Below are positions 1 through 50,478 of a stretch of 50,478 nt of DNA, piece after piece. This DNA comes from Bacillus sp. ISL-55. Its GTDB lineage: Bacteria > Bacillota > Bacilli > Bacillales > Cytobacillaceae. The translations under genes and the position numbers were made by a program. The notes beneath the pieces are model-generated. The model saw only the letters and a program-made list of their open reading frames with translations. It was not told the DNA's origin and ran no database searches. Location of the stretch: contig NZ_JAGGQU010000030.1 in the NCBI RefSeq assembly GCF_018613155.1, positions 1 through 50,478 of the forward strand, read 5' to 3'. Within the stretch, counting starts at the first letter, position 1; each line of letters starts with the position of its first letter.

Positions 1-215
1 TACCTAAAGGGGAGCATATCAGTAGAGGCAACTTCAGACAGGTTTGTAGTAAAAGCACAAAAAGCTGTCAGAAAAAAGGACAGGTTTGGAGGTCACCACT
101 ACATAGCCAGAATGTTGATGCTTCAGCTGAGGAACAGTTAGCCTCCATGGAGGAAATAGCATCCTCCGCAAACAATCTGTCAACCATGGCAGAATCATTG
201 AGGGATACGCACTAG
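1..215 (+). pseudogene. 3' remnant of a methyl-accepting chemotaxis protein gene
   Basis: The frame ending at the TAG at 213-215 finishes with a stretch containing SAEEQLASMEEI and SANNLSTMAESL. This is the typical C-terminal end of a chemoreceptor signalling domain, just past the hairpin and methylation helices. Upstream of about base 110 the same frame no longer reads like a receptor (several Cys, Trp and basic residues), and fragments that look more plausible sit in another frame. I infer frameshifts and decay. The gene enters from outside the window, so the state of its 5' part is unknown; it could still be a poor-quality 3' end of an intact receptor. Confidence 0.5.
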
Positions 216-249
216 CCTTTAAAATTTAAAGTATTAACATCAAACCATA

Positions 250-615
250 TCACAAATGGCTTGATGTATTTTTATTTAAGGAGATAGTGGAAACTAGCTT
301 TTCATTTCTTGCTTCCAGGAAGTATTGTTTTTGCACAAACTCCTTGCCTCCATGTTCCTCGTACCAGTTGTGAATTCGCTTAAGATGATCTTTGTCGCTT
401 CTAACATTGCTTTCTATATCAAGGTACGATTCGTAGTGATCATATTCCCAAATAGCGAAGACTTCTGTTGTCTCCTCATTTTGCGGAAGCATCCATCTGC
501 CGATTAATCGTGCTCCGTGTTTCAGCTGATTAGGCAAGTTAATGTCGTTAAATAATGTATTGATGGGTTCAATGAATTCATTTTTGACTATGTAAAACTT
601 GCGGCGATAGAACAT
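250..615 (-). CDS. NIPSNAP-like domain protein
   Basis: This 121-residue cytoplasmic protein has the ferredoxin-like alpha/beta barrel pattern of NIPSNAP-type proteins. It opens with MFYRRKFYIVK, followed by LPNQLKHGARLIGRWM, VFAIWEYDHYESY and a helix rich in charged residues ending in HNWYEEHGG. The family is common in Bacillus as a stand-alone domain and has no firmly established reaction. An AGGGGC-type ribosome site lies a few bases upstream of the ATG. The gene stands alone, divergent from yebE, with a 224-bp gap that holds an inverted repeat (TAAGGTT/AACCTTA near 718-736). The C-terminal 20 residues look unstructured. The family call is fairly safe; the function is unknown. Confidence 0.82.
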   Translation of the reverse strand: MFYRRKFYIVKNEFIEPINTLFNDINLPNQLKHGARLIGRWMLPQNEETTEVFAIWEYDHYESYLDIESNVRSDKDHLKRIHNWYEEHGGKEFVQKQYFLEARNEKLVSTISLNKNTSSHL

Positions 616-839
616 CTTTTTCAGCCCCTCTAGTCATTGATATACTCTTCCATATTATTCAGCATGAATAGTGGGCAGTCAATAATTCATCATTTTTATG
701 TAAAAAAGTTTCAAATCATAAGGTTAAGGAAACCTTAAAATAAGAATCTTTTCGTTAGGGATTTTGCAAGTTGCTTTACAAGCGGTTTGATTAATGGGAA
801 CATAAGGGATTATTAGAAGAGATGTCTGGAGGGTATTAA

Positions 840-1382
840 ATGCTGGAGAATAGTTTTGTCATGGTGGCCATCATCTTAATCATCAATATTGTGTATGTGT
901 CTTTTTTTACAATCAGGATGATCTTGACGTTGAAGGGGCAGCGGTATCTGGCTGCTGGGCTTAGCACGATTGAGGTTGTGATTTATGTTGTTGGGCTTGG
1001 CCTTGTACTTGATAATTTAAATCAGATACAGAATCTGGTTGCTTATGCTGTCGGTTATGGCATCGGTGTCATTGTCGGGATGAAAATTGAAGAGAAGCTG
1101 GCACTAGGATATATTACGATCAATGTGATTACGAAAGAGTATGATGTGGATCTGCCGAAGGCCTTGCGTGCACTAGGTTATGGCGTGACGGACTGGGCTG
1201 CTCACGGGCTTGAGGGCGACCGGATGGCGATGCAGATTTTAACGCCGCGAAAATATGAATTGAAGCTGTATGAGAAGATTAAGGAATTGGATCCGAAGGC
1301 GTTCATCATCGCATATGAACCCAAATCGATTCATGGCGGGTTCTGGGTAAAATCGGTACGGAAAGGAAAGCTGTTTTCATGA
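840..1382 (+). CDS. yebE: UPF0316 membrane protein YebE (DUF5698 + DUF2179)
   Basis: This 180-residue protein has three hydrophobic N-terminal helices (about residues 6-26, 37-57 and 62-80) followed by a soluble C-terminal domain of the DUF2179 type (about 105-172). That matches the UPF0316 family of Bacillus. The role is unknown; DUF2179 domains are often compared with small-ligand or nucleotide-sensing domains, which is only inference here. A TGGAGGG ribosome site at 829-835 fits the ATG at 840. The stop codon overlaps the yebG start by four bases (ATGA at 1379-1382), so the two genes are translationally coupled. In B. subtilis the same pair lies just upstream of purE. Confidence 0.9.
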
Positions 1383-1585
1383 GCAAGGGAAAGAAGAAGC
1401 AAATGTATGAAGTTGGTGAACATGAATCAATCGATGAATGTCTTAATAGAATGAAAAGGGATGGCTTTGCTCCGGTCAGACGGATGGAGAAGCCGATTTT
1501 CAAGGAAGTAGAAAAGAATGGGACATTTGAATATGAGCCTGCTGGCAGGCAGATCATTTTTGAAGCGAAGTTAATGGAGAGCTGA
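1379..1585 (+). CDS. yebG: YebG, NETI-motif family small protein
   Basis: This 68-residue basic cytoplasmic protein belongs to the small family named after an Asn-Glu-Thr-Ile motif. Here the motif position reads HESI inside [20 protein letters not shown], followed by a [10 protein letters not shown] segment and a beta-rich tail. The start overlaps the yebE stop in an ATGA arrangement, so it is probably co-translated with yebE. The function is not known. No clear terminator follows before the purine control region. Confidence 0.85.
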
Positions 1586-1609
1586 CTTGCGTTAGTTGTT
1601 TAAAGTCCT

Positions 1610-1653
1610 AAACACGAACAATATAAAATAGAAATTATCTAATGTTCGATTAT
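1610..1653 (+). promoter_or_regulatory. Paired PurBoxes (likely PurR operator)
   Basis: Two inverted 13-bp sites match the PurR box consensus AWWWCCGAACWWT. The first is AAACACGAACAAT at 1610-1622 (two mismatches). The second, AATGTTCGATTAT at 1641-1653, is its inverse (one mismatch). They are 18 bp apart, close to the 16-17 bp spacing known for B. subtilis PurR operators. They lie just upstream of the -35 element. PurR repression relieved by PRPP is known for this operon in B. subtilis; its action here is inferred. Confidence 0.75.
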
Positions 1654-1656
1654 TGA

Positions 1657-1686
1657 TTGACAATAAGGCGAATTAGTTGTTAATAT
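1657..1686 (+). promoter_or_regulatory. Sigma-A promoter of the pur operon
   Basis: A perfect TTGACA -35 (1657-1662) is followed after 18 bp by TAATAT (1681-1686). The transcript would start near 1693, about 20 bases before the riboswitch aptamer. The position just downstream of the PurBoxes agrees with repressor control of initiation. Confidence 0.75.
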
Positions 1687-1713
1687 GTAAATGTCGAAAG
1701 TGAAAATTTAGTT

Positions 1714-1788
1714 TTCCCTCGTATAATAATGGGGATATGGCCCATGAGTCTCTACCCGGCAACCGTAAATCGCCGGACTATGAGGGAA
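1714..1788 (+). promoter_or_regulatory. Purine riboswitch aptamer, guanine/hypoxanthine type
   Basis: The sequence fits the purine riboswitch: P1 pairs TTCCCTC (1714-1720) with GAGGGAA (1782-1788), followed by GTATAAT, ATATGG, TCTACC and CCGTAAAT core blocks. The base that pairs with the ligand (position 74 in the xpt aptamer) is C1778 in GGACTATG, which predicts guanine or hypoxanthine rather than adenine. An antiterminator is visible: GAAAGTAGT (1786-1794) overlaps the P1 3' strand and can pair with ACTACTTTC (1859-1867), which is also part of the terminator stem. Ligand binding should lock P1 and let the terminator form. Confidence 0.95.
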
Positions 1789-1848
1789 AGTAGTTTTTAA
1801 GTGAAGGGAAAAGAAATCGCGTTCACTTATGGATTTCTTTGCTTATGC

Positions 1849-1904
1849 ACCCGGACAGACTACTTTCTCTTCTAGTTAGAGGAAGCAGTCTATCCGGGTT
1901 TTTT
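1849..1904 (+). terminator. Riboswitch-controlled terminator before purE
   Basis: A stem of about 21 bp with two mismatches pairs 1849-1869 (beginning ACCCGGA) with 1878-1898 (ending TCCGGGT), followed by six T at 1899-1904. Its 5' arm contains the bases that alternatively pair with 1786-1794, so it is the OFF structure of the purine riboswitch. Confidence 0.9.
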
Positions 1905-1934
1905 GTTGTGATACTCCAAAGGGAGGTTAGAGAA

Positions 1935-2417
1935 ATGACGGTTGCAGTCATAATGGGGAGCAAGTCAGATTGGGAAACGATGAAGCATGCGTGCGACATA
2001 CTTGATCAGTTAGAAGTTTCTTATATAAAAAAGGTAGTTTCAGCCCACCGTACTCCGGATTTGATGTTTGAATTTGCCGAGAAGGCCAGGGATGAAGGAA
2101 TTAAAGTCATCATCGCCGGAGCGGGCGGTGCGGCCCATTTGCCGGGGATGGTAGCGGCGAAGACGACATTGCCTGTGATCGGGGTGCCAGTTCAGTCAAA
2201 AGCACTTAATGGATTGGATTCACTATTGTCAATCGTTCAGATGCCTGGCGGCGTGCCGGTTGCAACGGTCGCGATCGGAAAAGCAGGAGCAACGAATGCA
2301 GGTCTCCTTGCGGCACAGATTCTTGGGACATTTGACAGTGAAGTTGCTGAGCGATTGGAGCGGTTGAGGGAAGAAACAAAAATGTCAGTGATGGAAAGCA
2401 GTGATGAGCTTGTCTAA
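1935..2417 (+). CDS. purE: N5-CAIR mutase, PurE
   Basis: PurE converts N5-carboxyaminoimidazole ribonucleotide into CAIR, the second half of the carboxylation step of IMP synthesis, in the cytosol. The 160-residue protein shows the class I motifs GSKSD (8-12), SAHRTP (36-41) and [12 protein letters not shown] (61-72). I place the start at ATG 1935 behind AAAGGGAGG (1918-1926). The open frame extends further upstream, but that stretch is the riboswitch terminator. The gene overlaps purK by about 14 bases, so the two are coupled. Confidence 0.97.
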
Positions 2418-3564
2418 AGTGATTTTACCAGGAGAGACGATTGGAATTATTGGCGGAGGACAGCTTGGCAAGATGATGGCGCTCTCGGCAAAAGCGTTGG
2501 GTTTCAGGGTGGTCGTGCTTGATCCGACCGAAGATTGTCCGTGCGGCCAGGTGGCTGACGAGCAGATTGTCGGCGGTTACGATGACCTTGAAAAAATAAA
2601 GCAGCTATCTGCACAGAGTGATGTGATCACTTATGAGTTTGAGAATATAGATGCAATTGCCCTTGAATGGTTGAATGAAAACGCCTATGTGCCCCAGGGT
2701 ACGGAATTGCTGCGGGTCACTCAGGACAGGATAGAAGAGAAGCGCAACATTGAGACAGCGGGCGTTCGCGTAGCACCATACGCAGTTGTGACAAAGGTGG
2801 AGGATGTCAGGGCAGGTGTGGATGAATTAGGATTGCCTGCAGTCTTGAAAACTGCTCGCGGCGGCTATGACGGCAAAGGCCAGCTGGTTCTTAGGTCTGT
2901 TGATGATATCGATTTAGCAGAAACATTAGTCAGCCAAGGTGCGTGTGTGCTGGAAAAGTGGATTCCATTTGAAAAGGAAATCTCGGTGATCATCACGCGG
3001 AGGACAAATGGTGAAACGGGTGTATTCCCAGTGGCTGAGAATGTTCATAAGGAAAACATTCTGCATCAGACAATTGTTCCGGCAAGAATCAGCATGAAGG
3101 CTGAAGCACAGGCTATAGAAGCAGCGAAACAAATCGCGTCGGCATTAGGGTTGGTCGGAACGCTGGCAGTTGAGATGTTTTTGGCTGAAAATGATGAACT
3201 TTACATAAATGAACTGGCGCCGAGGCCGCATAACTCGGGGCATTATTCGATCGAAGCGTGTGAGACGTCGCAGTTCGAGCAGCATGTCAGGGCAGTCTGC
3301 GGCTGGCCATTGGGAAGTATGAACTTACTGAAGCCTGCGGTGATGGTAAATATTCTTGGTCAACACCAGCAGTCATTGCTGGATAAAATTGCAGACTTGC
3401 ATGATTGGAAAATTCACTTATACGGAAAAAAGGAAGCTAAATATAAACGGAAAATGGGGCATGTGACCCTTTTGCGAGATACAGTAGAAATCGCGCTTGA
3501 TGAAGCTGAGAGAAGTGGCATCTGGGAAGGCGCAGCAGAAATGATCGGAGGACAAAAGAGATGA
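2404..3564 (+). CDS. purK: N5-CAIR synthetase, PurK
   Basis: PurK is an ATP-grasp enzyme that makes N5-CAIR from AIR, bicarbonate and ATP, feeding PurE. The protein (386 residues from this start) opens with a nucleotide-binding segment [12 protein letters not shown], has the ATP-grasp central domain with [12 protein letters not shown] near residue 150, and ends in the usual small beta domain with [12 protein letters not shown] near 270. ATG 2404 directly follows a GTG at 2401; a GGAAAG site at 2393-2398 suits either, so the N-terminus is uncertain by one residue. It overlaps purE upstream and, through ATGA, purB downstream. Confidence 0.96.
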
Positions 3565-4853
3565 TAGATCGTTATACAAGACCGGAAATGGGAGCAATTT
3601 GGACGGAGGAAAATCGCTTTAAAGCGTGGCTTGAGGTTGAGATCCTTGCATGTGAGGCATGGGCAGAGCTTGGAGACATTCCTAAGGAAGACGTGAAGAA
3701 ACTACGTGAGAATGCCTCTTTTGATATTGACCGGATTAAGGAAATCGAGGAAGAGACGCGCCATGATGTCGTCGCTTTTACAAGAGCGGTGTCTGAAACA
3801 CTTGGCGAAGAGCGCAAATGGGTGCATTATGGCCTGACTTCTACAGATGTGGTAGACACGGCTTTATCGTATGTGCTTAAGCAGGCGAATGAGATTTTGC
3901 TGAAGGACCTTGAGAACTTTGTAGAGATCCTGGCTAATAAGGCGAAAGAACATAAATATACAGTCATGATGGGACGTACGCATGGTGTCCATGCTGAGCC
4001 GACAACTTTTGGCTTGAAGCTGGCGCTTTGGCTTGAGGAAATGAAGCGCAATCTTGAGCGATTCAAAATGGCTTCACGCGATGTAGAATTCGGTAAGATT
4101 TCCGGAGCGGTTGGAACGTATGCGAATATCGATCCATTCGTGGAATCATATGTCTGTGAAAAATTAGGGCTGCAGCCGGCACCGATTTCCACTCAAACCT
4201 TGCAGCGTGACCGCCATGCGTTCTATATGGGGGCGCTTGCATTGATTGCGACTTCGATTGAAAAATTCGCGGTGGAGATTCGCGGATTACAAAAGAGCGA
4301 AACTCGTGAGGTTGAAGAGTTTTTTGCAAAGGGCCAGAAGGGTTCATCGGCGATGCCGCATAAGCGCAATCCTATTGGTTCAGAGAACATGACAGGGATG
4401 GCGAGGGTCATCCGCGGTTATATGACGACAGCTTACGAAAATGTGCCGCTATGGCATGAGCGCGATATCTCGCATTCCTCTGCAGAGAGAATTATTTTAC
4501 CTGACGCAACGATCGCGTTGAACTATATGCTGAACCGCTTCGGCAATATCGTCAAGAACCTGACGGTGTACCCAGAGAACATGAAGCGCAATATGGACCG
4601 GACCCTTGGTTTGATCTACTCCCAGCGTGTATTGCTTGCCTTGATTGACAAGGGTATGTCGCGTGAGGAAGCATATGATACTGTCCAGCCGCGTGCAATG
4701 GAGGCTTGGGAAAAGCAGGTACAGTTCCGCAGCCTGATCGAACAGGATGAAAAGATTTCGGGATTGCTGAGTGAAGCAGAAATCGATGACTGCTTCGATT
4801 ACAACTATCATATCAAGCATGTGGATATGATTTTCGAAAGACTGGGACTTTAA
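3561..4853 (+). CDS. purB: Adenylosuccinate lyase, PurB
   Basis: PurB acts twice in purine synthesis: it splits SAICAR to AICAR plus fumarate, and adenylosuccinate to AMP plus fumarate. The 430-residue length is standard for the fumarase/aspartase superfamily. Catalytic-region motifs seen are [10 protein letters not shown] near 66-75, [10 protein letters not shown] near 138 and the flexible signature loop [10 protein letters not shown] near 262-271. A GGAGG site at 3548-3552 serves the ATG, which overlaps the purK stop as ATGA. A terminator-like hairpin follows at once, dividing purEKB from purC onwards. Confidence 0.97.
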
Positions 4854-4860
4854 TAATTAT

Positions 4861-4885
4861 GGGCAAGGTTTCTTGCCCTTCTTTT
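4861..4885 (+). terminator. Terminator-like hairpin inside the pur operon (purB/purC)
   Basis: GGGCAAG (4861-4867) pairs perfectly with CTTGCCC (4872-4878) across a GTTT loop, followed by TTCTTTT. It looks like a short intrinsic terminator or a 3'-end stabilising hairpin. No obvious promoter lies between it and purC, so complete termination would silence the rest of the operon. I infer partial termination or transcript processing. Confidence 0.6.
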
Positions 4886-4934
4886 ATCTATAAGAGACTG
4901 AAGATTGCTAATTATCTCAATCGGAGGCGTTGAA

Positions 4935-5654
4935 ATGGAAGAGCAGGTATTGTTGTACGAAGGGAAAGCGAAGCGGATTTATTCGACTGAGGATGCTGGA
5001 GTAGTAAGAGTACAGTATAAGGATTCCGCTACAGCATTCAATGGCGAGAAGAAGGCTGAGATTGTCGGCAAGGGCTCTTTGAATAACGAGATTACAAGTC
5101 TTCTATTCTCGAAGCTTACTGAAGCAGGGATTCCATCTCATTTTATAAAAAAAATCTCTGCGAACGAGCAGCTTGTGAAACGTGTTGAGATCATTCCGCT
5201 TGAAGTCGTGGTAAGGAATTTCGCTGCGGGCAGCTTTTCCAAGCGTCTCGGTGTTGAGGAAGGAAAAAAGCTTCCACGCTCGATCGTTGAGTTTTACTTG
5301 AAGGATGATGCTTTGGGAGATCCGCTGATTACGGATGAACATGTCGATGTGTTGGACCTGGCGACGGTTGAAGAAGTAGCTGAACTGAAGAAAGCGGCTT
5401 TGAGAATCAATGGGGTTCTGAGTGGATTTTTCAAAGAGATTGGCGTTACTTTAATAGATTTCAAGCTTGAGTTCGGCAAGGATGCAGACGGGAAGATTTT
5501 GCTTGCAGATGAGATTTCACCTGATACTTGCCGCCTGTGGGACATGGAGACACAGCAGAAGCTTGATAAAGATGTATTCCGCCGCGATCTGGGGAATCTG
5601 ACAGATGCTTACGAAACCATTTTAACGAGATTGGGAGGACAATTGCATGTATAA
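4935..5654 (+). CDS. purC: SAICAR synthetase, PurC
   Basis: PurC ligates aspartate to CAIR using ATP to give SAICAR. The 239-residue protein begins with the nucleotide-binding strand [13 protein letters not shown] and contains [13 protein letters not shown] and [12 protein letters not shown], all characteristic of the family, and its length is normal. I chose ATG 4935 because GGAGG lies at 4923-4927; the frame extends ten codons further upstream without a ribosome site. The 3' end overlaps purS by eight bases. Confidence 0.97.
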
Positions 5655-5901
5655 AGTAAAGGTGTATGTCACGTTAAGGGAAAGTGTTTTGGATCCGCAG
5701 GGGACGGCTGTGAAAAGTGCGCTTGCGACACATGGTTATGAAGGCATCCAGGAGGTTCGCATCGGTAAATACATGGAGCTGACTTTGGATGAGTCGGTGA
5801 AGGATGTCGATGCTGCTGTGAAGGAAATGTGCGAGCGGCTGCTGGCAAATACGGTGATCGAGGATTACAGGTATGAGGTCGAGGAGGTTGTTGCACAGTG
5901 A
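5647..5901 (+). CDS. purS: FGAM synthase subunit PurS
   Basis: PurS is the small (84-residue) subunit that bridges PurQ and PurL in the three-part formylglycinamidine ribonucleotide synthase of Gram-positive bacteria. The fold is a small alpha/beta domain: [16 protein letters not shown] at the N-terminus is the family signature. A GGGAGGAC site lies before the ATG inside the end of purC. The last bases overlap the GTG start of purQ. Confidence 0.96.
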
Positions 5902-6584
5902 AATTTGCGGTGATCGTGTTTCCGGGTTCGAACTGTGACATCGACATGTACCATGCGGCAAAGGATGAGCTCGGCGAAGAGGCGGAGTATGTATGGCATG
6001 ACGCGGAAAGCCTTGAAGGTTATGATGCTGTGCTGTTGCCTGGCGGCTTTTCATACGGAGATTATTTAAGGTCTGGAGCAATTGCCCAGTTCAGCAATGT
6101 CATGAAAGAGGTCGTGAAGGCAGCTGAAGCCGGAAAGCCGGTGCTTGGCGTCTGCAACGGATTTCAAATTTTGCTTGAAGCTGGACTTCTTCCAGGGGCG
6201 ATGCGCCGCAATGACAGCCTGAAGTTCATCTGCAAGCAGGTCGAGCTTAAGGTGGAAAATAATGAAACAATGTTTTCAGCTGGCTATGAAAAGGATGAGG
6301 TCATCACGATTCCGGTTGCACACGGTGAGGGCAACTATTATTGCGATGAAGAAACACTTGCTAGTTTGAAGGCAAATAATCAAATCGTGTTCACATACCA
6401 TGGCGAAAATCCGAACGGAAGCCTTGAAAATATTGCGGGAATCATCAACGAACAGGGAAATGTCCTCGGGATGATGCCGCATCCGGAGCGTGTGGTCGAT
6501 GAGCTGCTTGGCGGCGCGGACGGACTGAAACTTTTCAAATCAATCGTTAAACAATGGAGGGAAGCAAATGCGGTTAATGCTTGA
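5898..6584 (+). CDS. purQ: FGAM synthase glutaminase subunit PurQ
   Basis: PurQ is the class I glutamine amidotransferase that releases ammonia for PurL. The 228-residue protein has FPGSNCD near the N-terminus, the nucleophile Cys86 in [18 protein letters not shown] and the catalytic His in MMPHPER near residue 195. The start is GTG at 5898, overlapping the purS TGA and preceded by GAGGAGGT (5881-5888). It ends 17 bases inside purL, so purS, purQ and purL are tightly coupled, as expected for subunits of one complex. Confidence 0.97.
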
Positions 6585-8784
6585 ACCAAGTCCAGAGCAA
6601 ATTAAAGAAGAAAAAATTTATCGTGAAATGGGCCTGTCAGATAGCGAGTTCGCTTCTGCCGAAAAGATTCTTGGACGTACTCCTAACTATACAGAGACAG
6701 GTTTGTTCTCCGTTATGTGGTCAGAGCACTGCAGCTATAAGAACTCCAAGCCTGTGTTGAAAAAGTTCCCTGTCACCGGGGAGCGGGTGTTGCAAGGGCC
6801 TGGCGAAGGCGCGGGAATCGTTGATATTGGTGATGGCCAGGCGGTCGTTTTCAAAATTGAAAGTCATAACCACCCTTCTGCGATCGAACCATACCAAGGT
6901 GCTGCCACGGGTGTCGGCGGAATCATCCGCGACGTTTTTTCGATGGGAGCAAGGCCAATGGCATTATTGAATTCCCTCCGTTTTGGCGAGTTGGAGTCAC
7001 CAAGGGTAAAATATTTGTTTGAACAGGTTGTGGCCGGGATTGCCGGCTACGGCAACTGCATCGGCATTCCGACGGTTGGAGGAGAGGTCCAGTTTGATGC
7101 CGCTTATGAGGGAAATCCGCTAGTGAACGCAATGTGCGTAGGGCTGATCAACCATGAGGACATCAAGAAGGGCCAGGCGCATGGAGTTGGCAATACCGTT
7201 ATGTACGTTGGCGCGAAGACGGGCCGTGACGGGATCCACGGTGCGACTTTTGCTTCTGAAGAATTGAATGAGTCATCAGAAGATAAGCGTCCTGCCGTTC
7301 AGGTTGGCGATCCGTTCATGGAAAAATTGCTGCTTGAAGCTTGTCTGGAGCTTGTGAAAAATGATGCGCTTGTTGGTATCCAGGACATGGGTGCGGCTGG
7401 TTTGACGAGTTCTTCTGCAGAGATGGCGAGCAAGGCTGGGTCCGGAATAGAGATGAACCTTGATCTTGTTCCGCAGCGTGAAACAGGCATGACTGCATAT
7501 GAAATGATGCTTTCCGAGTCACAGGAGCGCATGCTGATCGTTGTGGAAAAAGGGCGTGAGCAGGAAATCATCGACCTTTTTTCAAAATATGAGCTTGAAG
7601 CGGTTGCGATTGGAAAGGTAACGGACGATAAGATGCTTCGTCTTTTACATAAAGGGGAAGTGGTGGCTGAGGTTCCGGCTGATGCACTTGCTGAAGAGGC
7701 TCCTGTCTATTACAAGCCTTCCAGTGAGCCTGCATATTTCCGTGAGTTTCAGAACATGGATAATGTGATTCCTGAAGTTGAAGACTATGAATCTACGTTG
7801 TTGGCACTGCTGCAGCAACCAACGATTGCAAGCAAAGAGTGGGTCTATGACCAATATGATCATATGGTGCGTACGAGCACGGTTGTGTCTCCAGGTTCCG
7901 ATGCAGCGGTAGTAAGAGTTCGCGGCACAGAAAAAGGATTAGCGATGACAACAGACTGCAACTCCCGTTATATCTACCTTGACCCGGAAACTGGCGGGAA
8001 GATTGCTGTTGCAGAGGCAGCGCGCAATATCGTCTGCTCTGGCGGCGAACCGCTGGCGATCACGGACTGCCTGAACTTCGGGAATCCTGAGAAGCCGGAA
8101 ATCTTCTGGCAGTTTGAAAAAGCGGTCGACGGCATGAGTGAAGCATGCCGGATATTGAGCACACCAGTAATCGGCGGAAATGTGAGTTTGTATAATGAAA
8201 CGAATGGAACAGCTGTCTATCCGACACCGGTTGTCGGCATGGTCGGACTGGTTGAGAATTTAAAACACGTTACGACACAGCATTTTAAAAATGCTGGCGA
8301 TTTGATTTATATGCTGGGTGACACGAAGGATGAGTTCGGCGGCAGTGAACTGCAGAAAATGGTTTATGGCAAAATATTTGGCAAGGCGCCTGAACTTGAT
8401 TTAGAAGTGGAAGCAAGCTATCAAGCACAAATTTTAACAGCAATCAAAAACGGGCTAGTTGCATCTGCGCATGATGTCGCTGAAGGCGGCGTGGCGGTGG
8501 CACTTTCTGAGTCAGTGATCGGAAGCAAAGGTTTGGGAGCTGAGGTAAACCTGGAAGGCAATGTTGTATCGGCTTTGTTCAGCGAATCGCAATCCCGCTT
8601 TATTTTATCGGTAAAATCAGAAAACCAGATCGAGTTTGAGAGTTTAACAGATGCGGTCCAAATCGGTAAAGTCGTCGAAGCGCCAGTCTTAAAGGTTGAT
8701 GTCAACGGTGAGAACGTGATCAATCAAGATGCAGAGGGGCTGAAAAAGGCCTGGAAAGGAGCCATCCCATGCTTGCTGAACTAA
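6568..8784 (+). CDS. purL: FGAM synthase large subunit PurL
   Basis: PurL uses ATP and ammonia channelled from PurQ to convert FGAR to FGAM. At 738 residues it is the short Gram-positive form that needs separate PurS and PurQ, not the 1300-residue fused form. Visible landmarks are the duplicated AIRS-type ATP-binding domains: [10 protein letters not shown] near 55, [11 protein letters not shown] near 95, [14 protein letters not shown] near 115, and in the second half SAHDVAEGG near 635. TGGAGGG at 6554-6560 supports ATG 6568; an in-frame ATG at 6577 is a possible alternative. It overlaps purF by 16 bases. Confidence 0.97.
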
Positions 8785-10181
8785 AAGGCTTGAATGAGGA
8801 ATGCGGCGTTTTTGGAATCTGGGGACATCCCGAGGCAGCACAAATTACTTATTACGGTCTCCACAGCCTGCAGCATCGCGGCCAGGAAGGCACGGGGATC
8901 GTTGTCAGCGATGGTCAGCAGTTGAAGGGCCGGAAAGGCGAAGGGCTTGTGACGGAAATTTTTACGGCGGACGCAATGGAAGACCTTCAGGGTGTTGGCG
9001 CAATTGGGCATGTTCGCTATGCGACGGCAGGAGGCGGCGGCTACGAGAACGTCCAGCCGCTGCTGTTTCAATCGCAAAGCGGCGGCCTGGCTCTTGCCCA
9101 TAACGGCAATCTCGTGAATGCCGATGCATTAAGGAACCAGCTTGAGGCCCAGGGCAGCATATTCCAGACGAGTTCTGACACTGAGGTCTTGGCCCACTTG
9201 GTCAGGCGCGGCGGCTTCAGCCAGCTGAAGGACCGTGTGAAAAATGCACTTCCGATGCTGAAAGGAGCTTACGCTTTTTTAATCATGACCGAAACAGAAA
9301 TGATGGTCGCGCTCGATCCGCATGGATTACGCCCTCTTTCACTAGGCCGCCTTGGCGATGCTTATGTGGTCGCTTCAGAGACGTGCGCGTTCGATATCGT
9401 CGGTGCGGAGTTTGTCAGGGACATCCTTCCTGGAGAATTATTGGTGATTGATGCTGACGGCCTTCATTCTGAGATGTACTCAATGAGCTCTGGCACGGCA
9501 ATCTGTACGATGGAATACATTTATTTTTCAAGGCCAGACAGCAATATTCACGGCATCAACGTGCATGCGGCCCGCAAAAATCTCGGCAAGCAGCTGGCAA
9601 AAGAAGTGCCGATCGAGGCAGATGTTGTCACAGGTGTACCTGATTCAAGTATTTCTGCAGCCATCGGTTATGCCGAGGAATCAGGCATTCCATACGAAAT
9701 GGGCTTGATCAAAAACCGTTACGTCGGACGGACGTTCATCCAGCCATCCCAGTCACTGAGGGAGCAGGGCGTGAAAATGAAGCTTTCACCTGTGCGCGGG
9801 ATCGTTGAAGGCAAGCGTGTCATCATGGTCGACGACTCGATCGTGCGCGGCACGACAAGCCGCCGGATTGTGAAGATGCTGAAGGAAGCGGGCGCGACAG
9901 AAGTCCATGTTGTCATCAGTTCGCCGCCAATCCAGAATCCATGCTTTTATGGAATTGATACCTCGACTCGCGAGGAGCTGATTGCTTCGGAACATTCGGT
10001 GGAAGAAATTCGTAAGTTGATTGGTGCCGACTCGCTGACGTTTTTGAGTGTCGAGGGCATGCTCGAGGCAATAGGACGCAATGAACCTGGCGAAACACGC
10101 GGCCAGTGCCTCGCATGTTTTACAGGTAAGTATCCGACCGAAATCTATCCGCAGGCCGTGCCTGCCGGGCAGAAGTGTTAA
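8769..10181 (+). CDS. purF: Amidophosphoribosyltransferase, PurF
   Basis: PurF makes phosphoribosylamine from PRPP and glutamine, the committed step of purine synthesis. The 470-residue protein has an 11-residue propeptide before Cys12 (NEECGVFG), which becomes the N-terminal nucleophile after cleavage. The PRPP loop is [16 protein letters not shown]. Cysteines in [15 protein letters not shown] and [11 protein letters not shown] match the ligands of the 4Fe-4S cluster known in the B. subtilis enzyme, where the cluster controls stability. The first residues are read from within the purL end. The next gene, purM, is unusually far (270 bp) because of a repeat array. Confidence 0.97.
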
Positions 10182-10388
10182 AGTGTTTAATGTGCCCGTA
10201 AGAAAGCGGAATTGCAGTTAAAGGTCACATAAAAGTGGTTAATGTGCCCTTAAGGAAGCGGAATTGCAGTTAAAGGTCACATAAAAGTGTTTAATGTGCC
10301 CTTAAGGAAGCAGAATTGCAGTTAAAGGTCACATAAAAGCAATTAATGTGCCCGTAAAGATTCGGGAACGCAAACAAAGGTCACATAA
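10182..10388. repeat. 52-bp tandem array R1 (4 units) between purF and purM
   Basis: TTAATGTGCCC begins at 10187, 10239, 10291 and 10343, an exact 52-bp period. Each unit also carries GTCACATAA near its end. Units 1-3 are nearly identical, including the middle (GGAATTGCAGTTAAA); unit 4 keeps both cores but has a different middle. Cores from adjoining units form an inverted pair CACAT-N11-ATGTG. The array starts at the purF stop and occupies most of the 270-bp gap before purM, so it should be transcribed with the operon. The same core family recurs at 50365-50478. Confidence 0.95.
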
Positions 10389-10451
10389 TTTTTAAAGGTA
10401 GCGTCTACGAAAAGAGGCTAAGGAAAAACAGCCAAATCGGAGGTAGTGAAC

Positions 10452-11495
10452 ATGGCAAATGCGTATAAGCAGGCTGGGGTGGATATTGAGGCCGGGTACG
10501 AGTCGGTCGAGCGAATTAAAAAGCATGTGCAGCGGACGGTCAGGCCTGGTGTGATGGGTGCATTAGGCGGTTTCGGCGGGATGTTCAACCTTTCCAGCCT
10601 TGGACTGAAGGAGCCGGTGCTTGTTTCAGGTACGGATGGCGTCGGCACGAAGCTGATGCTGGCATTCATGATGGACCGGCATGATACAATCGGGATAGAT
10701 GCGGTCGCGATGTGCGTGAATGACATCGTTGTCCAGGGAGCGGAGCCTTTGTATTTCCTTGACTATATTGCCTGCGGAAAAGCAGTGCCGGAAAGAATCG
10801 AAGCGATTGTCAAAGGCATTGCCGATGGCTGCGAGCAGGCCGGCTGCGCCCTTGTCGGCGGTGAAACGGCGGAAATGCCAGGGATGTACTCTTTGGAAGA
10901 ATATGATTTGGCTGGTTTTTCGGTCGGTGCCTGTGAAAAAGCGGAAATCATTACAGGCAAGCAAATCAAGGAAGGCGATGTGTTGATCGGGCTTGCGTCA
11001 AGCGGAATCCACAGCAATGGCTACTCACTTGTGCGCAAGGTGTTTATCGAACAGGCTGGCTGGGAGCTTGACCGGTATGTCGATGAGTTTGGCTGTACAC
11101 TTGGAGAAGAACTGCTTAAGCCAACCCGTATTTATGTAAAATCGGTGCTTGCCGCAATGAAGCAATTCGAGCTTAAAGGGCTGGCCCACATTACAGGCGG
11201 CGGTTTTATTGAAAACATTCCTCGGATGCTGCCGGAAGGACTTGGCGCAAAAATCGAAGAGGGCAGCTGGGAAATCCCGCAGGTGTTCAAGATGATTGAA
11301 TCCCTTGGCGAAATTGAACGCCAGGATATGTACAATATCTTCAATATGGGGATTGGCATGGTAGCGGCTGTTGATGCAGAAATAGCTCATGAAGTTGTGG
11401 CGTTTTTAAACGAAAATGGAGAGCAGGCTGCTATAATCGGCACAGTTACTAGTACTGAAGGAATACAGATGAAAATGGCTGGTGAAGAGCTATGA
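10452..11495 (+). CDS. purM: AIR synthetase, PurM
   Basis: PurM closes the imidazole ring, converting FGAM to AIR with ATP. The 347-residue length is standard. Visible motifs include GVDIEAGYE near the start, [17 protein letters not shown] near 60, [11 protein letters not shown] near 140 and [13 protein letters not shown] near 245. I chose ATG 10452 because GGAGGT at 10439-10444 is seven bases upstream; a GTG at 10446 is too close to it. It follows the R1 array and overlaps purN by four bases. Confidence 0.97.
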
Positions 11496-12094
11496 AAAAA
11501 ATAGCTGTATTCGCGTCGGGGAGCGGGAGCAATTTTCAAGCGATTGCCGTAGCGGCACAGGCAGGTACCCTGAATGCTGAAATCTCGCTGCTTGTATGTG
11601 ATAAGCCCGGCGCATTTGCTGTCGACCGTGCTGATATGTTAAGCATACCTGCTCTGGTAATCAGCCCGAAAAGCTTTCCTACCAAGGCAGCGTATGAGGC
11701 AGAGATTTTACAAAAGCTGATCAGCCTTGATGTCGAAATGATTGTGCTTGCGGGATACATGCGTCTCATCGGACCGACATTGCTTGAAGCATATGAAGGA
11801 AAAATCGTGAACATCCACCCGTCACTGTTGCCATCGTTTCCTGGGAAGGATGCGATCGGCCAGGCGCTGGCAGCCGGAGTGGAGACTACAGGAGTGACGA
11901 TCCATTTCGTGGACGAAGGAATGGATACCGGCCCGATCATTGCGAGCGCTTCGGTAAAAGTCGAAGCTGGCGAAACAAGGGAGTCAATTCAGAAGAAAAT
12001 ACAGCGGATTGAACACAGCCTGTATCCAGACGTTTTGGAGGAGCTGTTGAACGGAGAAGAGGAGGCAGTACAATGGGAAAAAAGCGTGCACTAA
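11492..12094 (+). CDS. purN: GAR formyltransferase, PurN
   Basis: PurN transfers a formyl group from 10-formyltetrahydrofolate to GAR. The 200-residue protein shows the N-terminal [11 protein letters not shown], the folate-site segment [15 protein letters not shown] with the catalytic Asn-His pair near 108, and [17 protein letters not shown]. Its ATG overlaps the purM stop (ATGA) and its end overlaps purH by 22 bases. Confidence 0.97.
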
Positions 12095-13611
12095 TCAGTG
12101 TTTCAAATAAAGAAGGAATTGTTGAGTTTGCGAAGGAGCTTACCGAGCTTGGATTTGAAATCGTCTCGACTGGCGGCACAAAAAATGCGCTCAAGGAAGG
12201 TGGCGTTCCTGTCATCGGGATCAGCGATGTGACTGGTTTTCCGGAAATCCTTGAAGGCCGAGTGAAGACGCTGCACCCTAAAATTCACGGCGGCTTGCTT
12301 GCGAAGTATGATGATCCTTCCCATCAGGCTCAGCTGGCTGAAAATGAAATCGAGCAAATCGAGCTTGTCTGTGTCAACTTGTATCCTTTTAAAGAAACAA
12401 TTTCAAAGCCTGGCGTGACAGCGGAAGATGCGATTGAAAACATCGACATCGGCGGTCCGGCGATGCTGCGTGCATCAGCAAAAAATCACCAATACATAAC
12501 AGTGCTCGTTGACCCTGCAGATTATCAGCAGGTGATTGAAGAGTACAAGAACGAGAAGGGAACTACTCTGGAAACCCGCCGCCGCCTTGCTGCGAAGGTG
12601 TTCCGCCACACGGCTGCGTATGATTCATTGATTTCTGAGTACATGACAAACCTTGCTGGCGAGGAACAGCCGGAAAAAATGACGGTGACTTACGAACTGA
12701 AGCAAAGCTTGCGCTACGGTGAAAATCCGCATCAGAAGGCTGCTTTTTACCAGAAGCCGCTTGGATCGGCCTTTTCAGTGGCGGCAGCGGAACAGCTTCA
12801 CGGGAAAGAGCTTTCCTATAACAATATCAATGATGCCAATGCGGCATTGCAGATTGTAAAAGAATTCACTGAACCGGCAGCGGTTGCGGTTAAGCATATG
12901 AACCCTTGCGGAGTTGGCAGCGGCAAGGACATTTTTGATGCTTTCGGAAAGGCATTCGAAGCGGATCCAGTTTCTATTTTTGGCGGAATCATTGCCTTAA
13001 ATCGCGAGGTAGATGGGGAGACTGCGCGCAAGCTTTATGAAATCTTCCTTGAAATCATCATTGCTCCTTCTTTTAGCGACGAAGCTCTGGAAATTTTAAC
13101 GGCGAAAAAGAATCTTCGGTTATTGAAGGTGTCGTTCGATGGTGAGGCTGCGAAGGAGGCTACTTTGTCCTCTATTGAGGGCGGATTGCTTGTTCAGGAA
13201 CAGGATGCATACGGATTTGACGATGCGGAAATCTCTGTACCGACAAAGCGTGAGCCAACAGAGGCAGAGTGGGAGGCTTTGAAGCTTGGCTGGAAGGTTG
13301 TTAAGCATGTTAAGTCCAACGCGATTGTCGTGGCGAATAAAGATATGACCTTAGGAATCGGTGCCGGCCAGATGAACCGGGTTGGCGCGGCAAAAATTGC
13401 TTTGGAACAGGCTGGTGCGAAAGCGGAAGGAGCCGCGCTTGCATCTGATGCATTCTTTCCAATGGATGACACCGTCGAAACGGCAGCGAAGGCTGGAATC
13501 ACTGCGATCATTCAGCCAGGCGGATCCGTCCGCGATGAGGATTCAATCAAGAAGGCTGATGAATATGGCATTGCGATGGTGTTTACAGGCGTAAGACATT
13601 TTAAGCATTAA
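12073..13611 (+). CDS. purH: Bifunctional AICAR formyltransferase / IMP cyclohydrolase, PurH
   Basis: PurH performs the last two steps to IMP. The 512-residue protein has an N-terminal methylglyoxal-synthase-like cyclohydrolase domain (about 1-195, with STGGTKNAL and [13 protein letters not shown]) and a C-terminal formyltransferase domain (about 200-512) with the Lys-His pair in [12 protein letters not shown] near 275. GGAGG at 12061-12065 serves the ATG, which lies inside the end of purN. It is followed by purD after 78 bp. Confidence 0.97.
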
Positions 13612-15043
<1,432 letters not shown>

Positions 15044-15068
15044 AAAATCATCTCCTTTAGTTTAGTTG

Positions 15069-15096
15069 AAGCCCCCGGTTAAATGGGGGCTTTTAT
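15069..15096 (+). terminator. Terminator of the pur operon
   Basis: GCCCCC (15071-15076) pairs with GGGGGC (15085-15090) with flanking AA/TT pairs, followed by TTTTAT. It lies 117 bp after purD, beyond the antisense small gene, and is the first good plus-strand terminator after the operon. Confidence 0.8.
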
Positions 15097-15106
15097 CTGA
15101 TTAAAT

Positions 15107-15379
15107 TTAACTTGGGTTATAAGGAATCCAGCCTTCTGAATCCCCATTTTCGGCATTCTGCTGTTCCATCATATCCTGGCCTTTTTCATAGGCAGCGGTC
15201 AACGGGCAATAGCGGACAATCCCTTCTCCGACTTTCATTGCGCCCAACATCGCTATGAAGATATAGGAATCCTTCCACGGCCGTTTCACCATTTTCGATG
15301 TCGACCAAGCCAGGATTGTCAGTCCTGCTGTAATCCTCACGAGTGCGTTGATGATTCCGATATTAGGTCGTACATTCAT
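15107..15379 (-). CDS. DUF2892 (YgaP-like) inner membrane protein
   Basis: This 90-residue protein starts MNVRPNIGIINALVRITAG, the hallmark of the YgaP-like transmembrane domain (DUF2892). It has two hydrophobic helices (about 9-27 and 39-60) and a CPLTAAY segment, where many relatives also carry a Cys-Pro. The C-terminal 25 residues are polar. In some proteins this domain is fused to rhodanese, suggesting a sulfur-related role, but nothing here confirms that. It is followed on the same strand by the EYxxD gene. Confidence 0.85.
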   Translation of the reverse strand: MNVRPNIGIINALVRITAGLTILAWSTSKMVKRPWKDSYIFIAMLGAMKVGEGIVRYCPLTAAYEKGQDMMEQQNAENGDSEGWIPYNPS

Positions 15380-15500
15380 ATCTCATCGCTCCTTACTCCA
15401 TTTTTACAGTTAATTTGAAATTCTTTAATGCGTTAAACAGTGAAATATGTTACGATAGTACAATAATGTAAGGGCTTTCTTTTTAAACACTTCGAGAAAT

Positions 15501-15796
15501 GTCCAGCTCCAGCGCCTAGCCCCTCGAGTCGCTTGTCTAGTGTCGCCTTCTAGAAACTCCGAAACTTCAACTCCGCCGGCAGAAGCAAAAAGCGCTTCTT
15601 TGTCGGAGTCTCCAGTTTCTGCGTTTCTGGACAGTCGGCTATACTTTTCTATTTCGGTCCGCCCAATGAAGTCAAAGAACGACTTCACTGGTCGGCCCTC
15701 CGAGGCACACTATGTGCTAGACCCGCCAGCCACAGGACGTGGCGTTATCGGCGGGCAGCGCTTGTCGGGGCTGATCAAGGCGCTTGCGCTTTTCGT
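15501..15796. repeat. Large structured intergenic repeat, long form (element A)
   Basis: The ends are complementary: CCAGCGCCTAGCCCC on the left pairs with GGGGCTGATCAAGGCGCT on the right. Inside are further hairpins: GAAGTC/GACTTC around 15670, and CCCGCC (15722-15727) with GGCGGG (15750-15755) enclosing GCCAC/GTGGC. Compared with element B at 22531-22701, this copy has about 110 extra bases (about 15540-15655) that themselves fold: AGAAACT (15552-15558) with AGTTTCT (15614-15620), ACTCCG with CGGAGT, AGAAGC with GCTTCT. I recall similar sequences in many Bacillaceae genomes but cannot name the family. It fills most of the 445-bp gap before yerA. Confidence 0.85.
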
Positions 15797-15824
15797 TTTA
15801 ACATAGAGAAAAGGGGAACATGGT

Positions 15825-17564
15825 ATGGAACAACGTTATCGATGGAAAAACAAACAATTGCGCGACCATGCTGCTGTTTTGGACGGCACCCTTTCACCGA
15901 CGGTCTTATTGAAGAATGCGACATATTTGAACCAGACATTCCGCAAGTGGATGACTGCGAACATTTGGATTTACAATGACAGGATTGTGTATGTTGGTGA
16001 AAACCTGCCTGAAAATACAAAGCAATGTGAAATGGTGGATTGCACCGGGATGAAGCTGGTGCCGGGCTATATTGAACCTCATGCCCACCCATTTCAACTT
16101 TATAATCCCCATTCTTTCGCTGCCTATGCATCGCAGACGGGGACGACGACGCTGATTAATGACAATATGGTGCTGGCTTTACAATTAGGAAAAAAGAAAG
16201 CGTTTTCTTTTATCAATGAGCTGAATGACAATCCGGTCACGATGTACTGGTGGTGCCGTTTTGATGCGCAGACTGAAATCCAGCATGAGGAAGAGGTATT
16301 CTCCAACAGCAATGTCAGGGCCTGGCTTGAGCATGAGAATGTCGTCCAGGGCGGGGAGCTGACATGCTGGCCGAAGCTGATGAATGGCGACGACATGATT
16401 CTTCATTGGATGCAGGAAACGAAGCGCCATCACAAGAAAATCGAGGGGCACTTCCCTGGTGCATCGGAAAAGACGCTCGCGAAAATGATGCTTTTCGGCG
16501 CGGACTGTGACCATGAGGCAATGACAGGTGAGGAAGTCCGCAGAAGGCTGATGCAGGGATATATGGTGTCATTGAGGCATTCATCGATCCGACCGGATTT
16601 GCCGAAGCTGCTGGATGAAATCCACGAACTGGATATTGCGGTGTACGACCGTTTCATGATGACGACAGATGGATCATCGACCGCTTTTTATGAAAATGGC
16701 GTGATGGATGAGCTGATTAGGATTGCAATTGAAAAAGGCGTTCCCGTCATCGATGCTTATAATATGGCAACAATCAACGTCGCGCGTTATTATAATTTCG
16801 AGCATTTGCACGGCAATATCGCAACAGGACGGGTAGCGAACATCAATATTTTAAGTGATGACATGAACCCGACACCTGTGTCTGTGCTCGCAAAAGGCCA
16901 GTGGGTGAAGCGTGATGGTGAAGCAATAGATGCAGCGAAAGAAATGGACTGGTCCGAAATGGGCTTTGAGCCGCTTAAATTGGACTGGGATCTGACGATG
17001 GATGATATGCAGTTCTCGATGCCATTCGGGATCAAGATGGAGAATTCGGTCATTACGAAGCCTTATTCGATTTCTATTGATGTGTCTGCCGAGGAATTAT
17101 CATCAAAGCATGATGAGTGCTTTTTCATGCTGATCGACCGTCATGGTAAATGGCGCATAAATACAATGCTGAAGGGCTTTGCGACGAATCTGCAGGGGCT
17201 GGCAAGCTCGTTTTCCAATACCGGCGATATTATTCTGATTGGTAAAAGTAAGCAGGATATGGTGGCTGCTTTCAACAGGATGAAGGAACTCGGCGGGGGG
17301 ATTGTTGCCTGTGAAAATGGTGTGCCGGTCAAGGAGATTCAATTGAGGCTGCAGGGTATCATGTCCAGCCATCCAGTGACAGAGCTGATGGCGGAGGAGA
17401 AGAAGCTGTTTGAATATTTAAAGGAAGCAGGCTATAAATTCGCCGATCCGATTTATTCATTATTATTCTTCAGTTCAACGCATTTGCCATATATCCGGAT
17501 CACACAAGAGGGCATCTATGATGTGATGAAAAAAACGGTACTCTTTCCAACGATAATGCGTTAA
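15825..17564 (+). CDS. yerA: Adenine deaminase-like amidohydrolase YerA
   Basis: This 579-residue protein is an amidohydrolase with the adenine deaminase domain plan: an N-terminal beta-sandwich piece, a metal-binding barrel with PGYIEPHAHPF near residue 85 and EGHFPGA near 210, and a C-terminal adenine deaminase domain (about 400-579). Adenine deaminase converts adenine to hypoxanthine with ammonia release. B. subtilis YerA is a paralogue of the proven enzyme AdeC, and its own substrate is not firmly settled as far as I know. AAGGGG at 15811-15816 supports ATG 15825. Its place after the pur operon suits a purine role but is not proof. Confidence 0.9.
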   Translation: MEQRYRWKNKQLRDHAAVLDGTLSPTVLLKNATYLNQTFRKWMTANIWIYNDRIVYVGENLPENTKQCEMVDCTGMKLVPGYIEPHAHPFQLYNPHSFAAYASQTGTTTLINDNMVLALQLGKKKAFSFINELNDNPVTMYWWCRFDAQTEIQHEEEVFSNSNVRAWLEHENVVQGGELTCWPKLMNGDDMILHWMQETKRHHKKIEGHFPGASEKTLAKMMLFGADCDHEAMTGEEVRRRLMQGYMVSLRHSSIRPDLPKLLDEIHELDIAVYDRFMMTTDGSSTAFYENGVMDELIRIAIEKGVPVIDAYNMATINVARYYNFEHLHGNIATGRVANINILSDDMNPTPVSVLAKGQWVKRDGEAIDAAKEMDWSEMGFEPLKLDWDLTMDDMQFSMPFGIKMENSVITKPYSISIDVSAEELSSKHDECFFMLIDRHGKWRINTMLKGFATNLQGLASSFSNTGDIILIGKSKQDMVAAFNRMKELGGGIVACENGVPVKEIQLRLQGIMSSHPVTELMAEEKKLFEYLKEAGYKFADPIYSLLFFSSTHLPYIRITQEGIYDVMKKTVLFPTIMR

Positions 17565-17628
17565 AATATAACAGTGCATCTAGAGATAGACAGCCATGAT
17601 CGAACTTGGAGATCAAGGGGTGGCGAAA

Positions 17629-18669
17629 ATGAGAAAAAAATGGATCGCTGTGCTGGCGGCCGCGATGGTGCTTACCGCCGGATGCAGCAGTAAAGAGACA
17701 GAGAAAAAAGAAGCAACAGAACATAAAGAAAAAGAGATTAAAGTAGACGAGGTTGTCGCTCCGGAGGAACTGCCGTATCAATTCCCGCTCACTGGAGTCG
17801 GGACTGCCGAGGAGAGCTCTGACCGGGCGGTGGCCGTGGTGGTCAATAACCATCCAAAGGCGCGTCCGCAATCCGGTCTTCACAAAGCTGACGTCGTTCA
17901 CGAGGTCCTTGCAGAAGGAGATGTTACAAGGTTCGTGGCGATTTTTCAAAGCGAACATCCTGAAAAAATAGGACCGGTCCGCAGTGCGAGGGAATACTTC
18001 ATTGACCTGGCATCCGGTTTTGACAGTTTTTTCATCGCCCATGGCTATAGCCCTGAAGCGAAAGAAATGCTCGAAAGCGGAGCGATCGATAACATCAACG
18101 GAATGCAATACGATGGAACACTGTTCAAAAGGGCCGATTTTCGGAAGGCACCTCATAATTCTTATATCACCTATAAGAATATTGTGAAGGGAGCGGAAAC
18201 GAGAGGCTACGCACTTGATGAAGCACCGGCTGCTGCAGTATTCTTGAGCAGTGAGGAAGCTGATGTCCTCGAAGGCACTCCGGCTGGGGAATTCATGGTA
18301 AAGTACGGTTCTCCGTCGTTCGATGCGATCTATGAATACGACGCTGATGAGCAGAAATACCACCGTTTTAATGGCAGTGAAGAAACCGTTGACCTTGAAA
18401 CGAAGGATCCTGTTCTGCTCGACAATATCCTTGTCGTACAAATGGACCATCAGGTAATTGATAGTGCAGGCCGCAGAGTCATCGATATGGAATCCGGTGG
18501 CAAGGGATACCTGTTCCAAAAGGGAAAAGTGAATGAGATACAATGGAAAAATGAAGCTGGCAGGATCATCCCCTACAAGGATGGGGCTAAAGCTGGTTTC
18601 GTTCCCGGGAAAACATGGATCAACATTGTCCCATCAATCAGCGATGTCTCATTCGACTCTCAACAATAA
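17629..18669 (+). CDS. yerB: YerB, DUF3048 lipoprotein
   Basis: The start at ATG 17629 behind AAGGGG (17615-17620) gives a 346-residue protein with a lipoprotein signal: charged MRKKW, a hydrophobic stretch and lipobox LTAG-Cys19. A charged linker (about 22-45) follows, then the two DUF3048 regions with VVVNNHPKARPQSGL near 80, FVAIFQSEHPEKIGPVRSAR near 110 and RKAPHNSY near 180. It is predicted to be anchored on the outer face of the membrane. The function is not established. It lies 64 bp after yerA and is followed by yerC, as in B. subtilis. Confidence 0.9.
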   Translation: MRKKWIAVLAAAMVLTAGCSSKETEKKEATEHKEKEIKVDEVVAPEELPYQFPLTGVGTAEESSDRAVAVVVNNHPKARPQSGLHKADVVHEVLAEGDVTRFVAIFQSEHPEKIGPVRSAREYFIDLASGFDSFFIAHGYSPEAKEMLESGAIDNINGMQYDGTLFKRADFRKAPHNSYITYKNIVKGAETRGYALDEAPAAAVFLSSEEADVLEGTPAGEFMVKYGSPSFDAIYEYDADEQKYHRFNGSEETVDLETKDPVLLDNILVVQMDHQVIDSAGRRVIDMESGGKGYLFQKGKVNEIQWKNEAGRIIPYKDGAKAGFVPGKTWINIVPSISDVSFDSQQ

Positions 18670-18697
18670 AATTTGAGTGAATTAAGGGGTAGACTAT

Positions 18698-19012
18698 ATG
18701 CAAATTGATAAATTAAGAGGAAAAGAACTCGATCAATTATTCAAGGCGATTTTATCGCTGAAAGATCTCGACGAAGCATATCGCTTCTTCGACGACCTGG
18801 CGACAGTGAACGAAATCCAGTCGCTGGCACAGCGCCTTGAAGTTGCCCGCATGCTGCGTGAGGGCAAGACCTATCATAAAATCGAGACCGAAACAGGCGC
18901 GAGCACGGCAACAATTTCCCGTGTCAAACGATGCCTGAATTACGGAAACGACGCGTACGAAATGGCGCTGGAACGTTTGAAAGAAGAGGAAAACGCTGAA
19001 AAAGCTAAATAG
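18698..19012 (+). CDS. yerC: YerC, TrpR-like DNA-binding regulator
   Basis: This 104-residue helical protein belongs to the TrpR-like YerC/YecD family. The helix-turn-helix spans about 55-80 (EGKTYHKIETETGASTATIS, then RVKRCL), preceded by the family segment LFKAILSLKDLDEAYRFFDD. Comparative-genomic work has proposed some members of this group as amino-acid (histidine) biosynthesis regulators; nothing in this window tests that. AAGGGG lies upstream of the ATG, and a strong terminator follows directly. Confidence 0.92.
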   Translation: MQIDKLRGKELDQLFKAILSLKDLDEAYRFFDDLATVNEIQSLAQRLEVARMLREGKTYHKIETETGASTATISRVKRCLNYGNDAYEMALERLKEEENAEKAK

Positions 19013-19025
19013 TTTTTAATGAGGG

Positions 19026-19055
19026 CGGAACCAGGTATGGTTCCGTTCTTTTTTA
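19026..19055 (+). terminator. Terminator after yerC
   Basis: CGGAACCA (19026-19033) pairs perfectly with TGGTTCCG (19038-19045) around a GGTA loop, followed by TTCTTTTTT. It closes the yerA-yerB-yerC block. Confidence 0.9.
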
Positions 19056-19093
19056 TGCGCTGAGTAATTGGAAAAAATCGCAGATAATTTCCA

Positions 19094-19208
19094 GTTCGCT
19101 ATAAAAAAGAAAATTCCGCTATAAAAAATTTTTTTTCGCTATAAAAAAGAAAATTTCGCTATAATAATTAGATTTTCGCTATAAAAAGGAATTTTTCGCT
19201 ATAAAAAA
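19094..19208. repeat. 20-bp tandem array R4 (6 units, core TTCGCTATAAAAA)
   Basis: The trinucleotide GCT of the core TTCGCTATAAAAA ends at 19100, 19120, 19140, 19160, 19180 and 19200, an exact 20-bp period. The linkers vary in A/T order (AGAAAA, TTTTTT, AATTAGA). A stray single copy of the flanking phrase TTTCCAGTTCGCTA recurs at about 19290-19302. The array lies between the yerC terminator and pcrB; no reading frame is supported in this gap. Confidence 0.95.
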
Positions 19209-19380
19209 TGAATTCTTCATTACATCAGCCTACTCTGATCGTAAAAGATTACCCAACTCAACAAAAAACTGCTGAAAATATTGGTGGATTTCCAGTTCGC
19301 TACTAAATTTTCATTTTCTCCAATGAAATTTCACGATTATTCACCGAACAATACGAGCATCGAGATTTATAACTTTTCTC

Positions 19381-19414
19381 AAAAAGCGTTCCAACATTAG
19401 GGACGCTTTTCTCA
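19381..19414. terminator. Bidirectional terminator-like hairpin upstream of pcrB
   Basis: AAAAGCGTTCC (19382-19392) pairs with GGGACGCTTTT (19400-19410), 11 bp with one G-T pair, and has A and T runs on its two sides. It stands 46 bp before the pcrB -10 region and may insulate pcrB from upstream transcription. Confidence 0.6.
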
Positions 19415-19426
19415 CATGTTTCCTTT

Positions 19427-19454
19427 TTTATATACAGACAACAAATGCTATAAT
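19427..19454 (+). promoter_or_regulatory. Possible sigma-A promoter of pcrB
   Basis: A perfect TATAAT lies at 19449-19454, 36 bp before the pcrB start. The best -35 at 16-bp spacing is the weak TTTATA (19427-19432). The position after a terminator-like hairpin makes a promoter here likely. Confidence 0.5.
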
Positions 19455-19490
19455 GATGGAATGGATATATAGAATGGGGGCAATTCTGGG

Positions 19491-20177
19491 ATGTACGATG
19501 TTCGCGAGTGGAGACATGTGTTCAAACTCGATCCAAATAAAGAGATAACTGATGAAGAATTAGATAGAATTTGCGAGTCTGGAACCGACGGGATCATGGT
19601 CGGAGGCACGGATGGTGTCACTCTTGAAGGCGTCCTGGATTTGATGTCCCGCGTCCGCCGCTATACAGTTCCATGCATTCTCGAGGTTTCGACGATCGAT
19701 TCGATCACGCCGGGATTTGATTTTTATTTTATCCCAACGGTATTGAACAGCGGCAATCCGCAGTGGATTACTGGATTGCACCATGAAGCGGTCAAGGAGT
19801 ATGGCGACCTGATGGATTGGGACGAGCTAAAAATGGAAGGCTATTGCATCCTCAATCCGGATTGCAAGGCGGCAAAGCTGACTGATGCGAAGACAGATCT
19901 TTCAATTGATGATGTACGGGCATATGCGATGATGGCGGAAAAAATGTTCAACCTGCCGATTTTCTATTTGGAATACAGCGGAACATACGGCAATCCTGAA
20001 TATGTCGAAGCAGCTAAGGGCGTTCTCGAGAAAACTGTCCTATTTTACGGCGGCGGGATCGAAACAGCACAGCAGGCTGAAGAAATGGCCAAGCATGCCG
20101 ATGTCATCGTGGTCGGGAATGTTGTTTACAGCAACCTTGATGAGGCATTGAAGACAGTTGCTGCAATAAAGAAATAA
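19491..20177 (+). CDS. pcrB: Heptaprenylglyceryl phosphate synthase, PcrB
   Basis: PcrB joins heptaprenyl diphosphate to sn-glycerol-1-phosphate, making an archaeal-type ether lipid in Bacillaceae. The 228-residue TIM-barrel protein shows phosphate- and product-binding segments [11 protein letters not shown] near 34, [12 protein letters not shown] near 160 and [13 protein letters not shown] near 185. A GGGGG run lies 10-15 bases before ATG 19491. It opens the conserved pcrB-pcrA-ligA-camS order, with pcrA 65 bp downstream. Confidence 0.95.
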
Positions 20178-20242
20178 CGAAGTTGTATATAAGGATTTTA
20201 TGAGATAAAATAAGAACAAATGTTTGTATGGTGGTGAAGAGT

Positions 20243-22495
20243 GTGCAATTTTTAACGGATAAATTATTGAATGGCTTGAACCCGGAGCAGCAGAAGGCTG
20301 TCAGGACAGTGGATGGACCGCTGCTCTTAATGGCTGGCGCTGGCTCTGGTAAAACAAGAGTTTTAACACACAGGATTGCGTATTTAATGGTGGAAAAAGG
20401 GGTAAACCCTTATAACATCCTTGCGATTACGTTTACGAATAAAGCAGCGCGCGAGATGCGCGAGAGGATCCAGAAGATGATGGGCGGAGCGGCAGATGAT
20501 ATCTGGATTTCAACTTTCCACTCGATGTGTGTAAGGATTTTGCGCAGGGACATCGACCGTCTCGGCTACAACCGAAACTTCACGATTCTTGATTCGACTG
20601 ACCAGCAATCTGTCATCAAGTCGATTTTGAAGGACAAGAATATGGATCCTAAAAAGTATGATCCACGTGCGATCCTTGGAACAATCAGCTCGGCGAAGAA
20701 CGAATTGATCACGCCGGAGGAATATGCGAAGACGGCGGGGGATTACTTTTCCCAGAAGGTCAGCGATGTGTATACGGAGTATCAGCGCAGGCTGCGCAAA
20801 AATAATGCGCTCGATTTTGATGATCTGATCATGACGACGATCACGCTGTTCATCCGCGTGCCGGAAGTGCTGGAATATTACCAGCGCAAGTTCCAATACA
20901 TCCATGTCGATGAGTATCAGGATACGAACAGGGCCCAATACATGCTGGTAAAATTGCTTGCGCAAAGATTCCAGAACCTTTGTGTCGTCGGTGACTCCGA
21001 CCAGTCGATCTATCGCTGGCGCGGTGCCGACATTGCGAACATCCTTTCATTTGAAAAGGACTACCCAAGGGCAAGCGTGATCTTGCTTGAGCAGAATTAC
21101 CGCTCGACGAAGAAGATTTTGCTGGCGGCGAATATGGTCATCCAGAACAATATGAACCGAAAGCCGAAAAACCTGTGGACAGAAAATCCGGAGGGCAACA
21201 AAATCATGTACTACCGTGCGGACAGCGAAAAGGGTGAAGCGCAGTTCGTTATCGGCAAAATCCAGGAACAGATCCACAATGGCCGCAAGCTGTCTGATAT
21301 CGCGATTCTCTATCGTACGAACGCCCAGTCCCGTGTGATTGAGGAATCTTTCCTAAAGTCGAACATCGATTACTCAATCGTCGGCGGAATCAAGTTCTAT
21401 GACAGAAAAGAAATCAAGGACATCCTTGCTTATCTGCGTCTGATTTCGAACCCGGACGATGATATCAGTTTGCAGAGGATCATCAATGTTCCGAAGCGCG
21501 CGATTGGATCGACATCTATCGATAAAATCGCTAACTTTGCAACAATGCATGACCTGTCGATGTTCCAGGCCTTGGAGACAATTGAAATGATCGGACTGAG
21601 CCCAAAGGCGGAAAAAGCTGCGGCAGAATTCCGCAACCTGGTCAGCAATTACACTCACCAGCAGGAATACCTTTCGGTGACTGAGCTGGTGGAGGAAGTC
21701 CTTGATAAAACAGGCTACCGTGACATGCTGAAGGCGGAAAAATCAATTGAGTCACAGAGCCGACTTGAAAACATAGATGAATTTTTAACCGTAACAAAAA
21801 GCTTTGAAGAAAGCAGCGAAGATAAGAGCCTGGTCGCATTCCTGACGGATTTGGCACTAGTTGCAGATATAGACCGCCTGGATGATGACGGCGAGAAAAA
21901 AACAGATTTCGTCACATTGATGACATTGCACTCAGCAAAGGGTCTTGAGTTCCCGGTCGTCTTCCTCATTGGAATGGAAGAGGGAGTATTCCCGCACAGC
22001 CGCTCCTTGATGGAAGAGGATGAGATGGAGGAAGAACGCCGTCTTGCCTACGTGGGAATCACCCGTGCTGAAGAAGAATTGTTTATCACGAATGCACAGA
22101 TGCGCACCCTTTTCGGACGTACGAATATGAACCCCGAATCACGGTTCATTAAGGAAATCCCGGCTGATTTGGTTGAAGACGCCGTGCCAAAAGTAAGAAG
22201 GCCTGCACCAACAAGCGGTGGCAGACCAACTCCAACAAGCGGCGGCAGACCAGGCACTTCAGCAAGACCGTCAATCCCTGCACGCGGTGCTGTATCTCGA
22301 CCGGTTGCTGCAGCCAGCGGCGGTGAAGGGATCGAATGGAAGGTTGGCGACAAAGCTCAGCATGGCAAATGGGGAACAGGAACCGTTGTCAGCGTAAAAG
22401 GGGCAGGAGAAGGAATGGAGCTCGATATCGCATTCCCAAGCCCAACAGGCATCAAGCGATTGCTTGCCAAGTTCGCACCGATTACGAAGGCTTAA
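20243..22495 (+). CDS. pcrA: ATP-dependent DNA helicase PcrA
   Basis: PcrA is the essential superfamily 1A 3'-5' helicase of Gram-positive bacteria, acting in repair, plasmid rolling-circle replication and clearing RecA or RNA polymerase. The protein carries Walker A AGAGSGKT (31-38), Walker [12 protein letters not shown] near 220, motif IV-VI segments such as [21 protein letters not shown] and YVGITRA, and a C-terminal Tudor-like domain after a Pro/Gly-rich linker with a duplicated PTSGGRP. I choose GTG 20243: its N-terminus [17 protein letters not shown] aligns residue for residue with B. subtilis PcrA, and GGTGGTGA sits upstream. ATG 20228 is the alternative, giving 755 rather than 750 residues. 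Confidence 0.97.
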
Positions 22496-22530
22496 AGTAG
22501 ATCATTCATACAATTAAATTACTGTATAGT

Positions 22531-24727
<2,197 letters not shown>

Positions 24728-24763
24728 GCTATTTTCGTAAGCTTTGTTGCTTTCACATCCAGA

Positions 24764-24795
24764 GTAAAAACCAGCTTTTGGGTTTTTACTTATAT
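24764..24795 (+). terminator. Weak terminator-like hairpin between ligA and camS
   Basis: GTAAAAACC (24764-24772) pairs with GGTTTTTAC (24781-24789), nine perfect but A/T-rich pairs, followed by TTATATTT. The 195-bp gap to camS otherwise shows nothing distinctive. It may cause partial termination. Confidence 0.4.
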
Positions 24796-24922
24796 TTCTG
24801 CATCTCCGGTTTGGAAGTCTCCTTGAAAAGCGCCCGATACCTTATGGAATGCGGTTATTAATATGTGATCGTAAAGCTGCAATGACTGCGAAAAAAGCTA
24901 ATAGATAAGAGGTGTACACGCC

Positions 24923-26140
24923 ATGAGGAAGCTCTCAATGGTCGCTCTATCTCTTGTCCTTTTGCTGACGGCCTGTGCCCCTAATTTTCAAAAGCAGGAA
25001 GAGGTCGTCCAGGAGAAGGATGATGATACAAAGGAAAAAGCGATTATCCCGAAATACAAGATTTCGGACAAATATTACCGTACCATCATGCCGTTCGAGC
25101 CAGGGGAAGCTCGAGGTATGGTCGTCAACAATCTGAATACCCGCTATGACATTACCGAATTTGAGACAGGTCTGATGCGGATTGCGCAAAATACGTTTTC
25201 CACAGATAAGTACGTTTTCAAGGAAGGCCAGTATCTAGATGGCAGCTCCGTTGCGTCCTGGCTGGAACGTGAAATGACCCCGGCTCAGGTAGAGGCTAAG
25301 AAAAAAGAATTAGAGGCTAAGTATAAAAAAGAAAAAATTAATAAGAAGGTCGTAGTGAATAACCTGGGCCTGAACCCTGCGGATCCTGGCAAGGGAGATG
25401 CCCACGAACGGAATGAAAAGAATCCCATTTACCTTGCCCATATCCTCGAGCATAATTATCTCGTCCAATCTGGGGAAAAAGATACGTACCAGCTTGGCGG
25501 AATTGCAATCGGGCTGGCGCTGAATTCCGTCCATTATTACCGTGAGGAAGCTTATGGAGCAGTTTTTGAAAAAAACATTTCGCGCAAAGTTCTTGAAGCG
25601 GAAGGGAAGAAAATCGCCCAGGAAGTCGTAAACAGGCTAAGAGGGATCGATGAGTTGAAAAATGTACCGATTACAATCGGATTGTTCGAACAGGAAAGCC
25701 GATCTTCTGTTGTCCCGGGTAACTTTTTCACATATGCAGAAGTTTCACAGGGAAGCAATAATATCGGCAGCTGGAAAGATGTAAAAGAAAAGTACATTCT
25801 TTTCCCATCCGCCGAGGCGGAGAAGGATCACAGGGATGACCTGACATTCTTCCAGAACTTCAAGCAGGATGTTGAGGAATATTTCCCTAACTTTAACGGC
25901 GTCATCGGCAAAGGCTTTTACCTGGATGGCCAGCTGCAGGAATTGAATATCGAAATACCTATCCAGTTTTACGGAGAAGCTGAAGCGATTGGATTCACCC
26001 AGTATGTAACGGGACTGGTGATGGAGCATTTCCCTAACTATATGTCCGTACAGGTCAGCGTATCCTCTGTGCTGGGACAAGAAGCCTTAATCGTCAAGAA
26101 ACCGGATCAGGATGAACCATTTGTGCATATTTATCAGTAA
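24923..26140 (+). CDS. camS: CamS family sex pheromone-like lipoprotein
   Basis: This 405-residue lipoprotein belongs to the CamS family, named for an enterococcal/staphylococcal lipoprotein whose signal peptide is processed into a plasmid pheromone. The lipobox is LLTA-Cys18 after MRKLSMVALSL. A short charged linker follows, then the conserved body beginning near KISDKYYRTIMPFEPGEARG, with a second family region near 290-390. The conserved place after ligA suggests a housekeeping role at the cell surface; the biochemical function is unknown (B. subtilis YerH is the equivalent). A strong terminator follows. Confidence 0.92.
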   Translation: MRKLSMVALSLVLLLTACAPNFQKQEEVVQEKDDDTKEKAIIPKYKISDKYYRTIMPFEPGEARGMVVNNLNTRYDITEFETGLMRIAQNTFSTDKYVFKEGQYLDGSSVASWLEREMTPAQVEAKKKELEAKYKKEKINKKVVVNNLGLNPADPGKGDAHERNEKNPIYLAHILEHNYLVQSGEKDTYQLGGIAIGLALNSVHYYREEAYGAVFEKNISRKVLEAEGKKIAQEVVNRLRGIDELKNVPITIGLFEQESRSSVVPGNFFTYAEVSQGSNNIGSWKDVKEKYILFPSAEAEKDHRDDLTFFQNFKQDVEEYFPNFNGVIGKGFYLDGQLQELNIEIPIQFYGEAEAIGFTQYVTGLVMEHFPNYMSVQVSVSSVLGQEALIVKKPDQDEPFVHIYQ

Positions 26141-26146
26141 GGAGAA

Positions 26147-26177
26147 GCAAAGAGCCGAGGTGCTCTTTGCTTTTTTT
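26147..26177 (+). terminator. Terminator after camS
   Basis: GCAAAGAGC (26147-26155) pairs perfectly with GCTCTTTGC (26162-26170) around CGAGGT, followed by seven T. It closes the pcrB-camS block. Confidence 0.93.
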
Positions 26178-26237
26178 ATGGAAAGGTGTATCGAATTTAA
26201 CTGTTTCATCGTCCTATTTTCAAGGAGGTGGAAAGTA

Positions 26238-26705
26238 GTGAAGAAACAAGTTCTGAGTTTAATAGTAATGTTTTTGTTGCTGGCAGGATGTTCAAACATG
26301 GCAGTGTCTGAAGAAGATGAACAGGAAATTGAAAGATACATAAGTCAAGAAGTGATGGACCCGAATTTTGGCGGCGAAATATTCAATGCGTATGAAATAC
26401 TTGCCACCAATGAAGAGAAGGGTGAGATTTACTTATGGGCATTGATTGAGGAGTATTACAAAGAAGGTGCCGAAGTTGAGCATGGTTCGGGAATGTCAGT
26501 GCCAATGGTGTTAAAGGTAGACCGAAGCGAGGGGACATTCAAAGTAACCGGCCATACCCTACCGAGAGATGGGAGCTTTTACGCCGATGACGTTAAAGCA
26601 ATGTTTCCTTATTTTGCAGAGATGAAAGCCCTGGATTACCCATCCATTCATTTCAAAAAATTGAGTAAAGAAGTAGAATCCGAGGTCGCCGAAAAGTTGA
26701 AGTAG
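26238..26705 (+). CDS. Small lipoprotein of unknown function
   Basis: The GTG at 26238 follows a very strong AAGGAGGTGG site (26222-26231). The 155-residue product has a lipoprotein signal ending in LLLAG-Cys18. The mature part is acidic and includes VMDPNFGGEIFNAYEIL, an IYLWALIEEYYKEG segment and PMVLKVDRSEG. This reads like a small alpha/beta extracytoplasmic domain. I do not recognise the family. It stands alone between two terminators; the frame runs further upstream, but that part is the camS terminator region. Confidence 0.8.
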   Translation: MKKQVLSLIVMFLLLAGCSNMAVSEEDEQEIERYISQEVMDPNFGGEIFNAYEILATNEEKGEIYLWALIEEYYKEGAEVEHGSGMSVPMVLKVDRSEGTFKVTGHTLPRDGSFYADDVKAMFPYFAEMKALDYPSIHFKKLSKEVESEVAEKLK

Positions 26706-26713
26706 AGGAATGG

Positions 26714-26745
26714 AAAAAGCAAAGAGCCGGGGTTCTTTGCTTTTT
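26714..26745. terminator. Bidirectional terminator between convergent genes
   Basis: AAAAAGCAAAGA (26714-26725) and TCTTTGCTTTTT (26734-26745) form twelve perfect pairs around an eight-base GC-rich loop, with A and T runs allowing use from both strands. It separates the lipoprotein gene (+) from the DinB-like gene (-), whose stop codon lies in its edge. Confidence 0.92.
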
Positions 26746-27202
26746 AAATGCATTTTTTTATATCAAGGATTGTCTGCAAATGCATGCCTTCATGGAAAAT
26801 CGTCCTCACCAAGACTTGCTCGATTGTATGCATGCCCATTTCGGTTGGTGCGAATACCTCTTCCAGGCGCTCGCCATATGAGTCTTTTATTCTGGCTGTC
26901 TGGGTTTTCAGCAACTCTTTTAACTCACTGACATTAGGTGTTTCCTCGGTAAAATTGGCCGGAGAGGTGCCGTAGCCAAACCATGATTTAAACCCTTCCG
27001 GGACATCTGCCGGCTCCTTTGTCACCGCCTGGATCCATAAATATTGATCAAGATAAATGTGCCCAAGGTTCCAGCGGATATTATTATTGAATCCAGCAGG
27101 AATTTTCTCCATATCCTCGTCAGAAACCGTATCCGCCACACCTAAAATATAGCTGCGATAGGTTTCCAGTTGATTAAACAACACTTCATGCCGCTTTTTC
27201 AT
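26744..27202 (-). CDS. DinB family putative metal-dependent protein
   Basis: This 152-residue protein has the four-helix DinB/YfiT-like fold, with the three expected metal-binding histidines: one in RWNLGHIYLDQ near residue 48 and two in FHEGMHLQT near 137-141. Family members include bacillithiol transferases and damage-induced proteins of unknown substrate. Nothing here says which. It is a single gene facing the lipoprotein gene across a shared terminator. Confidence 0.87.
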   Translation of the reverse strand: MKKRHEVLFNQLETYRSYILGVADTVSDEDMEKIPAGFNNNIRWNLGHIYLDQYLWIQAVTKEPADVPEGFKSWFGYGTSPANFTEETPNVSELKELLKTQTARIKDSYGERLEEVFAPTEMGMHTIEQVLVRTIFHEGMHLQTILDIKKCI

Positions 27203-27314
27203 CTATAAATAGACTCCTTTTTTGAATGATAGGGTAATATTCGCTAGATTAAGGGGATTCACCTGCTGTTAATTAGAGTGAATTTATTACTATGATACTT
27301 TTATTGGCGAAAAT

Positions 27315-27396
27315 CTGAATATATCGACCACATTTCTGAATATATCGACCACTTTTTCGATTATATCGACCAGATTCACCAATATATCGACCAACT
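27315..27396. repeat. 21-bp tandem array R5 (4 units, core ATATATCGACCA)
   Basis: The hexamer CGACCA ends at 27330, 27351, 27372 and 27393, an exact 21-bp period. Core ATATATCGACCA is conserved apart from one base in unit 3; linkers (CATTTCTGA, CTTTTTCGA, GATTCACCA) vary. It lies in the 358-bp gap between the DinB-like gene (-) and pruA (+), about 90 bp upstream of the pruA promoter. No reading frame is supported there. Confidence 0.93.
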
Positions 27397-27488
27397 CTGT
27401 AACAAGCCCCAAAAGTCGGCCTAATTATAATATTGGCATAATAAAAATCAAGAAAATTCGCAATCCAAGACTTGCTAATACGTTGTCA

Positions 27489-27518
27489 TTGAACACTATG
27501 AGATTCTCATGATAGAAT
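27489..27518 (+). promoter_or_regulatory. Sigma-A promoter of pruA
   Basis: TTGAAC (27489-27494) and TAGAAT (27513-27518) are separated by 18 bp. Transcription would start near 27525, just before the proposed CcpA site and 36 bp before the ATG. Confidence 0.6.
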
Positions 27519-27528
27519 GGGAAAGGAA

Positions 27529-27542
27529 TGAAAACGTTTTAA
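27529..27542 (+). promoter_or_regulatory. Likely cre site (CcpA) at pruA
   Basis: TGAAAACGTTTTAA fits the catabolite-responsive element pattern TGWAANCGNTNWCA except near its last two positions. It overlaps the start of the transcript, a position where CcpA binding represses. Control of proline/arginine degradation by carbon catabolite repression is known in Bacillus; here it is inferred. Confidence 0.65.
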
Positions 27543-27560
27543 TACATAGGAGGGGATAGA

Positions 27561-29108
27561 ATGGTTCAGCCATACAAACACGAGCCTTTCACGAATTTTA
27601 AAGATGAGGAACACCGTGAAGGATATCTTACAGGATTGAAAACTGTAGAAGGCTATCTTGGCCAGGATTATGACTTGGTGATTGGCGGAGAGAGAATTTC
27701 TACAGAAGACAAGATTGTATCTTACAACCCATCCAATAAAGAAGAAGTTATTGGACGCGTATCAAAAGCAAACCGCGATCTAGCTGAAAAAGCGATGCAG
27801 GCTGCTGTCGAAGCGTTCAAGACTTGGAAAAAAGTAAAGCCTGAAACACGTGCAGATGTATTATTCAAGTCTGCTGCGATCATTCGCCGCCGCAAGCATG
27901 AATTCTCAGCGCTTTTAACAAAAGAAGCTGGTAAGCCATGGAACGAAGCAGATGCTGATACAGCAGAAGCAATCGATTTCCTTGAGTACTATGCTCGCCA
28001 AATGCTAAGAATCAAAGAGGGCGTGAAAGTAGAAAGCCGTCCAAATGAATATAACCGTTATGATTACATCCCTCTAGGAGTGGGAGTCATCATTTCTCCA
28101 TGGAACTTCCCGTTGGCAATCATGGCTGGTACAACTGTGGCAGCGATTGTTACAGGAAACACAGTTCTTTTGAAGCCAGCTTCAACTACTCCAGTTGTTG
28201 CAGCTAAGTTCGTTGAAGTTATGGAAGAAGCAGGTCTGCCTGCGGGTGTCCTTAACTTCGTACCGGGAAGCGGCGCAGAAGTGGGCGACTATCTTGTTGA
28301 CCACAAAGACACTCGCTTCATCAGCTTCACAGGTTCACGTGACGTTGGTCTGCGCATTAACGAGCGCGCATCCAAGCTGAACGAAGGCCAAATCTGGCTT
28401 AAGCGCGTAGTAGCTGAAATGGGCGGAAAAGACACAATGGTTGTCGACAAAGACGCTGATCTTGAATTGGCTGCTCAAGCAATTACTGCTTCTGCTTTCG
28501 GCTTTTCAGGCCAGAAGTGCTCTGCATGTTCACGTGCGGTTATCGTAGAAGATGTTTATGACCAGGTTCTTAACCGTGTAGTTGAGCTTACAAACGAACT
28601 TAAGCTTGACGATCCAACAGATCAAAGCACGTTCATGGGTCCAGTGAATGACCAGGGTGCATTTGATAAGATCATGAGCTACATCGAAATCGGCAAGGAA
28701 GAAGGCCGTTTGATGACTGGCGGCGAAGGAGACAGCTCAAAAGGCTACTTCATCAAGCCAACAATATTTGCTGATGTGGATCCAAAAGCTCGCATCATGC
28801 AGGAAGAAATCTTCGGGCCAGTTGTCGCATTCGCAAAAGCGAAGGACTTCGACCATGCGCTTGAAATCGCGAACAACACTGAATATGGTTTGACTGGAGC
28901 AGTTATCACGCGCAACCGTGAAAACATCCAGAAGGCGCGTGAAGATTTCCATGTCGGAAACCTTTACTTCAACCGCGGCTGCACAGGCGCAATCGTTGGT
29001 TACCAGCCATTCGGCGGCTTCAACATGTCAGGAACAGATTCAAAAGCTGGCGGACCAGACTATCTGCTTCTGCACATGCAAGCTAAGACTACTTCTGAAA
29101 TGTACTAA
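27561..29108 (+). CDS. pruA: 1-pyrroline-5-carboxylate dehydrogenase
   Basis: The enzyme oxidises pyrroline-5-carboxylate to glutamate with NAD, the last step of proline and arginine breakdown. The 515-residue aldehyde dehydrogenase-fold protein closely matches B. subtilis Roc[14 protein letters not shown] near 178, the general-base Glu in AEMGGKD near 286, and the catalytic Cys320 in [18 protein letters not shown] at 27548-27555 serves the ATG. It is monocistronic with its own promoter, a likely cre site and a strong terminator. No proline dehydrogenase gene is in the window. Also called rocA or putC in relatives. Confidence 0.96.
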
Positions 29109-29120
29109 TACAGACTTTGA

Positions 29121-29151
29121 ATCCCCTTCTCGTTTGAGAGGGGGATTTTTT
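29121..29151 (+). terminator. Terminator after pruA
   Basis: ATCCCCTTCTC (29121-29131) pairs with GAGAGGGGGAT (29136-29146) around GTTT, with one G-T pair, followed by a T run. Confidence 0.93.
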
Positions 29152-29153
29152 GT

Positions 29154-29273
29154 ATTGCACGGTAGATACCACTAATTGCCCCGTTCTAGCTTCTAATTGC
29201 ACCGAAAAGAGGAAGAATTGCACGTTCAGACTACATAATTGGCACGCTTCATAAGCATAATTGCACCGTCTAC
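29154..29273. repeat. 21-bp tandem array R6 (6 units, core ATTGCACCG)
   Basis: ATTGCACCG or a close variant starts at 29154, 29175, 29196, 29217, 29238 and 29260, a 21-bp period with one 22-bp step. The linkers of about 12 bases are largely unrelated to each other, for example TAGATACCACTA against AAAAGAGGAAGA, apart from a tendency to end in TA. The array begins right after the pruA terminator and takes up much of the 308-bp gap before aceB. Confidence 0.93.
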
Positions 29274-29287
29274 CTATTTATGGAATA

Positions 29288-29301
29288 AGGGCTATAGCCC
29301 T
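29288..29301. promoter_or_regulatory. Palindrome upstream of the aceB promoter
   Basis: AGGGCTATAGCCCT is a perfect 14-bp palindrome lying 37 bp upstream of the -35 element. It could be an operator for a dimeric regulator of the glyoxylate genes. No family assignment is possible from the sequence alone. Confidence 0.35.
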
Positions 29302-29337
29302 ATTTTAAAAATTTTTCAGAAAAATTTAACAAAATAG

Positions 29338-29365
29338 TTGCAATCTAAATTGTCTGTTATATAAT
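29338..29365 (+). promoter_or_regulatory. Sigma-A promoter of aceB-aceA
   Basis: TTGCAA (29338-29343) and a perfect TATAAT (29360-29365) are spaced by 16 bp. The leader would be about 45 bases. Confidence 0.65.
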
Positions 29366-29416
29366 ACATATTAGAGTTATCGATACTGTACTATAACAAA
29401 GGGGTGAAGGCAGTAA

Positions 29417-31012
29417 ATGTCGACACAAACTACAGGAATTGAAATTATAGGCAGCATGAAAAAAGGATACGAAGAAATTTTGACACCAGAGGCTCTTGAT
29501 TTTGTAGAGCGGCTTGAAAGGCATTTTGGGGAGAGTCGGGTGGAATTGCTGGCGGCTCGGGAAAAGCGCCAGGAGGAAATCAACGGAGGCAAGCTACCGG
29601 ACTTTTTGCCGGAGACGAAGCATATCCGTGAAAGTGATTGGACTATTGCACCGCTGCCGAGAGACCTGCAGGATCGCAGAGTCGAGATCACAGGGCCGAC
29701 AGACAGGAAGATGGTCATCAATGCGCTCAATTCCGGAGCGAAGATTTTTATGGCAGACTGCGAAGATTCCACTTCGCCGACATGGGAAGCGATTGTAGAA
29801 GGCCAGATCAATCTGAGGGATGCTGTCAACCGGACAATCTCTTTTGAAAATCCTAACGGAAAAAAGTATCAATTGAATGAAGAAACAGCTGTTTTAATGG
29901 TTCGCCCAAGAGGCTGGCACCTAGAAGAAAAACATGTATTGCTCGATGGCAAACCGATATCCGGCGGATTATTCGATTTCGCGATGTACTTTTTCCATAA
30001 TGCGAAAAAGCTGGTGGAGCAGGGCACAGGCCCATACTTCTACCTTCCCAAGATGGAAAGCCACCTAGAAGCGCGCCTATGGAATGATGTGTTCGTTTAT
30101 GCACAGAACCATCTCGGCATTCCACAGGGAACGATTAAAGCAACTGTTTTGATTGAAACGATTTTGGCTTCATTTGAAATGAATGAGATTCTATATGAAC
30201 TGAAGGAACACTCCGCTGGCTTGAACTGCGGACGCTGGGATTATATTTTCAGCTATCTGAAAAAACTGCGCTCACAGGATGATGTGATTTTACCGGATCG
30301 CTCACAGGTCACAATGACGGTTCCATTTATGAGATCCTATTCGTTGCTGACGATCCAGACTTGCCACCGCCGCAAGGCACCGGCAATGGGCGGCATGGCG
30401 GCACAAATTCCAATCAAAAATGACGAGGAAGCAAATGCTGAAGCCTTCGCAAAGGTACGCGCTGATAAAGAACGCGAAGCCCGCGACGGCCATGATGGTA
30501 CATGGGTTGCACATCCAGGGCTGGTACCGGTAGCACTTGAGGCATTCAACAGGGAAATGCCTGAACGAAACCAGATTGATTCCGGTAAGCAAAAGGATGT
30601 TGAGGTTAAGGCAGCTGACCTGCTTGCTGTACCAGAGGGCACTATAACAGAAGCCGGTGTACGAATGAACATCAATGTCGGCATCCAGTACGTGGCCAGC
30701 TGGCTGAATGGTCGCGGTGCAGCGCCAATCCATAATCTGATGGAGGATGCGGCAACAGCAGAGATTTCCCGCGCTCAGCTTTGGCAATGGATTCGTCATC
30801 CTAAAGGAGTTCTTGAGGATGGCCGCAAAGTAACGGTCGAAATGTACCATGAGCTGAAGGAAGAGGAGCTTGAGAAAATCAAGCTGGAAGTCGGCGAAGA
30901 GGTATTTGAAACCGGGAAATTCGAGCAGGCAGCAGAGCTGTTTGATGAGTTGATTTTAAATGATGAGTTTGTTGAATTTTTAACATTGCCTGGGTATCAG
31001 GCTTTAGCTTAA
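29417..31012 (+). CDS. aceB: Malate synthase A
   Basis: Malate synthase condenses glyoxylate with acetyl-CoA to malate, the second step of the glyoxylate shunt. The 531-residue protein is the A isoform: [17 protein letters not shown] near 94, [13 protein letters not shown] near 113, the family region [16 protein letters not shown] near 205 and [11 protein letters not shown] near 273 are visible. AGGGGTG lies about 12 bases before ATG 29417. aceA follows after 46 bp, so the shunt is one operon allowing growth on acetate or fatty acids. B. subtilis 168 lacks this pathway. Confidence 0.96.
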
Positions 31013-31058
31013 TAGATTGATAGATTCATATAAAAACAAACATTAGGAGGAACGAAAA

Positions 31059-32339
31059 ATGACTCAAGATCGTGTGAAGAAGTTGCAGGAAAGCTGGGAA
31101 ATGGATAGCAGATGGGCTGGAGTGGAAAGAACTTATACGGCGGAGGATGTCATCAAGCTTCGCGGATCGATTGATATTGAACATACACTGGCACGCCGCG
31201 GTGCGGAGAAGCTGTGGAAGCTTGTACATGAGGAAGATTTCGTTAACGCTCTTGGTGCTCTGACTGGCAACCAGGCTGTCCAGCAGGTAAAAACGGGCTT
31301 GAAGGCAATTTACCTGAGCGGATGGCAGGTTGCAGCGGACGCGAACCTTTCCGGGAATATGTATCCTGACCAGAGCTTGTACCCGGCGAACAGCGTACCT
31401 GCTGTTGTTAAGCGCATCAATCAAGCTTTGCAGCGTGCTGACCAGATCACTCATAGTGAGGGAGACAATTCGATCGACTGGTTCGCACCAATCGTGGCGG
31501 ATGCTGAGGCAGGATTTGGCGGCCAGCTGAATGTTTTCGAATTGATGAAAGGCATGATCGAAGCGGGAGCAGCAGGCGTGCACTTCGAGGACCAGCTTTC
31601 TTCTGAAAAGAAATGCGGTCACCTTGGCGGAAAAGTACTCCTTCCGACACAGACAGCAGTACGCAACTTGATTGCCGCCCGACTTGCAGCTGACGTCATG
31701 GGTACGCCAACACTGATCGTTGCCCGTACTGATGCGAATGCAGCAGATTTGATCACTAGCGATGTCGATCCATATGATGCACCGTTCATCACTGGCGACA
31801 GGACGCCTGAAGGATTCTTCCGCGTGAAGGCTGGCCTTGACCAGGCGATTGCCCGCGGTCTTGCGTATGCTCCGTATGCTGACCTCGTCTGGTGTGAAAC
31901 GTCTGAGCCGGATTTGGATGAAGCTCGCCGTTTCGCAGAAGCAATCCATGAGAAGTTCCCTGGCAAGCTGTTAGCTTACAACTGCTCGCCATCCTTCAAC
32001 TGGAAAAAGAAGCTGGATGACGAGACAATCGCGAAGTTCCAGGTCGAGCTTGGCAAGATGGGCTACAAGTTCCAGTTCGTTACACTTGCTGGCTTCCACG
32101 CATTGAACCACAGCATGTTCGAACTGGCTCGCGGCTACAAAGAGCGCGGCATGGCTGCATACTCGGAGCTGCAGCAAGCCGAGTTCGATAGCGAACAATT
32201 TGGCTACACAGCTACAAGACACCAGCGCGAAGTCGGAACAGGCTACTTCGATGATGTTTCAATGGTTATTTCAGGCGGAACTTCCTCAACCACAGCGCTA
32301 AAAGGATCTACGGAAGAAGCACAGTTTACTACTTCTTGA
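31059..32339 (+). CDS. aceA: Isocitrate lyase
   Basis: Isocitrate lyase splits isocitrate into succinate and glyoxylate, the first step of the glyoxylate shunt. The 426-residue protein carries the signature KKCGHLGGK with catalytic Cys186, the metal- and substrate-binding segment ADAEAGFGG near 148, and a C-terminal tail that closes the active site. AGGAGG upstream of the ATG is strong. It is paired with aceB in an apparent operon, with the usual order. Confidence 0.97.
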
Positions 32340-32393
32340 TCCGATTTAGCAGCCGGGTACCGAAATACCGTCCGAACTAAACGGGTTTTCTCT

Positions 32394-32419
32394 CCGCCTG
32401 GGCCCTCCAACTCAGGCGG
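32394..32419. other. GC-rich hairpin downstream of aceA
   Basis: CCGCCTG (32394-32400) pairs with CAGGCGG (32413-32419) around a 12-base loop. No T run follows, so it is more likely a 3'-end stabilising structure than a terminator. Confidence 0.4.
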
Positions 32420-32471
32420 GGATTCACCATAGTAGTTTTTGATTTTTCACCTTGCATTCTCCTATTTTTGT

Positions 32472-32503
32472 CCTTCTCTTCACTTGAAGAGGAGGTTTTT
32501 TTT
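32472..32503 (+). terminator. Terminator after aceB-aceA
   Basis: CCTTCTCTTC (32472-32481) pairs with GAAGAGGAGG (32486-32495) around ACTT, followed by eight T. It lies 133 bp after aceA and ends the operon before yueI. Confidence 0.85.
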
Positions 32504-32616
32504 GATTAAAATAGGTTAACCTTAAACTAGCACAGACCTTTGGGCGGAATCATACATAATATTTATGAGAGTTCTAGTTGAAGTTCAGTATGAAAGTGAG
32601 ACAAGGAGGGAAGAAA

Positions 32617-33063
32617 ATGGGCAACAGTAAAGTGGATGAATATTTACAGCAGGGAATCCATGGGGCTAAGCAGACAAAGCCTGATGAAAGAAGGAGATTC
32701 CTTACGACAATAAGGGAAAGGGTGGTCATTGCGCTTACGCAGGGAGAGGTAATGAGAAAGGGCGTAGAACCTGAGGTCGAGCAGCTTATGGATGAAAACC
32801 GAGAAGCACACCTCTTTTTAAACGGAAATATTTCATATCCTTACTTATCGGAATACATTAAAGCGGCTGAAAAACGGGGCATCGAGTTTACGATCGTGAC
32901 CAATAAGGAATATGATTCCGAGCTTGGACTTGTTTTAGCCCATCACCATGCGATTGATAAAGAGGAAATTTATCTTGGTAAAAAGAAACCCGTGATCCAA
33001 ACGGCGCCGGCCAAGAAGAAAAAGGGTTTCCTATCTGGCTTTGGGAAGTTATTCGGGAAATAG
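32617..33063 (+). CDS. yueI: YueI family protein (DUF1694)
   Basis: This 148-residue cytoplasmic protein matches the YueI family: KVDEYLQQGIHGAKQTKPDERRRF at the N-terminus in outline, a basic helix with RERVVIALTQGEV, an alpha/beta core resembling a ligand-binding fold, and a Lys-rich C-terminal tail. The function is unknown. ATG 32617 is preferred because AAGGAGGG lies just upstream; the frame extends 13 codons further without similarity. In B. subtilis yueI neighbours the nicotinamidase gene yueJ; here the two are 11.5 kb apart. Confidence 0.85.
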   Translation: MGNSKVDEYLQQGIHGAKQTKPDERRRFLTTIRERVVIALTQGEVMRKGVEPEVEQLMDENREAHLFLNGNISYPYLSEYIKAAEKRGIEFTIVTNKEYDSELGLVLAHHHAIDKEEIYLGKKKPVIQTAPAKKKKGFLSGFGKLFGK

Positions 33064-33070
33064 AGACGAG

Positions 33071-33101
33071 AGAGCAGCCTTTTAGGTTAGCTCTTTTTTT
33101 T
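33071..33101 (+). terminator. Terminator after yueI
   Basis: AGAGCAGCC (33071-33079) pairs with GGTTAGCTCT (33085-33094) with one bulged A, followed by a run of T to 33101. Confidence 0.8.
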
Positions 33102-33188
33102 ACGGTCACTTTCGCTGCCAGCTTTGATTTCTTATTCTATAAAACTAAGGCTTTAATGAATTTGAAAAGCCTGAATTTTATAAAAGTA

Positions 33189-33218
33189 TTGATAAACGAC
33201 ACTGGTGTCGTTTATAAT
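33189..33218 (+). promoter_or_regulatory. Promoter of the MFS-TetR operon
   Basis: TTGATA (33189-33194) and a perfect TATAAT (33213-33218) are 18 bp apart. The spacer is filled by the first operator palindrome, so repressor and RNA polymerase cannot bind together. Confidence 0.75.
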
Positions 33219-33249
33219 GAAGTTAACCAAAACGACATCGGTGTCGTTT
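33194..33249. promoter_or_regulatory. Twin TetR-type operators
   Basis: Two near-identical 20-bp palindromes lie 36 bp apart: 33194-33213 has arms AAACGACAC/GTGTCGTTT and 33230-33249 has AAACGACA/TGTCGTTT. The first covers the promoter spacer, the second lies just after the transcript start. The TetR-family gene in the same operon is the obvious candidate repressor, giving drug-inducible autoregulation. Confidence 0.85.
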
Positions 33250-33267
33250 TATTATGGAGGGATGATA

Positions 33268-34533
33268 ATGGGCGGTCTTTTGAAAAATAAAGGGTTTATT
33301 ACGTTAATGCTTGCGCAGTTAATATCAAGTATTGGTGACTGGTTGAGTGTGATTGCGATCATAACGATGGTGGGCTTGAAATGGGAGGCTTCCCCAATGG
33401 AAGTTTCCTTTATCATTCTATGTTTGGCTGTCCCAATGGCACTGCTTGGACCATTCACTGGAACGGTTGCTGACCGATTTAACAGAAAGGCGATCATGGT
33501 ATTTTCAGACGTGGTCAGAGCAGGGCTGATCCTAATTCTTGCATTTGCTGATTCTCTATGGATTGTCTATATTTGCTTGTTCATGGTCGGGATGCTCTCA
33601 GCTGTATTTGTCCCGGCGAAGAATGGTAAGCTTAAAGAACTGATTGAACAAGAAAATATGAAAAGTGCCATGTCCATTACGTCCATGATTGATTCCGGGA
33701 CGAAGGTGTTAGGACCTTTATTGAGCGGCCTGCTGGTCTCGGCTTTTGGGACTAAGATGGTATTCTTTATCGATTCCGGCACCTTCGTCATTTCAGCGAT
33801 TCTGCTGTTAGCTTTACCAAAGGCAGCGGCTTCAATATCAATAGAATCAGATAAACGTGGAGGAGCTTCTTTTAAAGAGGATTTCAGGGAAGGAATCCAG
33901 TTTATCCGGGGAAATCGTTTCTTGATTGTTGGGATTACGGTATTAGGGATCAGCCTGTTGATTTTACAGCTGTCCGACTCACAGATCATCGTGTTACTGA
34001 GGGAACTATCGAATGCCTCGCCTGATCTGTTTGGTTATATTGTAACTGCATCAGGTCTGGGAATGTTTTTTACAGGATTACTGTTGGTTAAAAAAACCGA
34101 GTATAATGCTCTCATTCTGATGTTTATTGGAGTTTGTGGGATAGGCATCAGTTTTAGTATGATGGCAGTATTGACACGAATGGACTTAACGCTTCCCGTT
34201 TTATGGGGACCTGCTTTGGGATTGGTTGCTGGCTTTGCAGCTGGATTAGTATTCATTCCTTTCCAGGCTGCTGTACAGATGGATACTCCGGTACACATGA
34301 CAGGCAGGGTATTTGGCGTTTTGAATAGCGTGACCACCACTGCGACGATTATTGGGCCACTGGCTGGCGGGTTGCTTGCGACCATACTGGGAGTCATCCC
34401 GACATTTGTGATTACTGGCTTAATGCTGGTGGCAGTTTCGATCGTTGGTTTAATCTTTAAGAGCAAAATAGAACGGGGGAGAGAAAATGTCTCCGAAGGT
34501 CAGTCAGGAGCACATGGAACAGCGTCGAGCTGA
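33268..34533 (+). CDS. MFS efflux transporter (DHA3-like)
   Basis: This 421-residue, about 12-helix major facilitator protein resembles the macrolide/enterobactin-type exporters. The loop between helices 2 and 3 has the motif GTVADRFNRK (65-74). Acidic Asp24 in IGDWLS of helix 1 is typical of proton-coupled members. The substrate cannot be read from the sequence. ATG 33268 lies seven bases after TATGGAGGG; upstream in-frame ATGs fall within the operators and are rejected. The TetR gene overlaps the last 47 bases, so both are made together and efflux is likely induced by a ligand of the repressor. Confidence 0.9.
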   Translation: MGGLLKNKGFITLMLAQLISSIGDWLSVIAIITMVGLKWEASPMEVSFIILCLAVPMALLGPFTGTVADRFNRKAIMVFSDVVRAGLILILAFADSLWIVYICLFMVGMLSAVFVPAKNGKLKELIEQENMKSAMSITSMIDSGTKVLGPLLSGLLVSAFGTKMVFFIDSGTFVISAILLLALPKAAASISIESDKRGGASFKEDFREGIQFIRGNRFLIVGITVLGISLLILQLSDSQIIVLLRELSNASPDLFGYIVTASGLGMFFTGLLLVKKTEYNALILMFIGVCGIGISFSMMAVLTRMDLTLPVLWGPALGLVAGFAAGLVFIPFQAAVQMDTPVHMTGRVFGVLNSVTTTATIIGPLAGGLLATILGVIPTFVITGLMLVAVSIVGLIFKSKIERGRENVSEGQSGAHGTASS

Positions 34534-35113
34534 TATTTTGAAGGCAGCAAAGGAGGTTTTCATTGAGCATGGTTTTGAGCGAGCCACAATGAAGCACATA
34601 ATGGATGCGGCAAATATCAGCAGGGGCGGGCTGTATCAGTATTTTTCAAGTAAGGAAGCAGTGTTTGAAACGATCTTGGAAGAATTATTAGCCATGGAGT
34701 TAGATGAGACATTGGATATGGTAAAGGAAAATGCAACATCTTACTGGGATATGCTCATGCAAATCATCTTTGGCGAGGATGGGAAGCCTGATGATGATAT
34801 GGATCCATTATCTCCGGCAAAACTTGAGTTTTTCATCATAGGAAGAAATGATGACCATAGAAGAGAATATGGGAAAGTACGATACCACAATGGCTTGAAA
34901 ATATATGCGACGATTATTGAACATGGCCAAAAGAGTGGCGAATTTAGCATCAGGTTTGATCATCAGATCATTGCCCGTTCAATCATTTCGTTTATCGATG
35001 GCTTGGCAGTAGAGCATGCTATGTTATCGAAGGAAGAGTTGAAAATCAAGGAGCAGTCTGTATTATTCGTGGAGTATTTGAAGCTGGCCTTAGGGATTGG
35101 TGACAAGGATTAA
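34487..35113 (+). CDS. TetR family transcriptional regulator
   Basis: This 208-residue protein has an N-terminal TetR DNA-binding domain (about 10-60): ILKAAKEVFIEHGFERATM, then ISRGGLYQYFSSKEAVF as the recognition region. The helical C-terminal ligand domain is not assignable to a subfamily. GGGGGAG lies before the ATG inside the transporter gene. The twin palindromes at the operon promoter are its likely binding sites. In B. subtilis a TetR gene and an RND efflux gene (yerO-yerP) occupy a comparable place near gatCAB, so this may be a functional replacement rather than an orthologue. Confidence 0.92.
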   Translation: MSPKVSQEHMEQRRADILKAAKEVFIEHGFERATMKHIMDAANISRGGLYQYFSSKEAVFETILEELLAMELDETLDMVKENATSYWDMLMQIIFGEDGKPDDDMDPLSPAKLEFFIIGRNDDHRREYGKVRYHNGLKIYATIIEHGQKSGEFSIRFDHQIIARSIISFIDGLAVEHAMLSKEELKIKEQSVLFVEYLKLALGIGDKD

Positions 35114-35155
35114 AGATATGGCAACAGTATTGTTTTTACTGTCGTAAACGTTCCT

Positions 35156-35190
35156 GGAGAATGGTGTTATCCACCATTCTCCTCTCTATT
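35156..35190 (+). terminator. Hairpin between tetR-like gene and convergent lipoprotein gene
   Basis: GGAGAATGGT (35156-35165) pairs perfectly with ACCATTCTCC (35173-35182), followed by TCTCTATTT, a poor T tract. It probably ends transcription of the TetR gene. Confidence 0.55.
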
Positions 35191-35581
35191 TAAGAGAATC
35201 GATGAGATCCGCAAGTTCCACCGAGGTTTTGTAGCAAATATCCTCATTGCAAATCATGTTTTTATCAGGGTCAAAGCTTAACTCTTCAATGGTTTGTTCT
35301 TTGCTGTACTCCTTCATACCTGAAGAAGTTTTTAACACAATGGCAATTGGGCCGGAAATTTCCTTGCCTGCTGTTTTTTCTGCTCCCTCCAGATAGCCTA
35401 AAAACTCTCTTGGATTTAATACTGTCAGTGATTTTCCTTCAGATTGAATATAGACCTGGTCGAGAAGGCCGAATTTGGTACCGAACAGTTCATTGATTTT
35501 TACCTCGATATCCGATTTTAACGGGGAAGGGTCGCTGCATGCGGTCAACAACAAGCAAAAGGCTATAAATATCCGTTTCAC
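35186..35581 (-). CDS. Small lipoprotein of unknown function
   Basis: From GTG 35581 the product has 131 residues and a compact lipoprotein signal MKRIFIAFCLLLTA before Cys15. A TTG two codons upstream (35587) is an alternative start. The mature part includes INELFGTKFGLLDQVYI, LNPREFLGYLEGAEK and a pair of cysteines in MICNEDICYK that might form a disulfide. I do not recognise the family. The ribosome site is weak. It is a single gene convergent with the TetR gene and divergent from gatC. Confidence 0.7.
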   Translation of the reverse strand: MKRIFIAFCLLLTACSDPSPLKSDIEVKINELFGTKFGLLDQVYIQSEGKSLTVLNPREFLGYLEGAEKTAGKEISGPIAIVLKTSSGMKEYSKEQTIEELSFDPDKNMICNEDICYKTSVELADLIDSLK

Positions 35582-35693
35582 AATCAAATCATCTCACATT
35601 TCATTTTATATCATTAAATATTCTACAAAATAGTCTTCTTTCCTGCGATCACTAACCCCACATGTTAAAATAGTACAAACAGCAAGGCTTGTA

Positions 35694-35723
35694 TTGCTTT
35701 AACGTGTAAAACTTTGCTATGAT
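35694..35723 (+). promoter_or_regulatory. Sigma-A promoter of gatCAB
   Basis: TTGCTT (35694-35699) and TATGAT (35718-35723) are separated by 18 bp and lie 43 bp before the gatC start. Confidence 0.6.
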
Positions 35724-35765
35724 CATTATTATTATTGTCTGACGATTTATGATGGAGGTGCTTTT

Positions 35766-36056
35766 ATGTCAAGGATTTCTGAGGAGCAGGTGAAGCATGT
35801 CGCACACCTGGCGAGATTGGCGATTACAGAAGAGGAAGCGCAAATGCTGACGGAGCAGCTGGATAAAATCATTACATATGCCGAGCAGTTGAATGAGCTG
35901 AATACGGACAATGTTGAGCCGACTGCACATGTGCTTGAAATAAAGAATGTGATGCGTGAGGACCGTGCTAAAGAGGGTCTGCCGCGTGAAGAGGTTTTGA
36001 AGAATGCGCCTGAGCACCAGGATGGCCAGATCAAAGTGCCAGGAATTATGGAGTAG
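35766..36056 (+). CDS. gatC: Asp/Glu-tRNA amidotransferase subunit C
   Basis: GatC (96 residues) is the small subunit that wraps around and stabilises GatA and GatB in the amidotransferase making Gln-tRNA(Gln) and Asn-tRNA(Asn). Family features are [20 protein letters not shown] at the N-terminus in outline and a C-terminal VKVPGIME-like end (here IKVPGIME). GGAGGTG before the ATG is strong. gatA follows after 11 bp. Confidence 0.96.
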
Positions 36057-36067
36057 GAGGATCGGCG

Positions 36068-37525
36068 ATGAGTTTATTTGAACATAAGATTTCGGAGCTT
36101 CATGAGTTTTTACATAAAAGAGATTTAAGTGTAACGGACCTGGTTGATGAATCGTACAAGCGGATTGGCGCGGTCGACGGCAAGGTCCAGGCATTTTTAA
36201 CATTAGATGAAGAAAATGCTAGGGCAGCGGCGAAGGCATTGGACGACAAGGTCATCCAGAACAAGCCAACGAGCAAGTTATACGGTTTGCCTATTGGCAT
36301 CAAAGACAATATCGTCACAAAGGGTTTGCGCACGACGGCGGCGAGCAAGATTCTCGAAAACTTTGATCCTATTTACGATGCTACAGTCATCCAGAAGCTG
36401 AAACAGGCGGAAACGGTGACAATCGGCAAACTGAATATGGACGAGTTCGCCATGGGTTCATCCAACGAAAACTCTGGCTTCCAAAAGACCTATAACCCGT
36501 GGAGTCTTGACAGGGTACCTGGTGGTTCATCCGGCGGTTCGGCTGCATCTGTTGCAGCTGGGGAAGTGTTGTTCTCGCTTGGCTCGGATACAGGCGGTTC
36601 GATCCGCCAGCCGGCATCTTTCTGCGGAGTGGTAGGCATGAAGCCAACTTACGGGCTAGTTTCACGCTTTGGATTGATCGCATTTGCTTCTTCTTTGGAC
36701 CAGATCGGACCAATCACACGAAATGTAGAAGACAATGCTTTTCTGTTAAAAGCGATCGCAGGATACGATGAAATGGACTCAACCTCCGCAAACGTGGACA
36801 TCCCTGATTATGTTGGTTCCTTGACTGGTGATATCAAGGGATTAAGAATTGCTGTGCCGAAGGAATACCTCGGTGAGGGTGTGAATGAAGAAGTCCGTAA
36901 ATCAGTAATGGACGCACTTGTCATTCTTGAGCGCCTGGGGGCGACTTGGGAAGAGGTTTCCCTGCCGCACTCCAAGTATGCTTTGGCGACCTATTACTTG
37001 CTGTCTTCATCTGAAGCGTCAGCGAACCTTGCACGCTTTGACGGTGTTCGCTATGGTTACCGTTCACCAAATGCGGAGAATCTGCTTGAAATGTACAAGA
37101 TGACCCGTGAGGAAGGCTTTGGTGAGGAAGTCAAGCGCCGAATCATGCTTGGTACGTTTGCGCTTAGCTCCGGTTATTATGATGCTTATTATAAAAAAGC
37201 ACAGAAGGTCCGCACGCTGATCAAGCAGGACTTTGAAAAAGTGTTTGAGCAATATGATGTCATCATTGGGCCGACTGCGCCTACGCCAGCATTCAAAATT
37301 GGCGAGAACACAAAAGACCCAATGACGATGTACGTAAATGATATTCTGACGATACCGGTGAACCTTGCGGGCGTGCCGGCAATCTCGGTTCCGTGCGGGT
37401 TTGATAAAGGGCTGCCGCTTGGCTTGCAGATCATCGGACGTCATTTTGACGAGAGCACTGTATACAAGGTTGCCCATGCATTCGAACAGGCAACTGAATT
37501 CCATAAACAACAACCTGAGCTGTAA
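36068..37525 (+). CDS. gatA: Asp/Glu-tRNA amidotransferase subunit A
   Basis: GatA is the glutaminase subunit of the complex. The 485-residue amidase-signature protein shows [10 protein letters not shown] with the catalytic Lys near 79, the Ser-rich signature [14 protein letters not shown] near 152, and [13 protein letters not shown] with the nucleophile Ser near 178. It lies between gatC and gatB in the standard order. Confidence 0.97.
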
Positions 37526-37538
37526 AGGGGTGAAATTG

Positions 37539-38966
37539 ATGAAGTTTGAAACGGTAATTGGGCTTGAGGTCCATGTTGAATTAAAAACAGAATCAAAAAT
37601 CTTTTCGGCGAGTCCGAACCATTTTGGTGCTGAGCCGAATACAAATACAAGCGTGATCGATCTTGGCTATCCGGGAGTATTGCCGGTTGTGAATAAAAAA
37701 GCGGTTGATTACGCTATGAAAGCCGCTATGGCTTTGAACTGCGAAATTGCGGAGCATACGAAATTTGACCGCAAGAACTACTTTTACCCGGACAACCCGA
37801 AGGCTTACCAGATTTCCCAATTCGACAAGCCGATCGGTGAGAACGGTTGGATCGAAATCGAGGTTAATGGTTATAAAAAGAAAATCGGCATCACGCGCAT
37901 CCATATGGAAGAGGATGCCGGAAAGCTAACGCATGGCAATGGATATTCCCTCGTTGACTACAATCGCCAGGGAACGCCGCTTGTTGAGATCGTATCGGAG
38001 CCCGATATACGCACGCCGGATGAAGCGTATGCTTATCTGGAGAAACTGAAGTCGATCATCCAGTATACGGGCGTATCGGATTGTAAGATGGAAGAGGGGT
38101 CGCTCCGCTGCGACGCGAACATCTCGATCCGGCCTGTTGGCCAGGAGGAATTTGGCACAAAGACTGAGCTGAAGAACTTGAACTCATTCAACTTTGTGCG
38201 CAAAGGACTTGAATATGAGGAAAAACGCCAGGAACAGGAAATCCTCGCTGGCCGTGAAATTCAGCAGGAAACACGCCGTTACGATGATGCGAATAACACG
38301 ACAATCCTGATGCGCGTAAAAGAAGGCTCCGATGACTATCGTTATTTCCCTGAACCCGATCTGCCTGATCTTTTTATCGATGAAGAGTGGAAAGCGAGGG
38401 TTCGTGCCGAGATTCCTGAGCTTCCCGACGAGCGCAAAAAGCGATATGTCGAGGAAATGGGACTGCCCGCTTACGATGCAGAGGTGCTAACGGTATCAAA
38501 AGAAATGGCTGATTTCTTTGAATCAGCTGTAAAGGCAGGAGCCGACCCTAAGCAGGCATCCAACTGGCTGATGGGCGAGTTCTCTGCCTATCTGAAGGCT
38601 GAATCGAAAGAGCTTCACGAAACAGCGTTGACTCCAGAAGGTCTTGGCGGATTGATTCAGCTGATTGAGAACGGCACGATTTCCTCGAAAATCGCAAAAC
38701 AGGTCTTCAAGGAATTGGTCGAAACCGGCGGCGACCCAGAGAAAATCGTCAAGGAGAAGGGACTCGTCCAAATATCTGACGAAGGCGAACTACTTAAGAT
38801 CATCACCGAAATCATTGACGCCAACCCGCAATCAGTAGAAGATTTCAAAGGCGGCAAGGACAAGGCAAAAGGCTTCCTGGTTGGACAAATCATGAAAGCG
38901 ACAAAAGGCCAGGCGAACCCGCCGCTGGTAAACAAATTGCTTGTTGAAGAATTAAATAAGAGATAA
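37539..38966 (+). CDS. gatB: Asp/Glu-tRNA amidotransferase subunit B
   Basis: GatB is the kinase/transamidase subunit that activates the misacylated tRNA and adds ammonia. The 475-residue protein begins [15 protein letters not shown], has [16 protein letters not shown] near 80, and ends in the helical tail and YqeY-like domain with [20 protein letters not shown] 37539 follows AAGGGG (37525-37530); the open frame reaches back into gatA without similarity. A strong terminator follows. Confidence 0.97.
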
Positions 38967-38971
38967 TAGCG

Positions 38972-39002
38972 AAAGCTGGCGATTACATCGCCAGCTTTTT
39001 TG
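38972..39002 (+). terminator. Terminator after gatCAB
   Basis: AAAGCTGGCGA (38972-38982) pairs perfectly with TCGCCAGCTTT (38988-38998) around TTACA, with a T run continuing to 39001. Confidence 0.95.
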
Positions 39003-39079
39003 TCGATATTTCCCGGGAAAGGGAGAAGGGAATCGATATATCAGGTAGGATAATAACCTATAATATAGTGCTATATCTA

Positions 39080-39814
39080 TCAGTCCAAACCATCATCCAT
39101 CACACGGTTGATCAAAGCTTCCTTATCTTGGAGTGACTGGGAGTGTAACTCGCTAGTAAAGACCATGTAAACTGGAGTTACATTGGTTAACAGCTCAGGA
39201 TACTGCTTCTTCAGACTTTCCATATCATCGGATATATGGAAGGAATCAAGCTTCTCCTTTACTTCATCGGGAATGTCATACTTTTCTGACTCTCCACGTG
39301 GAACAATTGCCAGGACGGAAAGTTTCTCAGGATTCTTTGAAAGGAAGTCATAAAAAGGTGGCAGATCCTCTATATCGGTTTTAACATAATATGTGCTGTA
39401 ATCTTTTTTCCACTGTGCTTGTATCTTAAAGTATATTCTTTCTTGAGTGAGGCTTTTGGGGATGGACATGTTATCCCCTTCAACTCTCTTCTTTTCCATG
39501 CCGGGAGCTGCGTTAACCTGGCTTATTGTAATATTTGCAGACTCAATCCCTGGAGGAAACGAGACTTCTAGTGTTTCTTTTTCCTTCACCGTAGAAGGGT
39601 TCATGCCTGCCATGGATTTAATAGGGTCTATTTTCTTGGTTTTTGTTCCATGCCAATTGTACTCGCCGAGGATGGAGGGAATCTCCTGTCCATCTACAGT
39701 GATGATTGCTACAGGGGGCTTTTCCTCTTTATAAAGTTTGTAGCGATCCAAGGCGATTAACACGCTTAAAATCAAGACTGCAGCTGTTCCGTAGATTAAT
39801 AGCTTAATTTTCAT
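39080..39814 (-). CDS. Membrane-anchored extracytoplasmic protein, unknown function
   Basis: This 244-residue protein has one N-terminal hydrophobic anchor (about 5-22) and no lipobox Cys, then a predicted extracytoplasmic part. It includes VDGQEIPSILGEYNWHGTKT, which resembles openings of Bacillus anchored proteins of unknown role, and a C-terminal region FHISDDMESLKKQYPELL followed by a long helix. I cannot name a characterised family. It is a single gene between the gatB terminator and putP. Confidence 0.78.
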   Translation of the reverse strand: MKIKLLIYGTAAVLILSVLIALDRYKLYKEEKPPVAIITVDGQEIPSILGEYNWHGTKTKKIDPIKSMAGMNPSTVKEKETLEVSFPPGIESANITISQVNAAPGMEKKRVEGDNMSIPKSLTQERIYFKIQAQWKKDYSTYYVKTDIEDLPPFYDFLSKNPEKLSVLAIVPRGESEKYDIPDEVKEKLDSFHISDDMESLKKQYPELLTNVTPVYMVFTSELHSQSLQDKEALINRVMDDGLD

Positions 39815-39898
39815 CCTTTTCCCCTCAGACTTAAGTTTTGTTTAAAGAATTCTACATTTTAATTGTAATTTCCTGTCATATTTTCGACGATATGAAAA

Positions 39899-39929
39899 GA
39901 AAAATGCCACAGAAAAAACTCTGTGGCAT
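39899..39929 (-). terminator. Terminator after the proline symporter gene
   Basis: On the minus strand ATGCCACAG pairs with CTGTGGCAT (plus-strand 39921-39929 and 39904-39912), followed by TTTTTCTTTTC. It lies just after the symporter stop codon. Confidence 0.9.
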
Positions 39930-39935
39930 CGATTG

Positions 39936-41411
39936 TTAGGGTTTTAAGTTCTCAACACTCATATCGAATTCTTTTTCAATCTCAGGGTTTGGTTTATAAG
40001 TTACCAAGCTGACAACAACAGAAATAATCAGGTTGATAATAAAACCCGGGACGATTTCGTACATGACATCGCTCAAGCCGACATTGCTCCAGATGACAAC
40101 GGTAGCTGCACCGGCAATCATACCGAGAATCGCGCCCCAGTTGGTCATTTTCTTCCAATAAAGGCTCAGGATGATGATAGGTCCGAACGCTGCACCAAAG
40201 CCTGCCCATGCATATGCAACCAGGCCAAGGATCGTATCGTTTTGCACCCATGCAAGTGCTGCGGCAATAATTGCTACTGCGAGAACTGCCAAACGCCCGA
40301 AAAATACGTACTGCTTATCTGATTTTTCTTTTTTGAATATGATTTTGTACAAGTCCTCAGTCAGTGCGCTGGATGTAACGATCAGCTGGGACGAGATGGT
40401 GCTCATGATCGCTGCGAGAACGGCTGCGAGCATAAGACCGGCAAATAACGGATGGAAGAAGATTTGCCCGAGCACGATGAAGACTGCCTCTGGGTTATCC
40501 AGCTTAACATCCGGGTTTTGTGTAAAATAAGCTAGACCGATCAAAGCAGTCAGTATTGCCCCAATTAAGGAGAAGATCATCCAGCCCATGCCGATTCTTC
40601 TTGCACTCTTTGTTTCTTTTATTGATGTAATGGCCATGAAACGGGTGATAATATGTGGCTGACCGAAGTAGCCAAGGCCCCATGCTGCGGTTGATATAAT
40701 GCCGAGCACAGTTGTACCTTTGAATAAATCAAGCAATGCAGGGTCGATCGAACGGATGGTATCGAACGTTTCTGCAGGTCCTCCTGTTTTCGCGAAGCCG
40801 ATAATCGGCACGAGCAGCAAGGCGAGAAGCATCATCATGCCCTGTATAAAATCTGTGTAACTTACCGCAAGGAAACCGCCGAATAGTGTGTACGCCACAA
40901 CTACAGCGGAAACAAGCAACAAGCCGGTATGGTAATCTAGGTCGAATGAACTTTGGAAGAAAACAGCTCCGGCGACCATTCCGGAAGATACGTAGAAGGT
41001 AAAAAAGAGTAGGATAACAATTCCGGATACAATTCTTAAAAGCTTTGTATCATCTTTAAAACGGTTTTCAAGGAAGCTGGGAATCGTGATGGAGTCATTC
41101 GCCACATGTGTGTAAGAACGAAGTCGAGGTGCTACATAAAGCCAGTTGAGATACGCGCCGACGGTCAAGCCGATGGCAATCCATGCATTCGCTAAACCGC
41201 TTACATAAATCCCCCCTGGAAGACCCATCAGCAGCCAGCCGCTCATATCAGCTGCACCGGCGCTAAGCGCTGTGACTGCTGGACCAAGCGATCTGCCGCC
41301 AAGCATGTAGTCGGTCAGATTGCTTGTCTTTTTGTAGGAATACCAGCCGATATAAAGCATCGCGGCCATGTATATCCCGATGGCAATGATTTGATACATT
41401 TCATTGGACAT
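39936..41411 (-). CDS. putP: Sodium/proline symporter
   Basis: This 491-residue, about 13-helix protein of the sodium:solute symporter family matches PutP/OpuE: helix 2 region LGGRSLGPAVTALSAGAADMSGWLLMGLPG near residues 38-67 in outline, GLGYFGQPHIITRFMA near 248 and ISSQLIVTSSALTEDLYK near 345. It imports proline with sodium, for nutrition or osmoprotection. B. subtilis has an osmotically controlled relative, OpuE, next to gatCAB, so this gene may be its orthologue; sequence alone does not settle PutP against OpuE. AAGGGGG precedes the ATG. Confidence 0.93.
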   Translation of the reverse strand: MSNEMYQIIAIGIYMAAMLYIGWYSYKKTSNLTDYMLGGRSLGPAVTALSAGAADMSGWLLMGLPGGIYVSGLANAWIAIGLTVGAYLNWLYVAPRLRSYTHVANDSITIPSFLENRFKDDTKLLRIVSGIVILLFFTFYVSSGMVAGAVFFQSSFDLDYHTGLLLVSAVVVAYTLFGGFLAVSYTDFIQGMMMLLALLLVPIIGFAKTGGPAETFDTIRSIDPALLDLFKGTTVLGIISTAAWGLGYFGQPHIITRFMAITSIKETKSARRIGMGWMIFSLIGAILTALIGLAYFTQNPDVKLDNPEAVFIVLGQIFFHPLFAGLMLAAVLAAIMSTISSQLIVTSSALTEDLYKIIFKKEKSDKQYVFFGRLAVLAVAIIAAALAWVQNDTILGLVAYAWAGFGAAFGPIIILSLYWKKMTNWGAILGMIAGAATVVIWSNVGLSDVMYEIVPGFIINLIISVVVSLVTYKPNPEIEKEFDMSVENLKP

Positions 41412-41471
41412 AATCTTTCCCCCTTTGTTATTGTGAAAAATTATTAAAAAAATATTGCTAATACAATTAAT

Positions 41472-41501
41472 ATTCTATCATTTCAAATTAATGATTAACA
41501 A
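41472..41501 (-). promoter_or_regulatory. Possible promoter of the proline symporter gene
   Basis: On the minus strand TTGTTA (plus 41496-41501) and TAGAAT (plus 41472-41477) are 18 bp apart, about 60 bp before the start codon, in very A/T-rich DNA. Confidence 0.45.
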
Positions 41502-41572
41502 TCTATTTTTTCGTCAAAATTACTATTCCATTAATAGTAATTTGTTTTTCTAATATATTTATAGTGCAAAAG

Positions 41573-41601
41573 AAAAACCATGGCTCGGGAAAGCCATGGT
41601 T
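41573..41601 (-). terminator. Terminator after plsY
   Basis: AACCATGGCT and AGCCATGGTT (plus-strand 41576-41585 and 41592-41601) form ten perfect pairs; on the minus strand they are followed by TTTTTCTTTT. Confidence 0.92.
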
Positions 41602-41606
41602 CATGT

Positions 41607-42227
41607 TCACGTCTTAAGATCTTTTGGAGGCAAGCGGTCGCCTTTCACTTTTTTATCATTGATTTTCGGTTCCTTGCCGTTAAAAAAGTTCTGCAAATTA
41701 GAACGATGGAGAAAGATTAAAAATAAAATAAAAGCAGTAAAGATTAATGGCTCATGAACTTCCGGAGAGAAGAAAGAAAAAATGAGCATCGCGATTCCCA
41801 CCGATATCGAACCCATGAACACGTATTTGGTCAAGAAAATGACCGCGAAAAAGGTCACATACACAGCCAGGAACATTCCGATATCAACAACCAGCAGTGC
41901 CCCTGCCGTCGTGGCAATCGCCTTGCCCCCGCGGAAGCCTGCAAAGATCGGGAAACAGTGGCCGATGACCCCAATCAGCCCGGCATACAACGGTTCAACT
42001 GGAGTATCGAAGATCAACGGAAGAGAGGCGGCAAGCATCCCTTTTGCGACATCCACAAGCAGAACGACAATGGCCGCTCGCTTTCCCATGACCCGCAATG
42101 TATTCGTCGCGCCCGGGTTTTTGCTGCCGTGGTCCCTGATATCAACATGGAAAAAATATTTGCCAATCAATAAAGCTGTTGGAATGGAACCGACTAAATA
42201 AGCTGCCAAAAGACAAATCCAAGTCAT
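41607..42227 (-). CDS. plsY: Acyl-phosphate glycerol-3-phosphate acyltransferase PlsY
   Basis: PlsY makes lysophosphatidic acid from acyl-phosphate and glycerol-3-phosphate, the first acylation of membrane phospholipid synthesis. The 206-residue integral membrane protein shows the three family motifs: VGSIPTALLIGK (12-23), DHGSKNPGATNTLRVMG near 32-48, and GHCFPIFAGFRGGKAIAT near 88-105. The C-terminal 25 residues are a polar tail. It is a single gene divergent from dagK, another lipid gene. Confidence 0.96.
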   Translation of the reverse strand: MTWICLLAAYLVGSIPTALLIGKYFFHVDIRDHGSKNPGATNTLRVMGKRAAIVVLLVDVAKGMLAASLPLIFDTPVEPLYAGLIGVIGHCFPIFAGFRGGKAIATTAGALLVVDIGMFLAVYVTFFAVIFLTKYVFMGSISVGIAMLIFSFFSPEVHEPLIFTAFILFLIFLHRSNLQNFFNGKEPKINDKKVKGDRLPPKDLKT

Positions 42228-42716
42228 ATAACGTCACCCTTTTAATATAGTTAGAGAATTTTATTCTGAAATAGTCCTTGTCAGAATGTTTATTTTGCCG
42301 AGCCAATCATTTCTTGATAAGTATGGCCACTGCTGAAAACGTGTGCTCTGTAAACAGTGAAAAGACAGGCCAAAACATCGGGAACTATTATGCCGTTTTT
42401 TACGTCTGTTGTATCATATAGATGGATCCTTCTGCACTGCTGATTCTTATCCGTGGCGTATCTCCAGTGTTTGGATGTGAAGTCTAGAAATCCAGTTGAG
42501 CAGAACAATATTGCGGCATGAATCATGGCTATTTTTGTACAGGTTGTAACCGGGTAATAAGGTCTCTATAGGCTGCATCCCGCAATTTTGATAACAGGTA
42601 GGGGTTTCCAATTTATGTAACCATTCTCTTTGTATTGTAAAAAAGAACGAGTAGGAATGGAAGAGTTATTCGAAAAATAAGATAGTTAACACTTTGATTT
42701 ATTAGTGGGTTTCTGT
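42228..42716. other. Intergenic region without a supported gene
   Basis: The 620-bp gap between plsY (-) and dagK (+) contains two short minus-strand open frames (42290-42526 and 42613-42828). Both lack ribosome sites and resemble nothing I recognise. No clear repeats, RNA genes or hairpin terminators are visible in this part. The dagK promoter lies at its right end. Confidence 0.6.
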
Positions 42717-42746
42717 TTGGCAAATGGACAGAATTTAGTTTATGAT
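42717..42746 (+). promoter_or_regulatory. Sigma-A promoter of dagK
   Basis: TTGGCA (42717-42722) and TATGAT (42741-42746) are separated by 18 bp, about 100 bp before the start codon. Confidence 0.55.
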
Positions 42747-42847
42747 ATATCCGGTAGAATGGATATTGAGGTAATTGCCTGGATAGAAGTAATGAGCTAT
42801 GATGTAAATGGATGGAATAAAAAACCATATTAAGTAGGATGATGGGT

Positions 42848-43789
42848 ATGAAAAGAGCAAGAATTATTTACAATCCAACTTCAGGTCGTGAGGTTTTTAA
42901 AAAGCATCTTGCGGAGGTCTTGGTAAAGCTGGAGAATGCCGGCTATGAGACATCATGCCATGCAACGACAGGTGAGGGGGACGCGACGCAGGCTGCTAGA
43001 ATTGCGGTTGAGCGGCGCTATGACCTGGTGATTGCAGCTGGCGGAGATGGCACGATCAATGAAGTGGTCAATGGGATCGCCGAACAGGAGTACCGCCCGA
43101 GAATCGGCGTCATACCAGTCGGCACAACAAATGACTTTGCGCGCGCGCTTCATATCCCAAGGGATATCGATGCTGCGGTCGACATCATTGTTAAAGGCGA
43201 AACGATTCCGGTTGACGTAGGCCGAATTAACGATAGATATTTCATAAATATTGCTGGCGGCGGCAGGCTGACGGAGCTGACATATGAGGTGCCGAGCAAA
43301 CTCAAGACAATGCTGGGCCAGCTCGCTTATTATCTAAAAGGAATCGAAATGGTGCCGTCCATTCGGGCATCAGAAGTAAGCATTGAATATGATGGAAAGC
43401 TATACGAGGGCGAGGTCATGATGTTCCTTGTCGGGCTGACGAATTCTGTTGGCGGCTTTGAACGCCTGGCTCCAAACTCTTCGATCAATGATGGATTGTT
43501 TTCTTTATTGATTTTGAAAAAGACGAACCTGGCGGATTTTATCAGGATCGCTTCGCTCGCTGTCCGCGGTGAGCATATCAATGACCCGGGCGTCATTTAT
43601 ACGCAAGCAAACCGCATCAAAGTGCATTCTAAGGAAACTGTTCAATTGAACCTTGACGGCGAATACGGCGGAAATCTGCCAGCTGAATTCGAAAACCTGT
43701 TCAGGCACATTGAAGTCTACGTGCCGTTGGATGAAATCCGTCCAGAAGACCGGCCGGAGAATCTTGAATTGAATTTTAAAGCAGAATGA
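42848..43789 (+). CDS. dagK: Diacylglycerol kinase DagK (YerQ)
   Basis: DagK phosphorylates diacylglycerol released by lipoteichoic acid synthesis back to phosphatidic acid. The 313-residue soluble lipid kinase shows RIIYNPTSGRE near the N-terminus, the nucleotide-binding AAGGDGTINEVVNG near 62, GTTNDFARAL near 94 and a conserved C-terminal LNLDGEYGG. I choose ATG 48 bases into line 42801 (42848), giving MKRARIIYNP, because TAGGATG sits eight bases upstream; ATGs at 42839 and 42842 are too close to it. A strong terminator follows. Confidence 0.95.
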   Translation: MKRARIIYNPTSGREVFKKHLAEVLVKLENAGYETSCHATTGEGDATQAARIAVERRYDLVIAAGGDGTINEVVNGIAEQEYRPRIGVIPVGTTNDFARALHIPRDIDAAVDIIVKGETIPVDVGRINDRYFINIAGGGRLTELTYEVPSKLKTMLGQLAYYLKGIEMVPSIRASEVSIEYDGKLYEGEVMMFLVGLTNSVGGFERLAPNSSINDGLFSLLILKKTNLADFIRIASLAVRGEHINDPGVIYTQANRIKVHSKETVQLNLDGEYGGNLPAEFENLFRHIEVYVPLDEIRPEDRPENLELNFKAE

Positions 43790-43795
43790 TGAATG

Positions 43796-43823
43796 AACCA
43801 CTCCAAATTGGGGTGGTTTTTTT
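43796..43823 (+). terminator. Terminator after dagK
   Basis: AACCACTCC (43796-43804) pairs with GGGGTGGTT (43810-43818) with one G-T pair around AAATT, followed by seven T. Confidence 0.93.
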
Positions 43824-43871
43824 GTGATTTGAGATAGGGTATAGGAGGATATTACAGATGGTGTTGCTTTG

Positions 43872-44500
43872 GGGAAAACCACGAGGACAGGCCGGGGTTT
43901 TGTCTGAATCTGGTGTGACTTCGGACAAAACTACGAGGACAGGCCGGGATTTTGTCAGAAGTTGGTGTGACTTCGGACAAAACGGAGAGGAGAAGCTGAG
44001 ATTTTGTCTGAAGATGGTGTGACTTCGGACAAAACGGAGAGGAGAATCTGTGACTTTGTCTGAAGGTGGTGTGACTTCGGACAAAACGGAGAGGAGCAGC
44101 TGAGATTTTGTCTGAAGTTGGTGTGACTTCGGACAAAACCAGGGGGGAGAAGCTGAGATTTTGTCTGAAGGTGGTGTAACTTCGGACAAAACGGAGAGAA
44201 GAAGCTGTGACTTTGTCTGAAGCTGGTGTGACTTCGGACAAAACCAGGAGGAGAAGCTGAGATTTTGTCCGAACATGGTGTGACTTCGGACAAAACGGTG
44301 AGGAGCAGCTGTGATTTTGTCTGAAGGTGGTGTGACTTCGGACAAAAGGGAGAGAAGAATCTGAGAATTTGTCTGAAGTTGGTGTGACTTCGGACAAAAC
44401 CAGGGGGGCAGGCTGAGATTTTGTCCGAACATGGTGTGACTTCGGACAAAACCACGAGGACAGACTGGGGTTTTGTCTGAACCTGACATGACTTCGGATG
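43872..44500. repeat. 52-bp tandem array R3 (12 units) of hairpins
   Basis: The phrase ACTTCGGAC recurs twelve times. Its CTTCGG begins at 43919, 43971, 44023, 44075, 44127, 44180, 44232, 44284, 44336, 44388, 44440 and 44492: all steps are 52 bp except one of 53, and the last unit is degraded. Most units hold an inverted repeat TTTTGTCTGAA ... TTCGGACAAAA around a loop containing GGTGTGAC, then a purine-rich linker such as CGGAGAGGAGAAGCTGAGA. The array lies between the dagK terminator and pncA in an 861-bp gap with no supported gene. The minus strand lacks stop codons in all three frames across most of the array, a by-product of its composition. Confidence 0.96.
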
Positions 44501-44650
44501 TAACGAAGAAGCAGGTTTCTCTGGTGTCCGTTTTGGAGGTAGTTTCCGAAAAACAATCAACTTTAATTCCCAGTCGATATGAAAAATTTGCCTGCAAATC
44601 ATATTTGGAAGAAAATAAAAGATAATAAGATAAAAGGATGTGGATACATA

Positions 44651-45202
44651 GTGGGGAACAAGGCGTTGATCAATATCGACTATACGTATGATTTCGTGGC
44701 GGATGATGGCCGGCTGACTTGCGGCGAGCCGGGACAGGCGATTGAAGAGAAGCTCGTCGGCATCACCAGGGATTTTATAAAAAATGGTGACTATGTTGTT
44801 TTCGCGATTGATGTCCATGATGAGGGCGATAAGTTCCATCCGGAGACGAAGCTGTATCCGCCTCATAATATCCGCGGTACGAAAGGCAGGGATTTGTTCG
44901 GTAGCCTGCAGGGAGTTTATGAAAAAAATAAGCATCTCGACCATGTGCATTTTATCGACAAAACGAGGTATTCGGCATTCGCCGGGACGGATCTTGAGAT
45001 CAAACTGCGCGAGCGGGGCATCACAGAAGTGCATCTCGTCGGTGTATGCACCGATATTTGCGTCCTTCATACGGCGGTTGATGCTTATAATAAGGGATTT
45101 AAGGTTATTGTGTATAGAGATGCGGTTGCTTCTTTTGATCAGGTGGGCCATGAATGGTCGCTCCGCCATTTTGAGAGCTCGATTGGCGCGGAGGTAAAGT
45201 AG
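44651..45202 (+). CDS. pncA: Nicotinamidase PncA
   Basis: PncA hydrolyses nicotinamide to nicotinate for NAD salvage (and activates pyrazinamide). The 183-residue cysteine hydrolase has the catalytic Asp in INIDYTYDF (Asp10), metal ligands in DVHDEGDKFHPE, the Lys in DKTRYSAFAGTDLE and the nucleophile Cys in GVCTDICVLHTA. GTG 44651 is chosen because it gives the same length as B. subtilis YueJ and has AAGGATG upstream; an ATG at 44579 adds 24 unrelated residues. pncB, which uses its product, lies 96 bp downstream. Confidence 0.93.
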   Translation: MGNKALINIDYTYDFVADDGRLTCGEPGQAIEEKLVGITRDFIKNGDYVVFAIDVHDEGDKFHPETKLYPPHNIRGTKGRDLFGSLQGVYEKNKHLDHVHFIDKTRYSAFAGTDLEIKLRERGITEVHLVGVCTDICVLHTAVDAYNKGFKVIVYRDAVASFDQVGHEWSLRHFESSIGAEVK

Positions 45203-45298
45203 CAGCAATTTCGCAAGACTTAGTGATGCGGATGTTGGCTTTCATTTGATCCGCAGACAAGTCAAGCGGTTCATGGCAGTATATTTGGAGGTTTTTTG

Positions 45299-46768
45299 AT
45301 GAGCACAAAATTCACAGACGATAGCTTAATGCTACACACGGACTTATACCAATTAAATATGATGGAAACGTACTGGCGTGATGGCGTTCATAATCGCCGA
45401 GCGGTGTTTGATTTATTTTTCCGCAAGCTTCCTTTCGGCAATGGCTATGCCGTTTTTGCCGGTCTTGAAAAAATCATCAATTATATCGAAAACTTCGGTT
45501 TTACAGAAGGTGATATTCAATACCTGCGGGAAGAAGGAAGTTTTGATGAGGATTTTCTTGCATTTTTAAAAGAAATGCGTTTTACAGGCACCATCCGTGC
45601 GATGCAGGAGGGTGAGATTGTTTTTGCTAATGAGCCGCTGGTCAGGGTCGATGCGCCACTTGCTGAAGCGCAGTTGATTGAAACGGCGCTCCTGAACATC
45701 GTCAATTACCAGACATTGATTGCGACGAAGGCTTCACGAATCAAGCAGGTCGTGAAAGATGAAATCGCGATGGAGTTTGGTACCCGCCGTGCGCACGAAA
45801 TGGATGCGGCTCTCTGGGGCACGCGCGCCGCTTATGTTGGAGGATTCGACTCCACCAGCAATGTGCGCGCAGGTAAATTGTTCGGCATCCCAATCTCAGG
45901 AACGCATGCTCACTCAATGGTTCAGGCTTACAGGGATGACTACACCGCTTTTAAAAAATACGCGGAAACGCACAGGGATTGCGTGTTCCTCGTCGATACG
46001 TATGATACGCTGAAATCTGGTGTGCCGAACGCGATTAAAGTGGCAAAGGAATTTGGCGATAAGATTAATTTTATTGGCATCCGTCTCGATAGCGGCGACC
46101 TTGCATACCTATCAAAGGAAGCTCGTAAAATGCTGGATGATGCTGGCTTTAAGGATGCGAAAATCGTAGCCTCAAGCGACCTGGACGAGTATACGATCAT
46201 GAACCTGAAAGCACAGGGTGCGAGAATCGATATTTGGGGAGTAGGAACCAAGCTGATCACCGCTTACGAACAGGCAGCTCTTGGTGCAGTTTATAAAATC
46301 GTTTCGGTTGAGAGGGAGGACGGAACAATGGAGGACACGATCAAGATCTCCTCCAATCCGGAAAAAGTAACGACCCCTGGCATTAAAAATGTATACAGAA
46401 TCATCAATAAAGCAACTAATCGCTCAGAGGGTGACTATATCACGCTTGAGAGTGAAAATCCGCAGCAGGAAAAGCGCTTGAAGATGTTCCACCCGGTTCA
46501 CACTTTCGTCAGTAAGTTCATCACTAATTTTGACGCTCGGGATTTACATCACGAAATCTTCAAAGATGGAAAATTAGTATACGAGCAGCCAAGCCTAGAT
46601 GAAGTCCGCAAGCATTCAAAATACTGCCTCGGCGTTCTTTGGGAAGAATACACACGGATGCTTAATCCAGAGGAATATCCCGTCGACCTCAGCCAGAAGT
46701 GCTGGGACAACAAAATGCAGAATATAAAAGAAGTAAAAGAGAAGGTCAAAGGGATGACCGGAGAATAA
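45299..46768 (+). CDS. pncB: Nicotinate phosphoribosyltransferase PncB
   Basis: PncB joins nicotinate to PRPP to give nicotinate mononucleotide with ATP hydrolysis. The 489-residue protein is the longer Firmicute form, with LHTDLYQLNMMETYW near the N-terminus, the active-site His region GTRRAHEMDAALWGTRAAYVGG near 162-183 in outline, GTHAHSMVQAY and IRLDSGDLAYLS near 262. GGAGG at 45287-45291 fits ATG 45299 (a TTG immediately precedes it). With pncA it forms a complete nicotinamide-to-NaMN salvage unit. Confidence 0.96.
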   Translation: MSTKFTDDSLMLHTDLYQLNMMETYWRDGVHNRRAVFDLFFRKLPFGNGYAVFAGLEKIINYIENFGFTEGDIQYLREEGSFDEDFLAFLKEMRFTGTIRAMQEGEIVFANEPLVRVDAPLAEAQLIETALLNIVNYQTLIATKASRIKQVVKDEIAMEFGTRRAHEMDAALWGTRAAYVGGFDSTSNVRAGKLFGIPISGTHAHSMVQAYRDDYTAFKKYAETHRDCVFLVDTYDTLKSGVPNAIKVAKEFGDKINFIGIRLDSGDLAYLSKEARKMLDDAGFKDAKIVASSDLDEYTIMNLKAQGARIDIWGVGTKLITAYEQAALGAVYKIVSVEREDGTMEDTIKISSNPEKVTTPGIKNVYRIINKATNRSEGDYITLESENPQQEKRLKMFHPVHTFVSKFITNFDARDLHHEIFKDGKLVYEQPSLDEVRKHSKYCLGVLWEEYTRMLNPEEYPVDLSQKCWDNKMQNIKEVKEKVKGMTGE

Positions 46769-46781
46769 TAATTCACAATGT

Positions 46782-46815
46782 GCTGCTTTCTTTAATCAGA
46801 AAGCAGCCTTTTTTA
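46782..46815 (+). terminator. Terminator after pncB
   Basis: GCTGCTTTCT (46782-46791) pairs perfectly with AGAAAGCAGC (46798-46807) around TTAATC, followed by C and six T. Confidence 0.94.
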
Positions 46816-46950
46816 TGGGCTTTAGCAGCCCGCTTTTAAAAAGTACTTAAATTATTTTGGTACTTCAACTAATTTCATATTTTTTCTAAAGGATTTCCCC
46901 TATGTGTAAAAGAATTATTAGGAAAGAATCTTTTCTAAGGATGTTGCCGT

Positions 46951-48024
46951 TTGAATGACCAGAGGATCTTCGTAGATTATGAACAGTTCATACCTAGGGA
47001 AACAGGCTTCATATTCAAATTTATTAAAAAAGACAACCAATTCATCCATACTTTTATCGAAGGCAAGCTCATAGAAAAGGTCGGTCTTTGCCCTGACAAA
47101 GTAACCGGGAAATCACTATGTGAATTTTTGCCGCCTGACCAGGCGATGCGCAAAGAGTTTTTTTACGAAAAGGCATGGAATGGGGAGCAGGTAAACTATG
47201 AAGGAAGTATTGGCGATGTGCACTATTTGGCAATTTTGAATCCTGTCATCCAAAACCGTCATACTATTGAGGTAATTGGGACAGCAATCGATATTACCAG
47301 CGAAAAAAACAGGGAGAAGCAAGTTCAGCAAATGGAGAAACTTTCTGTAGTGGGAGAACTTGCAGCAGGGATTGCCCACGAAATCAGGAATCCACTTACA
47401 TCCATGAAAGGCTTTGCTAAAATTGTCAAAGAAAGCGTTACGGATCAAAAGTTGATTCCGTACCTTGATATCATGCTGGATGAAATGGATCGGATCAATC
47501 AAATTGTCAATGAATTCATGTTCATAGCCAAACCTAATGAGAATGTTAATTTTCAAGATACAAATTTTAGCAAGCTGATCAGGGATTGCATCATCTTAAT
47601 GGAACCACAGGCTAACCTTAAAAGTATAAAAATGGATTATGAAATTGATAGAGAAATCATTTTGAATTGTGACCGGAACCAGATGAAGCAGGTGCTGATT
47701 AACCTGTTCCAGAATGCGATTGAGGCGACAGAGGACAATGGCCAACTTATCAGCGTCAGGCTTGATGAAGTGGGTAAGGAATCGGTCATGGTCACGGTTA
47801 TGGATAAAGGCTGCGGAATACCGGAGTCAAGGTTGAATCGCCTGTTTGAGCCTTTCTACTCCACGAAGGAAAAAGGGACAGGCCTGGGTTTGCTCACTTG
47901 CAAACGGATTATCGATCTTCATCAAGGAAGCATTGATATCGACAGCCAGCCTGGGGAAGGCACAACCATAGGTATCGTGCTGCCTCGGCATAAAAATGTA
48001 GAGACATTGTTGATCGCAGAATAG
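46951..48024 (+). CDS. PAS-domain sensor histidine kinase (sporulation-kinase-like)
   Basis: This 357-residue kinase has one PAS domain (about 10-120), a HisKA dimerisation domain with phospho-accepting His143 in AAGIAHEIRNPLTSMKGF, and a C-terminal ATPase domain with N box NLFQNAIEA, G1 DKGCGIP, F box FEPFYSTKEKGTG and G2 GTGLGL. It has no membrane segment, so it should be cytosolic. The kinase part resembles the KinA/KinE group that feeds the sporulation phosphorelay; no response regulator lies nearby, which suits an orphan phosphorelay kinase. The only usable in-frame start is TTG 46951, with AAGGA upstream; a lost N-terminal part cannot be excluded. Confidence 0.88.
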   Translation: MNDQRIFVDYEQFIPRETGFIFKFIKKDNQFIHTFIEGKLIEKVGLCPDKVTGKSLCEFLPPDQAMRKEFFYEKAWNGEQVNYEGSIGDVHYLAILNPVIQNRHTIEVIGTAIDITSEKNREKQVQQMEKLSVVGELAAGIAHEIRNPLTSMKGFAKIVKESVTDQKLIPYLDIMLDEMDRINQIVNEFMFIAKPNENVNFQDTNFSKLIRDCIILMEPQANLKSIKMDYEIDREIILNCDRNQMKQVLINLFQNAIEATEDNGQLISVRLDEVGKESVMVTVMDKGCGIPESRLNRLFEPFYSTKEKGTGLGLLTCKRIIDLHQGSIDIDSQPGEGTTIGIVLPRHKNVETLLIAE

Positions 48025-48028
48025 AAAG

Positions 48029-48063
48029 TGTCATGGTTCTTTTTGGAGCATGGCATTTTTTTT
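48029..48063 (+). terminator. Terminator after the kinase gene
   Basis: TGTCATG (48029-48035) pairs with CATGGCA (48049-48055) with one G-T pair across a 13-base loop, followed by eight T. Confidence 0.7.
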
Positions 48064-48152
48064 ATTGTCGTTCTACGGGGCTTATCTGTTAAAATGAAAG
48101 AGCAATCCTCTAAAATCCTCAACATTTTCTCACTGAAAGGAGCCACCTCACT

Positions 48153-50285
48153 ATGCTGCAAAAAGCCCAAGAATTATTGCAAAGTCATTTTGGATATTCC
48201 TCGTTCCGACTGGGGCAGGAGCAGGCGATTTTATCTGTGCTCGAAGGGAAAAATACCGTCTGCGTCATGCCGACTGGAGGCGGAAAATCGATTGTCTATC
48301 AAATCCCTGCGCTCGTGCTGCCTGGGACAACCATTGTCATTTCTCCGCTGATCTCCCTGATGAAGGACCAGGTCGATACGCTCACCCAGCTGGGCATTCC
48401 GGCAACATACATCAATAGCTCGCTGACTGCCGGTGAAGCTGCGGCCCGCATGGATGATGCCAGGAACGGAAAGTACAAGCTGTTGTACATCGCTCCAGAG
48501 CGGCTGGGATCCTGGGAGTTCATCGATGACCTGCAGGACATGGATATCCCTCTGATCGCCGTCGATGAAGCGCACTGTATTTCCCAATGGGGACATGATT
48601 TCCGTCCAAGCTATCTGCAGATTTCCGGCCTTGCTGACCGCCTGCCGCGAAAGCCGATTGTGCTTGCCTTGACGGCAACAGCAACACCTAAAGTACGTGA
48701 AGACATTTGCGCTTCGTTAAAAATAAACCCTGAGAATACGGTGATTACCGGGTTTGAGCGCAGCAACTTAAGTTTTTCTGTTGTCAAAGGTCAGGATCGC
48801 CAGGCGTACTTAAAGGATTTTATCAAAAAGAACGAAAAGGAAGCTGGCATCATTTATGCGGCGACAAGGAAAATCGTCGACCAGCTGTATGAATGGCTGC
48901 AGAAGGAAGGCTTCAATTCGGCCCGCTATCACGCAGGCATGAACGATGAAGACCGGAACCGCGAACAGGAGCGCTTTTTACAGGATGAAGCTTCTGTGAT
49001 GGTTGCAACTTCAGCATTCGGAATGGGCATCGATAAAAGTAACATCCGCTATGTACTGCATTTCCAGATGCCGAAGAATATGGAGAGTTACTATCAGGAG
49101 GCAGGCCGTGCCGGGCGTGACGGCTTGGACAGTGAATGTATCGTGTTATATTCGTCGCAGGATGTCCAGGTTCAGCGCTTTTTGATCGACCAGTCAGCTG
49201 ACCGAGAGCGAATCGCGCCTGAGCTCGAAAAATTGCAGCAAATGGTTGGCTACTGCCATACCGAAGAGTGCCTGCAATCCTATATCCTTCACTATTTTGG
49301 CGAAACAGAGACTGTGCGATGCGGACGCTGCGGCAATTGTACGGACTCTCGTGAGACGCAGGATGTCACGAAGGATGCGCAGATGGTCCTATCATGCATC
49401 ATCCGGATGGGACAGAAATACGGCAAGGCGATGACGGCCAATGTATTGACCGGCTCCCGTAATAAAAAGGTGCTAGAATTCCGCCTGGATAAATTGCCGA
49501 CTTATGGATTGATGAAGGACCGTAATGCCAAGCAAATCAATGACCTGATCGAGTTTCTGATTTCACAGGAGCTGATTGGCGTCGAGCACGGCACCTACCC
49601 GACGATTTATGTCCCGGAAAAGGGGAAGGATGTTTTGCTTGGCAAGACGAAGGTGTTCAGGAAGGAAGCCGTCCGGGTTAAGCAGGTTTCAAACGATGAT
49701 CCGTTATTTGAAGAGCTGCGCGAGTTGCGGAGGGACGTTGCCGCTGCGGAAAAGGTGCCGCCATTTATGATTTTCTCCGATTCCTCATTGAAGGATATGT
49801 GCCTGAAGCTGCCGCAGACCGATGCAGAGTTTCTCAATGTGGCTGGAGTGGGAGAGCACAAGCTGCAGAAGTATGGTGCGCCATTCATTCAGCGGATTAT
49901 CGAGTTCTGCGAGGCGCATCCGGAGCGTGAGCCTGTGATGAATGCCGTTGCGGAGCCGGCTAGAAAGCAGCCGAAAAAAACAGTCGGGGATTCCCATCTC
50001 GAAACGTACAAGCTGCATCAGGCGGGAAAGACAGTTGCTGAAATCTCTGCAAAGCGCGAGCTGGTGGACAGTACGGTTGAAAATCACCTGATCCAATGCA
50101 TCCAGCAGGGAATGGAAGTCGACTATGACTTGCTGATCCCAGCTGAGCATATTGAAGACCTCGAACGAGCCGTTGAAGAAGCCGGCCGCGACAGGCTTAA
50201 GCCAATCAAAGAGTTGCTCCCTGATGAGGTTAGCTATTTTATGATAAAGGCCTTCCTTTATAGGTCCAAGAAAAAAGTACACTAA
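48153..50285 (+). CDS. recQ: ATP-dependent DNA helicase RecQ
   Basis: RecQ is a 3'-5' superfamily 2 helicase for recombination and repair of stalled forks. The 710-residue protein has Walker A PTGGGKS (40-46), a DEAH box in VDEAHCISQWGHDFRPSY near 134, AGRAGRDGL motif VI near 320, the zinc-binding cysteines (CHTEEC, CGRCGNC) near 370-400, an RQC winged helix, an HRDC domain (about 520-600) and a C-terminal helix-turn-helix region (about 615-700, HQAGKTVAEISAKREL). The tail makes it longer than the roughly 590-residue B. subtilis RecQ. AAAGGAG lies before the ATG. A strong terminator follows. Confidence 0.95.
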   Translation: MLQKAQELLQSHFGYSSFRLGQEQAILSVLEGKNTVCVMPTGGGKSIVYQIPALVLPGTTIVISPLISLMKDQVDTLTQLGIPATYINSSLTAGEAAARMDDARNGKYKLLYIAPERLGSWEFIDDLQDMDIPLIAVDEAHCISQWGHDFRPSYLQISGLADRLPRKPIVLALTATATPKVREDICASLKINPENTVITGFERSNLSFSVVKGQDRQAYLKDFIKKNEKEAGIIYAATRKIVDQLYEWLQKEGFNSARYHAGMNDEDRNREQERFLQDEASVMVATSAFGMGIDKSNIRYVLHFQMPKNMESYYQEAGRAGRDGLDSECIVLYSSQDVQVQRFLIDQSADRERIAPELEKLQQMVGYCHTEECLQSYILHYFGETETVRCGRCGNCTDSRETQDVTKDAQMVLSCIIRMGQKYGKAMTANVLTGSRNKKVLEFRLDKLPTYGLMKDRNAKQINDLIEFLISQELIGVEHGTYPTIYVPEKGKDVLLGKTKVFRKEAVRVKQVSNDDPLFEELRELRRDVAAAEKVPPFMIFSDSSLKDMCLKLPQTDAEFLNVAGVGEHKLQKYGAPFIQRIIEFCEAHPEREPVMNAVAEPARKQPKKTVGDSHLETYKLHQAGKTVAEISAKRELVDSTVENHLIQCIQQGMEVDYDLLIPAEHIEDLERAVEEAGRDRLKPIKELLPDEVSYFMIKAFLYRSKKKVH

Positions 50286-50286
50286 A

Positions 50287-50321
50287 ACGAAGCCCGCGGG
50301 CTTCGTCTTTTCCTTTTTTAT
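50287..50321 (+). terminator. Terminator after recQ
   Basis: ACGAAGCCCG and CGGGCTTCGT (50287-50306) form a perfect palindrome able to fold with a CGCG loop, followed by CTTTTCCTTTTTT. Confidence 0.92.
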
Positions 50322-50364
50322 TTATCTTTTAAACAGAATTCATCTATATTTTCAACCAACAATC

Positions 50365-50478
50365 CTTATAAATGTGCCCATGCAAGGATAATCCTCGGGC
50401 TTAATGTCACATAAAAGGGATTAATGTTCCCTTAAAACGGTAATCCTCGAGCTTAACGTCACATAAAAGGGATTAATG
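50365..50478. repeat. 52-bp tandem array R2, cut by the window edge
   Basis: The core TTAATGTKCCC (first copy TAAATGTGCCC) starts at 50369, 50421 and 50473, an exact 52-bp period, with GTCACATAAAAGGGA before the second and third copies. It shares both cores with array R1 at 10182-10388, but its middle segment (AATCCTCGRGCTTAA) is unrelated to that of R1. It begins just after the recQ terminator and continues beyond the window. Confidence 0.93.

Follow-up and report, generated by a model that had tools for sequence, protein, structure and literature searches.

The window, that is, the whole stretch of 50,478 nucleotides analyzed here, is one entire contig of the draft assembly of Bacillus sp. 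ISL-55, a bacterium whose genus is Mesobacillus; contig ends of this assembly sit within some of the 52-bp arrays. The genes scanned in the window are for the most part housekeeping genes. An Rfam scan of the window (gathering threshold) revealed a purine riboswitch at positions 1699–1800 as the sole match, and none to a CRISPR family. A sequence-only reading had reported six intergenic arrays with periods of 52 bp or 20–21 bp, and every one of them was recovered.

Three of the arrays, to which no strand is assigned, belong to the 52-bp class. Four units of family G (TTAATGTG[CA]CC / GGTCACAT) occupy positions 10180–10388, between genes confirmed as purF and purM. This array is indeed located between genes, as had been noted, but within the purine operon, immediately 3' of the purF stop codon, and it contains three GTC-N19-GCC frames in register (10224–10248, 10276–10300 and 10328–10352). 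The family A array (TTTTGTCYGAA / TTCGGACAAAA; positions 43856–44509; approximately 12.6 units) lies 3' of a diacylglycerol kinase gene, while a family G-related array of at least two units (50365–50478) is cut by the contig end. The frame GTC-N19-G[AC]C is common to all three, so that these motifs cannot be called unrelated, and the earlier description of the arrays as carrying mostly different motifs does not apply to them. Nor does the 52-bp unit consist of one core and one linker, as proposed; it is composed of a motif plus an inverted copy of that motif.

The other arrays were assigned to the + strand. Six 20-bp units with the core TTCGCTATAAAAA (19095–19214) follow a head, TGGAAA ... TTTCC (19067–19094), placed 3' of the terminator-like hairpin of a yerC-type gene. 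Together they form a single copy of a dispersed element of approximately 142 bp, referred to as the CGCTATAAA module. Four 21-bp units with the core ATATATCGACCA (27317–27400) are located in a divergent gap upstream of a P5C dehydrogenase gene. The gap between the P5C dehydrogenase and malate synthase genes contains six units with the core TAATTGCAC at spacings of 21 bp, one being 22 (29154–29267), and this array is also present in seven congeners.

Repeat periods across the genome and in a congener

The period histogram, determined from 843 kb of this genome in 41 stretches, was narrow, not broad. An identity of at least 65% was observed at 4, 35 and 10 places for lags 51, 52 and 53, respectively, and at no place for lags 43–45, 47–50 and 54–59. 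A scan for core-sharing tandem arrays identified 57, of which 52 have a period of 20–21 (13 arrays) or 51–53 (39 arrays); the five others have periods of 18, 36, 63, 84 and 104. When these stretches were shuffled once with a first-order Markov model, no arrays were obtained. The two period classes recognized in the window are confirmed by the lag histogram, the core scan and this empty control.

For the congener G009, 1.2 Mb were sampled at even spacing, and 66 of the 74 arrays there have a period of 20–21 or 51–53, and in the remaining eight the period is a multiple of three and an open reading frame is present. The own-genome contigs had been selected as already matching two array families, so their 41 arrays of the 52-bp class per 843 kb represent a biased density, as does the 2.1% of this picked sample (17,482 bp of 843 kb) that such arrays occupy. 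The even sample of G009 provides an unbiased density of 43 arrays of this class in 1.2 Mb, amounting to approximately 1.3% of the sequence (15,807 bp of 1.2 Mb).

Architecture of the two array classes

The 52-bp arrays (99 arrays, 9 of them unclassified) sort into 11 sequence families, nearly every one of which has a single period. The period is 52 in families A (19/19), B (12/12), G (10/10) and H (8/8), 53 in family I (11/11) and 51 in family E (3/3). Family C is not strictly fixed: its period is 52 in four arrays, yet 53 in a C-type array of G019. Within most 52-bp arrays the lag identity among units is 0.7–0.9.

A frame of 25 bp, G[TG]C-N19-G[AC]C, picked after inspection of 52 consensus units, is present in 35 of these same units, compared with 7 for the next most frequent distance and a shuffled mean of 1.4 per distance. 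Because of this post hoc choice, the frame was retested on 58 unused arrays from G009 and G005, which share the genus with the discovery set and thus are phylogenetically not independent of it; it was found in 35 (against 7 at the next most frequent distance and 1.7 on average after shuffling). The exact frame is missing in 17/52 and 23/58 consensus units. Inverted arms, matching at 9 or more of 12 letters, are more widespread, being detected in 48/52 and 54/58 units, compared with 8.6% of shuffled units. In 25 arrays, conservation is concentrated in two symmetric blocks that have A/T tracts (mean identity 0.80, against 0.63 in the outer linkers) and whose centers are spaced 21.3–22.1 and 29.9–30.7 bp. 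The frame contains two inverted half-sites approximately 21–22 bp apart.

The 20/21-bp arrays are composed of half-sites as direct repeats. In three orthologous 21-bp arrays the cores are kept and the linkers are drifting, with core/linker identities of 0.941/0.617, 0.885/0.721 and 0.933/0.727; a rotated-mask control reached the observed core-linker difference in 0/113, 1/92 and 0/71 cases. This is a clear signature of constraint. A GAC element is absent from some of the 21-bp cores. The motif of one 21-bp array is GTGCAATTA; the sequence ACTTCGGACA is left out of account. The linkers vary among units but can be traced between species, so the 21-bp units are old and inherited; the suggestion that arrays of this class were copied from a template of fixed size is not supported.

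The CGCTATAAA module is dispersed and has one architecture with A/T-rich linkers. Six units are present in 15 of the 21 copies, which had been chosen from those that best matched a query of six units. The spacing is 20 in 104 of 110 intervals, corresponding to 10.0 bp per turn. In 12 of the 21 copies examined, the 60 nt before the head contain a strong hairpin, at -16 kcal/mol or lower; of the 20 copies that could be resolved, 17 have the head oriented toward the upstream gene. Phasing of the cores on one face of the helix at 10.5 bp per turn, proposed for both classes, is correct only as an approximation, given the 10.0 bp of this module and the periods of exactly 51, 52 or 53 in most families. 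The spacing looks more like the geometry of a protein than a generic rule of B-DNA.

Placement and turnover among genomes

Both array classes shun divergent gaps and prefer convergent ones. With genes called by a greedy longest-ORF rule (as also for the strand counts given below), arrays of the 52-bp class were found in divergent gaps in 3 of 77 cases (background 217/775) and in convergent gaps in 26 of 77 (background 99/775); for the 21-bp class the numbers are 2/29 and 11/29, respectively. Placement 3' of genes may in part reflect tolerance rather than function there.

The array class can differ between species in one orthologous gap, and the number of units in the same gap differs as well. 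The purF-purM gap contains 21-bp arrays in some congeners and no array in 6 of 20 genomes, so single arrays are dispensable. Some families rise and fall genome-wide. A family A query gave 29 matches in G016 and 57 in G020, coding flanks included; no array matches were obtained in G012, G017 and G019. These figures apply to the 15 of 17–66 first-look candidates that were scored in each genome. Loss of the purF-purM array coincides only in part with loss of a family: the gap is empty of arrays in G006 and G011, yet these genomes carry 11 and 10 occurrences of CGTGCAATTA. The presence pattern of family A over the genus is the best clue to a candidate binding protein.

Interpretation and relation to known systems

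Several rival explanations were weighed. Neutral minisatellites, arising when replication slips or a hairpin drives template switching, would account for the likeness of 52-bp units within an array and for unit numbers that vary between species at one gap. However, slippage gives no preference for 51–53 and 20–21 that would hold across unrelated sequences and genera. Period and unit would be free to vary, whereas the periods are quantised and the cores conserved, exceeding the linkers in the 21-bp class; the recurrence of six units in most of the CGCTATAAA copies, themselves best matches to a six-unit query, points the same way, and we regard this origin as very unlikely. A constant core joined to a variable linker of constant length also recalls guide arrays of a CRISPR-like or TIGR-like kind, with the core as repeat and the linker as acquired spacer. 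The linkers, however, have little length, are rich in A/T within the CGCTATAAA module and are trackable from species to species in three 21-bp arrays, so that they resemble drifting sequence more than acquired spacers; with the window lacking an Rfam CRISPR match, this scarcely credible candidate was rejected. More can be said for transcribed hairpins that stabilize 3' ends, terminate transcription or are bound by an RNA-binding protein, since the arrays are downstream of genes and their inverted dyads could fold. The orientation of the CGCTATAAA head would be predicted by this model and also by one of insertion targeting. In 22 tandem-gene arrays, the dyad mismatches on the sense strand were 60 A.C against 31 G.T, and nine arrays leaned to A.C and seven to G.T; there is therefore no sense-strand excess of G.U, and RNA hairpins were rejected by this wobble test. 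The purine orientation of the linkers matches the gene in 16/22, near the 65% background, and the only Rfam match in the window is the riboswitch. An RNA-level role accordingly appears decidedly improbable.

Two further models were considered. The families could label the origin or other chromosome regions for segregation or folding. Multi-hit clusters of CGTGCAATTA and TATATCGACCA tend toward the origin in five genomes each, at mean relative distances of 0.15–0.29 (CGTGCAATTA, origin placed via purF) and 0.24–0.34 (TATATCGACCA, contig start taken as origin), and in G009 the 52-bp arrays are spread, their median being 1.20 Mb, compared with 0.81 Mb in the 21-bp class (p=0.011, contig start as origin). 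On the other hand, the effect within 0.8 Mb in the even sample is modest (Fisher p=0.054), several single-genome tests were non-significant (KS p up to 0.15), and old arrays may simply survive better near the origin; the genomes are kin to one another, so these tests are not independent. Domain marking is thus considered improbable. It is unlikely, though less so, that the arrays are mobile selfish palindromes of the REP/BIME type, copied by a transposase (RAYT or other), inserted 3' of genes and amplified in tandem. Alternating inverted motifs, an extragenic 3' position and many copies resemble BIMEs (PMC2817692), and the CGCTATAAA module is dispersed, uniform in architecture and often preceded by a strong hairpin. 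The Y1 transposase (PF01797) is present in 18 of 21 genomes, the own genome among them, but is without a match in G016, G019 and G020; of these, G016 and G020 have family A in abundance. The tags GTAG and CGTC were found, on either strand, in just 10/52 and 12/52 consensus units. RAYT-driven REPINs were rejected on account of these RAYT-free, array-rich genomes and the few tags. Selfish copying also fits poorly with the constrained cores of orthologous 21-bp arrays and with the same periods in unrelated sequences.

The reading that we favor, and to which we give about an even chance, is that each array is a platform made up of repeated half-sites, to be bound by putative sequence-specific DNA-binding proteins at the 3' ends of genes. 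That just two unit lengths occur despite differing sequences suggests that a family of DNA-binding proteins lies hidden behind them. The idea of phased binding sites for a predicted protein, one of two offered by the sequence-only reading, is supported by the quantised periods, the conserved cores, half-sites approximately two and three turns apart and the turnover of families. Each half-site would span approximately 9–14 bp. Arrays of the 20/21-bp class would present half-sites, often about six, in the same direction and two helical turns apart, with a palindromic head in one family; in the 52-bp class, an inverted pair approximately 21–22 bp apart would be followed by the next pair after approximately 30–31 bp, giving 51, 52 or 53 bp depending on the family. 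Several related proteins differing in specificity, or one protein line changing its specificity, would read families with the same geometry. From these regularities we infer binding by proteins, kinship among those proteins and an insulating role.

Such platforms would lie 3' of genes, off promoters, and more commonly between converging genes. Their likeliest job would be architectural, the bound protein array insulating adjacent transcription units from read-through, converging transcription or supercoiling. The array within the pur operon, where congeners also have 21-bp arrays, argues against a strict RNA polymerase roadblock. A nucleoid organizer as a candidate role would be compatible with the lean of two 21-bp families toward the origin and with the position of the arrays at the ends of genes. 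More tentatively, and with the balance somewhat against it, the arrays may constitute an undescribed site code of Bacillaceae chromosomes, in which a respecifying or paralogous protein family with a fixed two-turn geometry uses at least a dozen half-site motifs, specificities swap per gap, genomes switch in step, and proteins and sites co-evolve, insulating or folding the chromosome. If a protein family does bind the arrays, they would represent a new layer of chromosome organization in a large, well-studied bacterial family, and a natural record of DNA-binding specificity and of many sites changing together. No account of such arrays was found in the literature searched, and the works listed for the motif letters look unrelated by title.

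Plasmid iterons are direct repeats of approximately 17–22 bp, roughly two turns, present in few copies and bound by an initiator. The 20/21-bp class likewise consists of direct repeats approximately two turns apart; unlike iterons, however, the arrays are chromosomal, dispersed, mainly 3' of genes and of several motif families. A plasmid or phage home for the family A array was rejected, as it has no match in a plasmid collection (72,556 records) or a phage collection, and so was a plasmid home for the CGCTATAAA module, which has no match among the same 72,556 records. The parS, matS and SlmA sites label chromosome regions, parS and matS with multiple sites per protein. The arrays resemble parS and matS in having multiple sites and, in some families, a bias to one chromosome region, but they are tandem, of fixed period and of many motif families, and their binding protein is only predicted.

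Bcr1, Bant-1 and Bhal-1 are interspersed stem-loop repeats of Bacillus, and bcr1 is one element of 147–167 bp grouped with MITEs (PMC2267715, PMC3733652). Compared by these descriptions alone, they are alike in being interspersed repeats of Bacillaceae, whereas the present arrays are tandem, of fixed period and of many families. BIME-2 elements are described as tandem regular motifs in alternating orientation, extragenic and in many copies, with gyrase binding reported (PMC2817692). The 52-bp units share their palindromic, alternating and extragenic character, while the 20/21-bp class is direct and so departs from it. The arrays also differ from BIME-2 in comprising 11 families with a frame common to most and periods of 51, 52 or 53, in abounding in RAYT-free genomes, and in that direct 20/21-bp arrays swap into the same gap. 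The insulating job proposed here resembles that suggested for BIME-2 arrays.

Two unit lengths in the arrays

All six arrays of the window are real: three with 52-bp units (10180–10388, 43856–44509 and 50365–50478), one with 20-bp units (19095–19214) and two with 21-bp units (27317–27400 and 29154–29267). The sequence-only reading, in which unit lengths fall in just two classes, proved to be true genome-wide in period scans of the same genome, the complete congener G009 and a further genome of the genus, G005. The ISL-55 genome (4.52 Mb in 69 contigs, of which C24 is the 50,478-bp window) was sampled as 40 stretches plus the window (843 kb). Places with at least 65% identity at a given lag numbered 4, 35 and 10 at lags 51, 52 and 53, and zero at lags 43–45, 47–50 and 54–59. 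A core scan (three units, at least 8 identical columns in common, periods 10–120) revealed 57 arrays, 13 at 20–21 bp and 39 at 51–53 bp, with one array each at 18, 36, 63, 84 and 104; one Markov shuffle of these stretches gave 0 arrays. Since the contigs had been chosen after showing hits, G009 was rescanned on 60 evenly spaced 20-kb stretches, in which 66 of 74 arrays had periods of 20, 21, 41, 52 or 53 bp, 41 being in our reading 20+21. The remaining eight (periods 33, 36, 60 and 84, all multiples of three) each have at least one open frame running through the array, and four of them were read by eye as wall-binding-type repeats. On stretches L355 and L357 of G009 (4.32–4.49 Mb) there are four repeats of 60 bp that carry an open frame and look by eye like 20-aa wall-binding-type repeats. 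The 22 arrays detected in 20 stretches of G005 all had periods of 20, 21, 41, 52 or 53 bp, and the same scan of 150 kb of E. coli K-12 found no arrays.

The surroundings of the P5C dehydrogenase gene were also surveyed in 80 named Bacillales loci (1.56 Mb in total), which gave 29 arrays (16 at 20–21 bp, 9 at 51–53 bp, 4 other). With a four-unit scan added, 18 loci carried any array, 12 a 20–21-bp and 7 a 51–53-bp one, including records named Cytobacillus, Neobacillus and Pallidibacillus. By its P5C dehydrogenase, whose best named matches are Bacillus sp. ISL-45 (99%) and Mesobacillus subterraneus DSM 13966 (98%), the window genome was placed in Mesobacillus. In locus L079, a record named Cytobacillus oceanisediminis 2691 strain DE0166 that may be misnamed, the corresponding protein is 97% identical and its gene is flanked by the same two 21-bp arrays. 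In Bacillus mediterraneensis (L083), an interval of about 1 kb (17512–18561) contains four 21-bp arrays, all with core TACCGTAGATAAATTG, and GTGCCTGACCCCC repeats lie downstream of the P5C dehydrogenase gene of this species. The Bacillus fonticola locus L119 (14940–15386) contains about 22 near-alike 20-bp units (AATGCTCAGACTCAGAGAGG, 90% matches) without the variable linker found in other 20-bp arrays.

Contigs of the ISL-55 draft end inside 52-bp arrays at 50365–50478 of the window, the start of C39 and the end of C4; such arrays may therefore interrupt short-read assemblies across the genus. An Rfam scan of the window matched only a purine riboswitch (RF00167, 1699–1800, 91 bits) upstream of the purine operon. 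A 357-aa protein without an NCBIfam match is encoded at 17596–18669, directly before a yerC-type gene.

Anatomy of the units

Within the 52-bp unit, a motif is paired with its own inverted copy. We compared the arms in a first set of 52 consensus units (41 from the ISL-55 genome and 11 from relatives) and in 58 units from G009 and G005. Arms agreeing at 9 or more of 12 letters were present in 48 and 54 of them, respectively, compared to 8.6% of shuffled units. G[TG]C to G[AC]C spans exactly 25 bp in 35 of the 52 consensus units (the next commonest distance occurs in 7; shuffled mean 1.4). Because this frame was picked by eye from those units, the 58 unused ones provide the fair test, although they come from the same genus and thus share families with the first set; the frame was present in 35 of them (the next commonest distance occurs in 7; shuffled mean 1.7). 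The letters between the frame ends vary by family (TTCGGAC, TATCGGAC, GACGGAC, ATGTGACC, TTAATGGAC and others). In 25 arrays, identity between units was highest in two symmetric blocks, at frame positions of about −5 to 9 and 16 to 30, which take in A/T tracts outside GTC and GAC. The block centres lie 21.3–22.1 bp apart and the next pair at 29.9–30.7 bp; each unit is therefore built from two inverted half-sites at a distance of about two helical turns, and the next pair follows at about three turns.

Period tracks family among 99 arrays of three genomes, classified by our own motif rules (9 unclassified): it is 52 bp in families A (19/19 arrays), B (12/12), G (10/10) and H (8/8), 53 bp in I (11/11) and 51 bp in E (3/3). 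The exception is family C, with 52 bp in four arrays and 53 bp in genome G019. In many 52-bp arrays the outer linkers have a strong purine excess on one strand, but this strand agrees with the orientation of the adjacent gene in only 16 of 22 cases.

The 20/21-bp class comprises direct repeats of a 9–13-bp core plus a linker of near-constant length. A dispersed module of some 142 bp has one of its copies in the array at 19095. It is matched in all 21 genomes of the genus, if weakly in G010, G012 and G017, and in the rest of the family 9 of 172 genomes searched gave matches, all weak and short. We examined 21 copies (1 from the window, 12 from elsewhere in its genome, 8 from G020), a sample that leans to window-like copies, having been drawn from those that best matched the window's own. 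A head, mostly TGGAAA...TTTCC, is followed by six repeat units in 15 copies (3, 7, 7, 8, 9 and 10 in the others), spaced by exactly 20 bp in 104 of 110 intervals. Of the 20 copies that a crude open-frame rule could resolve, 17 have a head-side gene pointing toward the module. The 60 nt preceding the head contain a fold of −16 kcal/mol or below in 12 of 21 copies.

Placement, constraint and turnover

Placement was analyzed in two genomes with a simple ORF caller, excluding seven 52-bp and five 20/21-bp arrays that lay within ORFs or at the edge of a stretch. The 52-bp arrays are rarer in divergent gaps (3/77, background 217/775, p=2e-7) and commoner in convergent ones (26/77, background 99/775, p=1e-5), as are 20/21-bp arrays (divergent 2/29, p=0.01, the window array at 27317 being one such case; convergent 11/29, p=0.0008). 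The 52-bp arrays of tandem gaps lie at median distances of 58 and 116 bp from the stop codon upstream and of 149 and 125 bp from the start codon downstream. Two 21-bp families lean toward the origin; the unbiased class comparison of origin distance gave a modest difference (p=0.011).

Between-species identity in orthologous 20/21-bp arrays was higher in cores than in linkers in the gaps at purF-purM (0.941 vs 0.617; 5 species), malS (0.885 vs 0.721; 7) and dagK (0.933 vs 0.727; 7), the species being selected for the same motif. Cores defined from a consensus are biased to conserved columns, for which mask rotation served as control: rotated masks reached the difference at 0 of 113, 1 of 92 and 0 of 71 positions, respectively. 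Spacing is held at 21 or 20–21 bp, and since many linkers can be traced from species to species, these units are old. The evidence for constraint on cores comes from the 20/21-bp class; units of the 52-bp class turn over.

Orthologous gaps differ between genomes in the array class they carry. By our reading of the gap behind dagK (17 of 20 genomes readable), family A arrays of 52-bp period are present in seven genomes (degenerate in two) and 20/21-bp TATATTCCTTAA arrays in eight; in G019 degenerate 20/21-bp units are followed by family C units of 53 bp, and G012 has no array. Among 20 purF-purM gaps, three contain 52-bp family G, seven GTGCAATTA (one degenerate), one TTACGCAATT, three GGGAGA(A/T)T and six no array. 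The 16 readable gaps before malS hold TAATTGCAC (8), 52-bp family F (3), a relic (1) or none (4). On a tree of flanking coding sequences these states appear in mixed order, but support around the species of the window is too weak for switches to be counted. G006 and G007, very similar by this tree, have purF-purM gaps of 117 bp without an array and 262 bp with a GTGCAATTA array, despite nearly identical dagK gaps.

Whole families also rise and fall. CGTGCAATTA occurs 27, 29 and 23 times in G003, G009 and G005, and 3, 1, 2, 2 and 3 times in G004, G012, G013, G017 and G019, all without a GTGCAATTA array in the purF-purM gap. G006 and G011 also lack that array, yet have 11 and 10 copies, which speaks against a simple link. 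TYGGGAGAWT is found 196 times in G012, 61 in G014, 48 in G015 and 22–42 in other genomes (reversed control, 5–27). Among the candidates scored in G012, G017 and G019 (two or three per genome unscored), a family A query matched coding flanks only. Such a pattern would be expected if a trans-acting factor had been lost or altered.

Nature of the arrays

An origin through Y1 transposases, which the ISL-55 genome does possess, was rejected: G016, G019 and G020 gave no Y1 match, two of these three being rich in family A, and GTAG and CGTC tags occur in only 10 and 12 of 52 consensus units. No match to a family A array was found among plasmid or phage records, nor to the CGCTATAAA module among plasmid records. 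Selection on RNA would favour G.U pairs; on the sense strand of 22 arrays between same-direction genes, G.T dyad mismatches (31) are not in excess of A.C (60), with nine arrays leaning to A.C and seven to G.T, and we thus read the dyads as predicted DNA sites.

Of the two explanations initially offered, a copying mechanism or phased protein sites, the latter agrees with the geometry, placement and turnover of the arrays and with the constraint on 21-bp-class cores. The best-supported reading is that the arrays are phased protein-binding platforms behind genes; several related DNA-binding proteins would read them, and their role would be architectural or insulating.

We found no published description of such arrays in a literature search mostly outside subscription journals, and an older one may exist. 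The nearest known systems include BIME (PMC2817692) and bcr1 (PMC2267715, PMC3733652).
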